The notes under the pieces: generated by a model
Database searches by the model: none
What the model saw: only the letters and a program-made list of their open reading frames with translations
What the model was told of the DNA's origin: nothing
Source of the DNA: Massariosphaeria phaeospora
Lineage: Eukaryota > Ascomycota > Dothideomycetes > Pleosporales
DNA length: 64,000 bases
Assembly (NCBI GenBank): GCA_011032825.1
Contig: JAADJZ010000016.1
Span: 930,001 to 994,000, forward strand
Reading direction: 5' to 3'
Position numbers and translations under genes: made by a program
Part shown: piece after piece, positions 1-64,000 of the stretch
How the letters are laid out: the number at the start of each line of letters is the position of its first letter
Numbering within the stretch: position 1 is the stretch's first letter

Positions 1-655
1 TTACGTCGCCACTCCCTACTTCCGACGCCGAAACATCATGGTACTTGGAGTTTATTTTTTTACGTCGCCACCTCCACCTGACTCCCAGCTCCACCCACCA
101 TGACTCTTTTCTTGTATTCTTCTTTTTAACTCCACAGCCAGCTCTCACGCACCACATCAGACCAGCTCCCAACACCTTTTTACTCCTACTCCACTGCCCA
201 CTCTCCACTCCAGCGCCATAGTATTTGATACTTCCGGTTTTATTTCCCCTTCCAACTCCCGCTCCACTCCAAACACCATGGACCCATTTGGAGGTTTTTT
301 TCACTTGGCTACTCCACTCCGAACGCCATGCCATTTTGGTCTCATGGTTTCATTCCGCCCCCCTGCGACTCCCAACTCCCACACCAAACACCATGTCAAC
401 CTTCCAGCAATCTTTTATTCCTCTCTTCTCTTCCTCACCCCCACTCCCACTCCGGCTCCGGCTCCTCTCTCCCCATGACTTCTCGTCAATAACTTTTTAT
501 TCTTCCTCCTCCCCTCCCTTCCCGCACTCACACACCCATGTCCTTCCAATGTTTAATTTTTATTGCCCCCAAAGGCCCCTTGTGCAGAACTGTAAAGAAG
601 AAGAAGAAGAGGCACAACGCTCGCAGACGAAGGGCTTATATACCTCTTCTCCCGT
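1..655 (-). repeat. Array 1: two-box modules on the minus strand
   Basis: Pyrimidine-rich on the plus strand. On the minus strand it carries about eight modules of an A-rich box, a non-conserved spacer and ATGG, roughly every 62 bp. Plus-strand complements with exactly 18 nt between box and CCAT are TTTTATT 558-564/CCAT 536-539, TTTTATT 495-501/CCAT 473-476, TTTTATT 413-419/CCAT 391-394 and TTTTATT 238-244/CCAT 216-219. Looser copies end at CCAT 276-279 (15 nt) and CCAT 98-101 (21 nt). ATGG is often followed on the minus strand by TGTTTGGAGTGGAG, close to the array 2 form ATGGTGCTGGAGTGGGG. The array runs off the left edge. ORFs here are low-complexity and not credible. Confidence 0.75.
635..642 (-). 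promoter_or_regulatory. TATA box heading array 1
   Basis: CTTATATA on the plus strand reads TATATAAG on the minus strand and is followed there by CCC and a CT-rich tract ending in TTTACAG, as after the array 2 TATA boxes. The array 1 modules lie just downstream on the minus strand, the first heptamer about 75 bp away. No clear GATGATG-type box is visible upstream. Confidence 0.6.
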
Positions 656-1111
656 GCTCTCCCATGAACGCACAATGACTGATGACTAGTGACTAAGCAG
701 TCGACACATGGTAAGAGCAAACACGCAATGCGATATCGACATAGAATTATCCCGTTCATCTACCCTGCCTACCCTGCCCTCCATAACCATATCCTCATGT
801 GCTCTCCTCTCCCCACCACCCTCCGCATTGGCAAAATCTTTTTACACTTCTATGGCCCGTCGGTGCTCACCATCGCCATCGCCACCGTCATCCACCGCTC
901 ACCTCACCCCACCAAAAGAAAAGAACCATACCGCGGGTTCCGCCCCAGTCAGTACGAATCCGCACAAATCCCACAAGCAAAAACCCCCAATCCGTTATAA
1001 ATTTTCGCCTCGACAACGCCCGCACAAATGCATACACAACACACACACACACACATACATCCTCCTCCCAGCTCACCCAGCGCCCATCCCGCAGTGTTTA
1101 TTATCAACGAG
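656..1111. other. Intergenic stretch without a recognised gene
   Basis: Lies between array 1 and the end of the ERV46 gene. It holds an AC dinucleotide run near 1040-1053 and otherwise C-rich sequence. The open frames are short, overlapping and resemble no family I recognise. Confidence 0.6.
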
Positions 1112-2679
1112 TTAATTCGAGTGCATCTTCTTCACGCGATTAACCCCCTCATACAGCGCGCGATCCACCGCCGCCGCCACCGTCAACGTCCCGCCAATAA
1201 CCGCACACAAGCCAACGAGGAAGTTGGAGAAGGATTTAGGGCGGACTTCGCGGTTGATGACTTTCATGGGGGAGATATCCTGCGCGCGGTTAGTGAATGG
1301 AACGCACGGCTTGGCCGATGAGAGCGGGCGTGAGTGAGTGCGGATTGGATGGGTGGGGATACGTACGTAGGAGAAGAAGACGCCCGGGATACCGCCGCGC
1401 GCATGCACGCGCTCCTTGTGGTTCTCGTCGTCGGCGCCGCCGAGCAGACTGCGCTTGTGGCTGGTGACGGAGTACTGGTGCGTCTCGATGCTGCCCTTGT
1501 AGGTGCCGTCGATGGTGGCGCCGAGCAGGTCGTCGTGTTTGGCGGAGCGCGGCGCTTCCTTCTCCCAGCCGAGCGGGAGGTACGCGGTAGACACGACTTT
1601 GACAAAGTACATGAAGTTGTAGGCCTTCTCGTCGGTCTTCTGGTCGGTGCCGTCCAGCGGGTTGATGTGGTGGTTGGTCCAGCCGGCGGGGCCCGTCGCC
1701 TGGTGCTTCTTCTGCATGTCCTGGACCACCACGTCGCTGAGCTGCGGGCCGAAGCGCAGGTTGTGGATTTTGTGCGTGAAGGTGTGGGTTTCGTCTTTGA
1801 AGTAGTTTTCCAGATCGTGCACGTGCAGGTTGCCGTTGGAGAAGGACTTGCCGGGCGCGATGTGGAAGTTGCCAATGACCTTGTTGACGCGGATGCCACC
1901 CTCGATGCGGCACCCCTCTTTCCGCTGTTCGTCCAGATGCTCGGCGTAGTGTTCGCGGTCGCACTGTTCTACGCCCTCGCCACGGCCGAAGGACCAGGAG
2001 ATGGAGGCGTAGGCGTCGCGGACATCGTCGCAGGTGTTGCAGCAGCCGGCTTTCTGGGCATGGGCGGGCGAGGGGGCACCGTAGCATTCGCCGCAATATT
2101 CGGGGTCGAGATGTGAGGCTTCGTCCTTGTGTCTGGTTGTCTCCTGTTAGCCAACCCTGCCAATGTCCTCGATTGCGCCGGCTTACAGATCCAGAGCCTT
2201 GATCTCGATGACCTTGCTCCCTTCGCTTTCAGGCGACAACCGCACTTTACTGACTCCGTGCATGACACCCATTTGTATCTCGCCCGAGACATCCATAACG
2301 TCGAGTGTGAGGAGTTCGCAAGGGACGCGGGGGAAAGTAATGTTCATGGAGATCTCCATCTTCTCTCCTACGAGCCAGAGTCAGCATCTTCCACAGTGTT
2401 GCAACCTTCTAAGCTCCTAGACAGTCCCGGCTCCCGTAATTCATCCCCACCCTCTACCCCCCAAAAACGCGAAAGACACGACCTACCTCTCCCCTTGTCC
2501 ACTACGAGCTCCGGCCGCACAATCACCCTCGTATAGTCCGCCCACTCGCCCCAAACCAACCAGAACACTACCAGCAAGCTCGTAATCGTCACAATGCCCC
2601 CCGATGTGGTCCGCACGCGCGCATCCTCGACCGTCTTCGTGAACGCATCGAGCCGGTTGAAGCGGGACTTGGCCGGCAT
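1112..2679 (-). CDS. ERV46: ER-vesicle protein Erv46 (COPII vesicle cargo receptor subunit)
   Basis: Exons on the minus strand: 2679-2487, 2367-2187, 2132-1367 and 1279-1112, giving 435 residues; all junctions follow GT-AG with consistent phase. Erv46 forms a complex with Erv41 that cycles between ER and Golgi and retrieves escaped ER proteins. The N-terminus (MPAKSRFNRLDAFTKTVED) is typical of the family. A membrane segment lies at about residues 25-45 and another near the C-terminus (FLVGLCAVIGGTLTVAAAV). The lumenal part holds the paired cysteine motifs CGEC (137-140) and CCNTC (154-158). Length matches the usual 400-435 residues. The stop is followed closely by non-coding sequence. Identification rests on whole-length resemblance and is secure. 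Confidence 0.95.
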
Positions 2680-3199
2680 TGTTGCGATCTAGCAGCTATT
2701 ATATTCGGGCGGAGGTACGCGTAAGGGCGGAGAGGCGTGAGGCTGTCTGCTCGTGCAGCGTCGTCGCACACGAAATGTGGTGTCGCACGGTGGGGGACCT
2801 TCACACGGCGCCGGGCAATTGGGATTGATCGAGTGAAAGTAAAGGAAAGAGGTTGCACAGCTCGTGCTAAGGCGACTTTGGCATTGTCCAGGGAAAGAGG
2901 AGGCCAGGTGAAAGGTGACGGCGCAGGTCTCGGATTCGGCTGAATAAAGGACAGCTATGCGAACTGATGTTTTAGCTCAGAGGTCGGATCCCTGCAGCAC
3001 GCGCTAGACGAGAACGGCGTAGTAGATCCAACAAGCACGTGGCAGGCGGTTCACCTGCACATCAAGTCCAACATTAGTCTAGTACACTGTAGGTGACACG
3101 GCGGCTTGAGTGCATCGCAAAACAAACAAATTTATTCCTAAGTAAAGGCAGTTGGGAATCACAAAATGTGTATCAATCAATTCTTCGGAAACATGCAGC
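2680..3199. promoter_or_regulatory. Upstream region of ERV46 and downstream region of the sulfate permease
   Basis: About 520 bp between the ERV46 start and the permease stop, both on the minus strand. It must contain the ERV46 promoter and the permease 3' end. No TATA box or repeat stands out. Confidence 0.5.
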
Positions 3200-5918
3200 C
3201 TAATGACTCTTCCGCTGCGCATTAGCAAGCGCGCTGTTCAGAGCCGCAGTAACGTCGACATGGAATAGCGGCCTGTTCAGTCCTTGCACCACCACGATCT
3301 TGGAACCGTTGCCGCCGGTGGACCGCGCGTAAGCTTTGCTCGAGGTTAATTGTTTGTCCAACGAGTACGATTCCGAGCTCGGTGTCGAAGCTCGACCTTC
3401 GATGTCGTCTACTGCGTGATCGTGGGACCTCGAGGCTGCGCGCAGGGCTTTCCTATTTTCTCTCGCCTCGGCGGCTTCGGCAGCGCTGCTAAGCCCGCCA
3501 ATCTCTGCAACACTGAAGATGGGCTTCCACCGCTGGACGCCGGAGTCGCTCGGCCCAGGAGTGTAGTATCCGAACCCTGCCGCAGCAAGAGACCGCTTGG
3601 TCCAGCGATTACCAATGTTGCTAAAGTGCCAATCCACAGTATCAGGGGACGCGTAGCGGTCGAGTTGGTTGCGAACATCAATCAGGTTTTGGACCGAAGT
3701 AAGATCGACGTTGTTCACGGATGAGAAGTCGAGGATGATGGCCTTTAGCGTAGGGCGGTCATCCGAGGGATCGACTTCTTTTCCTCTTCGAGGCCCAGGA
3801 TCATTCCAAGGACGGTCCTGTTATCGTCAGTGCATGTAGGAGAACCTAAAGCATAGATTGAACTTACGCCAGGCCTGCCAAATGTGGCAGGATTGGTGCG
3901 GCGGGTCTTCTTGAAGATAACTTCTAACAACTGATCTAGATAGTGGTTGGCATTGGGGTAGTTGAAACCTTCTGAAAACCGGTAGATGAAAATGCCGGGA
4001 TATGGATCCTCCAATTCGATCTGCGGGTTCGAGCCGTCATGGTGATCGATAGGCAGGAACACACTCCGGACCGATTCTTCCCCTTCTGTTGGCTGTTTAC
4101 GGACGTTGCCATTCTTGTCTTCTTCGGTAGGGTCAAGTAAGTGATCGCCAATGACAGAATGGACCTTGGCCCGACCAAGAAACCGGCCTCTTGCTTTGAA
4201 TACTCGAAACAGATACATGGCAGCGGAAACAGCAATTGTCGTATAAATACCGTTCTCGATTGTGGTGAAGATTGTGACAATTACACCAGCGAAGAAGATT
4301 GGGACTTCTAGGGGCGATATTCTCCAGAATTGATACACAGTGTTCGGTGGTGTAATTAAGTCGCCGACGGCATGGATGATAACGGCAGAGAGAGCCGCGT
4401 TCGGAATATACCAAAACATGGCTGGTAGAGCGTAGATGGCAAGTAATACAACGACGGCCGTGATGACACCGGCGAAGGGTGTACGCACACCAGCTTTAGA
4501 TTTGATAGCTGTACGCGAGAAAGATCCAGTGGCGGGGTATGCTCCGAGAAATGGACCGAGCACATTGGTGACACCAATAGCTACCAGCTCTTGCGAAGGA
4601 TCTATTGTGTAATTGTTGATTCTTCCAAAGGATTTCGATATGGATATGTGCTCGATTAGAAGTACTATCACGGTCGAAGGTAGCTCCCCTGAAAACGATG
4701 AGACGATTTCAGAGGTAATTCCGGGCACCCGTGCGTGTTTGAATCCTACCTGAGTCAGATACTAATCATTATGGGATTTAACATACTTACCTCGTGGGAC
4801 TGTGCCAATAGTAGAAAATAAACTACGGAGCGATGCATTAGAACGATGTAATATTGGGATAGCATGTGGACTTACGGTTTCTTGCGATGATTTCTGTTGA
4901 CTAAGTAACTGATCAGAACATAGAGGAGGATGACAAAAGACGTGCGTAACGTGCTGATGAAGAAAAACGTCTTTTGTCGGCTGGGATACCGCTTGGCGAG
5001 GAAAGTACAAGTGAACCGGATCAGATATAGCAAGAAGAGGGCCGTCAATCCAATGGCCGCATTTAAGTCTGATCTTCCCAAGTGGCTCAGGATGTTGATG
5101 ATAACTTTGTAAGTCGCGTCGCGCGTGGAGAATCCTGTGATGCCCATAAGAGCCGGTATTTGCCCCACAGCGATGTTAATAGCGGAACCCGTCATGAAAG
5201 CACTAATGGCAGCCAGAGTAATGAGTTCAACGATCCAACCGAGGCGCGCGAGACCGAGGAAGAGAACGATGCCACCAGCAACAATAGCCAGGGACGAAGC
5301 GATTATATCTTTGGGGACATCTGGTATCTTCTCGGCGGCTTTCAAGACGACGTTACCAGTGACTGTAGAAAGTACAGCAACGGGCTGCGTATGAAGTTAG
5401 CATATCCAACACTCGAGCTTGGGCGAGAAGTACGTACGCCAATAGTGATATCTTTCGAGGTCGCAAAGAACCAATAGATCAGTACACCCATAAAGGACGA
5501 GTAGAGCCCAAATTCAACGGGTAGTTGGGCTAGCTTCGCATAGGCCATGCTCTGAGGTACGACGACTGCGCCCACGGTGATGCCTGGCTTGATTAGTGAT
5601 TGGGTGAGAAGTTTAGGGGACGACCGACGAACCTGCTACCAGATCTCCGATAAGCCATTGCAGGTTGTACCTAGTGATCCATTTCAAAAATGGAAAGAGG
5701 TGTATGAAGTAGTTGGCGATATCGTGACCCGAAGGTAAAGTCTCGTGGAGCCATTCGGCTGTAGTTGGCTCTTTCTCGACATATGTGTCTGCAGAGGTTA
5801 TGGAGAAGGCCGATTCTCCTCGTGTAACACGGTCGGAGCCCGTCTCATTTCGATAGTGCAGGTCGATGCCCAGAACTTTGGCAAGGCCATGACCGATCTT
5901 GCTGCTCGTTGAAGCCAT
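3200..5918 (-). CDS. Sulfate permease (SLC26/SulP family)
   Basis: Six exons on the minus strand: 5918-5633, 5583-5438, 5384-4876, 4822-4791, 4745-3868 and 3817-3200, giving 822 residues. The model includes a 32-nt exon and a 45-bp intron, and every junction keeps phase. The protein imports sulfate across the plasma membrane for sulfur assimilation. The SulP core is clear, with VVVPQSMAYAKLAQLP in the first membrane helices and GSFSRTAIKSKAGVRTPFAG later. A STAS domain follows, beginning near AIILDFSSVNNVDLTSVQN. The start was placed at MASTSSKIGHGL rather than an upstream in-frame ATG because the extension does not look like the family. It is the size of Neurospora cys-13/cys-14 and Aspergillus sulfate permeases; I cannot say which paralogue. 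Confidence 0.93.
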
Positions 5919-7700
5919 GATGGAACGGAGAGACGAAGTGTGAGCGAACCCGAGCGGGGAGCTACAAGGGACGAGGAAGTGTCGTGTCAAGCACTTGGAG
6001 ACAGAACCACGTGCTGTGCTGTGGTACCCGACTACTTGCAGTGCAGGGATGACAAGATCGAACAAGCTTCAACAAGCTACCACGGACACGATCCTGGCGC
6101 CTGGGTCTTATAGATTGAGGACCCGGACCTGCGATCAGGCTCTCCCCGGTGAACAGTAGCTAAGATTTGTTTTGATGCCGAGACCTCTTACTTCCCGTAT
6201 AAAATTCACTAGGGAGCGCCTCAAAGCCCACTCCAAGGAAGCCGGGGTGAGATTGGGCTGATGGACGTCGTACAGTCCTGGACGAGGTATGAATGGGGGA
6301 GAGATTGGCACTTAAAATTCGTCGATGCAGCGGCAATATTGCGTGACAAGGCGCTCGCTAGCTAGTGGACTGGGAGGGAGGGCCGGAGGCGAAAGACAAT
6401 GATGGCCGCACGGGATGTGGGCAGGTGCACAGTGGTGTTATGTTGGACGAGTGTGTAAAGTGTCCAGTCCCAATTACGGGGGTACTGTACGACAGCAACT
6501 GTAAGTAAGCCGAAGCCAGGTTGGTATGGGATGATAGCCATGCTCTCCATCGTCCGCAAGGAATAAGTTTCGATAGATGACATAACCATAGGACGCAGAA
6601 TCTGCCGGAGGTTTACGATGCATGGTGGTGAACATGGCGATGGTCAAAGTGACGGACACTGACGGCGGCGGCAGCGCAGGGATTACCGGCAGCGACGACC
6701 AGATTAGCGCGGCGGAAAGGCAGTAGTGGTGCTGGGGGCCGGGCCTGCATCCAATAACACGATGCCCTGCTAAGCACGCAATCTGGTGCAGAGATGTCGT
6801 TCTGAGAAAGTGGACACGGTTTGCGCGCCATGGGGTGAAGCTGCCGCGGCGAACTGCATTCACCACCTCGAACAGGAGAGACCAGCGTCCTCGGTGACGT
6901 AGCCACCGCGGAGAAAGCAGTCTTTGAGGCAAAGCCCTGCGATGCTAGATGCAGACCCAGACCGATGGGTTCCGCCGTGTACGCATCGCTCGGGGGGACA
7001 CCGGCAGCATTATATTTGTTGACGATGGTCCAGGTGGGCGTGTCGTGGGTTATTGGACGAATATTGGACGAGACGTGACCAGGCTGCAGACGCTAGAAAT
7101 CTCTTGCCGGCCGAAGACTGCTGGACTGTGGATGTCTGCTAGACAACATCACGATAGGGTGCCTGCTGTGTTGTGTCAGACATGAGCTCGAAGAGTGTGC
7201 CCGGGTGGATGCGAGGATGGTCCGTCAAGTTAAGCTTCCACCTGCCCGATGGCGCCCAGGCATCTTGGAGCTCGTCATGCACGGCACCTTCCGCTATACG
7301 ACCTTTTTTTATATTGGATCCATTCGATGTGATCGAGTACACACTAGGTACACACCACGAAGCAATCGGGGTGGGCAGACGGCAACCTGCATCGCGACCT
7401 GGTATGCAAAAGACCGCCGGCTCCACGACCGGCCATCAAAATCGGAAATGCTGCATGTACAGCGGCTTGTTGTTGAGACTTGACATCACCTGCACCGTGC
7501 GTGAATGAAAATACGAGTGCGAGTATCTATCGAGGGGTTCTTGAGGTGAAGGTGGAGGAAGTCGCCGCTCGCATGTGATTGGGCACAAATACACGCCAAG
7601 GCGGCGTCTTCCCTCTTCCCAAGGGCCAACAACAAACACACCTCCGCCAGCATAATCACGCAGCCCCCAACCCACCACCACCACGACGGCCAGCAGCACC
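5919..7700. other. Divergent intergenic region between sulfate permease and BUB2
   Basis: About 1.8 kb separates two genes transcribed away from each other. Several frames of 75-150 codons are open on both strands, but they overlap and match no family I recognise. The BUB2-proximal 150 bp are rich in CCACCACCA-type sequence just before the ATG. Confidence 0.45.
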
Positions 7701-8869
7701 ATGACGAACCTCGACATGCTTCTGCTGAAGTGCCCTTCGGCCGGCAATCTCGAGGCTGGGCTCAACGAACTGCGCTACACTGTCCTCACCGAGGGCATTC
7801 CCGCAAACAGTGAAGGCATGGTGAGTGCCATCCTCTCTCCGCCATCAGCCAAGAGCTTCTGCACATGCATGCCCCGGGCAGCTGCATCATTCGTGCCTAC
7901 ACACCTACCATGCAGTGCCGCGATTAACAGTCGCCGCCTAGTCTGAGCTGCGCATGTACATCTGGCTCATCCTGCTCAATGCCCCGCCTCTCCGCACCGA
8001 CGTCTATCTCGACCTCGTCCGACAAGGCGCCTCCCCCGCGCACGCCAAAATCCAAAACGACACCTTCCGCACCTTCCAAGGCGATCCGCTGTTCAGGCGT
8101 CGCGTTACGCAGAACAGCATCACGCGCGTTCTGAATGCTGTCGCGTGGAGACTCAATGACGCGCACGAGGCGCGTGTCAACGGCTGGCAGTCGCCGCCCA
8201 CCCTGTCCGAGTTCGGTGGCAGCCCCGACACCGCCATGCTCTCTCGCCACTCCTTCACCACCAGCGCGCGGACCGATGCGTCGACGACCAACGACGCGGA
8301 ACAGATTGGATATGTGCAGGGCATGAACGTGCTCTGCGGCCCGTTCCTCTACGCTTCAAGAAGTGAGGTTGAGGCCTTCACCGGCTTCGAGAAACTCATC
8401 ACGCAAGAGTGTCCCGGCTATGTGAGAGGCTCCATGGAAGGTGTACACAAGGGTCTGGCATTGGTGGATAGAGTCCTCAACGTCGTAGACCCGAAGCTGT
8501 ATTCTCACCTGATGGCCAACGGTATGCAGGCAAAGATTTATGCCTTTGCTTCCGTTCTCACCATGTGCGCTTGCACACCACCTTTACCCGAGGTACTGCT
8601 GCTGTGGGACTTCCTGTTTGCCTACGGTCCTCACTTGAACCTCCTGTGCATCGTCGCACAGCTGCTGTTGATCCGCGAGCAGATCATGGGCAGTCCTAGG
8701 TCGGTACCATCTGCCAGTTCAATATGACTTGCTGACAATGCGCAGTCCGAACCAAATATTGCGGAATTTGCCCAGCCTGCATGCGTCCAAAATCAAACAA
8801 ATTGCAATCTCGATCTCGGACAAGATACCCGAGGATATGTACGAAGAAATTGTCAACCACGCGAAGTGA
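7701..8869 (+). CDS. BUB2: Bub2/Cdc16-type TBC GTPase-activating protein of the mitotic exit checkpoint
   Basis: Exons 7701-7820, 7942-8699 and 8746-8869 give 333 residues. With its partner Bfa1/Byr4, this protein activates GTP hydrolysis by the Tem1/Spg1 GTPase at the spindle pole and so restrains mitotic exit and septation. The TBC domain carries both catalytic fingers: the arginine finger in IQNDTFRTF (R83) and the glutamine finger in GYVQG (Q166). The stretch MSELRMYIWLILLNAP and the C-terminal SPNQILRNLPSLHA are characteristic of Bub2 rather than other TBC proteins. Length is close to yeast Bub2 (306 residues). The first intron follows codon 40 (ATG then GTGAGT). Confidence 0.93.
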
Positions 8870-9174
8870 AAATGCGGTATTTGATCACAATTTCTCCCAC
8901 GGCCACCCTTCGGACTGGACATAAAAGCAAAAAGAAACGAATTACGACTCATGATATGATTTTGGCGCACAATTTGTTTCAGAGTATGGAACGAGTTTGT
9001 ACTATTAGATTCAACATTACCTGCGGGCTGAATCTTATCCACGAAGACCTTTCTGGAAGTTGACACAATGTGACTGTTCTGGATATGCGGTTGGTTGAGG
9101 TCAACGTAGCCTGCGAAGGAGGAGCACCAGCGCCTGTCCCCCGATTACAAGTATAGTCCTTGGCGCCCGGGTGG
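8870..9174. other. Intergenic stretch after BUB2
   Basis: About 300 bp with no gene or repeat that I can recognise; presumably the BUB2 3' end. Confidence 0.4.
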
Positions 9175-9728
9175 GGAGAAGAAGCGACAGTCACGAAAGG
9201 CAACACCAGTCACCGCCACCTTCACCAGGCGAGTCCTACCTGCCTCCGTTGGCATTCAGGTGCTACTACATCCACGTTATGCCTTCGAAGCATCAACATT
9301 AGACTTGATCAGTCTGCTTCGATGGCATCAGGCTTCTTGGTGAGAGAGGCTTACACTCGGAGACGCTGGCCATCCACACAATGAACTCCTGCCCGCCGCA
9401 GAGAAAGATCGCTATAGGGCAATGGCCAAGCATGCGAAGAGTCGGGGCCAAAGTCCCTCGGCCCAGCTACTAAGGAACAACAGAAGCTCTTCACGCTTCT
9501 CTCAACCTTCTTCACAGATAGCGAATCGCACCCGCACCTGCACCCGGACGCCGTCCTGTCCCCCACTGGCGCCTTCTGCTCGCACGGCGTTCCAACAGGC
9601 GGAACAGGCATGCACAGTCTGCGCCGTGTGGCCGCTAGTCTACAAGGCAAGTACTTGGAGCCCGAAGCTACGGAGGCAGACCTGAAACCGCAGAACCTGT
9701 ATAGCAACAGCAAAGAAGGGGGGGAGTG
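9175..9728 (+). pseudogene. Decayed gene remnant, possibly an RNA polymerase I RPA14-like protein
   Basis: Coding-quality sequence is spread over three plus-strand frames. One stretch near 9210-9340 ends in [14 protein letters not shown] and a TGA. A second near 9345-9460 includes NELLPAAEKDRYRAMAKHAK. The best is at 9525-9728, with EQQKLFTLLSTFFTD, TPSP-like spacing, GTGMHSLRRVAASLQGKYLE and a stop after SNSKEGGE. The last part recalls the C-terminal half of small fungal Pol I stalk subunits (RPA14 type), but this is a weak family guess. Frame changes without clear splice sites suggest decay; a gene with unusual introns remains possible. Confidence 0.4.
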
Positions 9729-9739
9729 ACATGGCGGAA

Positions 9740-10353
9740 GAGGGATGAATGGAAATGTCTAAGTACAAGAGGGAAGCGGGGGTGGACGAGGTTAGAGATC
9801 TCAGAGCTCCCCTCTACGCCGTGCTGCCAGCCCCGACAACGCCGCCAGGCACTAAGGCGGAAGACATGGCTGAAGGTCCTCCGCTGGTGGAGCTCATCCA
9901 AACAGTACCGAGAGCTCTTCGACCGCCTTCGAACAGTTCCCAATGAAGATGCTCTCGAATCCTATGGGTGTCCTGTGGGATGCGGATCCGACCAAACCAC
10001 TCTGGTCCTTGATGGCAAAGGTCTGGTATACCATGCGGGATCAGGTCGGCACATTACCTCTGGGGGTGGGAGTTACCTAGACCCAGAGGACTATACGCTA
10101 TCATCACGGTTCCGTCTCATCTGTCCGCACCTCAAGATACCTGCACCTGAGATGTACCTTGAGTGTCTGGGATGGAAGCTTGGCATCAACGGAGAGGGCG
10201 CGCCAACAGTCTCTCGTCGATCCCTGGATTGGTTCGGAAGGTGCGGCCGTTTACTCTACTCGGCTACCGAAAGGACCCTGGGACAGCTATACGCCCATGT
10301 CTTGGGGAGAACAGGCCCACGCCTAAATCAACCAGCGTGCCCGTGGAAAGACT
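9740..10353 (+). pseudogene. Broken mating-type alpha-box gene (MAT1-1-1-like)
   Basis: Three adjacent frames together resemble the alpha box of fungal MAT1-1-1 transcription factors. The first frame has KTWLKVLRWWSSSKQYREL (about 9850-9925). The next has NPMGVLWDADPTKPLW and SLMAKVWYTMRDQVG (about 9955-10055), matching the alpha-box pattern LW.DP.K..W.L.AK.Y..IRD. The third has CPHLKIPAPEMYLECLGWKL (about 10120-10180), matching the end of the domain. Changes of frame occur near 9927 and 10055 and again after 10200. An intron might explain one of them, but not all, and later frames hit stops. Read as a pseudogene lying about 1 kb downstream of BUB2. A master mating regulator would be its ancestral role. 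Confidence 0.6.
10269..10353 (+). repeat. Duplicated block A, copy 1
   Basis: About 85 bp (AAAGGACCCTGGGACAGCTATACG and onward) are repeated at 10669-10752. In one frame both copies would encode a peptide of the form DNYTPVPWREQAAAYNEQRA, but this copy has an in-frame TAA. Confidence 0.7.
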
Positions 10354-10668
10354 GTCAACTCAGCCTTCGGCGTTGCCTCGGCCTCCACTTTTCGGCTTCT
10401 CCTCTGCCCGACCCCTAGCTATTGTTCTGCCTCCGGTATTCCTGTCCTAAGCCATTGCTCTGTCTTCAGGCTCCCCACCCTTCATTGTATCACCGACAAT
10501 TCCTCCTCCGCTCCTCCACGATTCCTATCCTACCTAAGCTATTGTTCTGCCTCCAGTATCCCTGTCCTAAGCTATTGTTCTGGTATCCCTATCCTTTACT
10601 GTACTACCGACAAGCTGGCCCGCAAGTCGTTCCGACAAGTCGCACGGGAGTGCAATTACCAGATCCCA

Positions 10669-10752
10669 GAAGGACCCTAGGACAACTATACGCCCGTGCC
10701 TTGGAGAGAGCAGGCCGCAGCCTACAACGAGCAGCGTGCCCGCGTAAAGGCT
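10669..10752 (+). repeat. Duplicated block A, copy 2
   Basis: Second copy of the block at 10269. It continues in frame into an alanine-lysine-rich tail (RVKAAKAAKARAER) but has a TAG near its start (GP-stop-DNYTP). The protein fragment upstream, KSFRQVARECNYQIPEG, also looks once-coding. I do not recognise the family. Confidence 0.65.
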
Positions 10753-10828
10753 GCTAAGGCTGCTAAGGCGAGGGCAGAGCGCCCGCGACAGCGATGACAT
10801 GGCGGTGAGGCTCAAGCTCCCCGCGACG

Positions 10829-10879
10829 TTCAGATGAAAGATGTGGAGCACGAACCTGGGGGCAATGGCGAGACTCAGC
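10829..10879 (+). repeat. Duplicated block B, copy 1
   Basis: About 50 bp reading GTTCAGATGAAAGATGTGGA and onward, repeated at 11141-11192. Both copies can encode VQMKDVE followed by a PGG-containing segment, so this looks like duplicated coding sequence. Confidence 0.65.
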
Positions 10880-11140
10880 TCCTTTCCTCCCCTCCTTCTG
10901 GTTTTTAGGAGTCTTGATCTCCAGCCGCAGTGTTGTCTCTACCACATCATCCACGCCTGCCGTTCTGCGTCAACCCGCCCGCTTCCTTAGCTAGACTCCG
11001 CCGCAGTCTGTAGATCCGCGAATCTCACCAAGATCTCTGCCTTGGCAAGGTGCGAGTAATGAATACAACAGCGACTCTAACAATTCCACTGGTAGCTTGA
11101 TCGACGATTGTGAGGTTGAGGACGACGAGGAAGACGGGGA

Positions 11141-11192
11141 TGTTCAAATGAAAGATGTGGAGAATAAGCCTGGAGGCACTAGCAGGACTCAG
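11141..11192 (+). repeat. Duplicated block B, copy 2
   Basis: Second copy of the block at 10829. It is preceded by an acidic run (EDDEEDGD in frame) and followed by more open but stop-interrupted sequence up to about 11400. Part of the same decayed region. Confidence 0.65.
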
Positions 11193-11199
11193 TTGCTAT

Positions 11200-11925
11200 C
11201 GTGTCCCCCATCCCAACCGCCGACCGCACAGTCTCTTCCACAACTCTCTCGGTAACAGCGGAAAAGACAACGCACATCCCTTCTCAAGCACAAAGATAGC
11301 CTGGATGATTTTGCGTCGACCCGAGTCGCGGGAACGAACACCTCAGCCCCAACGAATCAACAACCTGCATCGCGTAGAGGACCAAGACGAAGAAGAATCT
11401 CTAGAAAGCACACAGACTAGAGTGCTAGATCAGTACAGTCCACGGTTGTCTCCTCTTCTCCGGAATGGATACCTTCGCACTTCAATTGTCTCACTCCAAT
11501 TCTCTTCATGCATGCCTTCCTTTTCTCTCTTTGGATGTTTGTCGGTCCGAGACTACGGCAAGCCGATAGGAAGCCAATGTGTGTGACAGAGCCAACGCGA
11601 GAGCGATCTACGGCCTTCGGAGTAAGGGTGCTCTGCCCATGAATACCACGTGAACAAGAACATCGCCCCGTCAACCTTGCTTCGAGTCAAACCCGATGGC
11701 GGAACTCGAGGCCACGTTCAGATTTCCCGAGAGGGGCGCATGTGAATCTTGAATGCATTGGTAGTCTCAAAGTCTGTTTCTGGGTCCGATAGTGAGGGTT
11801 CAACAACATCAAAGAAGCGCAAGGAGCCTCCTGCCGACACCAAGCCGCCAACTGCCCCGAAGGCCATGCGCCGCTAACAAACCGATTCAGAGAAGAAATT
11901 CGTCGAAGATATGGAAGTCCTGGGG
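11200..11925. other. Decayed sequence without a recognised gene
   Basis: Contains short open frames on both strands, including serine/arginine-rich fragments near 11300-11400, but no family I can name. It lies between duplicated blocks and the minisatellite and is probably part of the same degenerate locus. Confidence 0.4.
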
Positions 11926-11929
11926 AGCA

Positions 11930-12165
11930 TGCCGACCAATCTGCCTGTAGTGCCCAAATTCAACACACCAATAACTATAGGAATGCCGACCAGGCTGCCT
12001 ATGGTACCCCGACGTTAATACGCCAATAACTGCTCTCTGTCAACACGCCGACAACTGCTCTCTGTACTCGCCAATGACTGCTCTCTGTACACGCCAATGA
12101 CTGCTCTCTGTACACGCCAATAACTGCTCTCTATTCAACACGCCAACAACTGCCCTCTGTACATG
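11930..12165 (+). repeat. Minisatellite, about 23-bp period
   Basis: From about 12020 the unit ACTGCTCTCTGTACACGCCA, plus three or so bases, recurs five to six times with few changes. Upstream, a longer block starting GCCGACCA and containing CTGCCTATGGTRCCC is present twice (about 11930 and 11983). The minus-strand frame across it is a repeat translation, not a gene. Confidence 0.8.
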
Positions 12166-13023
12166 ACCGATCAACTCCGTCCGCAGGATGCTGCTAAATA
12201 CGAACTGTATCGTCTTGCACAGGGGCAGGAAGAAAATGCGACTTTCCACGTTTACGCAAGGATGTCAAGCAACCTGCTCAAGACCACAATCGCGAGAAGT
12301 AGCAGTGGGACGCTGGCTGGGAGCCTTTCGGAGTTGGATGTTTTTCAGCGCTGGGTTGGGTTGAGTCGGGTGAGGCTGTGTAGAGGTCGATGGATATCAA
12401 TATACCCCTGGGGGTGGGAGTTCCTAGACCTAGGGGCAGAAATACTTTTAACGAGAGACAATGGAATCGAGTATTAGCAATTTACCAGCGCACATGCCGT
12501 GTCGCCGGCTTTACTGAATTACCTCTTCCACCCCAATCGTACTAGGCCAACCTGCTTGCTTGCTTGTGCTGTTCTGCTCTCGCGTGCTGGACGATATACT
12601 TACTTACTTAACATGAGGGGTACGCATATTACAGTTGCAAGTGTTATATTTCCTTCCCGACGTGTTTACTCATGCCTCGCAAGACAAGGCGTCCATCTCG
12701 TCACTCTCGCGCGAGGTTCCTCGATCGCCTCCAACAACATCGTGAAACGAGGCAACCTACCTACTCCTACAGGCGCTACCTAGATATGACAGTGGTCCTC
12801 TAGGCGCACGAAAAAGTATTTGTTTGTCTGGGTATATAATAAGATAGGCTACGCTGCAGTTTTCAGCGACACTATCTAACAGACTCACTGACTTTTCACT
12901 ACGCAACTACGCTCACTACGCAACTATACAACCACTTTACACTTCTTCCCTCTACTTCTTCCATCCACCCATCCACCCAACCGTATCCCCAACCGTATCC
13001 AGTCCAGCCCCCACCCACCCAAA
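12166..13023. other. Mostly non-coding; contains a third duplicated block and the promoter of the next gene
   Basis: GGGGGTGGGAGTT followed by CCTAGACC at 12407-12430 repeats the sequence at 10058-10082 (block C), tying this segment to the decayed region. An open frame of about 100 codons from 12163 is not recognisable. A TATATAAT at 12833-12840 is well placed to drive the secreted protein gene at 13024. Confidence 0.5.
12833..12840 (+). promoter_or_regulatory. TATA box of secreted protein gene 1
   Basis: GGTATATAAT lies about 190 bp before the ATG at 13024 and is followed by a CT-rich leader (CACTACGCAACTA repeated, then TTCTTCCCTCTACTTCTTCC). Confidence 0.55.
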
Positions 13024-13498
13024 ATGTACTTCCCCACCACCTTCGCCCTCGCCCTCTCTCTCTGCGCCGCCCTCGCCGCCGCCGCCCCCGCGCCTGAACA
13101 CCTCTCGCGCCGCGCCACCGTCTGCGGCCACGGCACGCCCAGCAGCGGCGCCTCCGCCGGCACCTACGTCATCCACGGCAACAACTTCTACTCCAACGCT
13201 GGCTGCAACAAGCTGCCTGCTACGGTCACCACGGTTGATGTGTTTAATCAGGCGTGTATGGATTGTCATGTTTATGCGTAAGTTAAGCTACTTTTGTTTA
13301 CTTTGAAGGGGAAGGGAGAGGGGGAAGGGGGAGTATGGGGGTGAATGAATGCTGACGTGTTTGTGTGTTTTTAGGGGCGCGGAATGCGACGGTCCGCTAC
13401 GCCAGACATGGACGAGGGGCGCGGGGAACAAATTCGAGATTAATGCGGGGTTGTTCCCCGGTGGGGAGATGGGGCAGGCGAAGACTATTCGTTGCTAG
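13024..13498 (+). CDS. Small secreted cysteine-containing protein 1
   Basis: Exons 13024-13277 and 13375-13498 (GTAAGT donor, TTTTTAG acceptor) give 125 residues. A signal peptide is clear (FALALSLCAALAAAA, residues about 7-21), followed by a propeptide ending in a kexin-type site (LSRR, about residue 30). The mature part has six cysteines, including ACMDCHVYA and a final CysStop, and motifs RQTW and FPGG. It has two paralogues nearby (14332-14832 and 15537-15970), with the intron at the same place in each: just after the CxxCxVYA motif in copies 1 and 2 and just after CLECRIF in copy 3. It would be exported and is effector-like in size and design, but no function can be assigned. Confidence 0.85.
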
Positions 13499-14123
13499 AC
13501 TCTGGTTTCCTGGGGGAGGCGAACAGTGTTCGCCGTTAAGAGGGGCTGGGGAAGGGAAGGAGAGGGGAGGATTACTTCTAGGTGGATGGATAGATAGTTT
13601 TTTTTTTTGTTATTCTTGTTTTTGTTGTTTTAGTAGAGGTTTGGATGTATGGGTATGTTGTGTAGGAGCAGTATCTGCATGTTTTGTTTTAGACGATGAT
13701 GTGCTTGCTGCTGTATTGGCTATTGGGACTAGTAGACTGTACTAGGATGCTTTAGTATTGTAAAACTCTCGCCTATACTAAGTTCGTAACTAGGAGAAGA
13801 ATAAGAGGATAGTACAGGCTGCGGATAGCAAAGCAACGCTAGGGGATATCTCTAGGGCTAGAGAATATTCCCTAGTCTATCCTCTAAGTTAGTGACGAAC
13901 TAGTGCTAACCACGATGGGAAAATGGTCTACAACACCACGCTTCGCCTCGTTAATCATCTATGTCTCGTGCGAAAATTGGTCGCCTTAAACAAAGACTTG
14001 AAACGGCGAACAGGTTCACTGCAAATTCCGAGAGACGCTAGCAGCTAAGTAGATGTGTAGTCTAATGAAGAATGAAGATGTCCGGCATGCGCGCAAGCGA
14101 GATCTTTGCTTTAAGTAGGTAGG
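13499..14123. other. Intergenic stretch between secreted protein genes 1 and 2
   Basis: No gene. It contains T-rich sequence after the first gene and short near-palindromic CTAGGG/CCCTAG stretches near 13850-13880. Confidence 0.5.
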
Positions 14124-14131
14124 TATATAAG
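14124..14131 (+). promoter_or_regulatory. TATA box of secreted protein gene 2
   Basis: GGTATATAAG is followed within 40 bp by a TCTTGCTTTTCACACACA leader. The same GGTATATAAG core occurs throughout array 2. Confidence 0.55.
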
Positions 14132-14331
14132 ACGGGCTAGGCTGGGCTGTGCGATACTGACTCTTGCTTTTCACACACATCCACACTCATTCATTGACTG
14201 TCGAAACGGTGCTACGCTCATTACCTTCCCTATCTGACTTCCACCTATCGCCTTTCCACACCACACCGGGTCAACCACTCCAGCCACTCGTCCCTTCCCC
14301 TTCTCCTTCCCCTTCCCCAACAACCACAACC

Positions 14332-14832
14332 ACGCTGCCTGTCTCCGCCCTCACTCTCGCCCTCTCCGCCGCCGCCCTCTCTGCCGCCGCACGCGCCTCC
14401 CAGCTCGCACGCCGCGCCCCCGTGTGTGGCAGAGGCGTCAGCAACTCGAACGGCGGGTGCGACCACTTGAGCGCTTCGATCATTACGGTTGAGGTGGAGA
14501 ATACGACGTGTGTGGCGTGTAAGGTTTATGCGTAAGTTGAGTGCGGTTTTAGTTTTGATTATACTCCGCTTTGGATCGGATTGGATTGTCCCTAGCATTG
14601 TCTGCACTGTTGTTCGCTCGGAGGGGTAGAAGTGTTGCGGAAGGAACTGAACTGAACTGAACTGAACCGAACCGACATGTTACTAACGCGTCTCATCAGT
14701 GGAGCATACTGCTCTGGCGACGTGCGGCAGGAGTGGCACCGGTCGTCCAACGCGCTCGACAACCAATTCGCCCTAAACGTCGCGTCTTTCCCAGGTGGCT
14801 TGTTCGAGGGATCGAAGAGCATTCGTTACTAA
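14332..14832 (+). CDS. Small secreted cysteine-containing protein 2, lacking an ATG start
   Basis: Paralogue of the gene at 13024. Exons 14332-14531 and 14700-14832 give 110 residues from the position where copy 1 has its ATG; here the codon is ACG. The alanine-rich signal core (ALTLALSAAALSAAA), the kexin-type LARR site, VCGRG, CVACKVYA, RQEW and FPGG are all kept, and the splice sites are good. No ATG lies upstream in frame between the TATA box and this point. Either the start codon was lost, making it a recent pseudogene, or initiation is at a non-AUG codon. The final residue is Tyr instead of Cys. Confidence 0.6.
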
Positions 14833-15536
14833 GCTAGGCCGGCGACCGGGGAAGAGATTCGGAGATATTCATGGCTTGGCTTGGCTTGTTGTCCTTCTTC
14901 TTGTTGTTCTTCTGCGGCGAAAGAAATGGGGTAGAATAGATAGGTTATGCTATGAGTTTTGGGCTGTTTCGTTTGCCTCAGGACTGTTCTTCTTCTTCTT
15001 GTTCTTCTTCTTGTTTTAATAAATGTTGGCATGTATATGTATATATATACAGCTCTAGATATCTTGCTGCAGCTGCGTCTGCATTCTTCACTTTGCTCGA
15101 AAGTCCGAAGGCTATTGTCAGACAGTGATATATTTGCCGAATTGGCTATAGCGATCGAAAAAACGGGTAGACCGAGATATTCGACTTGAGCTTAGTCCGC
15201 TAGCCGCAGTCCTTGTTAGAAGAGTTGTACAAGCAGAGCAAAGCAAAGCTGGCAAGCCTACACATAGCAATATCCGTCCTCCTTCATATATACATATATA
15301 TTTCAGAACCAATCCCAAGCCACCATACAACTGCCAGCAACAACGTCGAACTGGGTAAATAAATAAGATATAAATCTTTACAAAAGGCGACTCAAGCAAC
15401 CCCTTCGCCCGGAAACCCAAACTGGATGATACACAAGGGAAAAGCAAGTCGACTCAAACCGACCTCGATGCCATGTATAAGGATCAATCCACAGACCGCC
15501 CACGGGCCGGCCTCTTCTCTTTCTATCCGTGTTCGT
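14833..15536. other. Intergenic stretch between secreted protein genes 2 and 3
   Basis: Contains TTCTTCTTCTTG microsatellite sequence near 14985-15015 and TATATATA tracts near 15035 and 15290. No gene recognised. Confidence 0.5.
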
Positions 15537-15970
15537 TCAGCACATGATCGCTTTCGGGTTGCTGACATGCGCCGTATCGGGCGTGTGCGGCGTGATGATA
15601 GCGATAGGCTGGCGCGAGCAGTCGTCGACACTATTGCGCAAGTCAGCTTAGTTCGGTTCCATTCCATTTAATCCACAACGCGCTCTCTCTTTGCTACTAC
15701 GTACTCGAAAATGCGGCACTCGAGGCACGCTCGGTCCGTGACCGTCACAGTGTTGTAGCTGGTGTGGACGCGCGTGCACGTGTTCATGCCGCCGTAGATG
15801 GTCGTCTGCCCGGCTTTCCAGTCGCCGTCGATGTTGGCGACGGCGCAGGCGGGGTCGGCGTCGCGCTGGGAGAGCGGGGTGTGGGGCGCGGGGGCCGCGG
15901 CAGCGAGATTCGCGGAGAGGAGGGCGAGGGCGAAGGTGGTGTTGGTTGGTTGGAAGGACGGGGAAGTGAT
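15537..15970 (-). CDS. Small secreted cysteine-containing protein 3, lacking an ATG start
   Basis: Third paralogue, on the minus strand, convergent with copy 2. Exons 15970-15705 and 15630-15537 (GTACGT donor, AATAG acceptor) give about 119 residues if read from the position matching the start of copy 1. That codon is ATC, and no in-frame ATG lies between it and the TATA box. The signal core FALALLSANLAAAAPAP, a CLECRIF motif matching CMDCHVYA, a CSRQP stretch and a final Cys are present. The kexin site is reduced to LSQR. Like copy 2, it is either dying or uses a non-AUG start. Confidence 0.55.
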
Positions 15971-16039
15971 TGATTGAACTGGGGTGTTTGGATTTGGTAG
16001 TAAGTGAGCGTAGTATGTAGGACGTAAAGGAGTGACTGG

Positions 16040-16045
16040 TATATA
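16040..16045 (-). promoter_or_regulatory. TATA box of secreted protein gene 3
   Basis: The minus strand reads CTATATACC about 70 bp upstream of the first conserved codon of copy 3. Confidence 0.45.
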
Positions 16046-16559
16046 GAGCGGAAAGGGGCGTAGGCAGAGAGAGTGTCTGTTTTATACTCTGGTTACTCTG
16101 CAGTGGACTTGCCCAGCTCAGCTCAGCTCAGCCCGCTCGTCCATGCAATCCACCAAAGGCAGAGAGCTATGTTTCACTCCTCCTCTTCAATTTCCGCAAA
16201 CCCTCCTACCATGTGCTCCCGCAGTCCACACCGCGCATATCTTTACCTCCACGGGGTGAAATATCCCGAAAACCTGGTACCAAGTAAGGAACAAGACGCG
16301 GTATCGGTACTTGGAAAGCCTAAGCTAAGCCAATCTTAGCTCGGGAAATACCTTAGTCTACGGACTCTAATGGAATTATGTACCCCATCTCGGTCTCGGT
16401 AGTCTAAACATGCATTTTCGCTATTTTAGGGTTCAAAAGGATGCGATGCCGCAATGCCCGGTTTCTCGCGCGACAAAACGCGAAAACGAGAACGACCTCT
16501 TCGAGGTAACGGAGGAGTGTTCGCGACATTAAAACGAGAGTGAGAGAAGCCTTTGATGG
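16046..16559. other. Intergenic stretch with a CAGCT repeat
   Basis: AGCTCAGCTCAGCTCAGC near 16115-16130 is a short tandem repeat. No gene recognised up to the hAT remnant. Confidence 0.5.
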
Positions 16560-17425
16560 GACAAAGTGCAGTGATGGATTGATAAGGCGGTAGATCTCGC
16601 TATATCCTGCTAGGTGTAAGCGTTAAGGTAATAGCTTCAGCAAGCCATTCGCAACTGTGGGCACCTATAAGCTGCGGTAGGTGGATAGGTATGTCGACGA
16701 CGTCTCAATTTACTGTAGCAAAGTGAGCGACAATACCTAAATAGCCGCGGTTGCCGCCCTTTGTTGCCCATCTATCAGAGCTGAAATGGATCTTGCTGCT
16801 AACAGTCTCAATTGCCTCAACAACGCGCGGTTGCAAGGCACTGAACACCTTCATCACAAAAGCAGACACACTGTTGTGAGTTACCTACAAAGCCGCCGCC
16901 GCTGCTGGATTGGCTAGCTCTATCATCTCTTGGAAAAACGGCGATGCAAACTCGTGAAGTGGGTGGTTGTTCTCGACAAGCCACATCACCGGCGCCAGTC
17001 GAAAGCGTTGTTGATCAAAGCCACCAAGCTCGTTAGCGACGTCCTGCGGCACCTTGACACCAGCAGCGACAATCTGCTCAATCGTCCGCCCGCCACCTTC
17101 AAGCAGCTGCGTAACGCCGTTCTTTGTAAGGTTGTGGGCGCGCTTATTCTGCCCAAGAGGAGTAGCAGGAGCGGACGTTGCTGAGCTGACATCATAAGCA
17201 CCAGGGCCACCGCTGTCGATAATCTTGTCGACCAGCTCATCTACCACCTAATCTGCTGCCTCTGTTATGGCTACTGTATCAGCTTTGCTGCCGTCGGCTG
17301 GCGGGATGATAGCCTCTTCAACCTGCAAATCTCGCAGCTCTGACTTCACCGTCGGCGGCTTTAGTCTAGCTCGCTACCACAGCTTTACGAGGTGCTGGGC
17401 GCAGTGACAAGTGCAGCTGCGAGCT
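16560..17425 (-). pseudogene. Degenerate hAT-family transposase
   Basis: Reading the minus strand, one frame carries recognisable hAT transposase sequence broken by four stops. An open stretch at 17247-16885 includes FRLAPVMWLVENNHPLHEF, matching the N-terminal region before the catalytic domain. After a TAG comes KIHFSSDRWATKGGNRGYLG and IVAHF, the classic hAT catalytic block with its DxW motif. A TGA follows, then LPQLIGAHSCEWLAEAI, then a TAG. A further TAG lies just upstream of the open stretch. The element lies directly against, and in the same frame as, the truncated kinase, so its insertion probably removed the kinase 3' half. Confidence 0.8.
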
Positions 17426-18399
17426 ATAACCCACTCTTGCTCGAAAAGTATCTCTGGTGCGCGGTATAGCTCAGGCTGAATCAAGCCAGAGTGGGAATCT
17501 CCAATGCGCGCTTCTCCAAAGTCACAGAGAGCTGGTTGGCCCCAAAGATCACCCGTGGGAAGGCGCAGCTTGCGGGAACAGTAAATGGAACGTGTGTCGT
17601 CAATCACTTTGCATGGTGACGGGTTCTCTGCTTCAGCTTTCTCGAAGTCTTCCAGAATAGTCTCATCAGCCACAGTCAGCATGATATTGGCCGGATTGAT
17701 GTCTAACATGTCAGTTAATCCGATCAAGTTGCATCATCTTGCCGTACCTGTGTGTACGACCTTAGCTTCGTCTTGTAAGAACGACAGCGCCTTTAGCACA
17801 TTGGCTAGCGTCCACTTGAGAAGTGGGAAATTGAGCTTGTGTGCTGGGTTCTGATACTGGAGCTGTCGAATAGTCATGTGCATGGGTGGATAAACCAAGC
17901 ACAAATGTCTGCCAGTCGGACCGTCGAGCTCGAATTCGCTATATAGTCCGCGGATGTATGCTTGGCCGCGATGCTGTGATTGCATAGAACTGACGTGTTC
18001 GTAAAAGTCCAGCTCTCGATTGAGCTGTGCAGACTTTGCGGCATCCCGGGTACAAATTTTGACAGCGACGTAGCTAGCGACGAAGCCAGCGTTTCGTTCT
18101 CTGTGCATGGATGATCAGACTTGGAAGGGTGGGGGTGAAGAATGCCAAACATACCGGATATCCCGACACAGCCAGACGGTAGAGTATGCACCGTAACCAA
18201 GTTTTCCAATAACCTTGAAGCTAGCATCGAGGACCTCACCAGTTCGCACTGGATAAAACTGATCATGGCTGTACCACGGAAGGCGCTCCTCCTCGAAGAG
18301 CTCGCTGGCATTCATCTGCGTACCCTGGAAGCGCGGAATTCGGGATAGGGTAGAGGGAAATTTGAAGTGAGTACATGCTCGTTGACCAAACTTCAACAT
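17374..18399 (-). pseudogene. SRPK-like protein kinase truncated by a hAT element
   Basis: Exons 18399-18155, 18100-17748 and 17702-17374 give 308 residues. It resembles fungal SR-protein-kinase-like enzymes: LPWYSHDQFYPVRTGEVLDA, a glycine loop (KLGYGAYSTVWL), VAVKI (VAIK lysine), HTDINPANIML (catalytic loop) and CDFGEARIG (DFG). After RAPEILFEQEW, which ends subdomain VIII, the sequence changes to a short unrelated tail and stops. The normal continuation (helices F-I of the C-lobe) is missing and hAT sequence follows. A kinase lacking that half cannot fold normally, so it is listed as a pseudogene although its N-terminal part has intact splice sites. The start could also be the in-frame MNASELFEEE. 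Confidence 0.75.
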
Positions 18400-18704
18400 G
18401 CTGTAGAGACACTATATCGTTGTGGGGAGTTAGTGTAAGGCGCGCTGATGCCTAGCACGGTTATTGACGCGTCCGTGCTCGGTCGATTATTTAATTGGCT
18501 GGCGGCAACAACGACGCTAGCAAAATGAAGCGAAACGGTATTAGGTATATGCAGGTAAACCAAACCAAACCAAACCAAACCAAGCCAGCCAGTCAGCGCT
18601 CTTCATATACACGTCAACATCATTATCAACATCACAACCCCCTTCTCCCCTTCCTCTATCCTACACTCCCCTTCCCCCCTTTTCCCTTTCCCCTACCTAT
18701 CTAC
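18400..18704. other. Short intergenic region with AACCA microsatellite
   Basis: AAACCAAACCAAACCAAACC near 18558-18580 is a short tandem repeat; the rest is C/T-rich. It separates the kinase promoter from the 3' end of the PhoD-like gene. Confidence 0.6.
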
Positions 18705-21700
18705 TCACTTCCAAATCTTCCACCCCCTCTTCCTCTTCACCCGAAAACTCACCCCCTCACTATTCTCACTCCGCCCATCCCCATCCCCCTCCCCCTCCTC
18801 ACTCTCATCCCCATAATCCTCATCCCGCTCAAAATCATCATCCGCATACCTTCCCTCGCCCAAGTACTTTGCGCCGACCCCCGCACTCGCAGCTGCACCA
18901 TTCCGCCCTCCGCTAGAAAAGTAGTCACCACCACCAGCCACTTGGACTCTATCGCCGGCGGTGGCAGTGGGCCCATCACGACTTGTTAGCCCGCGCCGCT
19001 CGTACGGACTGCCTGGGCCCGCGCCCACGATGGCGGGATGCGGCGGGTAGCTTTCGCGCTTGGAGCGCGCTGCTGCGGACGCTGCTGCGGCCGCCGACGC
19101 CGACGACGACGCGTGTGCAGGGGCAGCAGCGTCAAGCGCGGAGGAGCGGTCACCACGCGCCGGGTTCAGGTTCACGTTCAGGATGCCACCCATACTCCTG
19201 CGTTGCTGGCCCCACGGCACAGTCGTTGTGGTCGTCGTCGTCGTCGCTTGCGGAGTCGGGTCCGGTAACTGTGATTTGTGGGATGAGTTGTAGCCGAGCG
19301 GGGGCTGGCGCGCGGATGCAGAGCGCGCGACGGTGGTGCTTGTTGTTGTGGTTGTTGAGGTGGTGGGCGGATTGGGGGCGTGTGCTGAAAGGGGCGCAGA
19401 GACGTGGCGGCGCGCGGCGGCGGCGGTGTTGTTGTGCCAGGTGGGAGAGGTTGTCCCGGCCATGTCGATGCTGTCGTGCCGTAGATCTTGATTGGGGAGT
19501 CGGGAATCTGGCAGGACGGGCGGTGGTTGTGGTATTGCTGCGCTGTGGTAGCCTGAAGTGACACCTGGACCTGGAGCAGCGGGATTAGCAAAGCTGGGAG
19601 CAGACTGAGAAGCGCGCTTGCGGTTTGTGAAGCCCGGGATCAGGATCCGGGGCCCGACTTTGTACCTCTGGCGCGCGCGCTCTTCGTCGTCCATCTCGCC
19701 TAGCTCGCTGCCGCTCTCGCTGCCGTCGTCGTCGCTGCCTGAGTGCGAGTAGCCATCCTCGCCGACGGTGGTGCGTCGCCGGCCGCTGAAGACGCCGAAA
19801 ACGCTGCCGAGGCGCGACTTTCGCCGCTCTTTTTCGACCACAGGGTGCTCGGACAGAGTGTAGTCGAGTGCGGGGACGAGCAGCCGGTAGGGTGTAGTGA
19901 TGCCGGCGGGATCATGCTGGGAGACCTCGAGGTTGAGACATATGTCTAGGCCGCCTTGGAGATTGATATAATCTCCTTGCTGCTTCACACCCTTCTTGCC
20001 CAACATGCTCGGTCGCCTGTGGAACGTGGACGGGCGTTCTGCCGACGGGCTGGCAGAAGAGTCACGATTTCTCGGCGTAGGTAGAGTCTGGGCAGAATTT
20101 GTCGTGTTGTCGATAGACACCCTGCGTTTGAAGAGCGATGTGATCGAATTGCGGCGAGACCGGGGCCTTTCGGAGCGATCAGGAGAGAAGGAGGACTGAG
20201 GTCCAGCTTGACGTTCATCAGCCGTTGCATAGGCTGGGTTGTTGTTGTAAGCCATAGGCGGACCATCGCGTCCCCTTCGACTTCCACCAGCGCTAATGCG
20301 GCGGACCAGCTTCCCAGGCGTATAGTCTGAAAATGTCCTAGTAAGCCGGGGACCGTCCTGGCTCGGAGACGCTGGAGGTGAAGGGGTTGCGGGAGGAGTC
20401 TTTCCAGGTTTGTACTCTCGCAGGCTGCACCAGTTCCGTCGAGGAAGCAGATGATTGTTGTTCCTTTTCTTACCATCAACGTCATGTGTGAACAGCGGGA
20501 TCATATCCTCGTCTGTGTCGTGGTCAAGGTGGTGAATTTTGTTCCTCTTATTGAGGATATCGGCCATTACCTCCGGAGGAGGAGTGTTGACAATCGCCGA
20601 ACTAACGATGTTTGGCATGTAGCGATGGTCCTTGTCTTTGGGGACGTTGGCCTTTTTGTTGGTATAGAATTGGCCCACCGCAGCTAGATGAACGTCGCCT
20701 CCTAAAATGGTGACCCGGACTGACTTGGTAGAGGCTAAATGTTGCAGTTGCTGTATTAACCAGTTCCGTTCTTCCTTGTGGTGTTTTGCAGTCCAGTGAT
20801 CATCCAGGTCATCTAGGATCTCGACACCGCCATCGAATCTGTTGAGAAAATTTCCCAGTAGCCCAGCTCGTCCCATGGCCTTGACTGGATCCATGAGCCT
20901 GCTTGTCAGTATGTTCTCCAAGAAGTTGAGCCTGGGATAAGCGATTGGCACACCAAGAAGAACGATTAAGTGCTTCGTCTCGCCCTTGACGATTTCCTGC
21001 TCAAGACGATCGAGGATGATATCGTACGAATCCTCCGTGATGATCTCGTTGCGCTGGCGCTCGGTCCGACAGTCAAGGCCTAGGAAAGCCACCTGCCGAC
21101 CGAGTTGCATAAAAACGCTGCGGGACTGTTCTTTTATATATGGCCCCGCGTGAGCACCAAGAACCCAGGACGGCTCGGTCTTTTCGGTCTCGGCGACTAC
21201 CGATTGATGTTGAAAGAGCATGTAGTACTTGAAAGCGACGGCACCGAGACCTGTGAAGACAGGAGTCTGCATGAAATGGTGGGGATACGACCCAAAACCC
21301 TATGCAAAATCAGTATATGTCGTACAACTGTTGTATCCATTCACTCACGTCAATGATGTCGTGATCGTCCCATATGTTGACCATCGGAATCTGAGAACTA
21401 GCCATGCCGAACAATCCCTGAGAGAACCACATCGAGTAACGGTCGAGGTAGAACTGCTCCAGCTCATTTTGGAGTTCCGAGGAAAATGAAGCGTTGTGTT
21501 TTTGCATCGGATTTTTGCTTTCTGTCCACTGTCTGAAAAGCGTCGTATCGCGCATAGCGGCGTCGTTGTAGATCTGATCGCCTCCACCAATCATGACATG
21601 AAATGGTTGGGTCTGGTGGTTGTTCAGCACGTCTCGCCACATCGGATCAGGCCCGCAAAACTCTTTCGAGTCCACGCTCAGAGAGAATCCATTGCAGCTG

Positions 21701-24120
21701 TGAAACATAATGTTCATAGTTTCACCACTCGCTGGGACCCAGAAGCCAATGGCAGGGCCGTGATTGATTCTGTAGGCGATGCGTGTCTGGCTTGTACCGA
21801 GCGCAATTTCGAGATTGAAACGCCAAAACGTAACACCGCGTTCAGCATGCAGCCGAACTCCGGGAAATTCCCGTACCTTGCCCAATCTCTCTCCGTCTTT
21901 TTTCCATAAGCGTGAGGACTTGTGTGTCTGGTTTCCACCGCTATTATTTGAACCGACCCGCCATTCTTGGAATAGACCATGATGATCTTCGATCCGGGAC
22001 AAATCTTCATCTTCGAGGATCTCATCAATTGGTTTGGCATACAGGGTAGTTCCCGTTCTGCCGACTTTGACCTGTCCCTCGAGTGGATCGATATAGGCTG
22101 GGTTGAAGTTTTCGGTATCGACCTCGTCCGGCGGAGGTGGGAGTAAGTCCATCGGTTGCTTAAATAGTCGCAACGTCGGTGGCTTCTCGTAGGAAGACTG
22201 CCCGTCGACTGTCACAATCATGACGCTTCCCCTCCACACTTCTCTCTCTTTGCCTGTCTTGCTCTTGTCCCTGCGGAGGCCGGTGTAGCGTAACAGAGGG
22301 CCACATTTGAGATACAGGGGAGGGCTGAATGCGGTCTGCTCCTTTGGTTCATCGATATAGCCGTCAAAGGATGATTCCACGTAGCTGCTCGACTGTTGAC
22401 GTCGTGTAGAACCACTCTGCTCCCACCAAGCTTTCTTAGTGGTACCAGACGTCACAGGAGCATCCAGGTCAAGATCCTCAGCACCTAGGGTCACCGTGGG
22501 TGCGCCTCTCCATTCGTCCAGCATCGGCGGTGCCACGTAACGCCTATCAGGTTCTAAATCATGGGAGAACACGTTGGGCACATGCTGGTTCTCCAGAGAC
22601 TCTTGCGAGTCTACTGGCTGTGGCTCGGGCACAGATGGCGCAAAAGCCACGCCACGACGTGTGTTGGAAACAGGCGCAGATGGGTCAAGCGGCGAAGGAT
22701 AGTCGAGCCCCCTATTCCCCTGTTTGTTATCGATGCGCTCTTGCTCCATTGCCATTTGCGCCGCGATGATCCCTCTACTATCTCTTCTTCTGTCATTGTT
22801 GTTGTTGGGGTCCCTCGGGGTAGGAGGGAGGTCTTTTGACAAGCGTCTGCTGTCATAGCGACCGACGTTGGCTCCAACAGGTCTAGAAGCGTTGGGCGGG
22901 TCTTCAACTCCATATAAGCCCAATCCAGTAGGTACTGCAACTGGTTTTCGCTGAATCTTCTGGGGCTCATTGGCCTCCAATCCCCTCGTCGTGCCGGCCC
23001 GGTCGCGGAAACTGCCGGTGCCACGCGAGAGTACGGCGGGCTCCTTGCCCTTCAGGCTGGGCATGCGACTGACAGTGCCATCCACCTGAGCCAATCGATC
23101 CTTGTGGCCTTGAGATGTTGAAAATAACTGTTGGTTCCTGGGTCGAGAGCTGGCGCGTTGCAGGGCTGCTGCGGCTTCGCCCCTGGAAGGGTCCCATGGT
23201 TCGCTGATGTCGTAGCCGAACTCGTCCCCGTTCGTCTCTACGTCACTGATATCTGGCGAGTGCTGTCTCGCCGGTACTGGCATCGAAACGTGGCGTCTCC
23301 CGCCCGTCGTTCGGCCTGGTGTGTTACTGGCGGTTCTGTCCGACGTCGCCGTGGGGCCGGACACGTTGCGCTGCTGCCTCTCGGCGGCTTCGCGTACTCG
23401 ACGTGCGCGCATGTCAGCCTCGGCCTTCTCCTGTGCTGCCAGCTCTATCTCCAGTATCCTCGCCCGTCTCTCCTCTTTGCTTATGTCATCCAGTTTGCCT
23501 TCGAGTTTCTGCAATGGCGAGCGGTCCGGCACAGAGGGCCGACGGCCTGAATTCCTCCGAGACACTCCTTCAGCAGTCCCAGACAGAGGTTCGACAGGCG
23601 CGTATGGCGGTGCCCGCAGCTCCTGCAAGCGGGTGGAGGCTAGCTGGATGTTCGGCTGCTGTCTGCTCGCGTTGAGCTGGATGGTGGGGTCTCGCGACCG
23701 GCCGGAATGCGTGCGTGGCGGGCCTCGAGAGCTGCCTTTGGGCGCATAGGGGTCTCTGTACGCAGTCGGGGGAGGCCCGCGAGGCACATCTGGGGCGGCT
23801 GGAAGGGGTTCGGACGATAGGTCGGCCGCTATCTGCTGGCTCTGGCTCTGGCTCTGGCTCTGTCGCCGCCGGTGCGAAGAGGCGCGGGGGAGGGCGCCAT
23901 TCGAGGCAGGCGCGGCCGCGACTGGGCGGGCCGAGTTGCTGGGGATGGAGTTCGGTGCTGCAGGCGCCGCCCGTGGTCGTTGCTGTTGGGCAGGCGCGGG
24001 CTGCGCATCGACGGGGCGGCGGTACGAGGTGCGTTTGTGGGGGTAACTATCGGGGAGAGGCTGTGCGACTGGGTTGGCGGTGCGTGACGAGTATGCGCCG
24101 CTGTTCCTGTTATTCTCCAT
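18705..24120 (-). CDS. Large PhoD-like metallophosphatase-domain protein
   Basis: Two exons, 24120-21349 and 21299-18705, joined through a 49-bp intron (GTGAGT donor, GCATAG acceptor), give about 1788 residues. The N-terminal ~550 residues are low-complexity, rich in Pro, Arg and Ser, with a basic-acidic coiled-coil-like stretch (KEERRARILEIELAAQEKAE). The central part is a fungal PhoD-like phosphatase domain: GGDQIYND near residue 846, WDDHDIID at 917-924 and GGDVH near 1124-1128, which are metal-binding motifs. The intron falls within the domain, between DIID and GFGSYPHHF. The C-terminal ~500 residues are again disordered and serine-rich. Similar long proteins are conserved in ascomycetes; the substrate is unknown to me. 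Extra introns in the disordered parts cannot be excluded. Confidence 0.85.
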
Positions 24121-25148
24121 GCTGCGCCCGGCTCATACAGAGACGGTCAAGCGCTGGGTTGAGATGGGGGGAGACGATGGGCGCGGGTGTTGGGGGAGCT
24201 GGACGGCGTGCGGTTCAGCTTCAAGACACTGGCGAGGTAACACTGTGCACCTGGGGCTACTTGGAGGACACGTCGACGGGCTGTGAGACACAAGGAGCTA
24301 CCTAGAGTATTTACGGCGGAAGCGCAACGCGGAGGTGCTGCGGAGGTGCGATGCGGCGCGATGCGATGGGTGGGAGGGGGTCGCAATGGCTAGAAACAAG
24401 AGCGCGCAACGACGAAGGACATCAATTGGACGACTGCCAGGAAAGAGACACTGTGTACATGGGCAGACAGCACGCAGAGGGCAGCGGGCCGTCTTGATAT
24501 GCCTCTAGGGCGGCCACAAAGCAGGGCAGCGACATGCGCTGGCGGCGTAATTCGGAGGCTGGTCGGTCGGGCGTGGTGGTGGCTGGCCGGCCCCATGGCG
24601 CTTGCACTTGACGGTTGACGCTTGCCCGCCCGCCGCTGCTGCTGCTCACTCGCCGCTCACCGCCTGCTGTTCTGCCGTCCGCGCCTCCCCTTTCGCCGCT
24701 TTCCCCGTCTGGGCGCTGGGCTGGTTAGCAGATGTGTCTTCGACCGCAAGTTGCAACACCACACTCCAGCAACGCGCTGCGTTTCAGCCGTCGTCTCTCC
24801 ACGCCGTCACCCCCGCTCGCGGCCTTGTCTCTCTTTCACTGCCACCACGCTCTGTATCTTTACCCTTCTGCTTTTCCTTCTGCCCTTCTCGCCCGGTCCA
24901 AGGATCCGAAATTAACTCCGGCACTTGACAATCCTCCCGTCTACCGCTTCTTCACCGGACTCCTCAGCTTTCACCGCAGTCCCCAGCTTTCCCCGCCACC
25001 CTGTGACCGCGACATCACCAACGCGTCGTGCGCTGACCGCTTTCACTCGTTGTTGTTCGAGCAGTCGCCGCTCCTTCACTGGGGTTGCTCAGGCACATGG
25101 TAACGGGCGCCTCCCTTGCCTGAGTGAGATCTTCGACAGCAAGTCAAC
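24121..25148. promoter_or_regulatory. Divergent promoter region between the PhoD-like gene and kexin
   Basis: About 1 kb between the two start codons. It includes a C/T-rich leader (24750-25100) before the kexin ATG. No TATA box or recognised gene; open frames on both strands are C/T-rich artefacts. Confidence 0.55.
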
Positions 25149-27692
25149 ATGCGCCTTCTGGGCGTCTGCAGCCTGCTCTCTGCAGCGGCACTGGTCTCGG
25201 CGGCCCACCTGCCGCCGCGGAACTATACGACGCACGACTACTACGCCGTCCATCTTTCCGCTGCGACATCCCCGACGGAGCTGGCTGCGCATTTGGGACT
25301 CGACTACGAGGGTACGCTTGGCGCACTCGACGACCACCACGTTTTCCGGGCCCCGAAACACGACCATGATATTGTCGACGATGCTGTGCAGGAGCTGAAG
25401 CGGCGGCGGCGGAAGCGCGAGCTTAGCCAAGAGGCGCATCTATTGGACAATATCCGCTTCACACAGAAACAAAAGATAAAACCGCGCCACTGGAAAAGGA
25501 ACGTCATTCCACGGATCGATTCGCCCGTCAGCGACGCAGTTCAGGCTCAACGAGACGTCGCTACCGAGCTGAACATCAGCGATCCGATCTTCGAGGAACA
25601 GTGGCACATCTTCAACACCAAGACGCCCGGCAACGACCTCAACGTGACGGACGTGTGGCTGCAAGGTATCACCGGCAAGAATGTTACCGCATGTATCGTC
25701 GATGACGGTCTCGACATGGACAGTGACGATCTCAAAGACAATTTCTTCGCCGAGGGTTCGTACGATTTCAACGATCACGTAGTCCTACCAAAACCTCGGC
25801 TTTCGGATGATCGACACGGTACACGGTGCGCAGGAGAAGTAGCCGCAGGCAGGAACAACGCATGTGGAGTCGGCGTTGCCTACGACTCGAAGATTTCTGG
25901 AGTGCGCATCCTATCAGGAGATATCACAGACATGGACGAGGCCTTGGCCATCAACTACGAGCTCCAGCAGAACCATATATACTCGTGTTCCTGGGGTCCT
26001 CCCGATGATGGCAAAACGATGCAAGGCCCTGGAATTCTTATCGAGAAAGCCATGGTCACTGCGGTCCAACAGGGCCGCGGCGGGAAAGGCTCCATATACG
26101 TTTTCGCTGCAGGTAACGGTGCTGCAGCTGACGACAACTGCAACTTCGACGGGTACACCAACAGTATCTACAGCATCACCGTGGGTGCTATTGATAAGAA
26201 CAACCTTCATCCCTACTATTCGGAGGCCTGCTCAGCCCAGCTTGTCGTTACTTATAGCTCTGGCAGTGGCGACAGTATTCACACCACCGATGTGGGGACG
26301 AATAAATGCACCGGCCAGCATGGCGGTACTTCGGCTGCTGGTCCTATTGGAGTCGGGACATTTGCACTGGTACTCCAAGCCAATCCGAACTTGACCTGGC
26401 GAGACGTTCAGTGGCTTACCGTGATGACTGCCGTTCCCTTCGATCAACCGAGTGACTGGACGAAGACCACCCTCGGGCGTTCGTACAGTCATCAGTTTGG
26501 CTATGGCAAATTGGACGCTTACGCAATTGTCGAGGCCGCTAAGACGTGGAAACTCGTCAAGCCTCAAGTTTGGTTCTGGTCTCCCTGGATGCATGTCAAG
26601 CAGTCAATTCCGCAAGGCGATCACGGCCTCGCCAGCGTCTTCGAAGTCACTGAGCAGATGCTCAAAGATGCCAATTTCGAGCGCGTGGAACATATTACCC
26701 TCACCATGAACATCGAACATAAACGTCGAGGAGACCTCAGTGTCGAACTGATTAGTCCAGACAACATGACCAGCCACCTTTCCACCGCTCGCCGTGACGA
26801 CGAAGCCCCCTATGGCTACGTCGACTGGACGTTCATGAGCGTTGCCCACTGGGGCGAAAAGGGCATCGGGAAATGGACCGTCATTGTCAAGGACGCCATA
26901 GTAAACGAGCACGAGGGGACATTCACAGACTGGAAACTGCGCCTCTGGGGCGAGGCCATTGATGGGTCAAAGACTGAGCTTCTACCCATACCTACAGAGC
27001 ATGACGACGATGATCACGACGTCATTGACGACCATCCCGCTCACACTACCTCCGTCAACATTCCATCCGGTACTCCCTCGGTCACGGCCAATCCCGCGGA
27101 CCATCCTGACCGCCCCGTGAACCAGAAGCCCTCTAACACCCAGCAGGCAGCGGACCCGTCGTCGACTGCCGCCTTCGAAACACCTATTTCAGCCTCGCCA
27201 TCATCAACGCCCTCGTCTACGCCTTCTGCAACCGCTTTGCCGAATAACTTTCTCCCCTCGCCATTTCCTACATTTGGTGTGTCTAAACGCACTCAAATCT
27301 GGATATATGGAAGCATTGGACTGATTCTTGTATTCTGTGCTAGCCTAGGTACCTACCTCTTCTTGGTCGGGCGGAAAGGAAGCGGAGCCGATCGCGATGA
27401 CTACGAGTTCGAGATCTTGGACGATGCGGATGACGACGAAGGCGGCGCGAGGACGGGGATGCTGAACGGTGCGGCTGGAGGCCGGAAAGGCAGAAGAGCG
27501 AAGAGAGGAGGTGAGCTTTACGATGCTTTCGCGGGGGAAAGTGATGAGGATCTGCTGAGCGACAGTGATGGGGAGGATGGGCCGTACACAGATCGACAGG
27601 AACGGGAGTACGACGAAAAGGCGGACGTAAGAGAGGGAAGCGAGGCAGAAGGGAGCAGCTCGAGCGGGAGCGCAACTGGCAACCGGCTGTGA
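25149..27692 (+). CDS. KEX2: Kexin, Golgi dibasic-processing subtilisin-like protease
   Basis: Single uninterrupted frame of 847 residues. Kexin cleaves after KR and RR in secretory precursors in the late Golgi. A signal peptide (residues 1-18) is followed by a prodomain with basic sites (RRRRKR, HWKR near residues 91 and 117). The catalytic residues are Asp185 (VDDGLD), His223 (RHGTRC), oxyanion Asn323 (AAGN) and Ser395 (GGTSAAGP). A P domain follows (WFWSPWMHVKQSIPQG to FTDWKLRLWGE), then a Ser/Thr-rich stalk. A single membrane helix lies near residues 717-738 and an acidic cytoplasmic tail follows. Every expected part is present. Likely substrates in this window include the secreted proteins at 13-16 kb. 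Confidence 0.97.
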   Translation: MRLLGVCSLLSAAALVSAAHLPPRNYTTHDYYAVHLSAATSPTELAAHLGLDYEGTLGALDDHHVFRAPKHDHDIVDDAVQELKRRRRKRELSQEAHLLDNIRFTQKQKIKPRHWKRNVIPRIDSPVSDAVQAQRDVATELNISDPIFEEQWHIFNTKTPGNDLNVTDVWLQGITGKNVTACIVDDGLDMDSDDLKDNFFAEGSYDFNDHVVLPKPRLSDDRHGTRCAGEVAAGRNNACGVGVAYDSKISGVRILSGDITDMDEALAINYELQQNHIYSCSWGPPDDGKTMQGPGILIEKAMVTAVQQGRGGKGSIYVFAAGNGAAADDNCNFDGYTNSIYSITVGAIDKNNLHPYYSEACSAQLVVTYSSGSGDSIHTTDVGTNKCTGQHGGTSAAGPIGVGTFALVLQANPNLTWRDVQWLTVMTAVPFDQPSDWTKTTLGRSYSHQFGYGKLDAYAIVEAAKTWKLVKPQVWFWSPWMHVKQSIPQGDHGLASVFEVTEQMLKDANFERVEHITLTMNIEHKRRGDLSVELISPDNMTSHLSTARRDDEAPYGYVDWTFMSVAHWGEKGIGKWTVIVKDAIVNEHEGTFTDWKLRLWGEAIDGSKTELLPIPTEHDDDDHDVIDDHPAHTTSVNIPSGTPSVTANPADHPDRPVNQKPSNTQQAADPSSTAAFETPISASPSSTPSSTPSATALPNNFLPSPFPTFGVSKRTQIWIYGSIGLILVFCASLGTYLFLVGRKGSGADRDDYEFEILDDADDDEGGARTGMLNGAAGGRKGRRAKRGGELYDAFAGESDEDLLSDSDGEDGPYTDRQEREYDEKADVREGSEAEGSSSSGSATGNRL

Positions 27693-27918
27693 ATAGGCGG
27701 TTCATTGTTCTAGTAGTTGTTTATATCATTGGGTGGCGTTATTCCTACAGGCTCTGTAAATACATTGGATCTGTAACGGCCTTGCTCTCATTTTGTGTGA
27801 CTTGAGGCTCTGTTGGTGCTTTCTGATCTGCAGCGCTAGGGTCACCGCCTTGGCAGAAACATTAAAAAGTTCATCCCACTTGGCCAGCCCGCTGCTTGAC
27901 TTCCTCACACCACACACC

Positions 27919-29130
27919 ATGTCTGACGAAATAGCGTCAAAACTGCTCCACTTCAAGGGCCACCGCCATATCACGACGCGCCTCCTCCTTGCTACGCTCA
28001 CCGGCCGCCCCATCCGCATCTCCGAAATCCGCTCTTCATCCACACAACCCGGTCTCTCGCGCTCCGAAGTCAACTTCATACGGCTGCTCGACGCAGTCAC
28101 CAATGGCGCACAAGTACAATTTGGCATGACCGGTACGACGCTGGTGTATAGGCCAGGTCTCATCACAGGCTCTGCGGAAGGGCTGGGAGCAGCCGGTGGT
28201 GTGCTGCGACATGAGATCCCACGGGATTGTGCGCGACGCGGTATCAGTTGGTGGCTAATACCGCTATGCGTGCTGGCGCCATTCTCCAAGGGCAACATGA
28301 ACGTGGTGTTCCATGGAGAGGGTTGCGTCACATCATCAACACCATTAGGCGATGTCTCGGCGGACACGGTGCGCACGGCTATCCTACCCCTCTACCGGAA
28401 CTATGGAATCGAGCGGAATATCGAGTTGCGGATACTGAAGCGGAGCTGTGCGCCTGCAGCTGGGAAGAGCGCGGGAGGGGAGGTGCAGCTGGTGTTCAAC
28501 CACCAGGTCCGGTTACCAAAAACACTGCATCTCATGAATCCAGGGCGCGTCAAGAGAATACGCGGGGTCGCATACGCAGTCGGCGTGTCGGGCTCGAACA
28601 ACGCCAGGACAATCGAGGTGGCGAGGGGCATCCTGAACAAATTCGTGCCAGACACGTACATCTTCTCCGACGTGTCCTCGGCGCCGCTCATACCGACCAA
28701 GGCCACCCCGTCCGTCAAGACCAAAGGCGCCGTGGGCTTCGGCCTCAGCCTCGTGGCCGAATCCTCGACAAACTGCCTGTACTCGGCCGACGTGTCGTCG
28801 CCGCCGCAGGGCGGCACCCCCGCCGAAGACATCGGCAAGCAGTGCGCCTACCAGCTCCTCGAAGTCATCTCGCGCGGCGGCTGCGTCGAGCCCATTGCTG
28901 CGCCCACGGCGCTCCTGCTCATGGCTATGGGCTCCGAGGACGTCGGCAGACTGGCCCTGGGGAGAGATGTGCTGGGCAGCGAGGATGTCATACAGCTTGG
29001 GAGGGACTCGAAGGTGTTTGGGGGGAGTGGGTGGGGGTTCAGAGATGCTGGGGGTGAGAAGAGCGAGGGCGAGGTTGTGGTGAGTGTGGTGGGGAGGGGG
29101 GTGGGTAATGTGGGGAGGAAGGTTGCTTAG
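27919..29130 (+). CDS. RCL1: RNA 3'-phosphate cyclase-like protein Rcl1, 18S rRNA processing
   Basis: Single exon of 403 residues, starting at ATG 27919 (MSDEIASKLLHFKGH); upstream in-frame codons are not ATG. Rcl1 acts with Bms1 in the small-subunit processome in early pre-18S rRNA processing. The family fold is recognised from RFKGHRHIT-like opening, SEVNFIRLLDAVTNG, YRPGLITGS, RRGISWWLIPL and NPGRVKRIRGVAYAVGVS. It lacks the cyclase catalytic histidine signature, as Rcl1 proteins do. The tail (about residues 370-403) is glycine-rich. It starts 227 bp downstream of the kexin stop. Confidence 0.95.
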   Translation: MSDEIASKLLHFKGHRHITTRLLLATLTGRPIRISEIRSSSTQPGLSRSEVNFIRLLDAVTNGAQVQFGMTGTTLVYRPGLITGSAEGLGAAGGVLRHEIPRDCARRGISWWLIPLCVLAPFSKGNMNVVFHGEGCVTSSTPLGDVSADTVRTAILPLYRNYGIERNIELRILKRSCAPAAGKSAGGEVQLVFNHQVRLPKTLHLMNPGRVKRIRGVAYAVGVSGSNNARTIEVARGILNKFVPDTYIFSDVSSAPLIPTKATPSVKTKGAVGFGLSLVAESSTNCLYSADVSSPPQGGTPAEDIGKQCAYQLLEVISRGGCVEPIAAPTALLLMAMGSEDVGRLALGRDVLGSEDVIQLGRDSKVFGGSGWGFRDAGGEKSEGEVVVSVVGRGVGNVGRKVA

Positions 29131-29582
29131 ATGCACAGCCTTGTTTCACGGGGTATGGGGGTGGATGATAGTAGTGAGAGTGATAGTTACGGAGCAATAG
29201 TGAACAGTGATACCCAACTTTCTTCGATGGAGTTTGGTTGGGCGCGAAACAACAGCTAAACGCAACTATCGGTTCCCCCGTGAAACATGACACGCTACTC
29301 ATATATCTATGTCTATATAAGACAAATCGTGGGGAATTCGCGAATATCAAGAGGAAAAGTAGGTTGCCGGCCAGATCAAGCGGGCTGCCGCCAGATCGCG
29401 TAGCTACCGGTGTGCACGGACGCGCGGACCCACTAGTTTCGCGATTTCCGGGGTTCTCGAGTCTTGAGTCGCGTCTACCCTTTACAACCACGCCTTCAAC
29501 GCCCTTTTCCAATCGCGAGCGAGCGAGGACGCTCTGGACGGCTCTTTATTACACGCAGCTACGCATGGATCGGTGACACGCA
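29131..29582. promoter_or_regulatory. Intergenic region between RCL1 and the Rtc4-like gene
   Basis: About 450 bp with the RCL1 3' end and the next promoter. TATATCTATGTCTATATAAG lies near 29303-29322. No gene recognised. Confidence 0.5.
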
Positions 29583-31237
29583 ATGCCTCTACTGTCGAGA
29601 AAACGGGCCGCACCATTGCTCAGACAAGTGGGAAACAAGCCACACGCCAGTGCGGACGACCATGAAGAGACGGCTGGGACACAGAAGGAGGAGATGAAAG
29701 GGGGCCAGGTGGAAGAGGAGGATATATATGGAGAGCCACTGTCATCGAGCGATGAGGCCGCAGCCCCGCCTCCGCAGGCGTCGCAACCGTCGCGGACCTC
29801 GAATGGAGCGCAATCGGTGAAAGCGGCGAAAGCGAAAAGCACACCGGAGATGACTACAACGAGACGGAGACCTCAAGCAAGGGCTCCGCGCGTACCGAAA
29901 ACGGGATCATATCTGAAGGGCAGACAAGACAAGGCGAAGAGGGGGTTGGCGGACGAGACGGACAAGGAGAATCAGTGCTCGAGTCCGCAGGGGGGAGCTG
30001 AGGAGAGCGGCGAAGGAGTCTTGAATCCTGAGATGGGCCACCGGAGGTCTAAGAAGCCGAAGACCTTTACGACTAAGAATATACACGCAACGGCCAGCTA
30101 TGCGAGTAAGGTGTTCTGGAGGTGTTATGGACTAGTACTCGTATTCTAATGTGCATAGAACCCACCACGTATTCTACGAAAGCCTCGGCCAAGGCAGTGC
30201 CGTCGACGAAGACCAGCCGACGCGATATCAAACGCGAGTCTGTGGAGGAGGAGGATGACTCGGATAACTGTAGTCTGGCATCTCTGGACTACGGCGACCT
30301 GACAGCTGCAGAGAAGAATACTTCCATGCCGGCAAGAACACGAATCAAGAAAGTCGAACCGCCGCCCACGCCACCCCCGCGGCCCAACCTCCTCGAACAG
30401 CTCGGCAACTACAAACACGACTCCACCACCCCACCCGCCAGCTCCCAGCCCTCGCACGCCCACTCGTCCACGCACCTCAACCTCAACCCGCACTCCTCCG
30501 GCCCCAGCAGCCCGCTCTCCTCCCTCCCCTCCACCCCGCAAGAATCCGCCGAAACCCTCGAAAAGTACTTCGCGGACCTCCCCCCCAACACCCGCGACGA
30601 CCAATGCCCGCTATGCCAAGCGCCCGTCTCGCCGACACACTACCGCAGCTTCTGGACCGGCAAAGCCCTGCGCCTGGGCCATCAAACCGCCTTCTGCAAG
30701 CAGCACCACCAGCGCAGCGCCGCGGCCGAGTACGCAAAACAGGGCTACCCGCGCATCGACTGGGCCGCGCTGCCCGCGCGCATCGCAGCCAAGAAGCCGC
30801 AACTCACCGCCATCCTGCGCGACACGGCGCCCGAGCCCAGCACATTCCGCCTCGCACACGCCGCAGCCGTGCGCAGCGGCCGCGAGCTCAAAGTGCGCGC
30901 CATGCTGGCCGACGACAGCATCCTGCGCTCCTCCACGGGCTACTACGGCGCGCGGGGGTTCCGCGTTATGATGGAGGTAATGACGGGCCAGCTCAGGGAT
31001 GTGCTGGCGCAGTGTCAGCGGGATGATGAGGTTGTGGGGAGGTATGGGTTTGCGGCGTTTATGCGCGAGGTGTTGGTGCCGGAGTTGACGTTGTTGCTTG
31101 TGGGGGAGGATTTGGGGGGGGTGGGGGTGGAGAGGGCGAGGGAGGTGGTGGGGGGGAGTGGCGAGGTGGGGTGGGTGGTGAATGAGGAGGTGGAGGATAG
31201 GGTGGAAGGGGAGGGGGAGGGGAGTGATGGGGAGTGA
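29583..31237 (+). CDS. Rtc4-domain protein
   Basis: Exons 29583-30105 and 30159-31237 (AGTAAGG donor context, GCATAG acceptor) give 533 residues. The N-terminal ~300 residues are disordered and basic-acidic, with several nuclear-localisation-like clusters (RRSKKPKTFTTKN). The C-terminal ~215 residues resemble the RTC4-like domain of yeast restriction-of-telomere-capping protein 4. Features include DDQCPLCQAPVSP (cysteines 324 and 327), GHQTAFCKQHH, YPRIDWAALPARI and STGYYGARGFRVM near the end. In yeast Rtc4 is linked genetically to telomere capping; the biochemical role is unknown. The last 60 residues are Gly/Glu/Val-rich. Confidence 0.8.
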
Positions 31238-31581
31238 GCAGTAGGGGGGTGGGTATAATATGGCAAATTATGGGGCATCTTCTCGGCGCTGGGTTCTTTG
31301 GGCGGCATATTATGGCTACGGGCATCGACATCGGAATGGGAAATAGGGACTATGGTCTCGGGGTGGTGGGTAGGTCGTTTGTTCTTGGGACTTTTGGTCC
31401 TCTTTGTTATCGAATGTTGCGATGGCTAAGTATACGAGTATACTATCTAGTAGCTATTTACTTTACTGTTTGACTCAGTTCAGTACAGTGCAGTTTCGGG
31501 TTCGGTTTCAATTTCAGTTCATTTTCAGGTTCGGTCGCGCAAGTGTTGTGTTTTGCTCACTCTGGCGGTAAGCGGAACGGG
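31238..31581. other. Spacer before array 2
   Basis: No gene. It contains a run of CAGTTCAGTACAGTGCAGTTT-type sequence (31477-31530). The first TATA unit of array 2 follows. Confidence 0.5.
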
Positions 31582-31694
31582 TATATAAACCCCCTCTTCT
31601 TCCGCTTACTTCCTTTTCTTTTCTTCACAGAGTGTCTGTAGGGAGGAGGGGGAGGGGCTCTAAAATTACTTGATCGGAGATGTGATGGTGCTGG
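31582..31694 (+). repeat. Array 2 unit 1
   Basis: TATATAAA 31582-31589, heptamer TCTAAAA 31659-31665, spacer 19 nt, ATGGTGCTGG 31685. No GATGATG box upstream. The ATG opens a 31-codon frame beginning MVLEWGWSW. Confidence 0.75.
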
Positions 31695-31800
31695 AGTGGG
31701 GTTGGAGTTGGAGTGTGAGCATGGAGAAAGATAAGCATGGGAAAGGAAAGGAAATGAGTATTGGAAGGGGGGAGATGTGATGTGATACTGTGGAGATTGG

Positions 31801-31997
31801 TGATGATAATGATGATGGTGATACGCACCGCTGCTGGATACAGCACAGCACAGAGAACACAGCACTGACAGATAGCTGGCGAAGGGGTATATAAGCCCCC
31901 CCTTCTTCCGCTCACTTCCTCCTCTCCTTTCTTGTATACACGGCTTATTGCTGGGAAGGGGCTCTAAAAGATCTAATAAGGAGCCTAATGGTGCTGG
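31801..31997 (+). repeat. Array 2 unit 2
   Basis: Upstream box ending in GATACGCACC 31820-31829, TATATAAG 31888-31895, TCTAAAA 31963-31969, spacer 18 nt, ATGGTGCTGG 31988. The frame begins MVLVLVLVLG and has 22 codons. Confidence 0.8.
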
Positions 31998-32101
31998 TGC
32001 TGGTGCTGGTGCTGGGTCTGGGGTTGAAGTTACCATGCGTGGAGGGGGGAACATGAACGGGATAGATGTAATGGTGTGGGGATTGCGGGGGTGATGTAGG
32101 G

Positions 32102-32275
32102 TGATGATGATGATACTCCGCACCACCGCAACGGCACTGACAAAGAACAGGCGGTGGATGAGAACGGATCAGGTATATAAGCCCCCTCTTTCTGCTGTTT
32201 ACTTCCTTCTTTTCTCTTCTTCACAGTTGGTTGGGGGATTCTAAAAAATAACGGTATTGCCTATAATGGTGCTGG
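32102..32275 (+). repeat. Array 2 unit 3
   Basis: Upstream box TGATGATGATGATACTCCGC at 32102 with CCGCACC at 32118-32124, TATATAAG 32174-32181, TCTAAAA 32240-32246, spacer 19 nt, ATGGTGCTGG 32266. The frame begins MVLVLSCVG and has 20 codons. Confidence 0.8.
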
Positions 32276-32387
32276 TGCTGTCGTGTGTTGGTGCTGCTGT
32301 TCTAAAACTACGAAATATGGATGGATGATGTAGGATTGTGGGCGAGAAAGAGGCAGAAGCAGATGGAGACACGGGATGATAATGGTA

Positions 32388-32566
32388 GTGATGATGCGCA
32401 CCACTACCGTGACTACAACACACTGCGGCATCACGTAGCTCAACATAACGAGCGGGTATATAAGCCCCCTATTTTTCGCTCACATCACGCTTTTCTTATA
32501 TACACAGCTGGGCTGATTGTCAGCGGCGGGTTCTAAAACTAGCTGGAAAAAGGTCGATGGAGCTGG
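32388..32566 (+). repeat. Array 2 unit 4
   Basis: GTGATGATGCGCACC 32388-32402, TATATAAG 32457-32464, TCTAAAA 32532-32538, spacer 18 nt, ATGGAGCTGG 32557. By chance its frame stays open for 89 codons through the next upstream box (Asp/His-rich). Confidence 0.8.
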
Positions 32567-32659
32567 GGCTGGTGTTGGTGTTTCTTAAAAGACAAAAACA
32601 ACGGGTGGATGGTGGGGGATTGTGGGCGAGAAGGGGGCGGAAGCACAGGGAGACATCGG

Positions 32660-32869
32660 ATGATGATCATGATGATCATGATAAGCAACACCCACACAAC
32701 GATATCATACCTGTAGTCAGCGCAGTGTTACCTGTCCTAGCGCAGAGAACGGGTCAGATATATAAGCCCCCCTTTCTTGTCTCTTCCTTCCTCCCCTCCT
32801 CTCTTGTGTACACAGCTGATTGTTAGTAGTGTGTTCTAAACATGCTAGTCATAAATTTTATGGTGTTGG
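32660..32869 (+). repeat. Array 2 unit 5
   Basis: Upstream TGATGATCATGATGATCATG starting 32660 with a CACCCAC end, TATATAAG 32759-32766, TCTAAAC 32835-32841, spacer 18 nt, ATGGTGTTGG 32860. The frame begins MVLVLEVL and has 11 codons. Confidence 0.75.
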
Positions 32870-32960
32870 TGTTGGAGGTATTGCTGTTTCCGTAAAAGAG
32901 AAAAAAACATGAAGTGGATGGCGCGGAGATTGCGGGCCAGGAAGGACGTGATAATCGTGA

Positions 32961-33125
32961 CGATAATGCGTACCGCCGCGTCACATAGCTTGGTACAGAG
33001 GAAGGGTCAGGTATATAAGTTCCCCTTCTCTTGCTTCCTGTCCTTTCTTCCTTGTATCCCTAGTTGTTCGTGAGTAGAGCTCTTGGGAAACTAAAATCTG
33101 TAGTACCGATATTTCATGGTGCTGG
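32961..33125 (+). repeat. Array 2 unit 6
   Basis: CGATAATGCGTACCGC 32961-32976, TATATAAG 33012-33019, ACTAAAA 33090-33096, spacer 19 nt, ATGGTGCTGG 33116. The frame has 11 codons, MVLVLLELKDR. Confidence 0.75.
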
Positions 33126-33182
33126 TGCTGTTAGAATTGAAAGATAGATAGATGATGTGGGATTGCGACTGTGGAGGGGTGG

Positions 33183-33348
33183 CGATGATGCGCACTGCAG
33201 GCGCAACTCTAAAAGAGGACAAGCGACGGGCGGGTGGTGGTATATAAGTCCCCTTTCTCTCCTTCTCCTACGTCTCCTTTTTTTCTATCCCCAACTATTC
33301 AATGAGCGGGGCTTTCTAAACATGCTAGGTACAATTCCATGGTACTGG
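33183..33348 (+). repeat. Array 2 unit 7
   Basis: CGATGATGCGCACTG 33183-33197, TATATAAG 33241-33248, TCTAAAC 33315-33321, spacer 17 nt, ATGGTACTGG 33339. The frame begins MVLVLVLLFF and has 49 codons. Confidence 0.8.
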
Positions 33349-33416
33349 TGCTAGTGCTGTTGTTTTTCTCAAATCTGCAAAACGGGATGGATGATGTAGG
33401 AATCCAGGTCCGGAGG

Positions 33417-33588
33417 GATGATGATGGTACGCACCGCAGGCGCAATTCTGGAAGAGGACAGGTGACAGGTGAGGAGTATTGTATATAAGCCCCCTTTCGT
33501 TGCCCCCTCTTTTGCTGTCCTTCCTTGTATTATTAGCCTTTTTGTTTGGCTTTCCTAAAAATCATCAAAAATCATGCCATGGTGCTGG
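33417..33588 (+). repeat. Array 2 unit 8
   Basis: GATGATGATGGTACGCACC 33417-33435, TATATAAG 33482-33489, CCTAAAA 33554-33560, spacer 18 nt, ATGGTGCTGG 33579. The frame begins MVLVLVLSC and has 27 codons. Confidence 0.8.
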
Positions 33589-33675
33589 TTCTGGTGCTGT
33601 CGTGCGTAGAGGGTGAAAATCGATGGGGAAATAAGGAAGAGAGGGTAGATGTAATAGTATAGGATTGCGGACAGT

Positions 33676-33852
33676 AGTGATAATAATACGCACTACCTGC
33701 ACGACAATACTATACAGCGCTGTCACGTGTCTCAGCGCAGAGAGTAGGTACATAAGGCCCCCTTTCTGCTCTTGCTTCTTTCTATCCCTAAGTTGTTTGT
33801 TGTAGAGTTGAAAACCAAAGAAAACTGGACGTGAGCAGTTCCATGGTGCTGG
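33676..33852 (+). repeat. Array 2 unit 9
   Basis: AGTGATAATAATACGCAC from 33676, CACGTG 33724-33729 followed by CAGCGCAG, TACATAAG 33749-33756. The heptamer is degenerate (AAGAAAA 33818-33824) but the spacer to ATGGTGCTGG 33843 is still 18 nt. Confidence 0.7.
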
Positions 33853-33960
33853 AGCTGGTGCTGGTGCGGTTTTCGATTTTTTGAAAAACAGGCCTGACTC
33901 TAAGATACTGGTGTGATGGTGTGATGGTGTGATGGTGCGAAAGGGGGTAGAAGAAGTGAG

Positions 33961-34132
33961 ATGATGATGATACGCACCGCCGCGGCGCAATACAGCGCTG
34001 TGTCACGTGTTTCAGCGCAGAGACCGGGTATATAAGCTCTCCTTTCTCCTGTCTTCTTCTACTTTGTTCACGATGAGGCATCTCAGCAAAGATGTCTCTC
34101 TAAAACTTCTGGCGAGATTTTCATGGTGTTGG
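33961..34132 (+). repeat. Array 2 unit 10
   Basis: ATGATGATGATACGCACC from 33961, CACGTG 34004-34009 then CAGCGCAG, TATATAAG 34029-34036, TCTAAAA 34099-34105, spacer 17 nt, ATGGTGTTGG 34123. This is one of the most complete units. Confidence 0.85.
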
Positions 34133-34255
34133 ACTGGGGATTGGAAAAAAAGATGGCGTCCAACAAGCTATGAGGGAATTGGCGAAACGCTGATAAGCTA
34201 GACTAGACGAGGCTGGGAAGAAGCGTTCGGGAAAGAGAGGGGAGAAAGGAGGGGG

Positions 34256-34414
34256 GTGGTGATAGTCCGCATTACCAAAAAGACAAATAGTAACGCATGA
34301 GATGTATATAAGCCCTCTTTCTCTCTCTACCTTTCTTCTCCTTCTTTCCTCTATCTGCAGCTTATGATTTTGGTCCTTCTTCAAATTGCTAGACGTTTAC
34401 CCTTATGTGCTGGA
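34256..34414 (+). repeat. Array 2 unit 11
   Basis: GGTGATAGTCCGCATTACC from about 34257, TATATAAG 34305-34312, TTCAAAT 34380-34386 as a weak heptamer, spacer 18 nt, ATGTGCTGGAGC 34405. Confidence 0.65.
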
Positions 34415-34468
34415 GCTGTCGTGCGACGTGCGACGTGCATGGATGAGGAAAAGAAGAGCAAGGGCGAC

Positions 34469-34656
34469 TGATGTGATGATGCACGCCATCTACACGACAA
34501 CGCTACACTGCGTTGCATTCCTACGCTACGTGACGTAGTACTGTAGGTATATAAGCCCTCTCTTCCCTCCCCAACCTCTCTTTCTTTTCTACTCACCACT
34601 GGATTGTCTCTGCAGGCTGCAGTAGTTCTAAAAAGACGTTCAGGAAATTCTCAAGG
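34469..34656 (+). repeat. Array 2 unit 12
   Basis: TGATGTGATGATGCACGCC 34469-34487, TATATAAG 34548-34555, TCTAAAA 34627-34633. At spacer 19 the ATGG is changed to AAGG (34653), so no start codon is present. Confidence 0.7.
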
Positions 34657-34758
34657 CGCTTTGGGCCGTTGGGAGTGAAGAAAACGGCGCAAGAGGTATG
34701 ATGGGGCGTCAGCCACGGGGGTTGAAGGTGGGTTGGTGGATGTGCTGGACTGAGACGT

Positions 34759-34946
34759 GGTGATGATGATGCGCAGCGTAGGTCGTTAGTGTTGGAGAGG
34801 TGGGTGAGGTAACGGGCGAGGAGGTACGGTATATAAGCCCTCTCTTTCTTTCTCCTATCCTTCTTTCTTCTTTCCTCGCTACTGGATTTTCTCTGCAGGC
34901 TGCAGTAATTCTAAAAAGACGTGGAAGGGGACATCAATGGCGCTTT
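34759..34946 (+). repeat. Array 2 unit 13
   Basis: GGTGATGATGATGCGCAGC 34759-34777, TATATAAG 34830-34837, TCTAAAA 34910-34916, spacer 20 nt, ATGGCGCTTTGAGG 34937. Closely related to units 12 and 14 (shared CTGCAGGCTGCAGTA before the heptamer). Confidence 0.75.
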
Positions 34947-35096
34947 GAGGCTTGGAGAGAGAAGAAAACGGCGTAAGCGGTATGATGGGGGATCGACCAC
35001 GGACGCGTTTCTAAATACTAAAGTAAGAAAAAGAGGGTGGAAGATGGGTTGGTGGTGGTGATAGGGGTGGTGGTGATAGGCTGAGCTGAGACGTGG

Positions 35097-35272
35097 TGGT
35101 GATAATGCGCAGCGTTGGTCGTTGATGTCGGAGAGACTGGCGAAGGTAACGGGCGAGGAGGTATATAAGCCCCCTTCTCCTTCCTCTCCTTCTCTTCTTT
35201 CCTTATCACTGATTCGTGTCTGCAGCCTGCAGTAATTCTAAAATTCGTTGATGAGACACCTGATGACGTTTG
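35097..35272 (+). repeat. Array 2 unit 14
   Basis: GGTGATAATGCGCAGC from about 35098, TATATAAG 35162-35169, TCTAAAA 35237-35243, spacer 19 nt, ATGACGTTTGG 35263. Confidence 0.75.
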
Positions 35273-35350
35273 GCCCCCTGGGAGAGAAAAAGTCGGCGCA
35301 GGCGGGTCTGATGGGGGATCAACTACGAGGGTGGAAGGTTGATTGGTGGT

Positions 35351-35513
35351 GGTGATAGTCGCAGCGTCGGTTGTCAGTGTCGGAGGGACTGGCGAAGGTG
35401 CTAAACGATATATAACCCCCTCCTCTTGAGCTCTATTTCTTCTTTCCTCTACCTGCAGCTTGTCTGTATGCGTACTTTCTAAAAGAAGATACTTGACATC
35501 TCTATGGTGCCGG
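35351..35513 (+). repeat. Array 2 unit 15
   Basis: GGTGATAGTCGCAGCG 35351-35366, TATATAAC 35409-35416, TCTAAAA 35478-35484, spacer 19 nt, ATGGTGCCGG 35504. The frame has only seven codons, MVPVPGG. Confidence 0.75.
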
Positions 35514-35641
35514 TTCCTGGGGGTTGATCGAAATAAAGTGACCTAACCGTGCGACATGGCGGGGTGGAGCTGATTGGTATGGTGTGAAGAGTCGCATTGC
35601 GTGTTCATGGGAATGGCGCGAAGATAGCGGAGGCGGAGGGT

Positions 35642-35816
35642 GGTGATGATGATGATCCGCGGCGTTAGATGGTCTTGAAGATGGGCGTGAGGCGCTTCGC
35701 ATGGTAGGTATATAAGACCCTTATCCTTCTACTCTTCTCATTCTTCTGCTCTACAAGATATTGCAGCTTCTGCCTGTCTATCTAAAAGTCACGTTCGACA
35801 GTATCCATGGTGTTGG
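35642..35816 (+). repeat. Array 2 unit 16
   Basis: GGTGATGATGATGATCCGCG from 35642, TATATAAG 35709-35716, TCTAAAA 35781-35787, spacer 19 nt, CCATGGTGTTGG with ATG at 35807. The frame begins MVLDWGEKT and has 24 codons. Confidence 0.8.
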
Positions 35817-35894
35817 ATTGGGGTGAGAAAACAGCGCAAGAGAGGTACGATGGGAGTCGGCGACGGAGAGGGAAGGTGAGTTAACAAGAGGGGT

Positions 35895-36063
35895 GGTGAT
35901 GATGCGCAGCGTAGGTTGTAAGCGCGGAGGGGTAGGTGAGGCGCTTGGTTTAGTACATAAGCCCTCTTTTCTTCCCGTAGTTTCGTTTCTTCCTTCCTTA
36001 CCACTGAATCGTCTCCGCAGTGATATTATCTAAATTCGTATGTGTAAACGCATATGGTGCTGT
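35895..36063 (+). repeat. Array 2 unit 17
   Basis: GGTGATGATGCGCAGC 35895-35910, TACATAAG 35954-35961, TCTAAAT 36029-36035, spacer 18 nt, ATGGTGCTG 36054. The frame has ten codons, MVLSCPGCER. Confidence 0.75.
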
Positions 36064-36161
36064 CCTGTCCTGGGTGCGAGAGATAATGAACTGAACTAAA
36101 CTGTGGAAGAGGGGTATGATGGGATGTTGGCGACGGGGAGAGAACGAGAGGGCGAGAGGGT

Positions 36162-36316
36162 GGTGATGATGATACGCACGGCAGCATGGTGTTGGGGTGC
36201 GTGATGCGAGCGTATATAAGCCCCTTCTCTTTCTACTTTTCTCTCTTCATGTTTACTTACGCACCTTGACGAAAGTGTTATTCTAAAATTGTTTCGGCAC
36301 TTTGTTATGGTGCTGA
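36162..36316 (+). repeat. Array 2 unit 18
   Basis: GGTGATGATGATACGCACG 36162-36180, TATATAAG 36213-36220, TCTAAAA 36282-36288, spacer 18 nt, ATGGTGCTG 36307. The frame has 13 codons, MVLTRRVVVSRSC. A fold-back element follows. Confidence 0.8.
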
Positions 36317-36353
36317 CTAGGAGAGTGGTCGTGAGCCGCTCTTGTTGATTTCA

Positions 36354-36435
36354 CGATTTAACCTACGTCAAAATTAAGATTCGGCAAACTGCGGGCGCAG
36401 TTTGCCGATTCGGTGATTTGACGTAGGTTAAATCG
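36354..36435. mobile_element. Fold-back (inverted-repeat) element inside array 2
   Basis: The outer arms CGATTTAACCTACGTCAAA (36354-36372) and TTTGACGTAGGTTAAATCG (36417-36435) are exact reverse complements. The inner arms GGCAAACTGCG and CGCAGTTTGCC flank a centre near 36395. The whole could form a long hairpin. It lies between units 18 and 19, whose spacing is increased to match, so it looks inserted, like a small MITE or snap-back element. Target-site duplication is not obvious. Confidence 0.75.
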
Positions 36436-36555
36436 CCACCCCGCTCAATTGATGTGCTGATGTAACTTCTAACATGAATAGAACATCGCGCGTCTGAGCC
36501 CTGAGAGTAAAGACTTAGCAGAAGGTATCATGCCGAAAGCAACGGGTGAAGTGGG

Positions 36556-36648
36556 TATAGAAGCCCTATCCTGACTTTTTCCTTATCACTCTAGGATCTC
36601 CACGATAGCGTGTTCTCAAACTTGCTGAAATCCTTCTTATGGTCTCGT
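36556..36648 (+). repeat. Array 2 unit 19
   Basis: TATAGAAG 36556-36563, CTCAAAC 36615-36621, spacer 17 nt, ATGGTCTCG 36639. The upstream GATGATG box is missing, probably displaced by the fold-back insertion. Confidence 0.65.
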
Positions 36649-36722
36649 CTGGACGAGACAAAAGGCCAGCGTAAGGTACGATGGGGAATTGGTGATAGAG
36701 GGGAATCAATAGCCTGAGATAC

Positions 36723-36874
36723 GGTGATAGTGATCTACAGCGCAGAGGAGATAAAACACACATACCACTTCACAGCGTACGTACATAAGCACTCCCTCTT
36801 CTCTTCTACCTTCCTACCCCAAAGTCTCTCTACAATGTTTCAAAAAACTCTGCAAGCCTAACACTATGCTGCTT
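36723..36874 (+). repeat. Array 2 unit 20
   Basis: GGTGATAGTGATCTACAGCG from 36723, TACATAAG 36782-36789, TTCAAAA 36839-36845, spacer 20 nt, ATGCTGCTTGG 36866. Confidence 0.65.
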
Positions 36875-36949
36875 GGACAACTGGAACAGAAGATGCTATT
36901 AGGGGTAAGAGATGTTGATGGACTGGGATGAAGCGTGTGTGATACCCAT

Positions 36950-37098
36950 GGTGATGATGATAAGAATCCCCAGGGCGATAGGAAACTCGACAGACAGACA
37001 GTTAGAGAGGTATATAAGTCCCTCAATCAACGCTCCTCTAATTTTCCCTTCCTCATCTAAAAGTCCCTCTCTCGCTTCGAGGAGGTAAATGGTTGAAG
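36950..37098 (+). repeat. Array 2 unit 21
   Basis: GGTGATGATGATAAGAATCC from 36950, TATATAAG 37011-37018, TCTAAAA 37056-37062. The nearest ATGG is 26 nt on (37089), outside the usual spacing. Confidence 0.6.
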
Positions 37099-37230
37099 AA
37101 TGGTCCATATGGCGCTGCGGCAGGTTTCTGGATATCACTCTGCATGTTGAATAAAAAGAAACGTTGAGTATGGTATGGAGTTTCAGAGCTTTTTCAGTTT
37201 TAGGATGTATGGGTGCGGGGCGAAGACGGA

Positions 37231-37505
37231 GTGATGATGATGCGCGTCATTATCTTAACGAACCATGGTTCCGAGACTGCGCTCCACAAAACGAACCAAC
37301 CACTCCGCTCACGCTGAAAACATATAGGGCTCAGCACAGTGAGCTCGCGAAGACTCTTGATCTTGCATCGCAGCGAGGATATGGGGTCAGGGAGGTATAT
37401 AATCCCGCCATCCACGCTCTTCAATCCGTTCTTTTTTCTTTTCCAGGTCCTCTCTTCTTTTGGAAAACAGAATAAATCAAACCTGAACCTTTTTCATGGC
37501 ACTCC
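37231..37505 (+). repeat. Array 2 unit 22
   Basis: GTGATGATGATGCGCGTC 37231-37248 is unusually far (148 bp) from TATATAAT 37396-37403. AATAAAT 37471-37477, spacer exactly 18 nt, ATGG 37496. Confidence 0.65.
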
Positions 37506-37598
37506 GACGTCTTTGGGGTTTCTCATCCTAGTGAATGGAGAAATCTACGGTCTTGGGAATAATGATAGGAAAAGGAAAGAGGGGACATAGTACCTAAT

Positions 37599-37715
37599 GG
37601 TGATAGTGATCCGCACCACACTAAACCGCAGCGCCGATAGCGGCCTAACACCTATATAAACCCTTTGCTCTGCGCTCTAAGATTCCTTTCTTTGTCCTCA
37701 TGTTAGCTATGGAGG
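37599..37715 (+). repeat. Array 2 unit 23
   Basis: GGTGATAGTGATCCGCACC from 37599, TATATAAA 37653-37660, a weak TCTAAGA at 37676-37682 and ATGG at 37709, 26 nt on. The module here is degenerate. Confidence 0.55.
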
Positions 37716-37805
37716 AAAACAAAGACGTGTTCGGTGTAGAATATGGCGGGCGACTGGTGTTGTGAATAGAAAGATTGTATGCTTCGTATAGCAGTACACA
37801 GTAGT

Positions 37806-37958
37806 CGATGATGCGCATTATCTCAGGAACGAGTTGTGGTTGTAAAGGCGAGTATATAAGCCCCCTCTACACCCTCTCCTCTGCCTTTCTCTCTTCGCAC
37901 ACTGAGCCAAAAACGGCCTATGTCTAAAATTACGCAAACACAGAAACAATGGTTCTCT
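37806..37958 (+). repeat. Array 2 unit 24
   Basis: CGATGATGCGCATT 37806-37819, TATATAAG 37853-37860, TCTAAAA 37923-37929, spacer 19 nt, ATGGTTCTC 37949. The frame begins MVLFGKSRSP and has 20 codons. Confidence 0.75.
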
Positions 37959-38152
37959 TCGGAAAATCGAGGTCCCCGACGGTTGTGAGACTGGGATTGG
38001 ACAACAGTTGAACGGACAAGTCGAAAATCAGCCAGGAGAAGCCAGCCAGACCGTCGGCACACTAGTACATACCCCGAGCCCCAGCATTCTTCAAACAATG
38101 CTGCGCAGCATCACCGCTAGTATTTGTATTAGGTTCCGTTCAAGCGCTGGGG

Positions 38153-38323
38153 TATATAAGTCCCAGCTCGACCACCTCTCCTCCTTCTTACAACCGATCC
38201 AGCGATGTGCTTCGTTTAATAAAACGATGACGTAATAGTGTCATGGTGGAATAAAATCCGGAGAGGTCTCCACGTATGGCGGGTGGTCTCTAAAAGATGT
38301 AGACCAACAGGCTATGGAGTGAG
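38153..38323 (+). repeat. Array 2 unit 25, three consecutive modules
   Basis: TATATAAG 38153-38160 is followed by three modules in a row without further TATA boxes: AATAAAA 38218-38224 / 18 nt / ATGG 38243; AATAAAA 38250-38256 / 19 nt / ATGG 38276; TCTAAAA 38289-38295 / 18 nt / ATGG 38314. This layout matches array 1. Confidence 0.8.
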
Positions 38324-38458
38324 AGGAGTGGGAAGAAGTGCCGCGCTGAGCCTTGAGCCGACGAGAGCACAAGCTTACCACTTTGGTGGATTCTGTTGCT
38401 CATCATCATCAGCCTCCCCTCCCCTCCACTCACGAACCCTAAACAATCAATCTCCGCG

Positions 38459-38595
38459 TATATAAGTCCCCTCCACTACTGTCTTTCTTCCTTTCTCCTC
38501 CGCACACCCCTCGCATGTGAGCTTCTAAAAACGAAAGTGCCCGAATTCGCATAGTGGGTCTCTAAATTCAACAAAGCTATCATCGATGGTGCTGG
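38459..38595 (+). repeat. Array 2 unit 26, two consecutive modules
   Basis: TATATAAG 38459-38466, then TCTAAAA 38524-38530 / 20 nt / ATAG 38551 and TCTAAAT 38561-38567 / 18 nt / ATGGTGCTGG 38586. The second ATG opens a 114-codon basic, then His-rich frame (MVLERRRRGRKKG) that runs into the next unit. Confidence 0.75.
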
Positions 38596-38784
38596 AGAGA
38601 AGGAGAAGGGGGAGAAAGAAGGGAAGACTTAGCTTAGACGGAGCCTGGGATAACGATCGTTGTAGCGACATAAACGTGAGCATAGGCGCGTTCCGAACTG
38701 CTCACTATCATCACCACCAACCAACCATCATCATTACTCTCATCACCACGTTCCAATCCTCTTACCTACATCACCGCACATACA

Positions 38785-38892
38785 TACATAAGCCTCTCCC
38801 CCTCTCCCCCTCCCCCCCCACACCCACACACACGCCAACACTACCCTCCCACACGTCTCCAAAAGCCCCATCTCTGGCGATTATGGTGTTTT
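38785..38892 (+). repeat. Array 2 unit 27
   Basis: TACATAAG 38785-38792, TCCAAAA 38858-38864, spacer 18 nt, ATGGTGTTTTG 38883. The frame has 15 codons. Confidence 0.65.
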
Positions 38893-39010
38893 GTTTTCCC
38901 CAAACAAAAATCGGTGAAAAGCATGAGTGAGTGGCCGAGCCGTGGATAGATTGAACAACCAAAACCCTGTAATCGCTCGCTGCATGGTACCGGTGCGGGT
39001 CCTCGATTGT

Positions 39011-39170
39011 CGATGATGATGAATAGTGACAATGTTACTACAGTTATTCGTTGCAAGCCCCGCTATCTATATAGATGGCACCTATTCTCATTCTCAATCT
39101 CCCTTACCCAACCCAACTTCTAGCTCCCTCTCTCTCTAAAAACCCCGCCGACACCGCCCCATGGCTTACC
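39011..39170 (+). repeat. Array 2 unit 28 (last)
   Basis: CGATGATGATGAATAGTGAC 39011-39030, TATATAG 39068-39074, TCTAAAA 39135-39141, spacer 19 nt, ATGG 39161. The frame has 34 codons (MAYPPAQLSS). Confidence 0.65.
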
Positions 39171-39611
39171 CGCCTGCTCAGCTCAGTTCAGTTCAGCCCA
39201 GCTTACAAGAATACCAACCCGAACATCTAGACGCCGAGCAAAAGGTACAAGACAAGACAAGCTGAGCGAACGAATGCGATGCGATGCATGATGAACGATG
39301 ATTAAGAAAGCAAGAACGTCTCATTTCATCGCATCGGCTCGGTGTTGACGATGATGTTGATATTGATATTGATATCTCATGTGCTGGATTGGATTAGATT
39401 AGATTGCATCGTACAGTAAGTACTAGACCAGAACAATCGAGCAACACTCCGTACGCGCGTGCGCAACTTCCATCCATCCATCCCTCTATCACTATCAATT
39501 TCTGCATCCATCCATCCATCCATCCATCCAGCCCCCTTTCTACATCCCCCTTCCACATCCCACCCCCTAAATGACTCTCTCCCCATCCATCCACCGCATC
39601 GCACCACCCCC
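39171..39611. other. Spacer after array 2 with short microsatellites
   Basis: CTCAGTTCAGTTCAGCCCAG near 39180-39200, ATTGATATTGATATTG near 39360 and a CCATCCATCCATCCAT run near 39470-39530. No gene recognised. It is downstream of the next gene's stop. Confidence 0.6.
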
Positions 39612-40333
39612 CTACGCATCCGCATAAAACGCCTCGGTACTCGACGTCGTGCCATGCCAATACGGCGGCTTCGGCGCGTCCCCGGCGCGATCGTCGTCGT
39701 ATCTGCATTTCGGCGTCTGCAAGTCCACCGTCAGCAACCGTCCGCCCTATCACGAAAATCCAACCGTCCGCCCTATTACATACAACGAACGCCCCCCTCC
39801 CCACCTTTCTCTTTCTCGCTACAGAAGTCGCATTCACTCACCTTCATGTTATACGGACAGAAGTCGTAGCATTCCCGAGAATGTCTGTAGGGGCTTTTCC
39901 CATCGCAGACTTTGCTGCAGTCCACTTTCGTAGGGCTGCAGCGGATGCGGTTGCGGATGCGGAGCGGAGGGAGGCCGCGGAAGGGGGGCGGCCGTGGCGG
40001 TGGTCGTGGTTGTGGCCGGGGGTGCTAGCAGAGGTGCCGCCGCCCGGGGCTGTGTGGTTTTGGTTGTGGCCGTGCTCGGAGGTGCCATTGCCAGCGGAGG
40101 GGAAGCCCGGGACTGTGGCGTTCGTCTGTTGGTGGGTGGGTACATGTTAGTATGTGATGTGTAGGGGTGCTTCTGTCGGCAAATAGGGTGTGAAGAGACG
40201 GGACGGGAAGGGATATGCCGCAACGTACAGTCACATTTCCCGCACTGTGCTGGGATGTCGTGGAAGCCGGGAAGGCGACGAGCAGCGTGAGGGCGACGAG
40301 CAGCGCCGAGGTGGTGGTAGCTGAGAACTTCAT
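39612..40333 (-). CDS. Small secreted cysteine-rich protein
   Basis: Proposed exons on the minus strand: 40333-40229, 40024-39842 and 39716-39612, giving 130 residues. Exon 1 encodes a strong signal peptide (TSALLVALTLLVAFPAS). Exons 2 and 3 give a proline/arginine-rich linker and then RCSPTKVDCSKVCDG, ECYDFCPYNMK and TPKCRYDDDRAGDAP, about six cysteines. The GTGAGT donor after NMK and CTTGCAG acceptor before TPKC are good. The acceptor at 40025 is less certain. A closer acceptor at 40126 would instead yield an Asn/His-rich frame (GTSEHGHNQNHT) ending at 39844. A TATA-like CTATATAGA lies upstream (minus strand, near 40390). Family unknown; exported and effector-like. Confidence 0.65.
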
Positions 40334-40734
40334 TGCGGCGAGAAAGTGAAGTGCAGTGGAATGTTTTTTGCAGAGGGATAGAGGGAGGTCTATATAGCAG
40401 ACGGGTTAACTATTGGAACACAAACCCTCGAGGCCAGTCTTGCCACCTGTCCAAGAAAAGTGAACAACGGAGACAGAGACGTTGGGCTCCCAATTGTTTT
40501 TTTCCCCGCATGAACATATTGTCTGAGGCACGCACTGTGTCCATCAAGAGACCAAGCAAAGGGACAGCTTGTAAAGGAAAAGCAAAGGAGTGGACAGCAA
40601 GAGACGGAGGTTGTGACACCAAGAGATTATCGATAGGCCTCAACCATGGCTCGATGTGCACGTACCACCCATTTCCCTTGCTCCCTATTAGATATACATC
40701 AGAGTTGCTGGATGCATGAGAAAAACCCACCTAA
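40334..40734. other. Intergenic region upstream of the secreted cysteine-rich gene
   Basis: About 400 bp holding the promoter of the gene at 40333 and the 3' end of the SAP-like gene. No further gene recognised. Confidence 0.5.
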
Positions 40735-42064
40735 CTACCCCTCACATTGAAACAACAACGTACCCCCACTCCGCCCAGCGTAGCTCATCTCGATACTTGC
40801 CAAGCTGAATAGACGTATTACCCCCGAGTGGAGAAGGGCGACAGATTGGTGGATGAGAAATGCGTCTTTCTGTTCGGCGAGGACATTGTTGAAGATAGGT
40901 ATCTGTTGATTGGTATCCGAATTAGCGTTCCGGGACATCGACAATGGAATAAGGCGCTCTGAAACTTGACTCCACACAGTCCCAGTTCTCTGGATGTACT
41001 GAACCCAACAATCGTTTACACCCAAGCACGGGCTAACCTACCCATCCTCTTGATGCGCGGAGATGTTCACCATTAGGTTTCTCGCTGAGGCTCGTCGGTT
41101 TGAGTGGTCCATGGTCCAGTTCCGTACAGAGACCCAAGTCATCGTCCGACTGACTGCCCAACTCTTGACAATCCAAATCTTGACTGCCCAACTCCGGATC
41201 GCGCTTCCTAGCCTTGGCGCTGATCAAGCTTTTTTTCGTCACCACGAGCGCATTCCCGCCCGGTTTGATAGGGTCCCGCGGAAAGCCGAGAAATGGCATA
41301 GGGATGTCGTCTCGCAGGCCAGCAATCCGGACATCGCCCCAAACCTCGCTCGGATTCCTCGCGCAGGATAAGTCTGCCTTTGCCCATACGTAAGCTAGTT
41401 TCTTCATGCCCTGCAGGCGTAGACCCACGACTAGATGCTCGTCTTCCTCGATAAATGATCTCGTGCCAGCCGGAATAAGCAAATGATTTACTTCGGGACC
41501 TGAACAAGGCGTTACTTCGACACTAATTCGTCTCGCGATCACGGCTTCCAGGATGCCAATCGACGCGGCGTGGCTGGCAAACTTTTCGGCGCAGAGAGAC
41601 TTTACCAGAACGCCTTCTTCTTCATGGGTGGAGTTTTCCAGCCGAAAGCGGAGATCGTAATCAAGGCCGATTTTTGCATTACGTAGCTTCCCACCCTCAA
41701 TAGTACAGGAAAGGCCAGATTCGAAGAAGAGGTGAAGAGTGGGGAAGAAGGTGTTCAAGGTCCAGTGGACGATCCCTGCCTAGCTGTTAGCCATCTATCG
41801 GTGGATTTGGGGAAGTGGGAACGCACTCTCGCCGACTAGTAGACTTGGATCGACCGCGTCGCCGTACTCGGCCGTCTGCCGCCTGCCCTGGTCATGCTCA
41901 CGGTAGGGACGGATCATCGTCTCTAGAGTGGTAGCCTCGCTGCTGCGTGCCACATCGTCTCGCGTCAAACATTCGCTCAGTTCGTCTCGACCGCCTTGTG
42001 GTTGGTACCCTCGGCGTAGAAGCTCTTGGCGTAATTCGTCCTTTGGACAGCCATAATAGTCCAT
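40735..42064 (-). CDS. Conserved hypothetical protein with an N-terminal SAP-like motif
   Basis: Exons on the minus strand: 42064-41827, 41775-41042 and 40998-40735, giving 411 residues; phases agree. The start is at MDYYGCPKDELRQELL, and the first 35 residues (CPKDELRQELLRRGYQPQG) look like a SAP helix-turn-helix DNA- or RNA-binding motif. The middle part has IVHWTLNTFFPTLHLFFESG and FRLENSTHEEEGVLVKSL and is otherwise unfamiliar. A basic, acidic low-complexity stretch follows (residues about 250-310). I recognise no enzyme signature. A nuclear role is an inference from the SAP-like segment only. Confidence 0.7.
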
Positions 42065-42727
42065 AAGAAGACTCGCCGGCTGATATAGCACGTGTATTCA
42101 AATCGAGAGATTGGCGTGCTGTGCGAGTGTCAAAGGCGAAAGTACGCGACACGGATGTTGGCGTCGATGTTTGTTGTAGGCAGCGTCCAAGTGAGCAACG
42201 CGTCGCCGTGTTACGCGCCGAACTCCAACCCAGGTAAGCAACCGGTCGTCTCCATGGAGAGAGAGAGAGGCGTCTGCAGGGCGCGTCAGGAGCATGAGTG
42301 AAAGGGCGTTGCTGTGAGGAAGATGTTGCACGCGTGCCATGTGGGTTCCTGACGTAAGTGAAAGCGCGAGCCAGGAAAGAGCGACCGCCAACACGCGCTG
42401 GCGGATGTCAACCATCGAGGTGCACATTTCACAGCAACACATTCACTAGTTCGAGAAAAGTAGACACCTAGGCTTGTCAGTGTGAGAGCAGTCTTATGTG
42501 TATGAGAGCTTGGTGAAGCCGCGCCGCTGCTCCATCGCCACGGTCTTGCTCCTCGTCGTCAGACGAACCATACAAGCACCCACAAACATGTGCTCAACAG
42601 AGTGAGCGCCTGGAGTTCGGAACCTTGAGGGAGGAGAAGTGATGAAAGGACGTCGAAGAAAAGGAGCTTTGACAAGTTCACCCTCAGCACAGACGCAACA
42701 TGCTGATTGGGTAGCCTAGACACAACC
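42065..42727. other. Intergenic region, no gene recognised
   Basis: Promoter side of the SAP-like gene. Minus-strand open frame 42442-42098 is not recognisable. Confidence 0.45.
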
Positions 42728-43392
42728 ATGTATGCCTACTTCAGCTCACCGGCGACCGCCGCGCACACCGATGACATCCAGACAAGTTGACGCAGCGCAG
42801 CAAACTCTGAACTGCAGGTGATGGAGAAAGCGGGTTCCGAAAGCATGCTGGCGCAATCACTGCAGAGACGTCTCACCGCCCCCAACGTCGAAGACACCAA
42901 CATCGACACCATGCAGGCCCTGCGAGGCGGACGCAACAAGCTTTTTAACTTCCGCCGCCAGCGCTGGCCCGATGCTGGAAAGAGACGAGGATGAGCCCGG
43001 GCGGCGTTCTTCAGCCTTCAGCCTCACCGCAAATGTCGGGCCGTTGCGGGCGGAGCGGAGCGGGCGGCAGAGGGCGGGATGGATCGGTCTCTGTCGGTGG
43101 GCCCGTATCTGTCTCGAGCTTTGCGGCTGGGTTGAGAAGCATGGATTTAAGAGATCTATGGACGGACTAGGCCGACTGGGCGCAGAGAAGAGTCAGAAGG
43201 AAAGAATCCGCCGATATCGTCGGACCAAGACGTCTGCCTAAACGATGTGGGACATGCTTCCTGTGCCGAACTGCGCAGACACAGGCGGCGGCGCAGAGAC
43301 AACGCATGCTGATGTTGGCTATCTGGCCAGTCCCACGAATAATGAGGCTACAACGGCTCCTCCGCTGAAGCGCGATGGGTCCATGTAGCTAG
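42728..43392 (+). pseudogene. Possible decayed or unmodelled gene
   Basis: Coding-like fragments lie in different plus-strand frames. MYAYFSSPATAAHTDDIQTS (42728) is followed by a TGA. The same frame then gives a 57-codon stretch with NVEDTNIDTMQALRGGRNK and LFNFRRQRWPDAGKRRG (42823-42996). A second frame has GPVSVSSFAAGLRSMDLRDL near 43080-43160. A third has MWDMLPVPNCADTGGG near 43248. This could be one gene with unrecognised introns or a dying copy; I do not know the family. Confidence 0.3.
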
Positions 43393-44381
43393 CAACGGGG
43401 GACCAGCGACTCGGGGACGAGGAGCCGTAAGGAACGGCGCGCCCACCCCCTAGAGCTGGAGCTAGCAGCGGGCAACGGCGAGTTGGGTGCTGGGGTAAGC
43501 GATATGGCTGCCGTCATCAGGTCTGCGTGGTGTTGCTGGGGACTGTATCGAAGGTTTCAGGTGCTTCGAGAAGAAGCTAATCGGCAGCAAGGAGGAGCTT
43601 GCGCGTGCTTGCGGGATAGCGGGGGTGGGGAGGACGGCCTGAGTGGGCAGTTGGGCGCGGTACGCTGATGGGGGTGCAGATTCGGAGTCCGATGGCTGCT
43701 CACTGCTCAGGCGCGTGTCTGGTCTGGCTGTGGCCTCCAGCTGCAGCAGGCTCGCTTGGGCTGGGGAGAATTGTCCCTGCCGTTGGGGAGGGAGACTGCG
43801 TCACTGCCTGCCTGGCCGCTTCCCTCGCCGTCTGGACGTCGTCGAGCATGCCTTCCTAGGTGGGCATCCGCACGCCGGTGCCTGCTTCTCGCCCGCTCAC
43901 CGTGAGATGAGCGCAAATGGAGCCTGCTACGGCCAGCAACGACGGCGACCAGCGGGTTGATTTGAACTGTCACATTGAAGTCAATCTACTTGCTCATGCG
44001 GGGACCGGTATCGATTGGCGGGCGGGCGCTGCGGTAACGCAAACAGGCTGATGAGAGGCAGACGTGACACGGTCCACGGTGACAGCGGCAGGGATGCGGC
44101 TTACGGGCTGCTCGTCCAGGTTCCAGCACACACACACACACTCACACTCCAGCCCTCTCCCCGCCCACCCACAGCAGTTGTCCCTCCGCCTGGCTCAGGG
44201 CGCCGGCTCAGCTAGCCCTACCTGGTCGGCCGTTCAGCCCTCGCGACCCGCCCTCGGCGCTGCTCTGACATGTAAGCGCAAGCACAGCGCGGCTGCACTC
44301 CGCATACGAGCCTTCTGCCCTCCCCCTCCCGCTCCCTCTCCCTCCTCCCATCCACACGACCGACGCTGCCGCAGCACAGCC
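43393..44381. other. Intergenic region upstream of the next gene
   Basis: GC-rich with overlapping artefactual frames; an ACACACACACAC tract near 44130. Contains the promoter of the gene at 44382. Confidence 0.45.
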
Positions 44382-45563
44382 ATGGAGAGCCCCAAGGCCA
44401 TGTCGCCCGAGCATCTCGAGCTGCTCCGCAGTTCGGCCTTTGAGCTCGAGCACGCGCAGCTCTACGACTCGTCGTACACGCAGCACGAGGCGGCCGCAAT
44501 GGCCCTGGAGCACGAAATCGAGCACTCGCTCGGCGACATCTCACCCGACGGGAGTTCCGACGAGCACCGCCGGGTCGCGCGCCAGCAGATCCTAATCCAC
44601 CGCGAACGGCAGCGCGCGCTGCGGCCGCATCTGGAGAGCGGGAGCGGTGTCGAGGACGAAGAGGGCGGTGAATGCGTCTTCGTCCCCGCGCCGAACCACT
44701 GGGGCGTCAACGGCGACCTGGACGAGGAGAGCGGCAGCCTGTCTTCGGTACGTGCCGGCAGCCTGCAGAACAACCCGCGAGGTGCAATGCCTCCTCCGGC
44801 GCCAGCGTGCTAACCGTCGTCACCCCAGGTCCACAACCTCCTCACATGGCAGGCCAACTACTCGCCGATCGCCTACACGCCCATGTACGACGAGCTGCCC
44901 TCGCCCGACATCCCCTACTACGCCATGCTCGACCCCTCGCAGCCCCGCACCACATACCACCTCCACCGCACCCGCGAGTGGTCCACGTCCGGCACCCGCA
45001 AATACGTCTACTCGGCGCGCGAATACTCGGACAAATACTCGCTCTACCTGCTCGAGGCCTCGCACCGCAGCGACAACCAGGTCACCGCCGCCGACTTCTA
45101 CCGCGTCGCCGAATTCCCGCACCACTGCATCCAGATCCTCTTCTCGGGCATCGACAAGCCCGACAGCACCGCCGCCTACAAGTCGCGCTACATCATCCTG
45201 CAGGGCCCCTTTACCACGCCAATCAAAGAGTACCCGGACCGCCAGCAGAAGATACCCTGGTCGCCGCGCCGCTTCACCTACGGCGGGCGGCGCTTCGTGT
45301 GGAAGCCGGGCGACGCCCACGACGACGTGATGCCGGAGACGCTCTACGAGTTTCAAAAGGACTGGGCGAAGCCGGGCAGCCGCACGGGCAAGCGGAATGA
45401 CGACGCGCGGCCGACGAAGCTGGTGTGGGGCGAGAAGAAGCGGAAGGGCAAGGTGGACAGCTACACGATCCATTTCGCGGGCGGCATCGACCAGGTGTTT
45501 CGCGAGATCCTGCTGGCGAGCCAGATGGCGCGGCAGGTGTGTCTGTTCACGGCCATGGAATGA
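44382..45563 (+). CDS. Conserved fungal protein of unknown function
   Basis: Exons 44382-44747 and 44829-45563 (GTACGT donor, CCCCAG acceptor) give 366 residues. The first ~120 residues are acidic and partly helical (SPEHLELLRSSAFELEHAQL). The remainder is a compact domain rich in aromatic residues: NLLTWQANYSPIAYTPMYDE, RKYVYSAREYSDKYSLYLLE, FPHHCIQILFSGIDKPDS, KIPWSPRRFTYGGRRFVWKP and a final HFAGGIDQVFREILLASQMA. Codon use and phase support a real gene. I recognise no named family, catalytic motif or targeting signal. Confidence 0.8.
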
Positions 45564-46449
45564 ATGGGGCAGGGAAGGGAACGGGGGGCGGCGACGTACG
45601 ACAATGGCCTGGCACGGCTCCACGGCCTTTTTCGATACGGATTTGCTTTTCAAACTTCGCAGCGATTTTTCTCCTACTTGTCTTTGGCTGGGTGTATTCT
45701 TTACCATATTGGACGGAAAGACCGGGTGGGATTTTCTGACCTACCGATCGATCGATCTACTCACCCACGGCATTGGGAAATCTCGGAATCAGGGGCATGG
45801 ATACCAGGCGTTTAGGAGAAGAAAGGATTTCCATCGGATCGGCTAGTAGCCAGCCTCGTCGCTCAAAATGGGAAGGGGGGCAAATACTATACTGTGGCAT
45901 CATCTGTTTATCTCGGTTCTCGATTCCCGGGAATTGCTGCTGGTCGGTGATGGGCTGGATAGATGGGTGGTGGCGGTAGGGTAGCATGGCGCTGTCCGCT
46001 ATAGTGTGTGTAGCAAAGCTATATGCTTCCTGAAATTATCTATTTACTGTAATACAAACCAAACCAAGCTAGTACGACGTAGCCCTTCCGGAACCACTGT
46101 GTAGCCTGGCGGACACGATAGCTATGCGTGTAGATCTAGTTATCGAATGAAGAAGTGAATTATCAAAAACCATTTTACTACAGACCACGTGAGTGCGCTA
46201 GGGCCCCACGCTCGCTTGCCCCTGTCTGTACACACGCTAGCCCCCCATCCAGCCCAGCCTCGCCTCGGTTAAGCTACCCTGTCCCTATAAACCTTTTCCT
46301 CGTGTTCGCAAGCATTTCATCATCCATCCATATCCATATCCATCCATCCCGAAGTCACTCACCGCACCACACCATCTAATCATCATCAATATCGTTTCAC
46401 CTATCTTCCCTCCCGAATTCCTCCATTCCTAGTCCCTAGGTAGATTCCA
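45564..46449. other. Intergenic region with CATCCATATCCATATCCATC repeats
   Basis: About 890 bp between the unknown protein and the carrier gene. A short CCATCCATATCCATATCC repeat at about 46320-46345 lies in the leader of the carrier gene. No gene recognised. Confidence 0.5.
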
Positions 46450-47850
46450 ATGGTATCAGGCGCACATGTAAGTCCCCTATCCCCCCCACTCCACCTCTCA
46501 CCCCCACACACAAACACACACACACATATATAGTTTCACGAACAGAGGCCTTTCACTAACGACATCATGCGTCTACCTAGGATGCCAAAACTCCGCCCGT
46601 AGTGTCGCTGGCTGCTGGGGGTGTGGCGGGCGGGATTGAAGCGTTTACGTCGGTATGTACAGAGATTGCGGCTGTGTTTTTTCTACCGACCTGGCTTCTG
46701 TCGTTCGTTGGTTTTTGTGTGCTTGGCTGAGAAGGGGGTTGACTACTCGCGCCCCGCACCCCCTCGCTAGCGCTCGGGTGACGCTAATTGCTTCGTGATA
46801 TCTAGTACCCCCTAGAGTTCGCAAAGACGCGAGTGCAGCTCCGCAGCCAGAAGGGTATACCGACGCCGCGGAACCCGTTTCTGGTCGTCGGGCAGGTGTA
46901 TGGGAAGGAGGGGCTGCGGGCGGTGTATAAGGGGTGTGGGGCGCTGGTTGTGGTATGTTGTGGAGTTTTTTTTTTGTCGTTTTTGGGGTGTATGGTCTTT
47001 CGTCTTTCTCGTCACCTCGTTACCCGCTCTGAATAATTATCTCTCGTTGTCTTTCTTTTCGCAGTATTCCACCCCTCGACCCAGTCAAACCCTCCCCGCC
47101 GCCCCCCCGTCCATCTACAAACCCTTTTCTAAACCCCCCCTCCCCCAGGGCTCCATCGCCAAAGACGGCGTCCGCTTCCTCTTCTTCGACACCATCAAGC
47201 ACGCCTTCGCCGACCCCACCACCAACATGCTCACCCCCCTCTCCAACCTCCTCGCCGGCATGACCGCCGGCATCACCGCCTCCATCACCGCCGTCACCCC
47301 GACCGAACGCATCAAAACCGCGCTCATCGACGACGCCCGCACAACCAAGCGCTTCCGCTCCGGCCTACACGCCACGCGCACCATCTGGGCCGAGCACGGC
47401 ATCCTCGGCCTATACCGCGGCTTCGCCGGCACAACGCTCAAGCAAGCGTCCGCCACGGCGTTCCGCCTCGGCACGTACAACTCGCTGAAAGACTGGCAGA
47501 CGCAGCGCGCGGTGCCGCAGAATGCGCTGACGCATTTCGCGAATGGGAGTGTTGCGGGCGTGGTTACGACGCTGGCGACGCAGCCGTTCGACGTGATTAA
47601 GACGAGGTCGCAGAGCGCGGTGGGGGCGAGTATGCTGGAGGCGGTGAAGAGCGTGGTGGCGGATTATGGGGTGAGGGGGTTTTGGAAGGGCACGTCGATG
47701 CGGTTGGGGAGGACGGTGTTTAGTGGGGGGATTCTGTTTACGAGCTATGAGGCGGCGGTGAAAGTTATTATGCCGCTTTATGAGGGGGCGAGGGGGGTGG
47801 ACGGTAATGTGTGGATGGGCGCCTATCCCGTTGTACACTTCTTCTTGTAA
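46450..47850 (+). CDS. CTP1: Mitochondrial tricarboxylate (citrate) carrier, CTP1-like
   Basis: Exons 46450-46467, 46581-46652, 46806-46952 and 47149-47850 give 312 residues; the first exon encodes only MVSGAH. The product exchanges citrate or a related tricarboxylate across the inner mitochondrial membrane. The three carrier signatures are YPLEFAKTR (from residue 31), TPTERIKTAL (from 129) and QPFDVIKTR (from 224). KGCGALVV, joined to GSIAKDGVRFL, and the substrate-contact-like TPTERIKT point to the CTP1 group rather than other carriers. Length fits the family (about 300). The third intron (196 bp) contains open sequence that should not be read as coding. Confidence 0.88.
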
Positions 47851-48419
47851 ATCCTAACTCGAGGTCCTGTCTACCTACCTACCTTATCTTTTTTTTTCCC
47901 GCTCGCTCCGAAGACCGTTGACCAATATGGCGCTTTCAACACCATCGGGCCCCTGTCCGATGTTGCTGATCATGTGCAGAACGCGTCGGTGATGATGATG
48001 ATGACCACATATCTCCTTCCTCCTCCTCCTCCTCCTTCCTCCTCCTCCTCAATAACGCACGGCATCCCGTTCTTCGCACCACCACCGCCATGCACATCGC
48101 CCAGTCCAGTCCAGTCGAACTTCCAGTAACACATCGTCATCTGGCAGTAGACTTCGAGACGAGGAGGGGGAAGACCCACATGTTAGGATTTTGTCACAGG
48201 TTTAGAACACAACTACGGCAGGCTGCAGAGAAGAGAGGACAGCGTAGAGTATATTCTCCAACGGACGGCCTCCGAAACACATGCGTTTCAGTCTCGGCGC
48301 TTTTCTTTCCCCCGCATGCTTTAATCCACAAAATCGTTTATCGTGCAGTGAGTGAAAGAGCGAGACAAGGTGCCACCCACATGCATAGCCACGCTCGTCG
48401 TTTTTTTTATTTTGGCGAG
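47851..48419. other. Intergenic region with CCT microsatellite
   Basis: A CCTCCTCCTCCTCCTCC run near 48015-48050 and a GATGATGATGATGA run near 47990. No gene recognised before array 3 begins. Confidence 0.5.
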
Positions 48420-49150
48420 GCTTGGGGCTGGGATGGGGCACAGCCGGCCTCCATGGATCTTCAGCTACGCGATTTATGTTTTGCTTCCGCATAGTTTAGT
48501 CAAGATGATGTTTTAAGCGGTGGGTTGAGACGGAGCGACATTTTAGAGTCGTATCAAGTTTTTGTTTGCTGAGGGTGGGGGCTGGGAGGCGGACCCTATG
48601 GGTGGGTGAAGTGTGGGTTTGGGGTTTGTTTCGCATAGTTGAGGAGAGATAGTGTTTTGAGCGGTGGGGACGGAGGAACATCAAGAGTGTGGTGTTGGGT
48701 TTAGCTTTTTGTTTGGCAAGGGGCTGGGCTGGGGCGCGGGCTCCATGGGCGGGTGAAGTGTGGGTTTAGGGTTTGTCTTCCGCATGGGTGGATGATGCAT
48801 CCTTTTAAGCGGTGGGGACGAAAACACATTTCACATTCGTGTCTCGTGTTTTTTACTTTGCGAGGGACTTGGGCACGACTCGATGAACGGTGAAGTGTGG
48901 GTTCAGGGTTTGTCTTCCGCATATGTGGATGACGATAGCGTTTGAGCGGTCAGGACGGAACAACATTCTAGGGTCTAGTATTAAGTTTTTGTTTGGCGAG
49001 AGGCTGGGGCGCAGGCGCTATATGACATGCGGCTTAACGTTTTTTGGTTTTTGTTTCGCATGTCTGAGGAGACATCAGTTTTAAGAATGGCCAGGTGGAT
49101 AGGGGACGAGACAGGCGGCACATATAACAAATCTGTTGTATCTTTTGTGG
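48420..49150 (-). repeat. Array 3, zone a: about 141-bp units
   Basis: Five units marked by CCGCATAG-like sequence at 48490, 48631, 48781, 48917 and 49058, with shared GCGGTGGGGACGGA, TTTTTGTTTGGCGAG and GTGAAGTGTGGGTTT. On the minus strand they contain the two-box module, for example CCCTAAA (complement of TTTAGGG 48765-48771), 18 nt, ATGG (CCAT 48743-48746). Confidence 0.8.
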
Positions 49151-49199
49151 GTTTGGAGTCTCGAGACGCACCTCATGGAATATTTATCTAGTTCTTTTT

Positions 49200-52100
49200 T
49201 CAAGTTCTTGTGTCTTTTTGTCCGCAGTCGCGTTCTGGTTCGAGTTTTTAGTATCTGAGTATCGCGAGAGAGGAGCGAGACAGGGACAGGTTCTCCATGC
49301 GTTTTTTGTCGGATTTCTTTCCATTAACTGCGCAGTTCTTCTCTTCTCTTCTCTTCTCCATGGACATCCGGGAAGGATTATTTATTCTGTCTACTCTATA
49401 ATTCTCCTAGAGGTCAAGTTTTTCCGAGTCGCTCCATGGTAATTATGTACTAAGGATTAGATATCGCGATTGATTATTTCAGTAGACGAGGGAGAGAGAA
49501 GTTCTCCATGTCACTGCTGTCATTACCATTTTTCAGTATCGTTTACATTGGTTCCTCGCTCTTCTTCTCTGCTCCATGACTTGATCAGGTGATTTATTTG
49601 TTTCGAATTACTCTATGGCAATGAAAGAAGTGCTGTCACGGTTTATAGCCCTTACCCTATGAGATGGATAAGGGTACTACGCTTATCTAGGACTAGCGCT
49701 GTCTGTGCTTTCGCACCTACAAATTCTGTAGCTTCTAGATAATACAACCTCAGTTCAATTCTTCAATATTCCGCACATGCGCGTTGCCCACAATCCTCAA
49801 CAAGTGCTCCATTTGGTAACCCGCATGCTAATTTTCGATCCAAGTTTCATCGGTTCCTCGTTCTTCTCTTCTCTACTCCATGTATCGCCTTAAGTTCAAT
49901 TTATTCCAAGTCGCTCCATAGTCATCGGGATACAGTATCTTAGTATTGCGAGCAAGGGGAAGGGGGGAGGGAGAGAGAAGTTCTCCATAGCGGCAGTTTC
50001 TATGTGCTTTTTTCCATCAACTCTGCACTTCTTCTCTTTTCTACTCCATGGATTTCCTGCTGATCCAATTTTTCTAAGTCGCTCCATGGCAACGAAGTTC
50101 CTAAGGTCGGATATAGTAATTAAGTTTCGCGAGAGAGAAGCGCTCCATTTCATCTTCCATCGACTTCGCACTTCTTCTCCGCTCTACTCCATGAACCTCT
50201 TTATCTCTTTATTCCGAGTCGCTCCATAGTAAGTTTGCGTTGTGTTTTCGGTTACTTCACAACACGGCGACGCTGCCCATAGCCAGCAGCTAGTCCCAAG
50301 ACTTTTACCACTGCGCATTTCCTTCTCCTTCCTACGCCATAGATATCTTTAAGCTCGATTCTTTCCAAGTCGCGCCATAGCGATGATATTCCGAAGATTT
50401 GATATTGTAATCGAGTATTGCGAGAGAGAAGCGCTTCATGTCGTCTCAGTCGTTATTGTTTTTTACGGTTACTGCGCATTTTCTCTCCTCTCTACTCCAT
50501 CGATACCTCGCTCATCAGGTTTTTCTGGATCTCTTCATGTGACCAATATCCAAGGGTTTTGGTTCCTACACAACACAACACAGCGACACTGTTCCATATA
50601 CTCGTCATATTTCTTTTTCAACAGCTCCGGGCGTGATCTCTACTCCATATTGTCGTTAACTTTTGTATTTATTTCACACCAACCCCGCGCTTCCTCTTTC
50701 TCTCTTCTCCACTCCATGATCTGTCCTCTGGTTCCTTTTATTCCGAGTCTCTCCATGAAGCATCCGGTCCAAACTTTTGTTACTGCACGACTCGGCGACA
50801 CTGTCCCATAGGCTCTTGATAGTGTTCTTTTCAGCGGCTCTGGGCGTGCTCTCTACTTCTCCATGCATGTAATATCTTCTTTACGACAGAAGGGGGTAGA
50901 GACCATGCCAACGTCTTCTGGTCTTTTTGATATTCACTCCGCACTTGCTCTTCTTCCTTTCTTCTCCTCTCTACTCCATGAAAGTTTGGATGTTCGATTT
51001 ATTCCGAGTCGCTCCATGAAACAGCCGTCCAAAGTTTTCTGCTGCACGACTCAGCGACACTGCTCTATAAGCTTTGGATGGTCTCGTTTTAAAGACTCCG
51101 GGAGTGCTCTCTACTTCTTCATGTGATCTAGAGTCTAGAATTTTAGTTGGTGCGCAACACGGCGACACTGTCCCATAAACTGGTCCCGTGTTTCTTTTTA
51201 GAGACTCTGGGCGTCCTCTCTGCTTCTTCATGTTGTCCAAAGCCTAGAAGTTATAGTTGCTGCGCAACACGGCGACACTTTCCTATAGTGCTGTAGAATT
51301 TTCCTTTCGAAGACTCCGGGCGTGCTCTTCACTCCATGCTGTCGTTGTCATTCGTTTTTGTTATGTTTCGAGATACCTTGTTGTGCTCGAAGGCGAAGGA
51401 AGGGCTCTGCACGCCATGTGCAATTGCGTTTAAAATTTGTATCCCTATGCGAGTCGTCGTTCTTTTCACTTCTCCATGTACAGAGGTTAGTGTCTTTTTG
51501 TTTTTATTACGTTCCGAGACACATGGTTGTGTTTCGAAGGTAGAGAATAGACTTTTCTCTCCACTCCATGTCGTTGATTACGCTGTCTTGATTGTATCCC
51601 CGTGCGTGCGAGTCGTCGTGCTCGCCACTTCTCCATTTTGTCATGATCTTTTGTATTCATCACGTTCCCAGGCACACTGTCGTACTTCAAGGAATGACTC
51701 TCCACTTCATGTACCTGATTTCCTTGGTTTTGTTTTATCCCTTCACATTTTGCTGTGCTCTCCACTTCTTCATGTAACGTAGTTAGTCCTTTTTTGTTTT
51801 TTTCCGTTCTGAGGCATGTTGTTGTGCGTCGACGGCTCGGGAAGGACTCTCCAGGCCATCGTCTTTGGACATCTCTGGTTTTATTAAATTTCGCGCGAGT
51901 TCGTTGTGCTCTCTACTCCATGGCGCAGGCCTTTCCCGTATCCATCAGGTTCCGAGACGCGTACTTGTGCTTCCAGGCTCCGGACATGCTCCCCACGACA
52001 TGGTCAATTCCCTTTTGAGTTTGTATCTCCATGCAAGTCGTTGTTCTCTCTACTTCCCCATGCGACACGTCGTCTACATTTTGATTTATTCCGCTCCTAT

Positions 52101-52960
52101 ACGCTTCCAAGGCTCTCGAAGCACCGCTCCACGACATCGACTCGGATGATTCGGATTTTGAGATTATATTCCCGTGCGAGTCGTTGTGCTCACCACTTCT
52201 CCATAAGCTCTTCCATTTCAAGTTTTATTGCGTTCCTGGTGTTTTGTTGTGCTTCGATTACTCTCGACGTGCTCTCCACTCCACTCCATGTCGGTGAAAT
52301 CCACAGTTTTTATTATATCATTTCCGTGTCGCGTGCGTGTAGGTGAAGAGATGAGGGGACGAGAGGAGCGAGAAGAAGACTTTATCGGAGTCATCTTAGT
52401 TAGTGCAAACAACGAACCATGGTTCTGAGAGCCTCCACAAAATAGCCACCCATTCAGCTTCCGCTGAATGCAAATAAGGCTCCGCTTGAGCTGCTCGCGC
52501 AAACTTTTATCCTATGCGTGTTGCTGTGCGCGATGTACAGGACGTCAGCAAGTTTTAATAGTTCAGAACAGGAATAGGGCTTTTGATTCATAAGATTCAG
52601 GCCGCAACGTTTTAGTTTTATCATACTCTGACGCGCTTCGAAGGCTTCAGACGTGCTCTCTACTCCACTCCATGTCAACAAAGTCCTCAGTGTTTATTGT
52701 ATCCCCATGCAAACCGTCGTCGTGTTCCATGTAAAGTGCGTCAACATGTTTTTTGGTTCCAACCGTCGCTTCATAACATGTAGGCCGCAACGTTTTGTTT
52801 TTATCACGCTCCTACGCGCTTTGTTGTGTTTCGACATGTCGTTGACCTCTTCAGTTTTTAAGATATTCCCGTGCATGTCGACCCCCTCCATTATGGGTAC
52901 CTCGACGCGTTTTGAAGGTTTGAAGCAACAACAGGTCTTTGAAATTCATCGTAGCGAGCT
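49200..52960 (-). repeat. Array 3, zone b: CTCTACTCCATG / CCGAGTCGCTCCATG units
   Basis: Diverged repeats of about 140 bp in the left part and about 108 bp around 51056-51272. Plus-strand marks are CTTCTCTTCTCTACTCCATG and TTTATTCCGAGTCGCTCCAT, and to the right ACACGGCGACACTGTCCCAT with TTTTTAGAGACTCTGGGCGT. Read on the minus strand, exact 18-nt modules include AATAAA (49900-49905)/ATGG (49878-49881), AATAAAA (50736-50742)/ATGG (50714-50717) and AATAAA (50998-51003)/ATGG (50976-50979). No coding frame is credible. Confidence 0.8.
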
Positions 52961-52979
52961 GTTTAAGGTCTAGTATTTA

Positions 52980-54240
52980 TATTCTTCCCCTCTGTACTGC
53001 TGCGGCGCTTTTCGCACTGCTGCGGCACTCCTGCGGCACTTTGCGAAGACCACCGCAGAAGTACCGCGGCGCTTTTTCCACCATTACTTTCAACTTCATT
53101 GGTGTAGATAAGTCGCTATGATAGTTTTTTTATTCTTTCTTCACCCTATACCGCGGCACATTTTATCGCAGCTATACTTTGCGGCGTTTTTTGCACTGCT
53201 GCGGTACTTTGCGGTACTCGTGCGGCGTTTTGCCAAGAGTGCTGCAGAAGTGCCGCACGATTGCGGCACTTTGAGCGCATCTAACAGGCTGCGCAAATAC
53301 ACTGCGAAAAAAGTTGCGCAATTAAATAAATAAACTTGCTCTACCTTTCTATCTACCTAGATATTGCACTAAGGCGTGGGGGTGTGGTGTAGACTGCGGC
53401 GTTTTGGGTGTACATCTGCGGCACCTGCGGCGTTTTGCCAAGAGTGCCGCAGACTACCGCAGACCTGCGGCACTTTGAGCGCATCTAATAGCCAGCGTCA
53501 ATATGCTGCAAAAACTGTTGCTATTCGAAAGAAGCGTATTTTCTCCACATTTTTATGTACCCAGATGTTACATTAAGGCGTGGGGGTGCGTCGTGTAGGC
53601 TGCGCGGTGTTTTGGTGGCACTTTTGCGGCACTTTGCCAAGACCGCCGCGGATCTGCGGCACTTCTGCGGCGCTTTTCGCACCACCGCAGCAAAAGGATA
53701 TCAACACAACACCACCACCACAGCATGCTCAGCCATCGCTATACATTTCGAAGACTCAGGCTGCGCTGCGGTACTGCAGCGGCACTTTCGCGGCGCTTTT
53801 TACACCACTGCGACGCTTCTGCGGTGCTTTTGCGGCACTCTTGGCAAAGCGCGGCACTCCTGCGGCATTTCCGCCCCAGGCATCAGAGAAACACTGCTAC
53901 TGCCGCTTGAAAGTGCGGCTGTGTTCCTTGGAAGATGGAGAACGCGATGCAGTACTGCTGCGGCACTTATCGCACCGCCGTGGTTCTTTGCGGCGCTTTT
54001 TGCACCACCGCAGATGGCAGAGAATGAAGACGCGACACTGCTACCGCCGCTTGAAAGTGCGGTCATGTTCTTTGGAAGTCTTCTACGTTGCAGTACTGCA
54101 GCGGCACTTGTCGCATCTCTGCAGCGCTTTCTGCACCGCTGCGGCACTTCCGCGGCACTTTTTGGACTACCGCGGAGGAGGAAAAGAGCAGAGATTCAAG
54201 AACGCAACACCGCTAGCACGACATATCGTTCGAGGCCATG
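52980..54240. repeat. Array 3, zone c: GCGGCACTTT-rich block
   Basis: Dozens of near-copies of TGCGGCACTTTTGCGGC and its inverse GCCGCAG in about 1.2 kb, much richer in GC than the flanks and full of potential hairpins. Frames of more than 220 codons stay open because the repeat lacks stops; their translations are repeats of RHFCGTF-type sequence, so no gene is called. Confidence 0.8.
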
Positions 54241-57000
54241 ATATTTGAAGGTTCGGACGCTGCTTTCGACTTCTCCATGCGTCAAACTGCTTAGTCTTTT
54301 GATCCTGTCCATCAAACAGGTCGTCAGTTGCTTTGTAAAGAGGGTGGGAAAAGGGGGAGAGAGAATGGTGCTCGATGATGGAGATATTGGTCTGTCTTGA
54401 TTGTGTCTAGCGAGTTGTCGTTGTTCTTAAAAGAGGTCGAGGAAGAGGACGAAAGAGTACTGCTCCATGACAACTAAAGCCATGCGATTTCCAAGGTTCG
54501 GAACAGGTTCTCCATATCATGGCGGACCGCAGCATTTTTTTTTTGATTTAATTCTCGAGTTGACGAGTTGTTCATGGTATGGTATGGGGTCGACGAAGGG
54601 AACAGAGACCACTGTTCCATAAGCGGAAGAAAAAGCAGGTTTGAAACGCTCAGAACGGGCACCCCGGGTTTACGTGGGTATTTTTTTTCTTTCGATTCAC
54701 CACATCAGGGTAATTTTGGTAGTATTAGAAGGGTTCAAGAAGGGGAACGAGGGCGTGCTGCTCCATGAGAGAGATGTAAACCTGATTTTGAAGATTCACG
54801 GCATGGAAATTCATCCTCTACGTTTTGGAGGAGAGCGACGAGAGCTGAGAACGACGCAAGACTGCCACCGCCACTGCGCCGCCGCATCGAGGTTTGTCCG
54901 TTGCATTTTCCGAGGTACAGAACATCCGTCACCTTTGTTCTCATTTGTTCGCACCTTTTATCTCATTGCTCTGCCCATAGATGAGTTGTTGGACGACTGC
55001 TACAAGAGACTGCTCCGTGAACCACAAATACAAGGAATTTTAACGCCCAGGTCATGGCTCCTCCTCCTCCAAGTTTTTGAGAAGAACGAGGGAGGAAAAT
55101 TTCGTAAGACCACTAGCACGACCACTGCCGCATCGCCACTGTTTGGTGCGAGTTTTGAAGGCACGAGCCCGCCTCATTCCATTCTCGTCTTTTCATTTCA
55201 TTCTCCTGCCCATGCGCGAGATGTTCTTTCTTCTGAGGATTGAAGAAGGCGAACGAGAGGGAGCTGGTCCATGAGAGCTGGGAGTTGTGATTTCGAAAGT
55301 TCACGGCATGAGAATTCGATCTTCAAAGTTTTTTAAGAGGGATGGGGAAAGCAGAGGACGAACGCAACACCGCCACCACCATTACCGCCGCATAGACACT
55401 TATGGGTGCAGGTTTTGGAGGCCCAGGACATGGTTTGCACCTTTTTCCTTTTCTATTATCGCTTCTCCTTTGTATTTCATTGTGCTGTTTGTTCGAGTGT
55501 TGTTCTGGGTAAGAGGGTGCTGTTCCATGTGACAGGCATCGCCTGATCTTTACACTCCAGGGCATCGAGGTTTTTATCTGTGTTATTAAAGAGGAGACTG
55601 ATGCAACACCGCCACCGACCCATGACCAGGTCTGCTGTCATTTTCAAAGGTTTCGCACGTGCTTTCCACGTCATTCTGCTATCCTATACTCTTTTCATTC
55701 CCCTTATAGGCCAGTCGTCGTTCAATTGTTAAAGTCGAGCAAGAGCAGGGAGAGGGTTCTGGTCCATTCGTAGGCCAACGTCGGATCTTAACAGTCCCAG
55801 GCATCCTGACTATGGTTGGTGCTTTTAAGAAGCAGAGAAGGAAAAGGGATCGAGTCGGCACTACTCTATAACTCTCATTCCTTGTTGTTTTGCGAGGGCT
55901 CCGGACGCTCTTCAACGCCATTTCAACATCTTATGCTGTTTTGATTCTGACCATAGGCCAATTGTGATTGTCGGTAGAAAGTCTGCGGAAGAGGAACGAG
56001 AGATCACTGCTCAGTGCTCTATGCGTCGGACACTGAGGATTCTTGACGGTCCCAGGCATCGAAGGTATTTTCCGTGTTTTCAAGAAGCAGGGAGGAGGAG
56101 ACGAGGCCGAGACGGCACTGCTTCATGCCATTCTTTGTCTTCTGTTTTAACTTTCTCGAGGGCGGGACACGCTTCCATGTCGCGTGACTGTATCTTTTTT
56201 CGTTTGATTCTCAAGAGGAACGAGAGGCTGCTGCAGCATGTGTAGGGCACTATCGTACTTTTGACAGTCAAAGACGTCTAAATTTCTCGGTATTTTTGAG
56301 AAGCAGAGGGAAGGAAATGAGGCCGAGACGGCACTGCTCCATGGCTGGCTATATCGTAGGTCTTTCGAGAGCTCCGGACGCGCTTTCCACGTCATTTCAT
56401 TCTCCTCTCTTGCTTTGGTTATCATAACAAGATTGCTCTTGGTGTTAGAAGGGTGGAAGGAAGGAAGAGAGAGCACTGCTCCATCGAGGCCCGATGCCCA
56501 ATTTTGGATGGTTCAGAACATGTGGCCTCATGTTCAATGTTTCTGGGCAGGACAGGGAAGAAAGACGACACCGCCACCGCCACCGCCACATAGACTCTCG
56601 TTCCGACGTATTCGACGGTTCGGCGACGTACTTTCGAAGTCATGTTACCGTCCCATTTGCATTTCATTCAGCTCATAGGATACTTGTTGTTGTTCTATAG
56701 GGATTGTGGAAGGAAAGAGACAGCACGGCTCCATTCAACTCGACAATCCGGAGTTTGGACAGTTCAGGGCATGGAATCTCTCTCTGGTCAATGCTAAAGA
56801 GGAGAACGACGCAACACCAACACCGCTGCATTGAATGCTTTCTCTGCGTTTCTGAAAGCTCCACACGCAATTTCCACTCCACATGATTGAACTCGGCTTT
56901 ATTTTTTATCTGTAGGCCAGTGGACGAGGCGGAGCTGCTTCCATGGGGAAACAACCCATTCTTTTCCATCGATGTCCCACTGGACAGAACGGCACTGCTT
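54241..57000 (-). repeat. Array 3, zone d: CTGCTCCATG / CAACACCGCCACCGCC units
   Basis: Diverged repeats with plus-strand marks CACTGCTCCATG, CCCAGGCATCGAGGTTTTT and GACGCAACACCGCCACCGCC. Minus-strand modules with 17-19 nt spacing are visible, for instance at the CCATG sites near 54277 (complement of TTTTGAT), 54764 (TTTTGAA) and 55525 (CTTTACA). Translations are not protein-like. Confidence 0.75.
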
Positions 57001-58170
57001 CTATGAGCGTAGTCAACTATTTCTTCTATATCGAGTAGGTTCACAGTTCTACTTCATGAGTAAGGCTGTACTGACTTTTCGATTCTCTCTATGTTTGGAT
57101 AGTTCCAGCGTTTCAGAGCGGCCAACGCAAACACATTCTCCCTTACAGCCATTGTTTTAACGGGTAGGTCTACCGCTTTCTTTTGCTTCATCCGGAAACA
57201 CCAGATTTTTTTTAGTTTCTTACGGAGTTGAAAGCAATATAGTGTTTGAAAAGAGGAGACGGGGCGACACAGCCACATGGTGTGAACTGTCGGTCCATGG
57301 AGTCTCCGTATAGAATTTGTGGAGTATCATTGAGATTCCGCCATGACAAACTTGCCTAGGAGTTTAGGTTCTAAGGAGAAGAGAAGAGGTAGAAGAACAA
57401 GTCCAGTGAGTAGAACGAGGGTTCACATGGAGTGATTGCACCTGCCTTTCTGTTGACCCACATGTAACAGACGGCTTCAAGTTTCTGGAGGCTCGAGATG
57501 CGGCACATCCTGCGGCATGGCGACAGATTCCGGTCATGAGAAGGCTCGCGTGATGATTTGGTTCTGAGGAAGAAGACCGAGCGGGCAAAACCACGGTCCA
57601 CATGAAACGGATTGTGAGGTGTTTTAGTCCCTCCAAATCATGTTCTACTCCATGCCTGAGAGTTCAACTCAGTTCGATAATTCGAAATCGGAGTGGAAAA
57701 ATATCGTACGTGATAAGAGGAGAAGCCGGCAGAACCAAATATCACATAGCTCGTCGACTCCTACGTCCCGGTCGCTCCATAGGACAGCGCGCGACTCGTC
57801 TCGGGAACGACAACCAGTGCTAAGAAATGTTAAAGTAAGAGAAAGAGCTGACGGAGCCACATTGAATAGTTGTAGTACTTATTTTTAGTCGCTCATGTAC
57901 TAAAAGAGGGGATGTTTCGATAGCTTGAAACCATTCTCTCGTAGATTTAGAAGAGAAAGTCCGACCACATGCATAGATGCCCCAGAGCCTTCAATTACTC
58001 CAGATTGTCCCTCTACTGCATGCCTCAGAGGCCGATCGTTTTCCATAACGCCATAGGCAATTGAACTTTCTTTCCAGCAAAAGAGCAAGCTCGCAGGACC
58101 ACATGTGTGGACTATTCATAATGTTTGTAGTTGCTCCTCTCTCTCTGCTCCATAGAGGGGCACCAGACAA

Positions 58171-58178
58171 TTTTATAA
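58171..58178 (-). promoter_or_regulatory. TATA-like box in array 3
   Basis: TTTTATAA on the plus strand reads TTATAAAA on the minus strand, preceded there by CAGCG. It precedes the ATGGAGCAGAGAG and ACTACAAA/ATGTGG elements of that unit, though closer (about 45 bp) than in array 2. Confidence 0.4.
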
Positions 58179-61100
58179 CGCTGAACCAGTGTCGAGACAT
58201 CGCACAGCAAGAGAAGGAGCTCGCAGAATCACATCAACACGTTGTCTTGAGTTTTTAGTCGTTCCAGACCATTCTCTTTCTTTCTCTCTTTACTCCTCTT
58301 CCCCTATCTCCATATGCACTACCATGCCCATTTTTACAACCTGACGCCGCGGCTTTCGAGATCTCCGCAGAGCCACATGTCCGAAATCGTCTATGATCTT
58401 TAGTCGTTCCAAGCTATATCTGCTCCTTGCACTCCGACTCCTCACGTTTCTTTTTAACCCGGATCCTGCATCGAGAGATGTTGAAGAAGAATACAGACCG
58501 CTGGAACCACATTGAAGTTGAAATACTGTATTTCGGTCGCCCCAAAGTCTTTCTCCACTCAACAAACCACCGCAAACGCCATCCCAGTCTACTCCGTCGG
58601 GTTTTGAATCTTCACGGATCTCCAAGCAACGACTGATCCATGCGGATGAAACTGAGGGTATAGTAGAGACCGCATACATCCACGAGCAGACCTTTTTGAT
58701 CTTGCTTTTGACGGCACAACATTGGACGCTGTCTGAATTGTTTTATTCCAGTTCTGCCGCCATAGGCATTGGGATGATGAGTTTAGGAGTAAAGGCAAGG
58801 CTTTGAGATGTATGTTGGTGGGAATTGAGAGAGACGGGCATAGGTAGCCCGAGGAGATGATTCAATGTCGAAGCAGTTTGATCGGACGGGGCTCGTCGCA
58901 GCGACCATGCTCGTTGTTGCTCGATTTTCAGTTGCTGGAGGACATATAGTAAAATGGGATTGAGGTTCGAAAGGCGCAAAAGACACACATATACACAGCC
59001 TGTAAACAGTTTCTAGAACCTGGCGTCCGAGAAACTCATGCCTTTTGTCGGTTTGGGGTTTGTTTTGGGTAGAGCTAGAAAGAGCGAAGGACATTCCAGT
59101 GCGACGTGCAGGTTTTATTCCCGAAGTAGACTGGCTGTTTCCAACAACATATATACGCTTAGCTGCGATCTTTTGCAGCGATGACCCCATTGCTCCGCCG
59201 CGTCGACGGTTCGAGAGGTATCAATTTTAGAATGGCTGGGGAGACGCGCACATGTGAGGACTCGCCCTGCATACAGAATCCAGGAGTCAGAAAACACATG
59301 TTCTTGGTTGAATCTGAGTTTGTTGTATTATGAAGTTCAAATCCAGAGGAACATACCTTTGTGCAGTCTCCGTTTCAGCCCAGACACAGAAATCTCATTC
59401 ATCCATTTCTTGAATGATTTGATTTCTGGTTCCAGAGAGACATGCTTGATACTGCTTAGTGGAGGAATATGCGGTTGGGATTGAACTGGAATTTAGCAAA
59501 GTCCACAGAGCCAGCCACATAACATGATCCCGTATTTCGTACCAGAATCAGCCTTCCGGTCGCTCAACGAACACTATCTGGGTCCATTTTACTTTTTATA
59601 GAGCTCGAGAGCATATCAATTTTTTTTGCATGTCTTTAATCCCGGACACAAGAGAATTACAAGATAATAAGCGGAGACATTTTTTGACGATAAGTGTTTG
59701 GAGTTCCAGAGGCAAGAGTCTCATGGGTATGTAACCCTAACGTTTCGTTCTCCATCTCGGACGGGCGGCAATCTTTCTTTCATCGAAAGGGTTTGGCATT
59801 GTTTTTCATATGTCCTGGTATCCATTTCATTTCTAGAATGGTTTCAACGCTCAGAAGGCTCATTGAAATAACCAGTGCGTTTTTAGGATCCTCGTATTAT
59901 TCAAGGGAATTTTTGTCTGATTCGAGGTAAAAAAGTGGTACAGCTGAGAAGATCACCGCGCATTTAACGGTATGGTAAGGAGTTATTTCCACGGAGGTCC
60001 ATAGAACAGCTAAATCCATCTTTCGAAACGTGGGCTTATAGATGATTTCACAAGTTTTCCAACAACACGCGTTATTGTAAAGTGCTTTTATCTCACACAA
60101 AGTTCATTTATAGTAGTGAAAAGGCTTTTGTCGTACCCAAGTTCTATAGAGTCGGGATATCTCGTGATGCTTGAATGAATGGAGAAGAAGTGCTGATCCG
60201 GACATTGAGGGTTGACTGCGAGAAACGACTCATATTCGAATCGTATTGCAAGTTTGTTCTAACTCGGGCTATTCCGCCGCAGTAGTTAGTCGAACACATG
60301 CGCTTTTCGCGTTTTCTTTTGATAAAGTCCGCTCAAATCCTCATGAGGTGCGTATGCTCAAGATTTCACTTCTCCGAATCCATGCCGAGGAGGCGCGGGA
60401 AGAAGTCCGAACATGAGAGTGCAAATCGTCCCATTCAGAATGAACTGTAGAGAGATACGCGTCAAGACGGGTTTTCCAGTGCTCATGTTTGTGTCGCCGA
60501 TGCTGTTTTAACTCGACTTCGGTTTTTTTGAGATTGAGTACTGGGGTTCGAGAGGAAAGACACCGGCCATGGGTATGCTGGATTTGGACTTTTAGTCCCT
60601 TTCTACTTTAGGAATGCTCATGTATTCCATCGTCGAGCTTTTAGATTCCATGGAGTTTGACAATATTTTCCTGGAAACAGCCATAACGATGTTGATTGCG
60701 ATATTCATCGTTGGGTTCAGCCGTCTTTGACTCAACTTCAGCCACTGCGAAGTAGATATACACAATTGATGAGGCCGACCGCATATATCCGACTCTTTCA
60801 AGTTTCCAGCTACTTTCCGCTCACAAAGGCTCGTACAGGCCCGTAGACGTTCTTTTAGAGTCCATCAAGGGTCAATGGCTGGATGAGAGGGAGGGCTGAA
60901 GCATAGGTCAGTGTTGCTGTAGAAAAAGCTGGGTGGCTTCGGTTCGTACTATCGAGCTTGTAGGCTTTTGCGGCAGTGGTAGGCGGGACTTCAATGGGGC
61001 CCGGAGGCGTTTTTAAATACCGATAAAGAAAGCCTTGGAAGAGAGGAGCCAAAGAAATCCAAGCATGCAAGGGTTGTAGCGTGGTTTTGTAACTCGCATA

Positions 61101-62534
61101 TTAATTCAGTATAATCGATGTTCGTGTACTTATGTTGGTGTAGAAAAGAGAGAGAAGAAGAAGCCCGCAGATCTCCAGACATCATGCATATAGGCTAGGC
61201 TTTCGAAGTATAGGGCTTATGGACACAAAAGACGATTATTTCGGTTCATCGACAGCTGGCGGCTCTCCATTTCGACATTGTCTGAGTGAATGAAGTCCTC
61301 CACACATGGAGATCTTCGTATGCGTCTTTCATATCTCGCTTTTCCCAGAGACACATGTGGGCGCACGCGCGGGTGTTCTATCTAGCGTGGCTCTGCAGAC
61401 CCTTTACAATGATACCGCATCGCTAAATTCGAGTCGCGAAGAACCCGCGCATCAACAAACTATCCCTTTTTATTTTAGTACGTCCAGGCTTGCGTAGAAT
61501 GACTTTTCGAGCCGAAGTCCACCGGCTTCCCATGATGCCGAGATATGCTCATTTCGGGTTCGCGGGCCGCGGATTAATAGAAAAATAGCTTCGACATGTA
61601 CGACCATGAAAAACTTTTTGCTTTAGTTTGCGTATCGTCCACTTTCCAGCTCGGAGACTCCCATCGGGGGTTGCTGTCGTTCCTTATTTTCATGACTCAG
61701 TTCCATGCCCTATTTCGATATATATCGCTGAAGCATACCTAATCTTTTTAGATATTCGGAAGAAGGGACCCCGAGGACTCCATACAGGAAGGCTACATCT
61801 GGTATGTTTTCAATTTCCATTTCCATGGATCTCATCGGACGCAAATTCTTTCTCTTTTAGTTCCAGTTCTAGGTCCACTCGACATAGGTAATCGCTAGGA
61901 GAAGTTCCCAAGTACTTCAACATGGGCATTGTCACCCTCGTATTTTCTACTCCAACTTCCAGGCACCTTGTTGATCCGTAGGTATTGCTTTTGCATGCCG
62001 GTCCCAAGATGCTCAACATGATATCACGTGGGAATGGATCTGGAACCTTCACATTTGTACGAGCCATCTACCTTTTTACTTTTATTTCCCAAGACACTCA
62101 TGACAAGGCCGAATGCGTAATTTTCGAAGTAGACAACTCCTAGCAGAGGATTCGCCAGGCAGTCCGCATCAAATAAGACGACGTGGAGTTCGGAAACAGG
62201 AAGATCGCTCCATCAAAGAGCCCACGCCTGTTTTCTCGTGGACCTTTTCCCGCCAATCTCCATTTTTCAAGGCTGGATAGTTTTAGGAATAGTATCTGTC
62301 GACCTAAGGTATTTGAGGGAAAGAAGCAACAGCGTCTACATCCAGAACTCCTCGGGTTTTCCATGTCGAAGGCCTGTTGCCAGCTTCACATGCTACCTCT
62401 TCCAGAGTTTGTTTTTTGAACGCGCGGAGCGCGGCGTCCTCATGGCACTTATTACTGTTTCTTTAGATATCGTGTCCGTGACCCAGGGTAGTTGGAGGAA
62501 GAACGAAAGCGTCCACATTCAGTCCTCCTCGCGT

Positions 62535-62571
62535 AATCTATATTCAAGGCCCAGCGCCCACTTCTCACGTG
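62535..62571 (-). promoter_or_regulatory. CACGTG plus TATA block in array 3
   Basis: On the minus strand CACGTG (62571-62566) is followed after about 20 bp by GAATATAGATT (62545-62535). About 75 bp downstream comes TCTAAAG (62467-62461), then 17 nt, then ATGA (62443). This is the order and spacing of array 2 units 9 and 10, on the opposite strand. Confidence 0.6.
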
Positions 62572-62713
62572 ACTTCTACTCTTAAGCTTTTCTTGGATTT
62601 TCGGAAGCGCGTATTCCTCATGTCACTAATTCCTATCTTTTTAGATGTGTACTTCGACATTGAATACTCGAGGGCAGAAGAAGCAGCGTCCACATAGATC
62701 ACTGTTGGAGTTA

Positions 62714-62722
62714 CTTATATTC
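62714..62722 (-). promoter_or_regulatory. TATA box in array 3
   Basis: CTTATATTC reads GAATATAAG on the minus strand, preceded by a GGCGCC palindrome. The heptamer TCTAAAA follows about 72 bp on (62645-62639), then 17 nt and ATGAGG. Confidence 0.6.
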
Positions 62723-63250
62723 TAGGCGCGGCGCCAGCTTCTCATAAATCTGTTCCTGCCTCTCTCTTTTTCTCTAAGCCCGGGGAGCGCGGAATCTCCA
62801 TGGTTCCAACCGATGCCGTTTTATAGAGATTGTTTCCTTCAACGTTGGGGAGATGAGGATTGAAGGGGATGGTTCCCATGGAAAGATAGCCCAGTGAATT
62901 CTCTGCATAACCGGGCGCCAGTTTCCTATGTACACCTTCGCAGTGTATGTTTTTCAATCCATCGTATAGTTTGTTTCGTATTTTCGCGCTTCCACGCCGA
63001 AAGACAGTATCAGACTCTGAGCTCGCATCAACCGAGAACATGGCCTCGTAGATATTGAGTTTTCGATCTTCCATGTCGGTGTCCGTGATATCTTTCTCAA
63101 GGTACTCAGTGCCCATGTGCACAGACGTTTATCTATTTTGTATCATTCCAGAACTTGGTATATACCAGGAACATTTCGTTCTCGGAGCACCTTTTTATCG
63201 TAAATTGCAGGAGCCGGCTCCTTCATCAATGAAGACTGCATATTGTTACA

Positions 63251-63469
63251 TGTGAAGCTGCGGCCTCTTCTTGATATCGTCTTCCAGCAAAAGGCGACGA
63301 CTCGAAAAGCCCCATGAGTTCGACCAGACTTGTCAACAATCCGTCCAATCCAATCCGGGTCCCCGGATTGAATGGATTGACAAGAAATCTCTCCTGGATT
63401 GGCTTGAATGGATTGTTTAGGGATTTGGGGGGTGGACGGATTGATAGATTGGATGGATTGATTAGTAAG
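63251..63469. repeat. GGATTGATGGATTG-rich junction
   Basis: Between the end of array 3 and the hAT fragment lie several near-copies of GGATTGAATGGATTG and the inverse CAATCCAATCC. TCCAATCCAATCCGGG and CCCCGGATTGAATGGATTGA form an inverted pair around 63350-63375. It could be the terminal part of the hAT element. Confidence 0.55.
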
Positions 63470-64000
63470 CTAACTATTGGTGAATTGCCCAATATATTCG
63501 TCGATCTTATGGATAGTGATATCGTACGTGTTCGTAGGTTTGTAAGGCGTTTTGAAGCGCTCAATCCCAAGGCGTTTCCAGGATCGGAGGCTCTGTAAAG
63601 CGGATAGTAAATCTGGCCTCATATTGAGTCTCCGTACGCCTAAAAGATCAGCCAGTTCACTAAAAGTCCTCTCACAATTGGCTGCTGAGGCTAGGATACT
63701 CAATATATTCATAGCAAACCGCGCCAAAACAGGGTATTAATGCTCCTTTGACAACTAGTAGGCAATTGGCAGCTAAGCAAGCTTGTAGGCTAGATTAATT
63801 GGTTTCTCTGCGCTCCAGAGCTCATACTCGTTAGTAATCTCCTCCGCAATCTCCGCCTCTCTCATAGAGGCTAGCATAAACTCAGTACAGTTAACGGCGT
63901 AGTCAAAACGTTGCCGCTTAGCAGGCGGCGGCGTAGCTGGATCAGCGGCGGCGATTTTAGATGCTAGCTTAGCGCCCGCCCAAAGTGATTGAAAACTTTT
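63470..64000 (-). pseudogene. hAT transposase C-terminal fragment, degenerate, running off the window
   Basis: On the minus strand the frame ending at 63470 encodes LARFAMNILSILASAANCER and TFSELADLLG, the conserved hAT dimerisation region with its ERTFS core. Upstream the same element reads AKRQRFDYAVNCTEFMLAS and YELWSAEKPINLAYKLA but is broken by in-frame stops near 63770, 63750 and 63740. The start lies beyond the right edge. It is related in type to, but separate from, the remnant at 16560-17425. Confidence 0.8.

Follow-up and report, generated by a model that had tools for sequence, protein, structure and literature searches.

CRISPR arrays consist of a leader and of repeats that part unique spacers of near-fixed length on one strand, and animal piRNA clusters give rise to long unistrand precursors that are mosaics of transposon pieces. 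To our knowledge, the milRNA, qiRNA and disiRNA loci of fungi include no box-framed arrays. The piRNA (21U-RNA) loci of Caenorhabditis elegans are, according to PMC3597512, thousands of unique 21-nt segments in tiny transcription units, with an 8-nt core, CTGTTTCA, a spacer of ~35-42 nt and a 21-nt RNA. V(D)J signals combine a CACAGTG heptamer with a ACAAAAACC nonamer across a spacer of 12 or 23 bp (PMC2666730). Here we describe arrays of a two-box module in a 64,000-nucleotide stretch of the Massariosphaeria phaeospora genome (contig JAADJZ010000016.1, positions 930,001 to 994,000; hereafter the window). No such fungal layout or element was found described in the full-text sources searched, a scope outside which subscription papers and preprints lie.

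Results

A preliminary description of the window had proposed that an A-rich heptamer and an ATG-containing box recur at near-fixed spacing in three arrays, on the minus strand in arrays 1 and 3 and on the plus strand in array 2. Both the geometry and the strands were borne out, since a distance of 17-20 nt from box 1 to the ATG exceeded shuffles at z = 11, 17 and 23 (one strand of each of the three window arrays), and the peak was absent from the opposite strands and from the genic parts of the window. In array 2 there were 19 TAAAA-ATGG pairs at 17-20 nt (shuffle mean 0.3), and in array 3 there were 147 AAAA-ATG pairs at this distance compared to a shuffle mean of 16.2 and maximum of 36, so that the spacing histogram is sharper than in shuffled arrays; at off-peak spacings array 3 had 141 such pairs versus 123 expected. 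The consensus module is [A/T][A/C]N-RAAA - N17-19 - (C)ATG[G/T], with a constant core of about seven letters, a spacing tolerance of around one base and G/T-rich sequence 3' of the ATG. The heptamers originally named are indeed the commonest forms of box 1 (TCTAAAA 53, AATAAAA 46 and ACTAAAA 32 of 1,073 model matches), but the common core is only [A/G]AA(A), mostly preceded by [A/T][A/C]N, and box 2 is better written (C)ATG[G/T], with the ATG nearly invariant.

Modules were counted using a two-box model at 11 bits, which gave 1,089 matches on the module strand; the opposite strand gave 199 and a first-order shuffle 255, and module counts from this model contain chance matches. A set of 1,073 model matches served for the box-1 counts and the spacer-target search, and the folded modules were drawn from it. 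A strict set comprised 609 modules, in which k = 18 was tried first at assignment, an order that slightly raises the apparent proportion of exactly 18; 15 of these, lying within 10 nt of another, were removed, leaving 594 for the spacer-uniqueness analysis.

Within the window array 1 occupies 36..561 (minus strand; ~9 modules of box 1 - N17-19 - ATG) and runs on leftward for ~9 kb beyond it (L047). Its head promoter, GTATATAAGCCC, lies at 632..643 (minus), with the first box 1 ~80 nt downstream, and its promoter-proximal module (537..561, minus; AAAA - N18 - ATG) is one of the four modules described earlier as having exactly 18 nt; all four [ATC][ACT]TAAAA matches indeed have ATGG 18 nt downstream. 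Array 2 (31580..39165, plus) is built of tandem units, many of ~230-330 bp, and has 57 model matches, some by chance. Most units carry TATATAAG, a CT-rich stretch and TCTAAAA-N18-ATGG, often with a second module; the module at 31966..31991 (plus) is typical. One of the 10 exact copies of GTATATAAGCCC in array 2 is at 31887..31898 (plus), the other nine starting at 32173, 32456, 33481, 34304, 34547, 34829, 35161, 36212 and 37852. Array 3 (48282..63196, minus) extends over ~15 kb with 178 model matches on one strand, and 178 of its 355 ATGs lie inside modules. An insertion that resembles a mobile element and is bounded by terminal inverted repeats, read by eye, begins at 63325, fills the window to 64000 (no strand assigned) and reaches ~C8:996415, breaking array 3 inside roughly the fourth of its modules, so that the array's head and promoter (C8:996646-996657; L048) lie on the far side. 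Of five open pieces in the insertion, the four that were searched had no Pfam match, and no tRNA genes were found in the window.

Two features go beyond the preliminary description, namely a promoter, TATATAAGCCC, upstream of modules and a genome-wide spread that is not visible from the window. A TATATAAG element lies ~74 nt upstream of many modules, and TATATAAG-N50..78-TCTAAAA gave 112 matches versus 5 in the backward control. When loci were picked by promoter alone, as a hold-out, a module followed 12 of 13 complete promoters. TATATAA sites in array sequences had a module 50-100 nt downstream in 76 of 97 cases, compared to 30% for random positions in the same sequences, and a second module often lies ~47 nt beyond the first promoter-proximal one. 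Of 20 stretches fetched from this 42-Mb Pleosporales genome, 16 contained the module, and across the whole genome TCTAAAA-N17..19-ATGG occurred 143 times versus 26 for an N24..26 spacing control. In the fetched stretches the modules of any one array all lie on one strand, long arrays having more than 100 modules behind one promoter. All arrays share the boxes and their distance only, the linkers being unrelated between arrays.

Almost every N18 spacer is different, whilst its length is near-constant, and duplicated units keep the boxes and much of the flanks but not N18. In aligned duplications identity was 0.934 for boxes, 0.785 for other aligned positions and 0.656 for spacers; spacers as conserved as the boxes, named in the preliminary description as the mark of a plain satellite, were thus not observed. 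For 65 spacer comparisons within duplications, which are not independent, mean identity was 0.556, whereas the remaining windows of 18 columns had 0.719 (Wilcoxon p = 5.6e-9). Pairs chosen by upstream flank only (35 pairs) had identities of 0.54-0.83 over the 12 nt that follow the ATG versus 0.29-0.54 through the spacer. In 80 pairs chosen by downstream flank the upstream flank reached ~0.46 in the nearest 10 nt versus ~0.36 for the spacer, i.e. barely above it, and the contrast is therefore not equally sharp on both sides. In promoter-proximal units spacer identity was 0.308 within one locus versus 0.297 between loci, the downstream flank giving 0.406 versus 0.286. The spacing was still 16-19 in 79 of 103 diverged duplicates. 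Together with the spacing peak and the greater divergence of spacers than of boxes and flanks, this upholds the earlier view that selection acts on the geometry and that satellite decay does not explain it. Hypervariability could also come from constrained linkers and merely free spacers. Some duplicated modules (in L045, L047 and L037) retain their spacer.

T was found at the first spacer base at frequencies of 0.21 (k = 17), 0.18 (k = 18) and 0.39 (k = 19, for which the assignment of k rules out A), and there was no consistent 5'-U preference at this base. The asymmetry of the spacers correlates with that of the coding sense strand (0.62), a likeness to which we give no weight because an excess of A alone may produce it. 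No hairpin signal was detected in the 150 modules, out of 1,073, that were folded (mean z -0.12, sd 1.29), and hairpin miRNA-like loci were rejected on this ground. Rfam gave no match above the gathering score in the window.

No match outside its own locus was found for any of the 1,073 spacers at ≤1 mismatch in the fetched DNA (264-276 kb), the 10 matches obtained all being on the same strand in the same locus and representing local duplications. At two mismatches there were 27 matches elsewhere; five shuffles gave 12-24 and reversed spacers 24. Two spacers were also compared with the whole 42 Mb at up to 2 mismatches, giving chance-like matches only. One had a single 2-mismatch match; the other had four (backward control 1) that share one substitution, and these were set aside as chance. 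The four sites are unrelated by eye, one lying in an ankyrin-like frame and one being without long frames. By eye, no complementarity was seen between neighbouring modules.

The genome has nine Argonaute-like (Piwi-domain) places, more than the 1-7 per genome (mean 2.66) listed for Pezizomycotina in Table 1 of PMC4290597. In several of these copies the frame contains stops, possibly reflecting introns or decay. The five RdRP and two Dicer places are both inside the published ranges. The Argonaute excess offers circumstantial support for a guide function of the spacers.

Discussion

Among four meanings put forward in the preliminary description, that of a unique short stretch of RNA flanked by constant parts has the best fit, and we tentatively read the loci as transcribed non-coding cassette arrays in which N18 may be the information-bearing, guide-like part. 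RNA polymerase II would read an array from the TATA element, and the two constant boxes, either recognised as RNA or acting as tiny initiation and end signals, would delimit N18, which would be renewed under selection for novelty and made into small RNAs serving the enlarged Argonaute set. The sense product, N18 plus AUG, would be ~21 nt, a usual fungal small-RNA length. Alternatively, an antisense strand made by RdRP would begin with a 5' U because the A of the ATG is constant, and this product (5' U + N18 + UUU, ~22 nt) would also be of usual fungal small-RNA length. It is more doubtful whether dedicated TATA-driven arrays form a library of probably thousands of unique 18-nt guides (an extrapolated number), set between RAAA and AUG boxes, giving 21-22-nt RNAs for the enlarged Argonaute set and diversifying quickly in an arms race, that is, a fungal counterpart of piRNAs or CRISPR of independent origin.

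A two-part binding element, close to the suggestion of two half-sites for one protein that still stands from the preliminary description, is also quite possible. One protein or complex would touch both box 1 and ATG(G), which would be separated by some two helical turns or by a set length of RNA, and N18 would be free and without information; the element could be an initiator with a downstream core-promoter element, the site of an RNA-binding protein or a site at the DNA level. Since no spacer target was found, it stays a close rival. It would account for arrays that share boxes and distance only, for a spacing tolerance of about one base, which is typical of protein sites, and for the pairs chosen by downstream flank, in which the upstream flank is barely more alike than the spacer. 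However, the linkers, which arrays do not share either, diverge more slowly than the spacers, the window arrays show no clear further spacing peak at a distance of one helical turn more or less, and the need for more than 100 binding sites per array would be unexplained.

Tandem poly(A) or RNA-processing signals, with an A-rich positioning element, cleavage ~18 nt further on and a G/T-rich downstream element, one of the earlier suggestions, are improbable. AATAAA is one of the two most frequent box-1 hexamers (68/1,073) and the sequence after the ATG is G/T-rich; however, TCTAAA is as frequent (69/1,073), the ATG is near-invariant and TATA elements recur within an array, about every 230-330 bp across much of array 2. 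The spacing in poly(A) sites is also far looser than that of the modules.

Recombination or diversification signals, in which the boxes would be half-sites of a DNA-rearranging enzyme and N18 a spacer or coding end, are quite improbable. The geometry resembles that of 12/23 signals (PMC2666730, PMC2711918), and the spacers look renewed whilst the flanks stay; against this, an array has its modules in a single orientation behind a promoter, and the boxes are unlike a heptamer and nonamer.

Start codons of tiny peptide genes with a fixed A-rich leader, another of the earlier suggestions, would suit an upstream TATA and (C)ATGG, but this coding reading was rejected as very unlikely, there being no purine preference at -3 (A in 0.24 of module ATGs versus 0.31 of other ATGs), no longer frames (median 18 versus 19 and mean 27.5 versus 39.0 codons), stops equally frequent in the three frames upstream and a box spacing that is not a multiple of three. 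Just as unlikely is an ordinary decaying satellite whose geometry was inherited from recent duplication, since, although local tandem duplications exist, conservation is lower in the variable part than in the remainder of the unit, the geometry is common to arrays with unrelated linkers, promoters stand at a steady distance, and the persistence of the spacing beyond spacer divergence (79/103) contradicts it.

A variable segment of fixed length between constant boxes, repeated more than 100 times behind one promoter and in many arrays of a eukaryotic genome, has the build of a repertoire of guides or recognition sequences. If N18 is made into RNA, fungi would possess one more means of storing short recognition sequences in large numbers, in addition to piRNA clusters and CRISPR. 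Should N18 serve purely as a spacer, a strict two-box element at a steady distance after a TATA, in more than 100 places, would be an undescribed fungal transcription or RNA element.

The modules resemble V(D)J signals in pairing an A-rich box with another short one across a spacer that is poorly conserved but of set length; the boxes are others, the spacing is single and the modules form tandem one-strand arrays behind promoters. As in fungal milRNA, qiRNA and disiRNA loci, fungal small-RNA machinery is present, although the modules lack the hairpin signal. Animal piRNA clusters are likewise long, single-strand and non-coding, with a possible Argonaute link in the fungus, but in the DNA examined the fungal spacers are box-framed and match nothing outside their own arrays. 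Like CRISPR arrays, the fungal loci have a leader or promoter and, all on one strand, constant parts between unique segments whose length is near-fixed, and their spacers turn over whilst the flanks stay. Unlike CRISPR, the linkers are loose, only locally similar and different between arrays, and the segments are 17-19 nt long; the genome gave no match to the Cas12f/TnpB-type domain PF07282, the sole Cas-related family searched, and no protospacers were found at ≤1 mismatch outside the own locus in the fetched DNA or, in the case of two spacers, across the whole genome. The C. elegans piRNA loci differ in that the fungal arrays have constant boxes on both sides of the variable segment, are long and one-stranded behind one TATA promoter and have segments without a consistent 5' T; the Ruby motif spacing (~35-42 nt) also differs, with RAAA immediately preceding N18 and TATATAAG ~74 nt upstream. 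What the worm and fungal loci have in common is the clustering of unique short segments, each keeping a set distance to a short motif that is constant.

A two-box module of fixed spacing

The preliminary description had claimed that an A-rich heptamer, a changing spacer of 17-20 nt and ATGG recur in three arrays, and this was confirmed by the spacing histogram and its comparison with shuffled sequence. In the window, AAAA-Nk-ATG spacings peak at k = 17-20 on the plus strand of array 2 (~31.6-39.2 kb) and the minus strand of array 3 (~48.3-63.2 kb), a peak absent from the opposite strands and from the gene-bearing parts. The kexin gene (25.1-27.7 kb) shows 82% identity to Trematosphaeria pertusa and is close to other Pleosporales, which identifies the host as pleosporalean. 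Measured against 200 first-order shuffles, counts at k = 17-20 were 15 versus 0.9, 43 versus 3.8 and 147 versus 16.2 for array 1 (minus strand, 1-800), array 2 and array 3 respectively (z = 10.8, 17.3 and 23.2), whilst the off-peak counts were 8 versus 5.8, 51 versus 27.0 and 141 versus 122.8. The exact 18-nt distance described for array 1 also held, with ATGG precisely 18 nt downstream of 4/4 [ATC][ACT]TAAAA boxes.

Distribution over the genome

Work was confined to one genome, a 42.08-Mb assembly of 51 contigs in which the window occupies positions 930,001-994,000 of a 1.10-Mb contig. Matches to TAAAA-N17..19-ATGG (806, with 643 for the pattern read backwards, a control that is not matched because the letters differ) cluster at many places. 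We fetched 20 regions of 7-10 kb, most picked for pattern hits and a few as array neighbours or blanks, some of which adjoin one another (array 1 continues into L047). The AAAA-ATG peak at 17-20 was found on one dominant strand in 16 of the 20, with small counts on the other strand as well in L034, L041 and L043; three regions (L039, L049 and L050) had no spacing peak, and L048 contains the head of array 3 only. An ATG-anchored profile of 609 strict modules showed little in common except the A-rich box and ATG[G/T], spacer composition being nearly flat except for C at the last base. Iterative refinement gave a two-box model, [A/T][A/C]N-[A/G]AA(A) and (C)ATG[G/T] separated in most cases by 17-19 nt; at 11 bits it has 1,089 matches on module strands, compared with 199 for the opposite strands and 255 for shuffled sequence. 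Genome-wide counts show the spacing itself to be specific: TCTAAAA-N17..19-ATGG has 143 exact matches (backward-read control 55) whilst TCTAAAA-N24..26-ATGG has 26 (control 56). By our reading ~73 of the first 100 TAAAA-N17..19-ATGG places listed lie in clusters, with roughly eight model modules per clustered place, and extrapolation would suggest a total of some thousands of modules.

A promoter-like element and two array layouts

Absent from the preliminary description was a TATA-type promoter-like sequence, TATATAAG, which is followed by a CT-rich stretch in array 2 units and at the heads of arrays 1 and 3. Genome-wide, GTATATAAGCCC has 156 matches, often clustered, and none when read backwards, and TATATAAG-N50..78-TCTAAAA has 112 genome-wide matches versus 5 in the backward-read control, 17 contigs being represented among the matches listed. 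Across the window, fetched and hold-out array sequences, a relaxed-box module starts 50-100 nt downstream of 76/97 TATATAA sites (30% for positions drawn at random from these sequences), at a median distance of 74 nt (quartiles 68 and 78), and a second ATG lies 46-49 nt past the first in 22 of the 62 units that have a second. The hold-out comprised four stretches selected by promoter pattern alone, with 14 promoters, one truncated at the stretch end; [A/G]AAA-N17..19-ATG began 66-93 nt downstream in 12 of the 13 complete promoters, and the single miss has an identical layout with one box 1 letter altered.

Two arrangements occur: short units in which each promoter precedes one or two modules (array 2, L034 and L055), and long arrays with many behind a single head promoter (array 1 with L047, and array 3, with 178 model matches within 15 kb). 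Array 3 has its promoter-like element beyond the window, at contig position 996,646; a mobile-element-like insertion with terminal inverted repeats, seen by eye (window 63325-64000 into L048 1-2415), splits it from the array body within about the fourth module, and four open pieces of the insertion had no Pfam match.

Other sequences were noted in and beside the arrays. By eye, a TGATGATGATRCGCAC-like stretch recurs some 70-100 nt upstream of TATATAAG at many TATA elements of array 2 and is perhaps an upstream activating site, and a long inverted repeat, a MITE-like palindrome, lies within the same array (~36340-36440). Similar sequence, ACGAACCATGGTTC..., in array 2 (37255-37400) and array 3 (52410-52500) may represent a small dispersed element that inserted into each, and a segment ending ACAACCTCAGTTCAAT, common to two arrays (window ~49640-49790 and L034 ~3520-3650), may be a short interspersed element; both were likewise found by eye, as was AT-rich, RIP-like sequence bordering the far end of array 1 (L047 1-1000). 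Inside array 3, at ~52950-54200, is a different repeat with TGCGGCAC/GCGGCGCTTT motifs and a 204-bp tandem unit, where module density falls.

Spacers diverge whilst their length is kept

Spacers are hypervariable yet held to length. Just two appear more than once (each twice) among 594 non-overlapping strict modules. Same-array pairs picked on the 20 nt upstream only (n = 35) had identities of 0.69-0.94 in those 20 nt and 0.29-0.54 in the spacer, rising again to 0.54-0.83 over the 12 nt that follow ATG, a region unused for selection, the boxes being 1.0 by definition; 80 same-array pairs picked on the 20 nt downstream gave a weaker contrast (~0.46 for the 10 upstream nt closest to the module versus ~0.36 in the spacer). 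Within BLAST duplications identity was 0.656 in spacers, 0.785 at other positions and 0.934 in boxes. The 65 fully enclosed spacers, whose comparisons are not all independent (the statistical comparisons in general rest on related copies, with less than full independence), had a mean identity of 0.556, whilst the remaining 18-column windows of these duplications averaged 0.719; 43% of the spacers lay at or under the 5th percentile of such windows (Wilcoxon p = 5.6e-9). Promoter-proximal spacers were 0.308 identical within one locus versus 0.297 between loci; kinship is still visible in the flank after the module (0.406 versus 0.286) and weak in the upstream flank (0.309 versus 0.274). A few duplicated modules are exceptions with the spacer kept, e.g. 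in L045, L047 and L037.

Because modules defined by spacing could yield a fixed length by definition, we anchored on the upstream flank and left the downstream flank free to fall 5 to 44 nt away. With reciprocal pairs counted twice, 103 of 126 cases had diverged spacers, and the gap was 16-19 in 79/103, its end letters being ATG in 76%. The geometry is therefore kept whilst the sequence changes, as had been proposed.

Possible function of the modules

The analysis shows a promoter-like element, boxes at a fixed distance, a variable segment, one-strand arrays and many loci. The most likely reading, which we infer from these, is that the arrays are transcribed and that the two boxes delimit an 18-nt information-carrying segment. 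The sense product would be N18 plus AUG (~21 nt), and an RdRP-made antisense product 5'-U-N18-UUU (~22 nt), its 5' U and 3' UUU following from the constant A of ATG and the constant A's of box 1. Piwi-domain matches number 14 in the genome, spread over nine places (C48, C4, three on C15, two on C27, C30 and C12), several with in-frame stops that may reflect introns or decay, and counted as domain matches; seven RdRP matches at five places; and a Dicer domain at two. Set against a tabulated Pezizomycotina survey (1-7 Argonautes, mean 2.66; 2-5 RdRPs; 0-3 Dicers; PMC4290597 Table 1), the Argonaute number is high and those of RdRP and Dicer ordinary, the former being circumstantial support for a guide-like role.

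Almost as likely is a two-part binding element with a free spacer, which would also look hypervariable if the linkers were under array-specific constraint. The target search speaks against the guide-like reading and fits this rival: of 1,073 spacers, a set that includes chance model matches, none matched fetched DNA outside its own locus at ≤1 mismatch, all ten further matches being local duplications on the same strand of the own locus, and two spacers searched across the full 42 Mb had nothing beyond chance-like hits. At two mismatches 27 matches lay elsewhere, where five shuffles gave 12-24 and reversed spacers 24; by our arithmetic ~six matches would be expected in fetched DNA if each spacer had one such genomic target.

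The polyadenylation signal suggested earlier is disfavoured, because AATAAA is no commoner than TCTAAA among box-1 hexamers (68 versus 69 of 1,073). The suggested start codon with an A-rich leader was rejected, since the -3 purine of fungal starts is missing at module ATGs (A 0.24 versus 0.31 at other ATGs), which also open frames no longer than those of other ATGs; upstream stops equally common across three frames speak against coding. Structured RNA received no support from folding 150 of the 1,073 modules (mean z -0.12) or from Rfam (zero matches within the window).

Comparison with known systems

We found no description of such an element in full-text searches of the open journal literature, subscription papers and preprints lying outside their coverage. 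CRISPR arrays consist of a leader, constant parts and unique fixed-length segments. The fungal arrays have this layout in common with them, but the parts between their spacers are alike only locally and differ between arrays, the fetched DNA gave no protospacer candidate at ≤1 mismatch outside a spacer's own locus, and a Cas12f/TnpB-type domain was absent from the genome searched. Caenorhabditis elegans piRNA loci, as portrayed in PMC3597512, likewise position each unique short segment a defined distance from a constant motif, but the motif is another one and there is no second box. V(D)J signals, on the accounts in PMC2666730 and PMC2711918, resemble the modules in having a poorly conserved, set-length spacer flanked by an A-rich box and a second one, whilst box sequences and context differ. 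If the guide-like reading is right, the modules, classed here in none of these families, would work like a guide repertoire.
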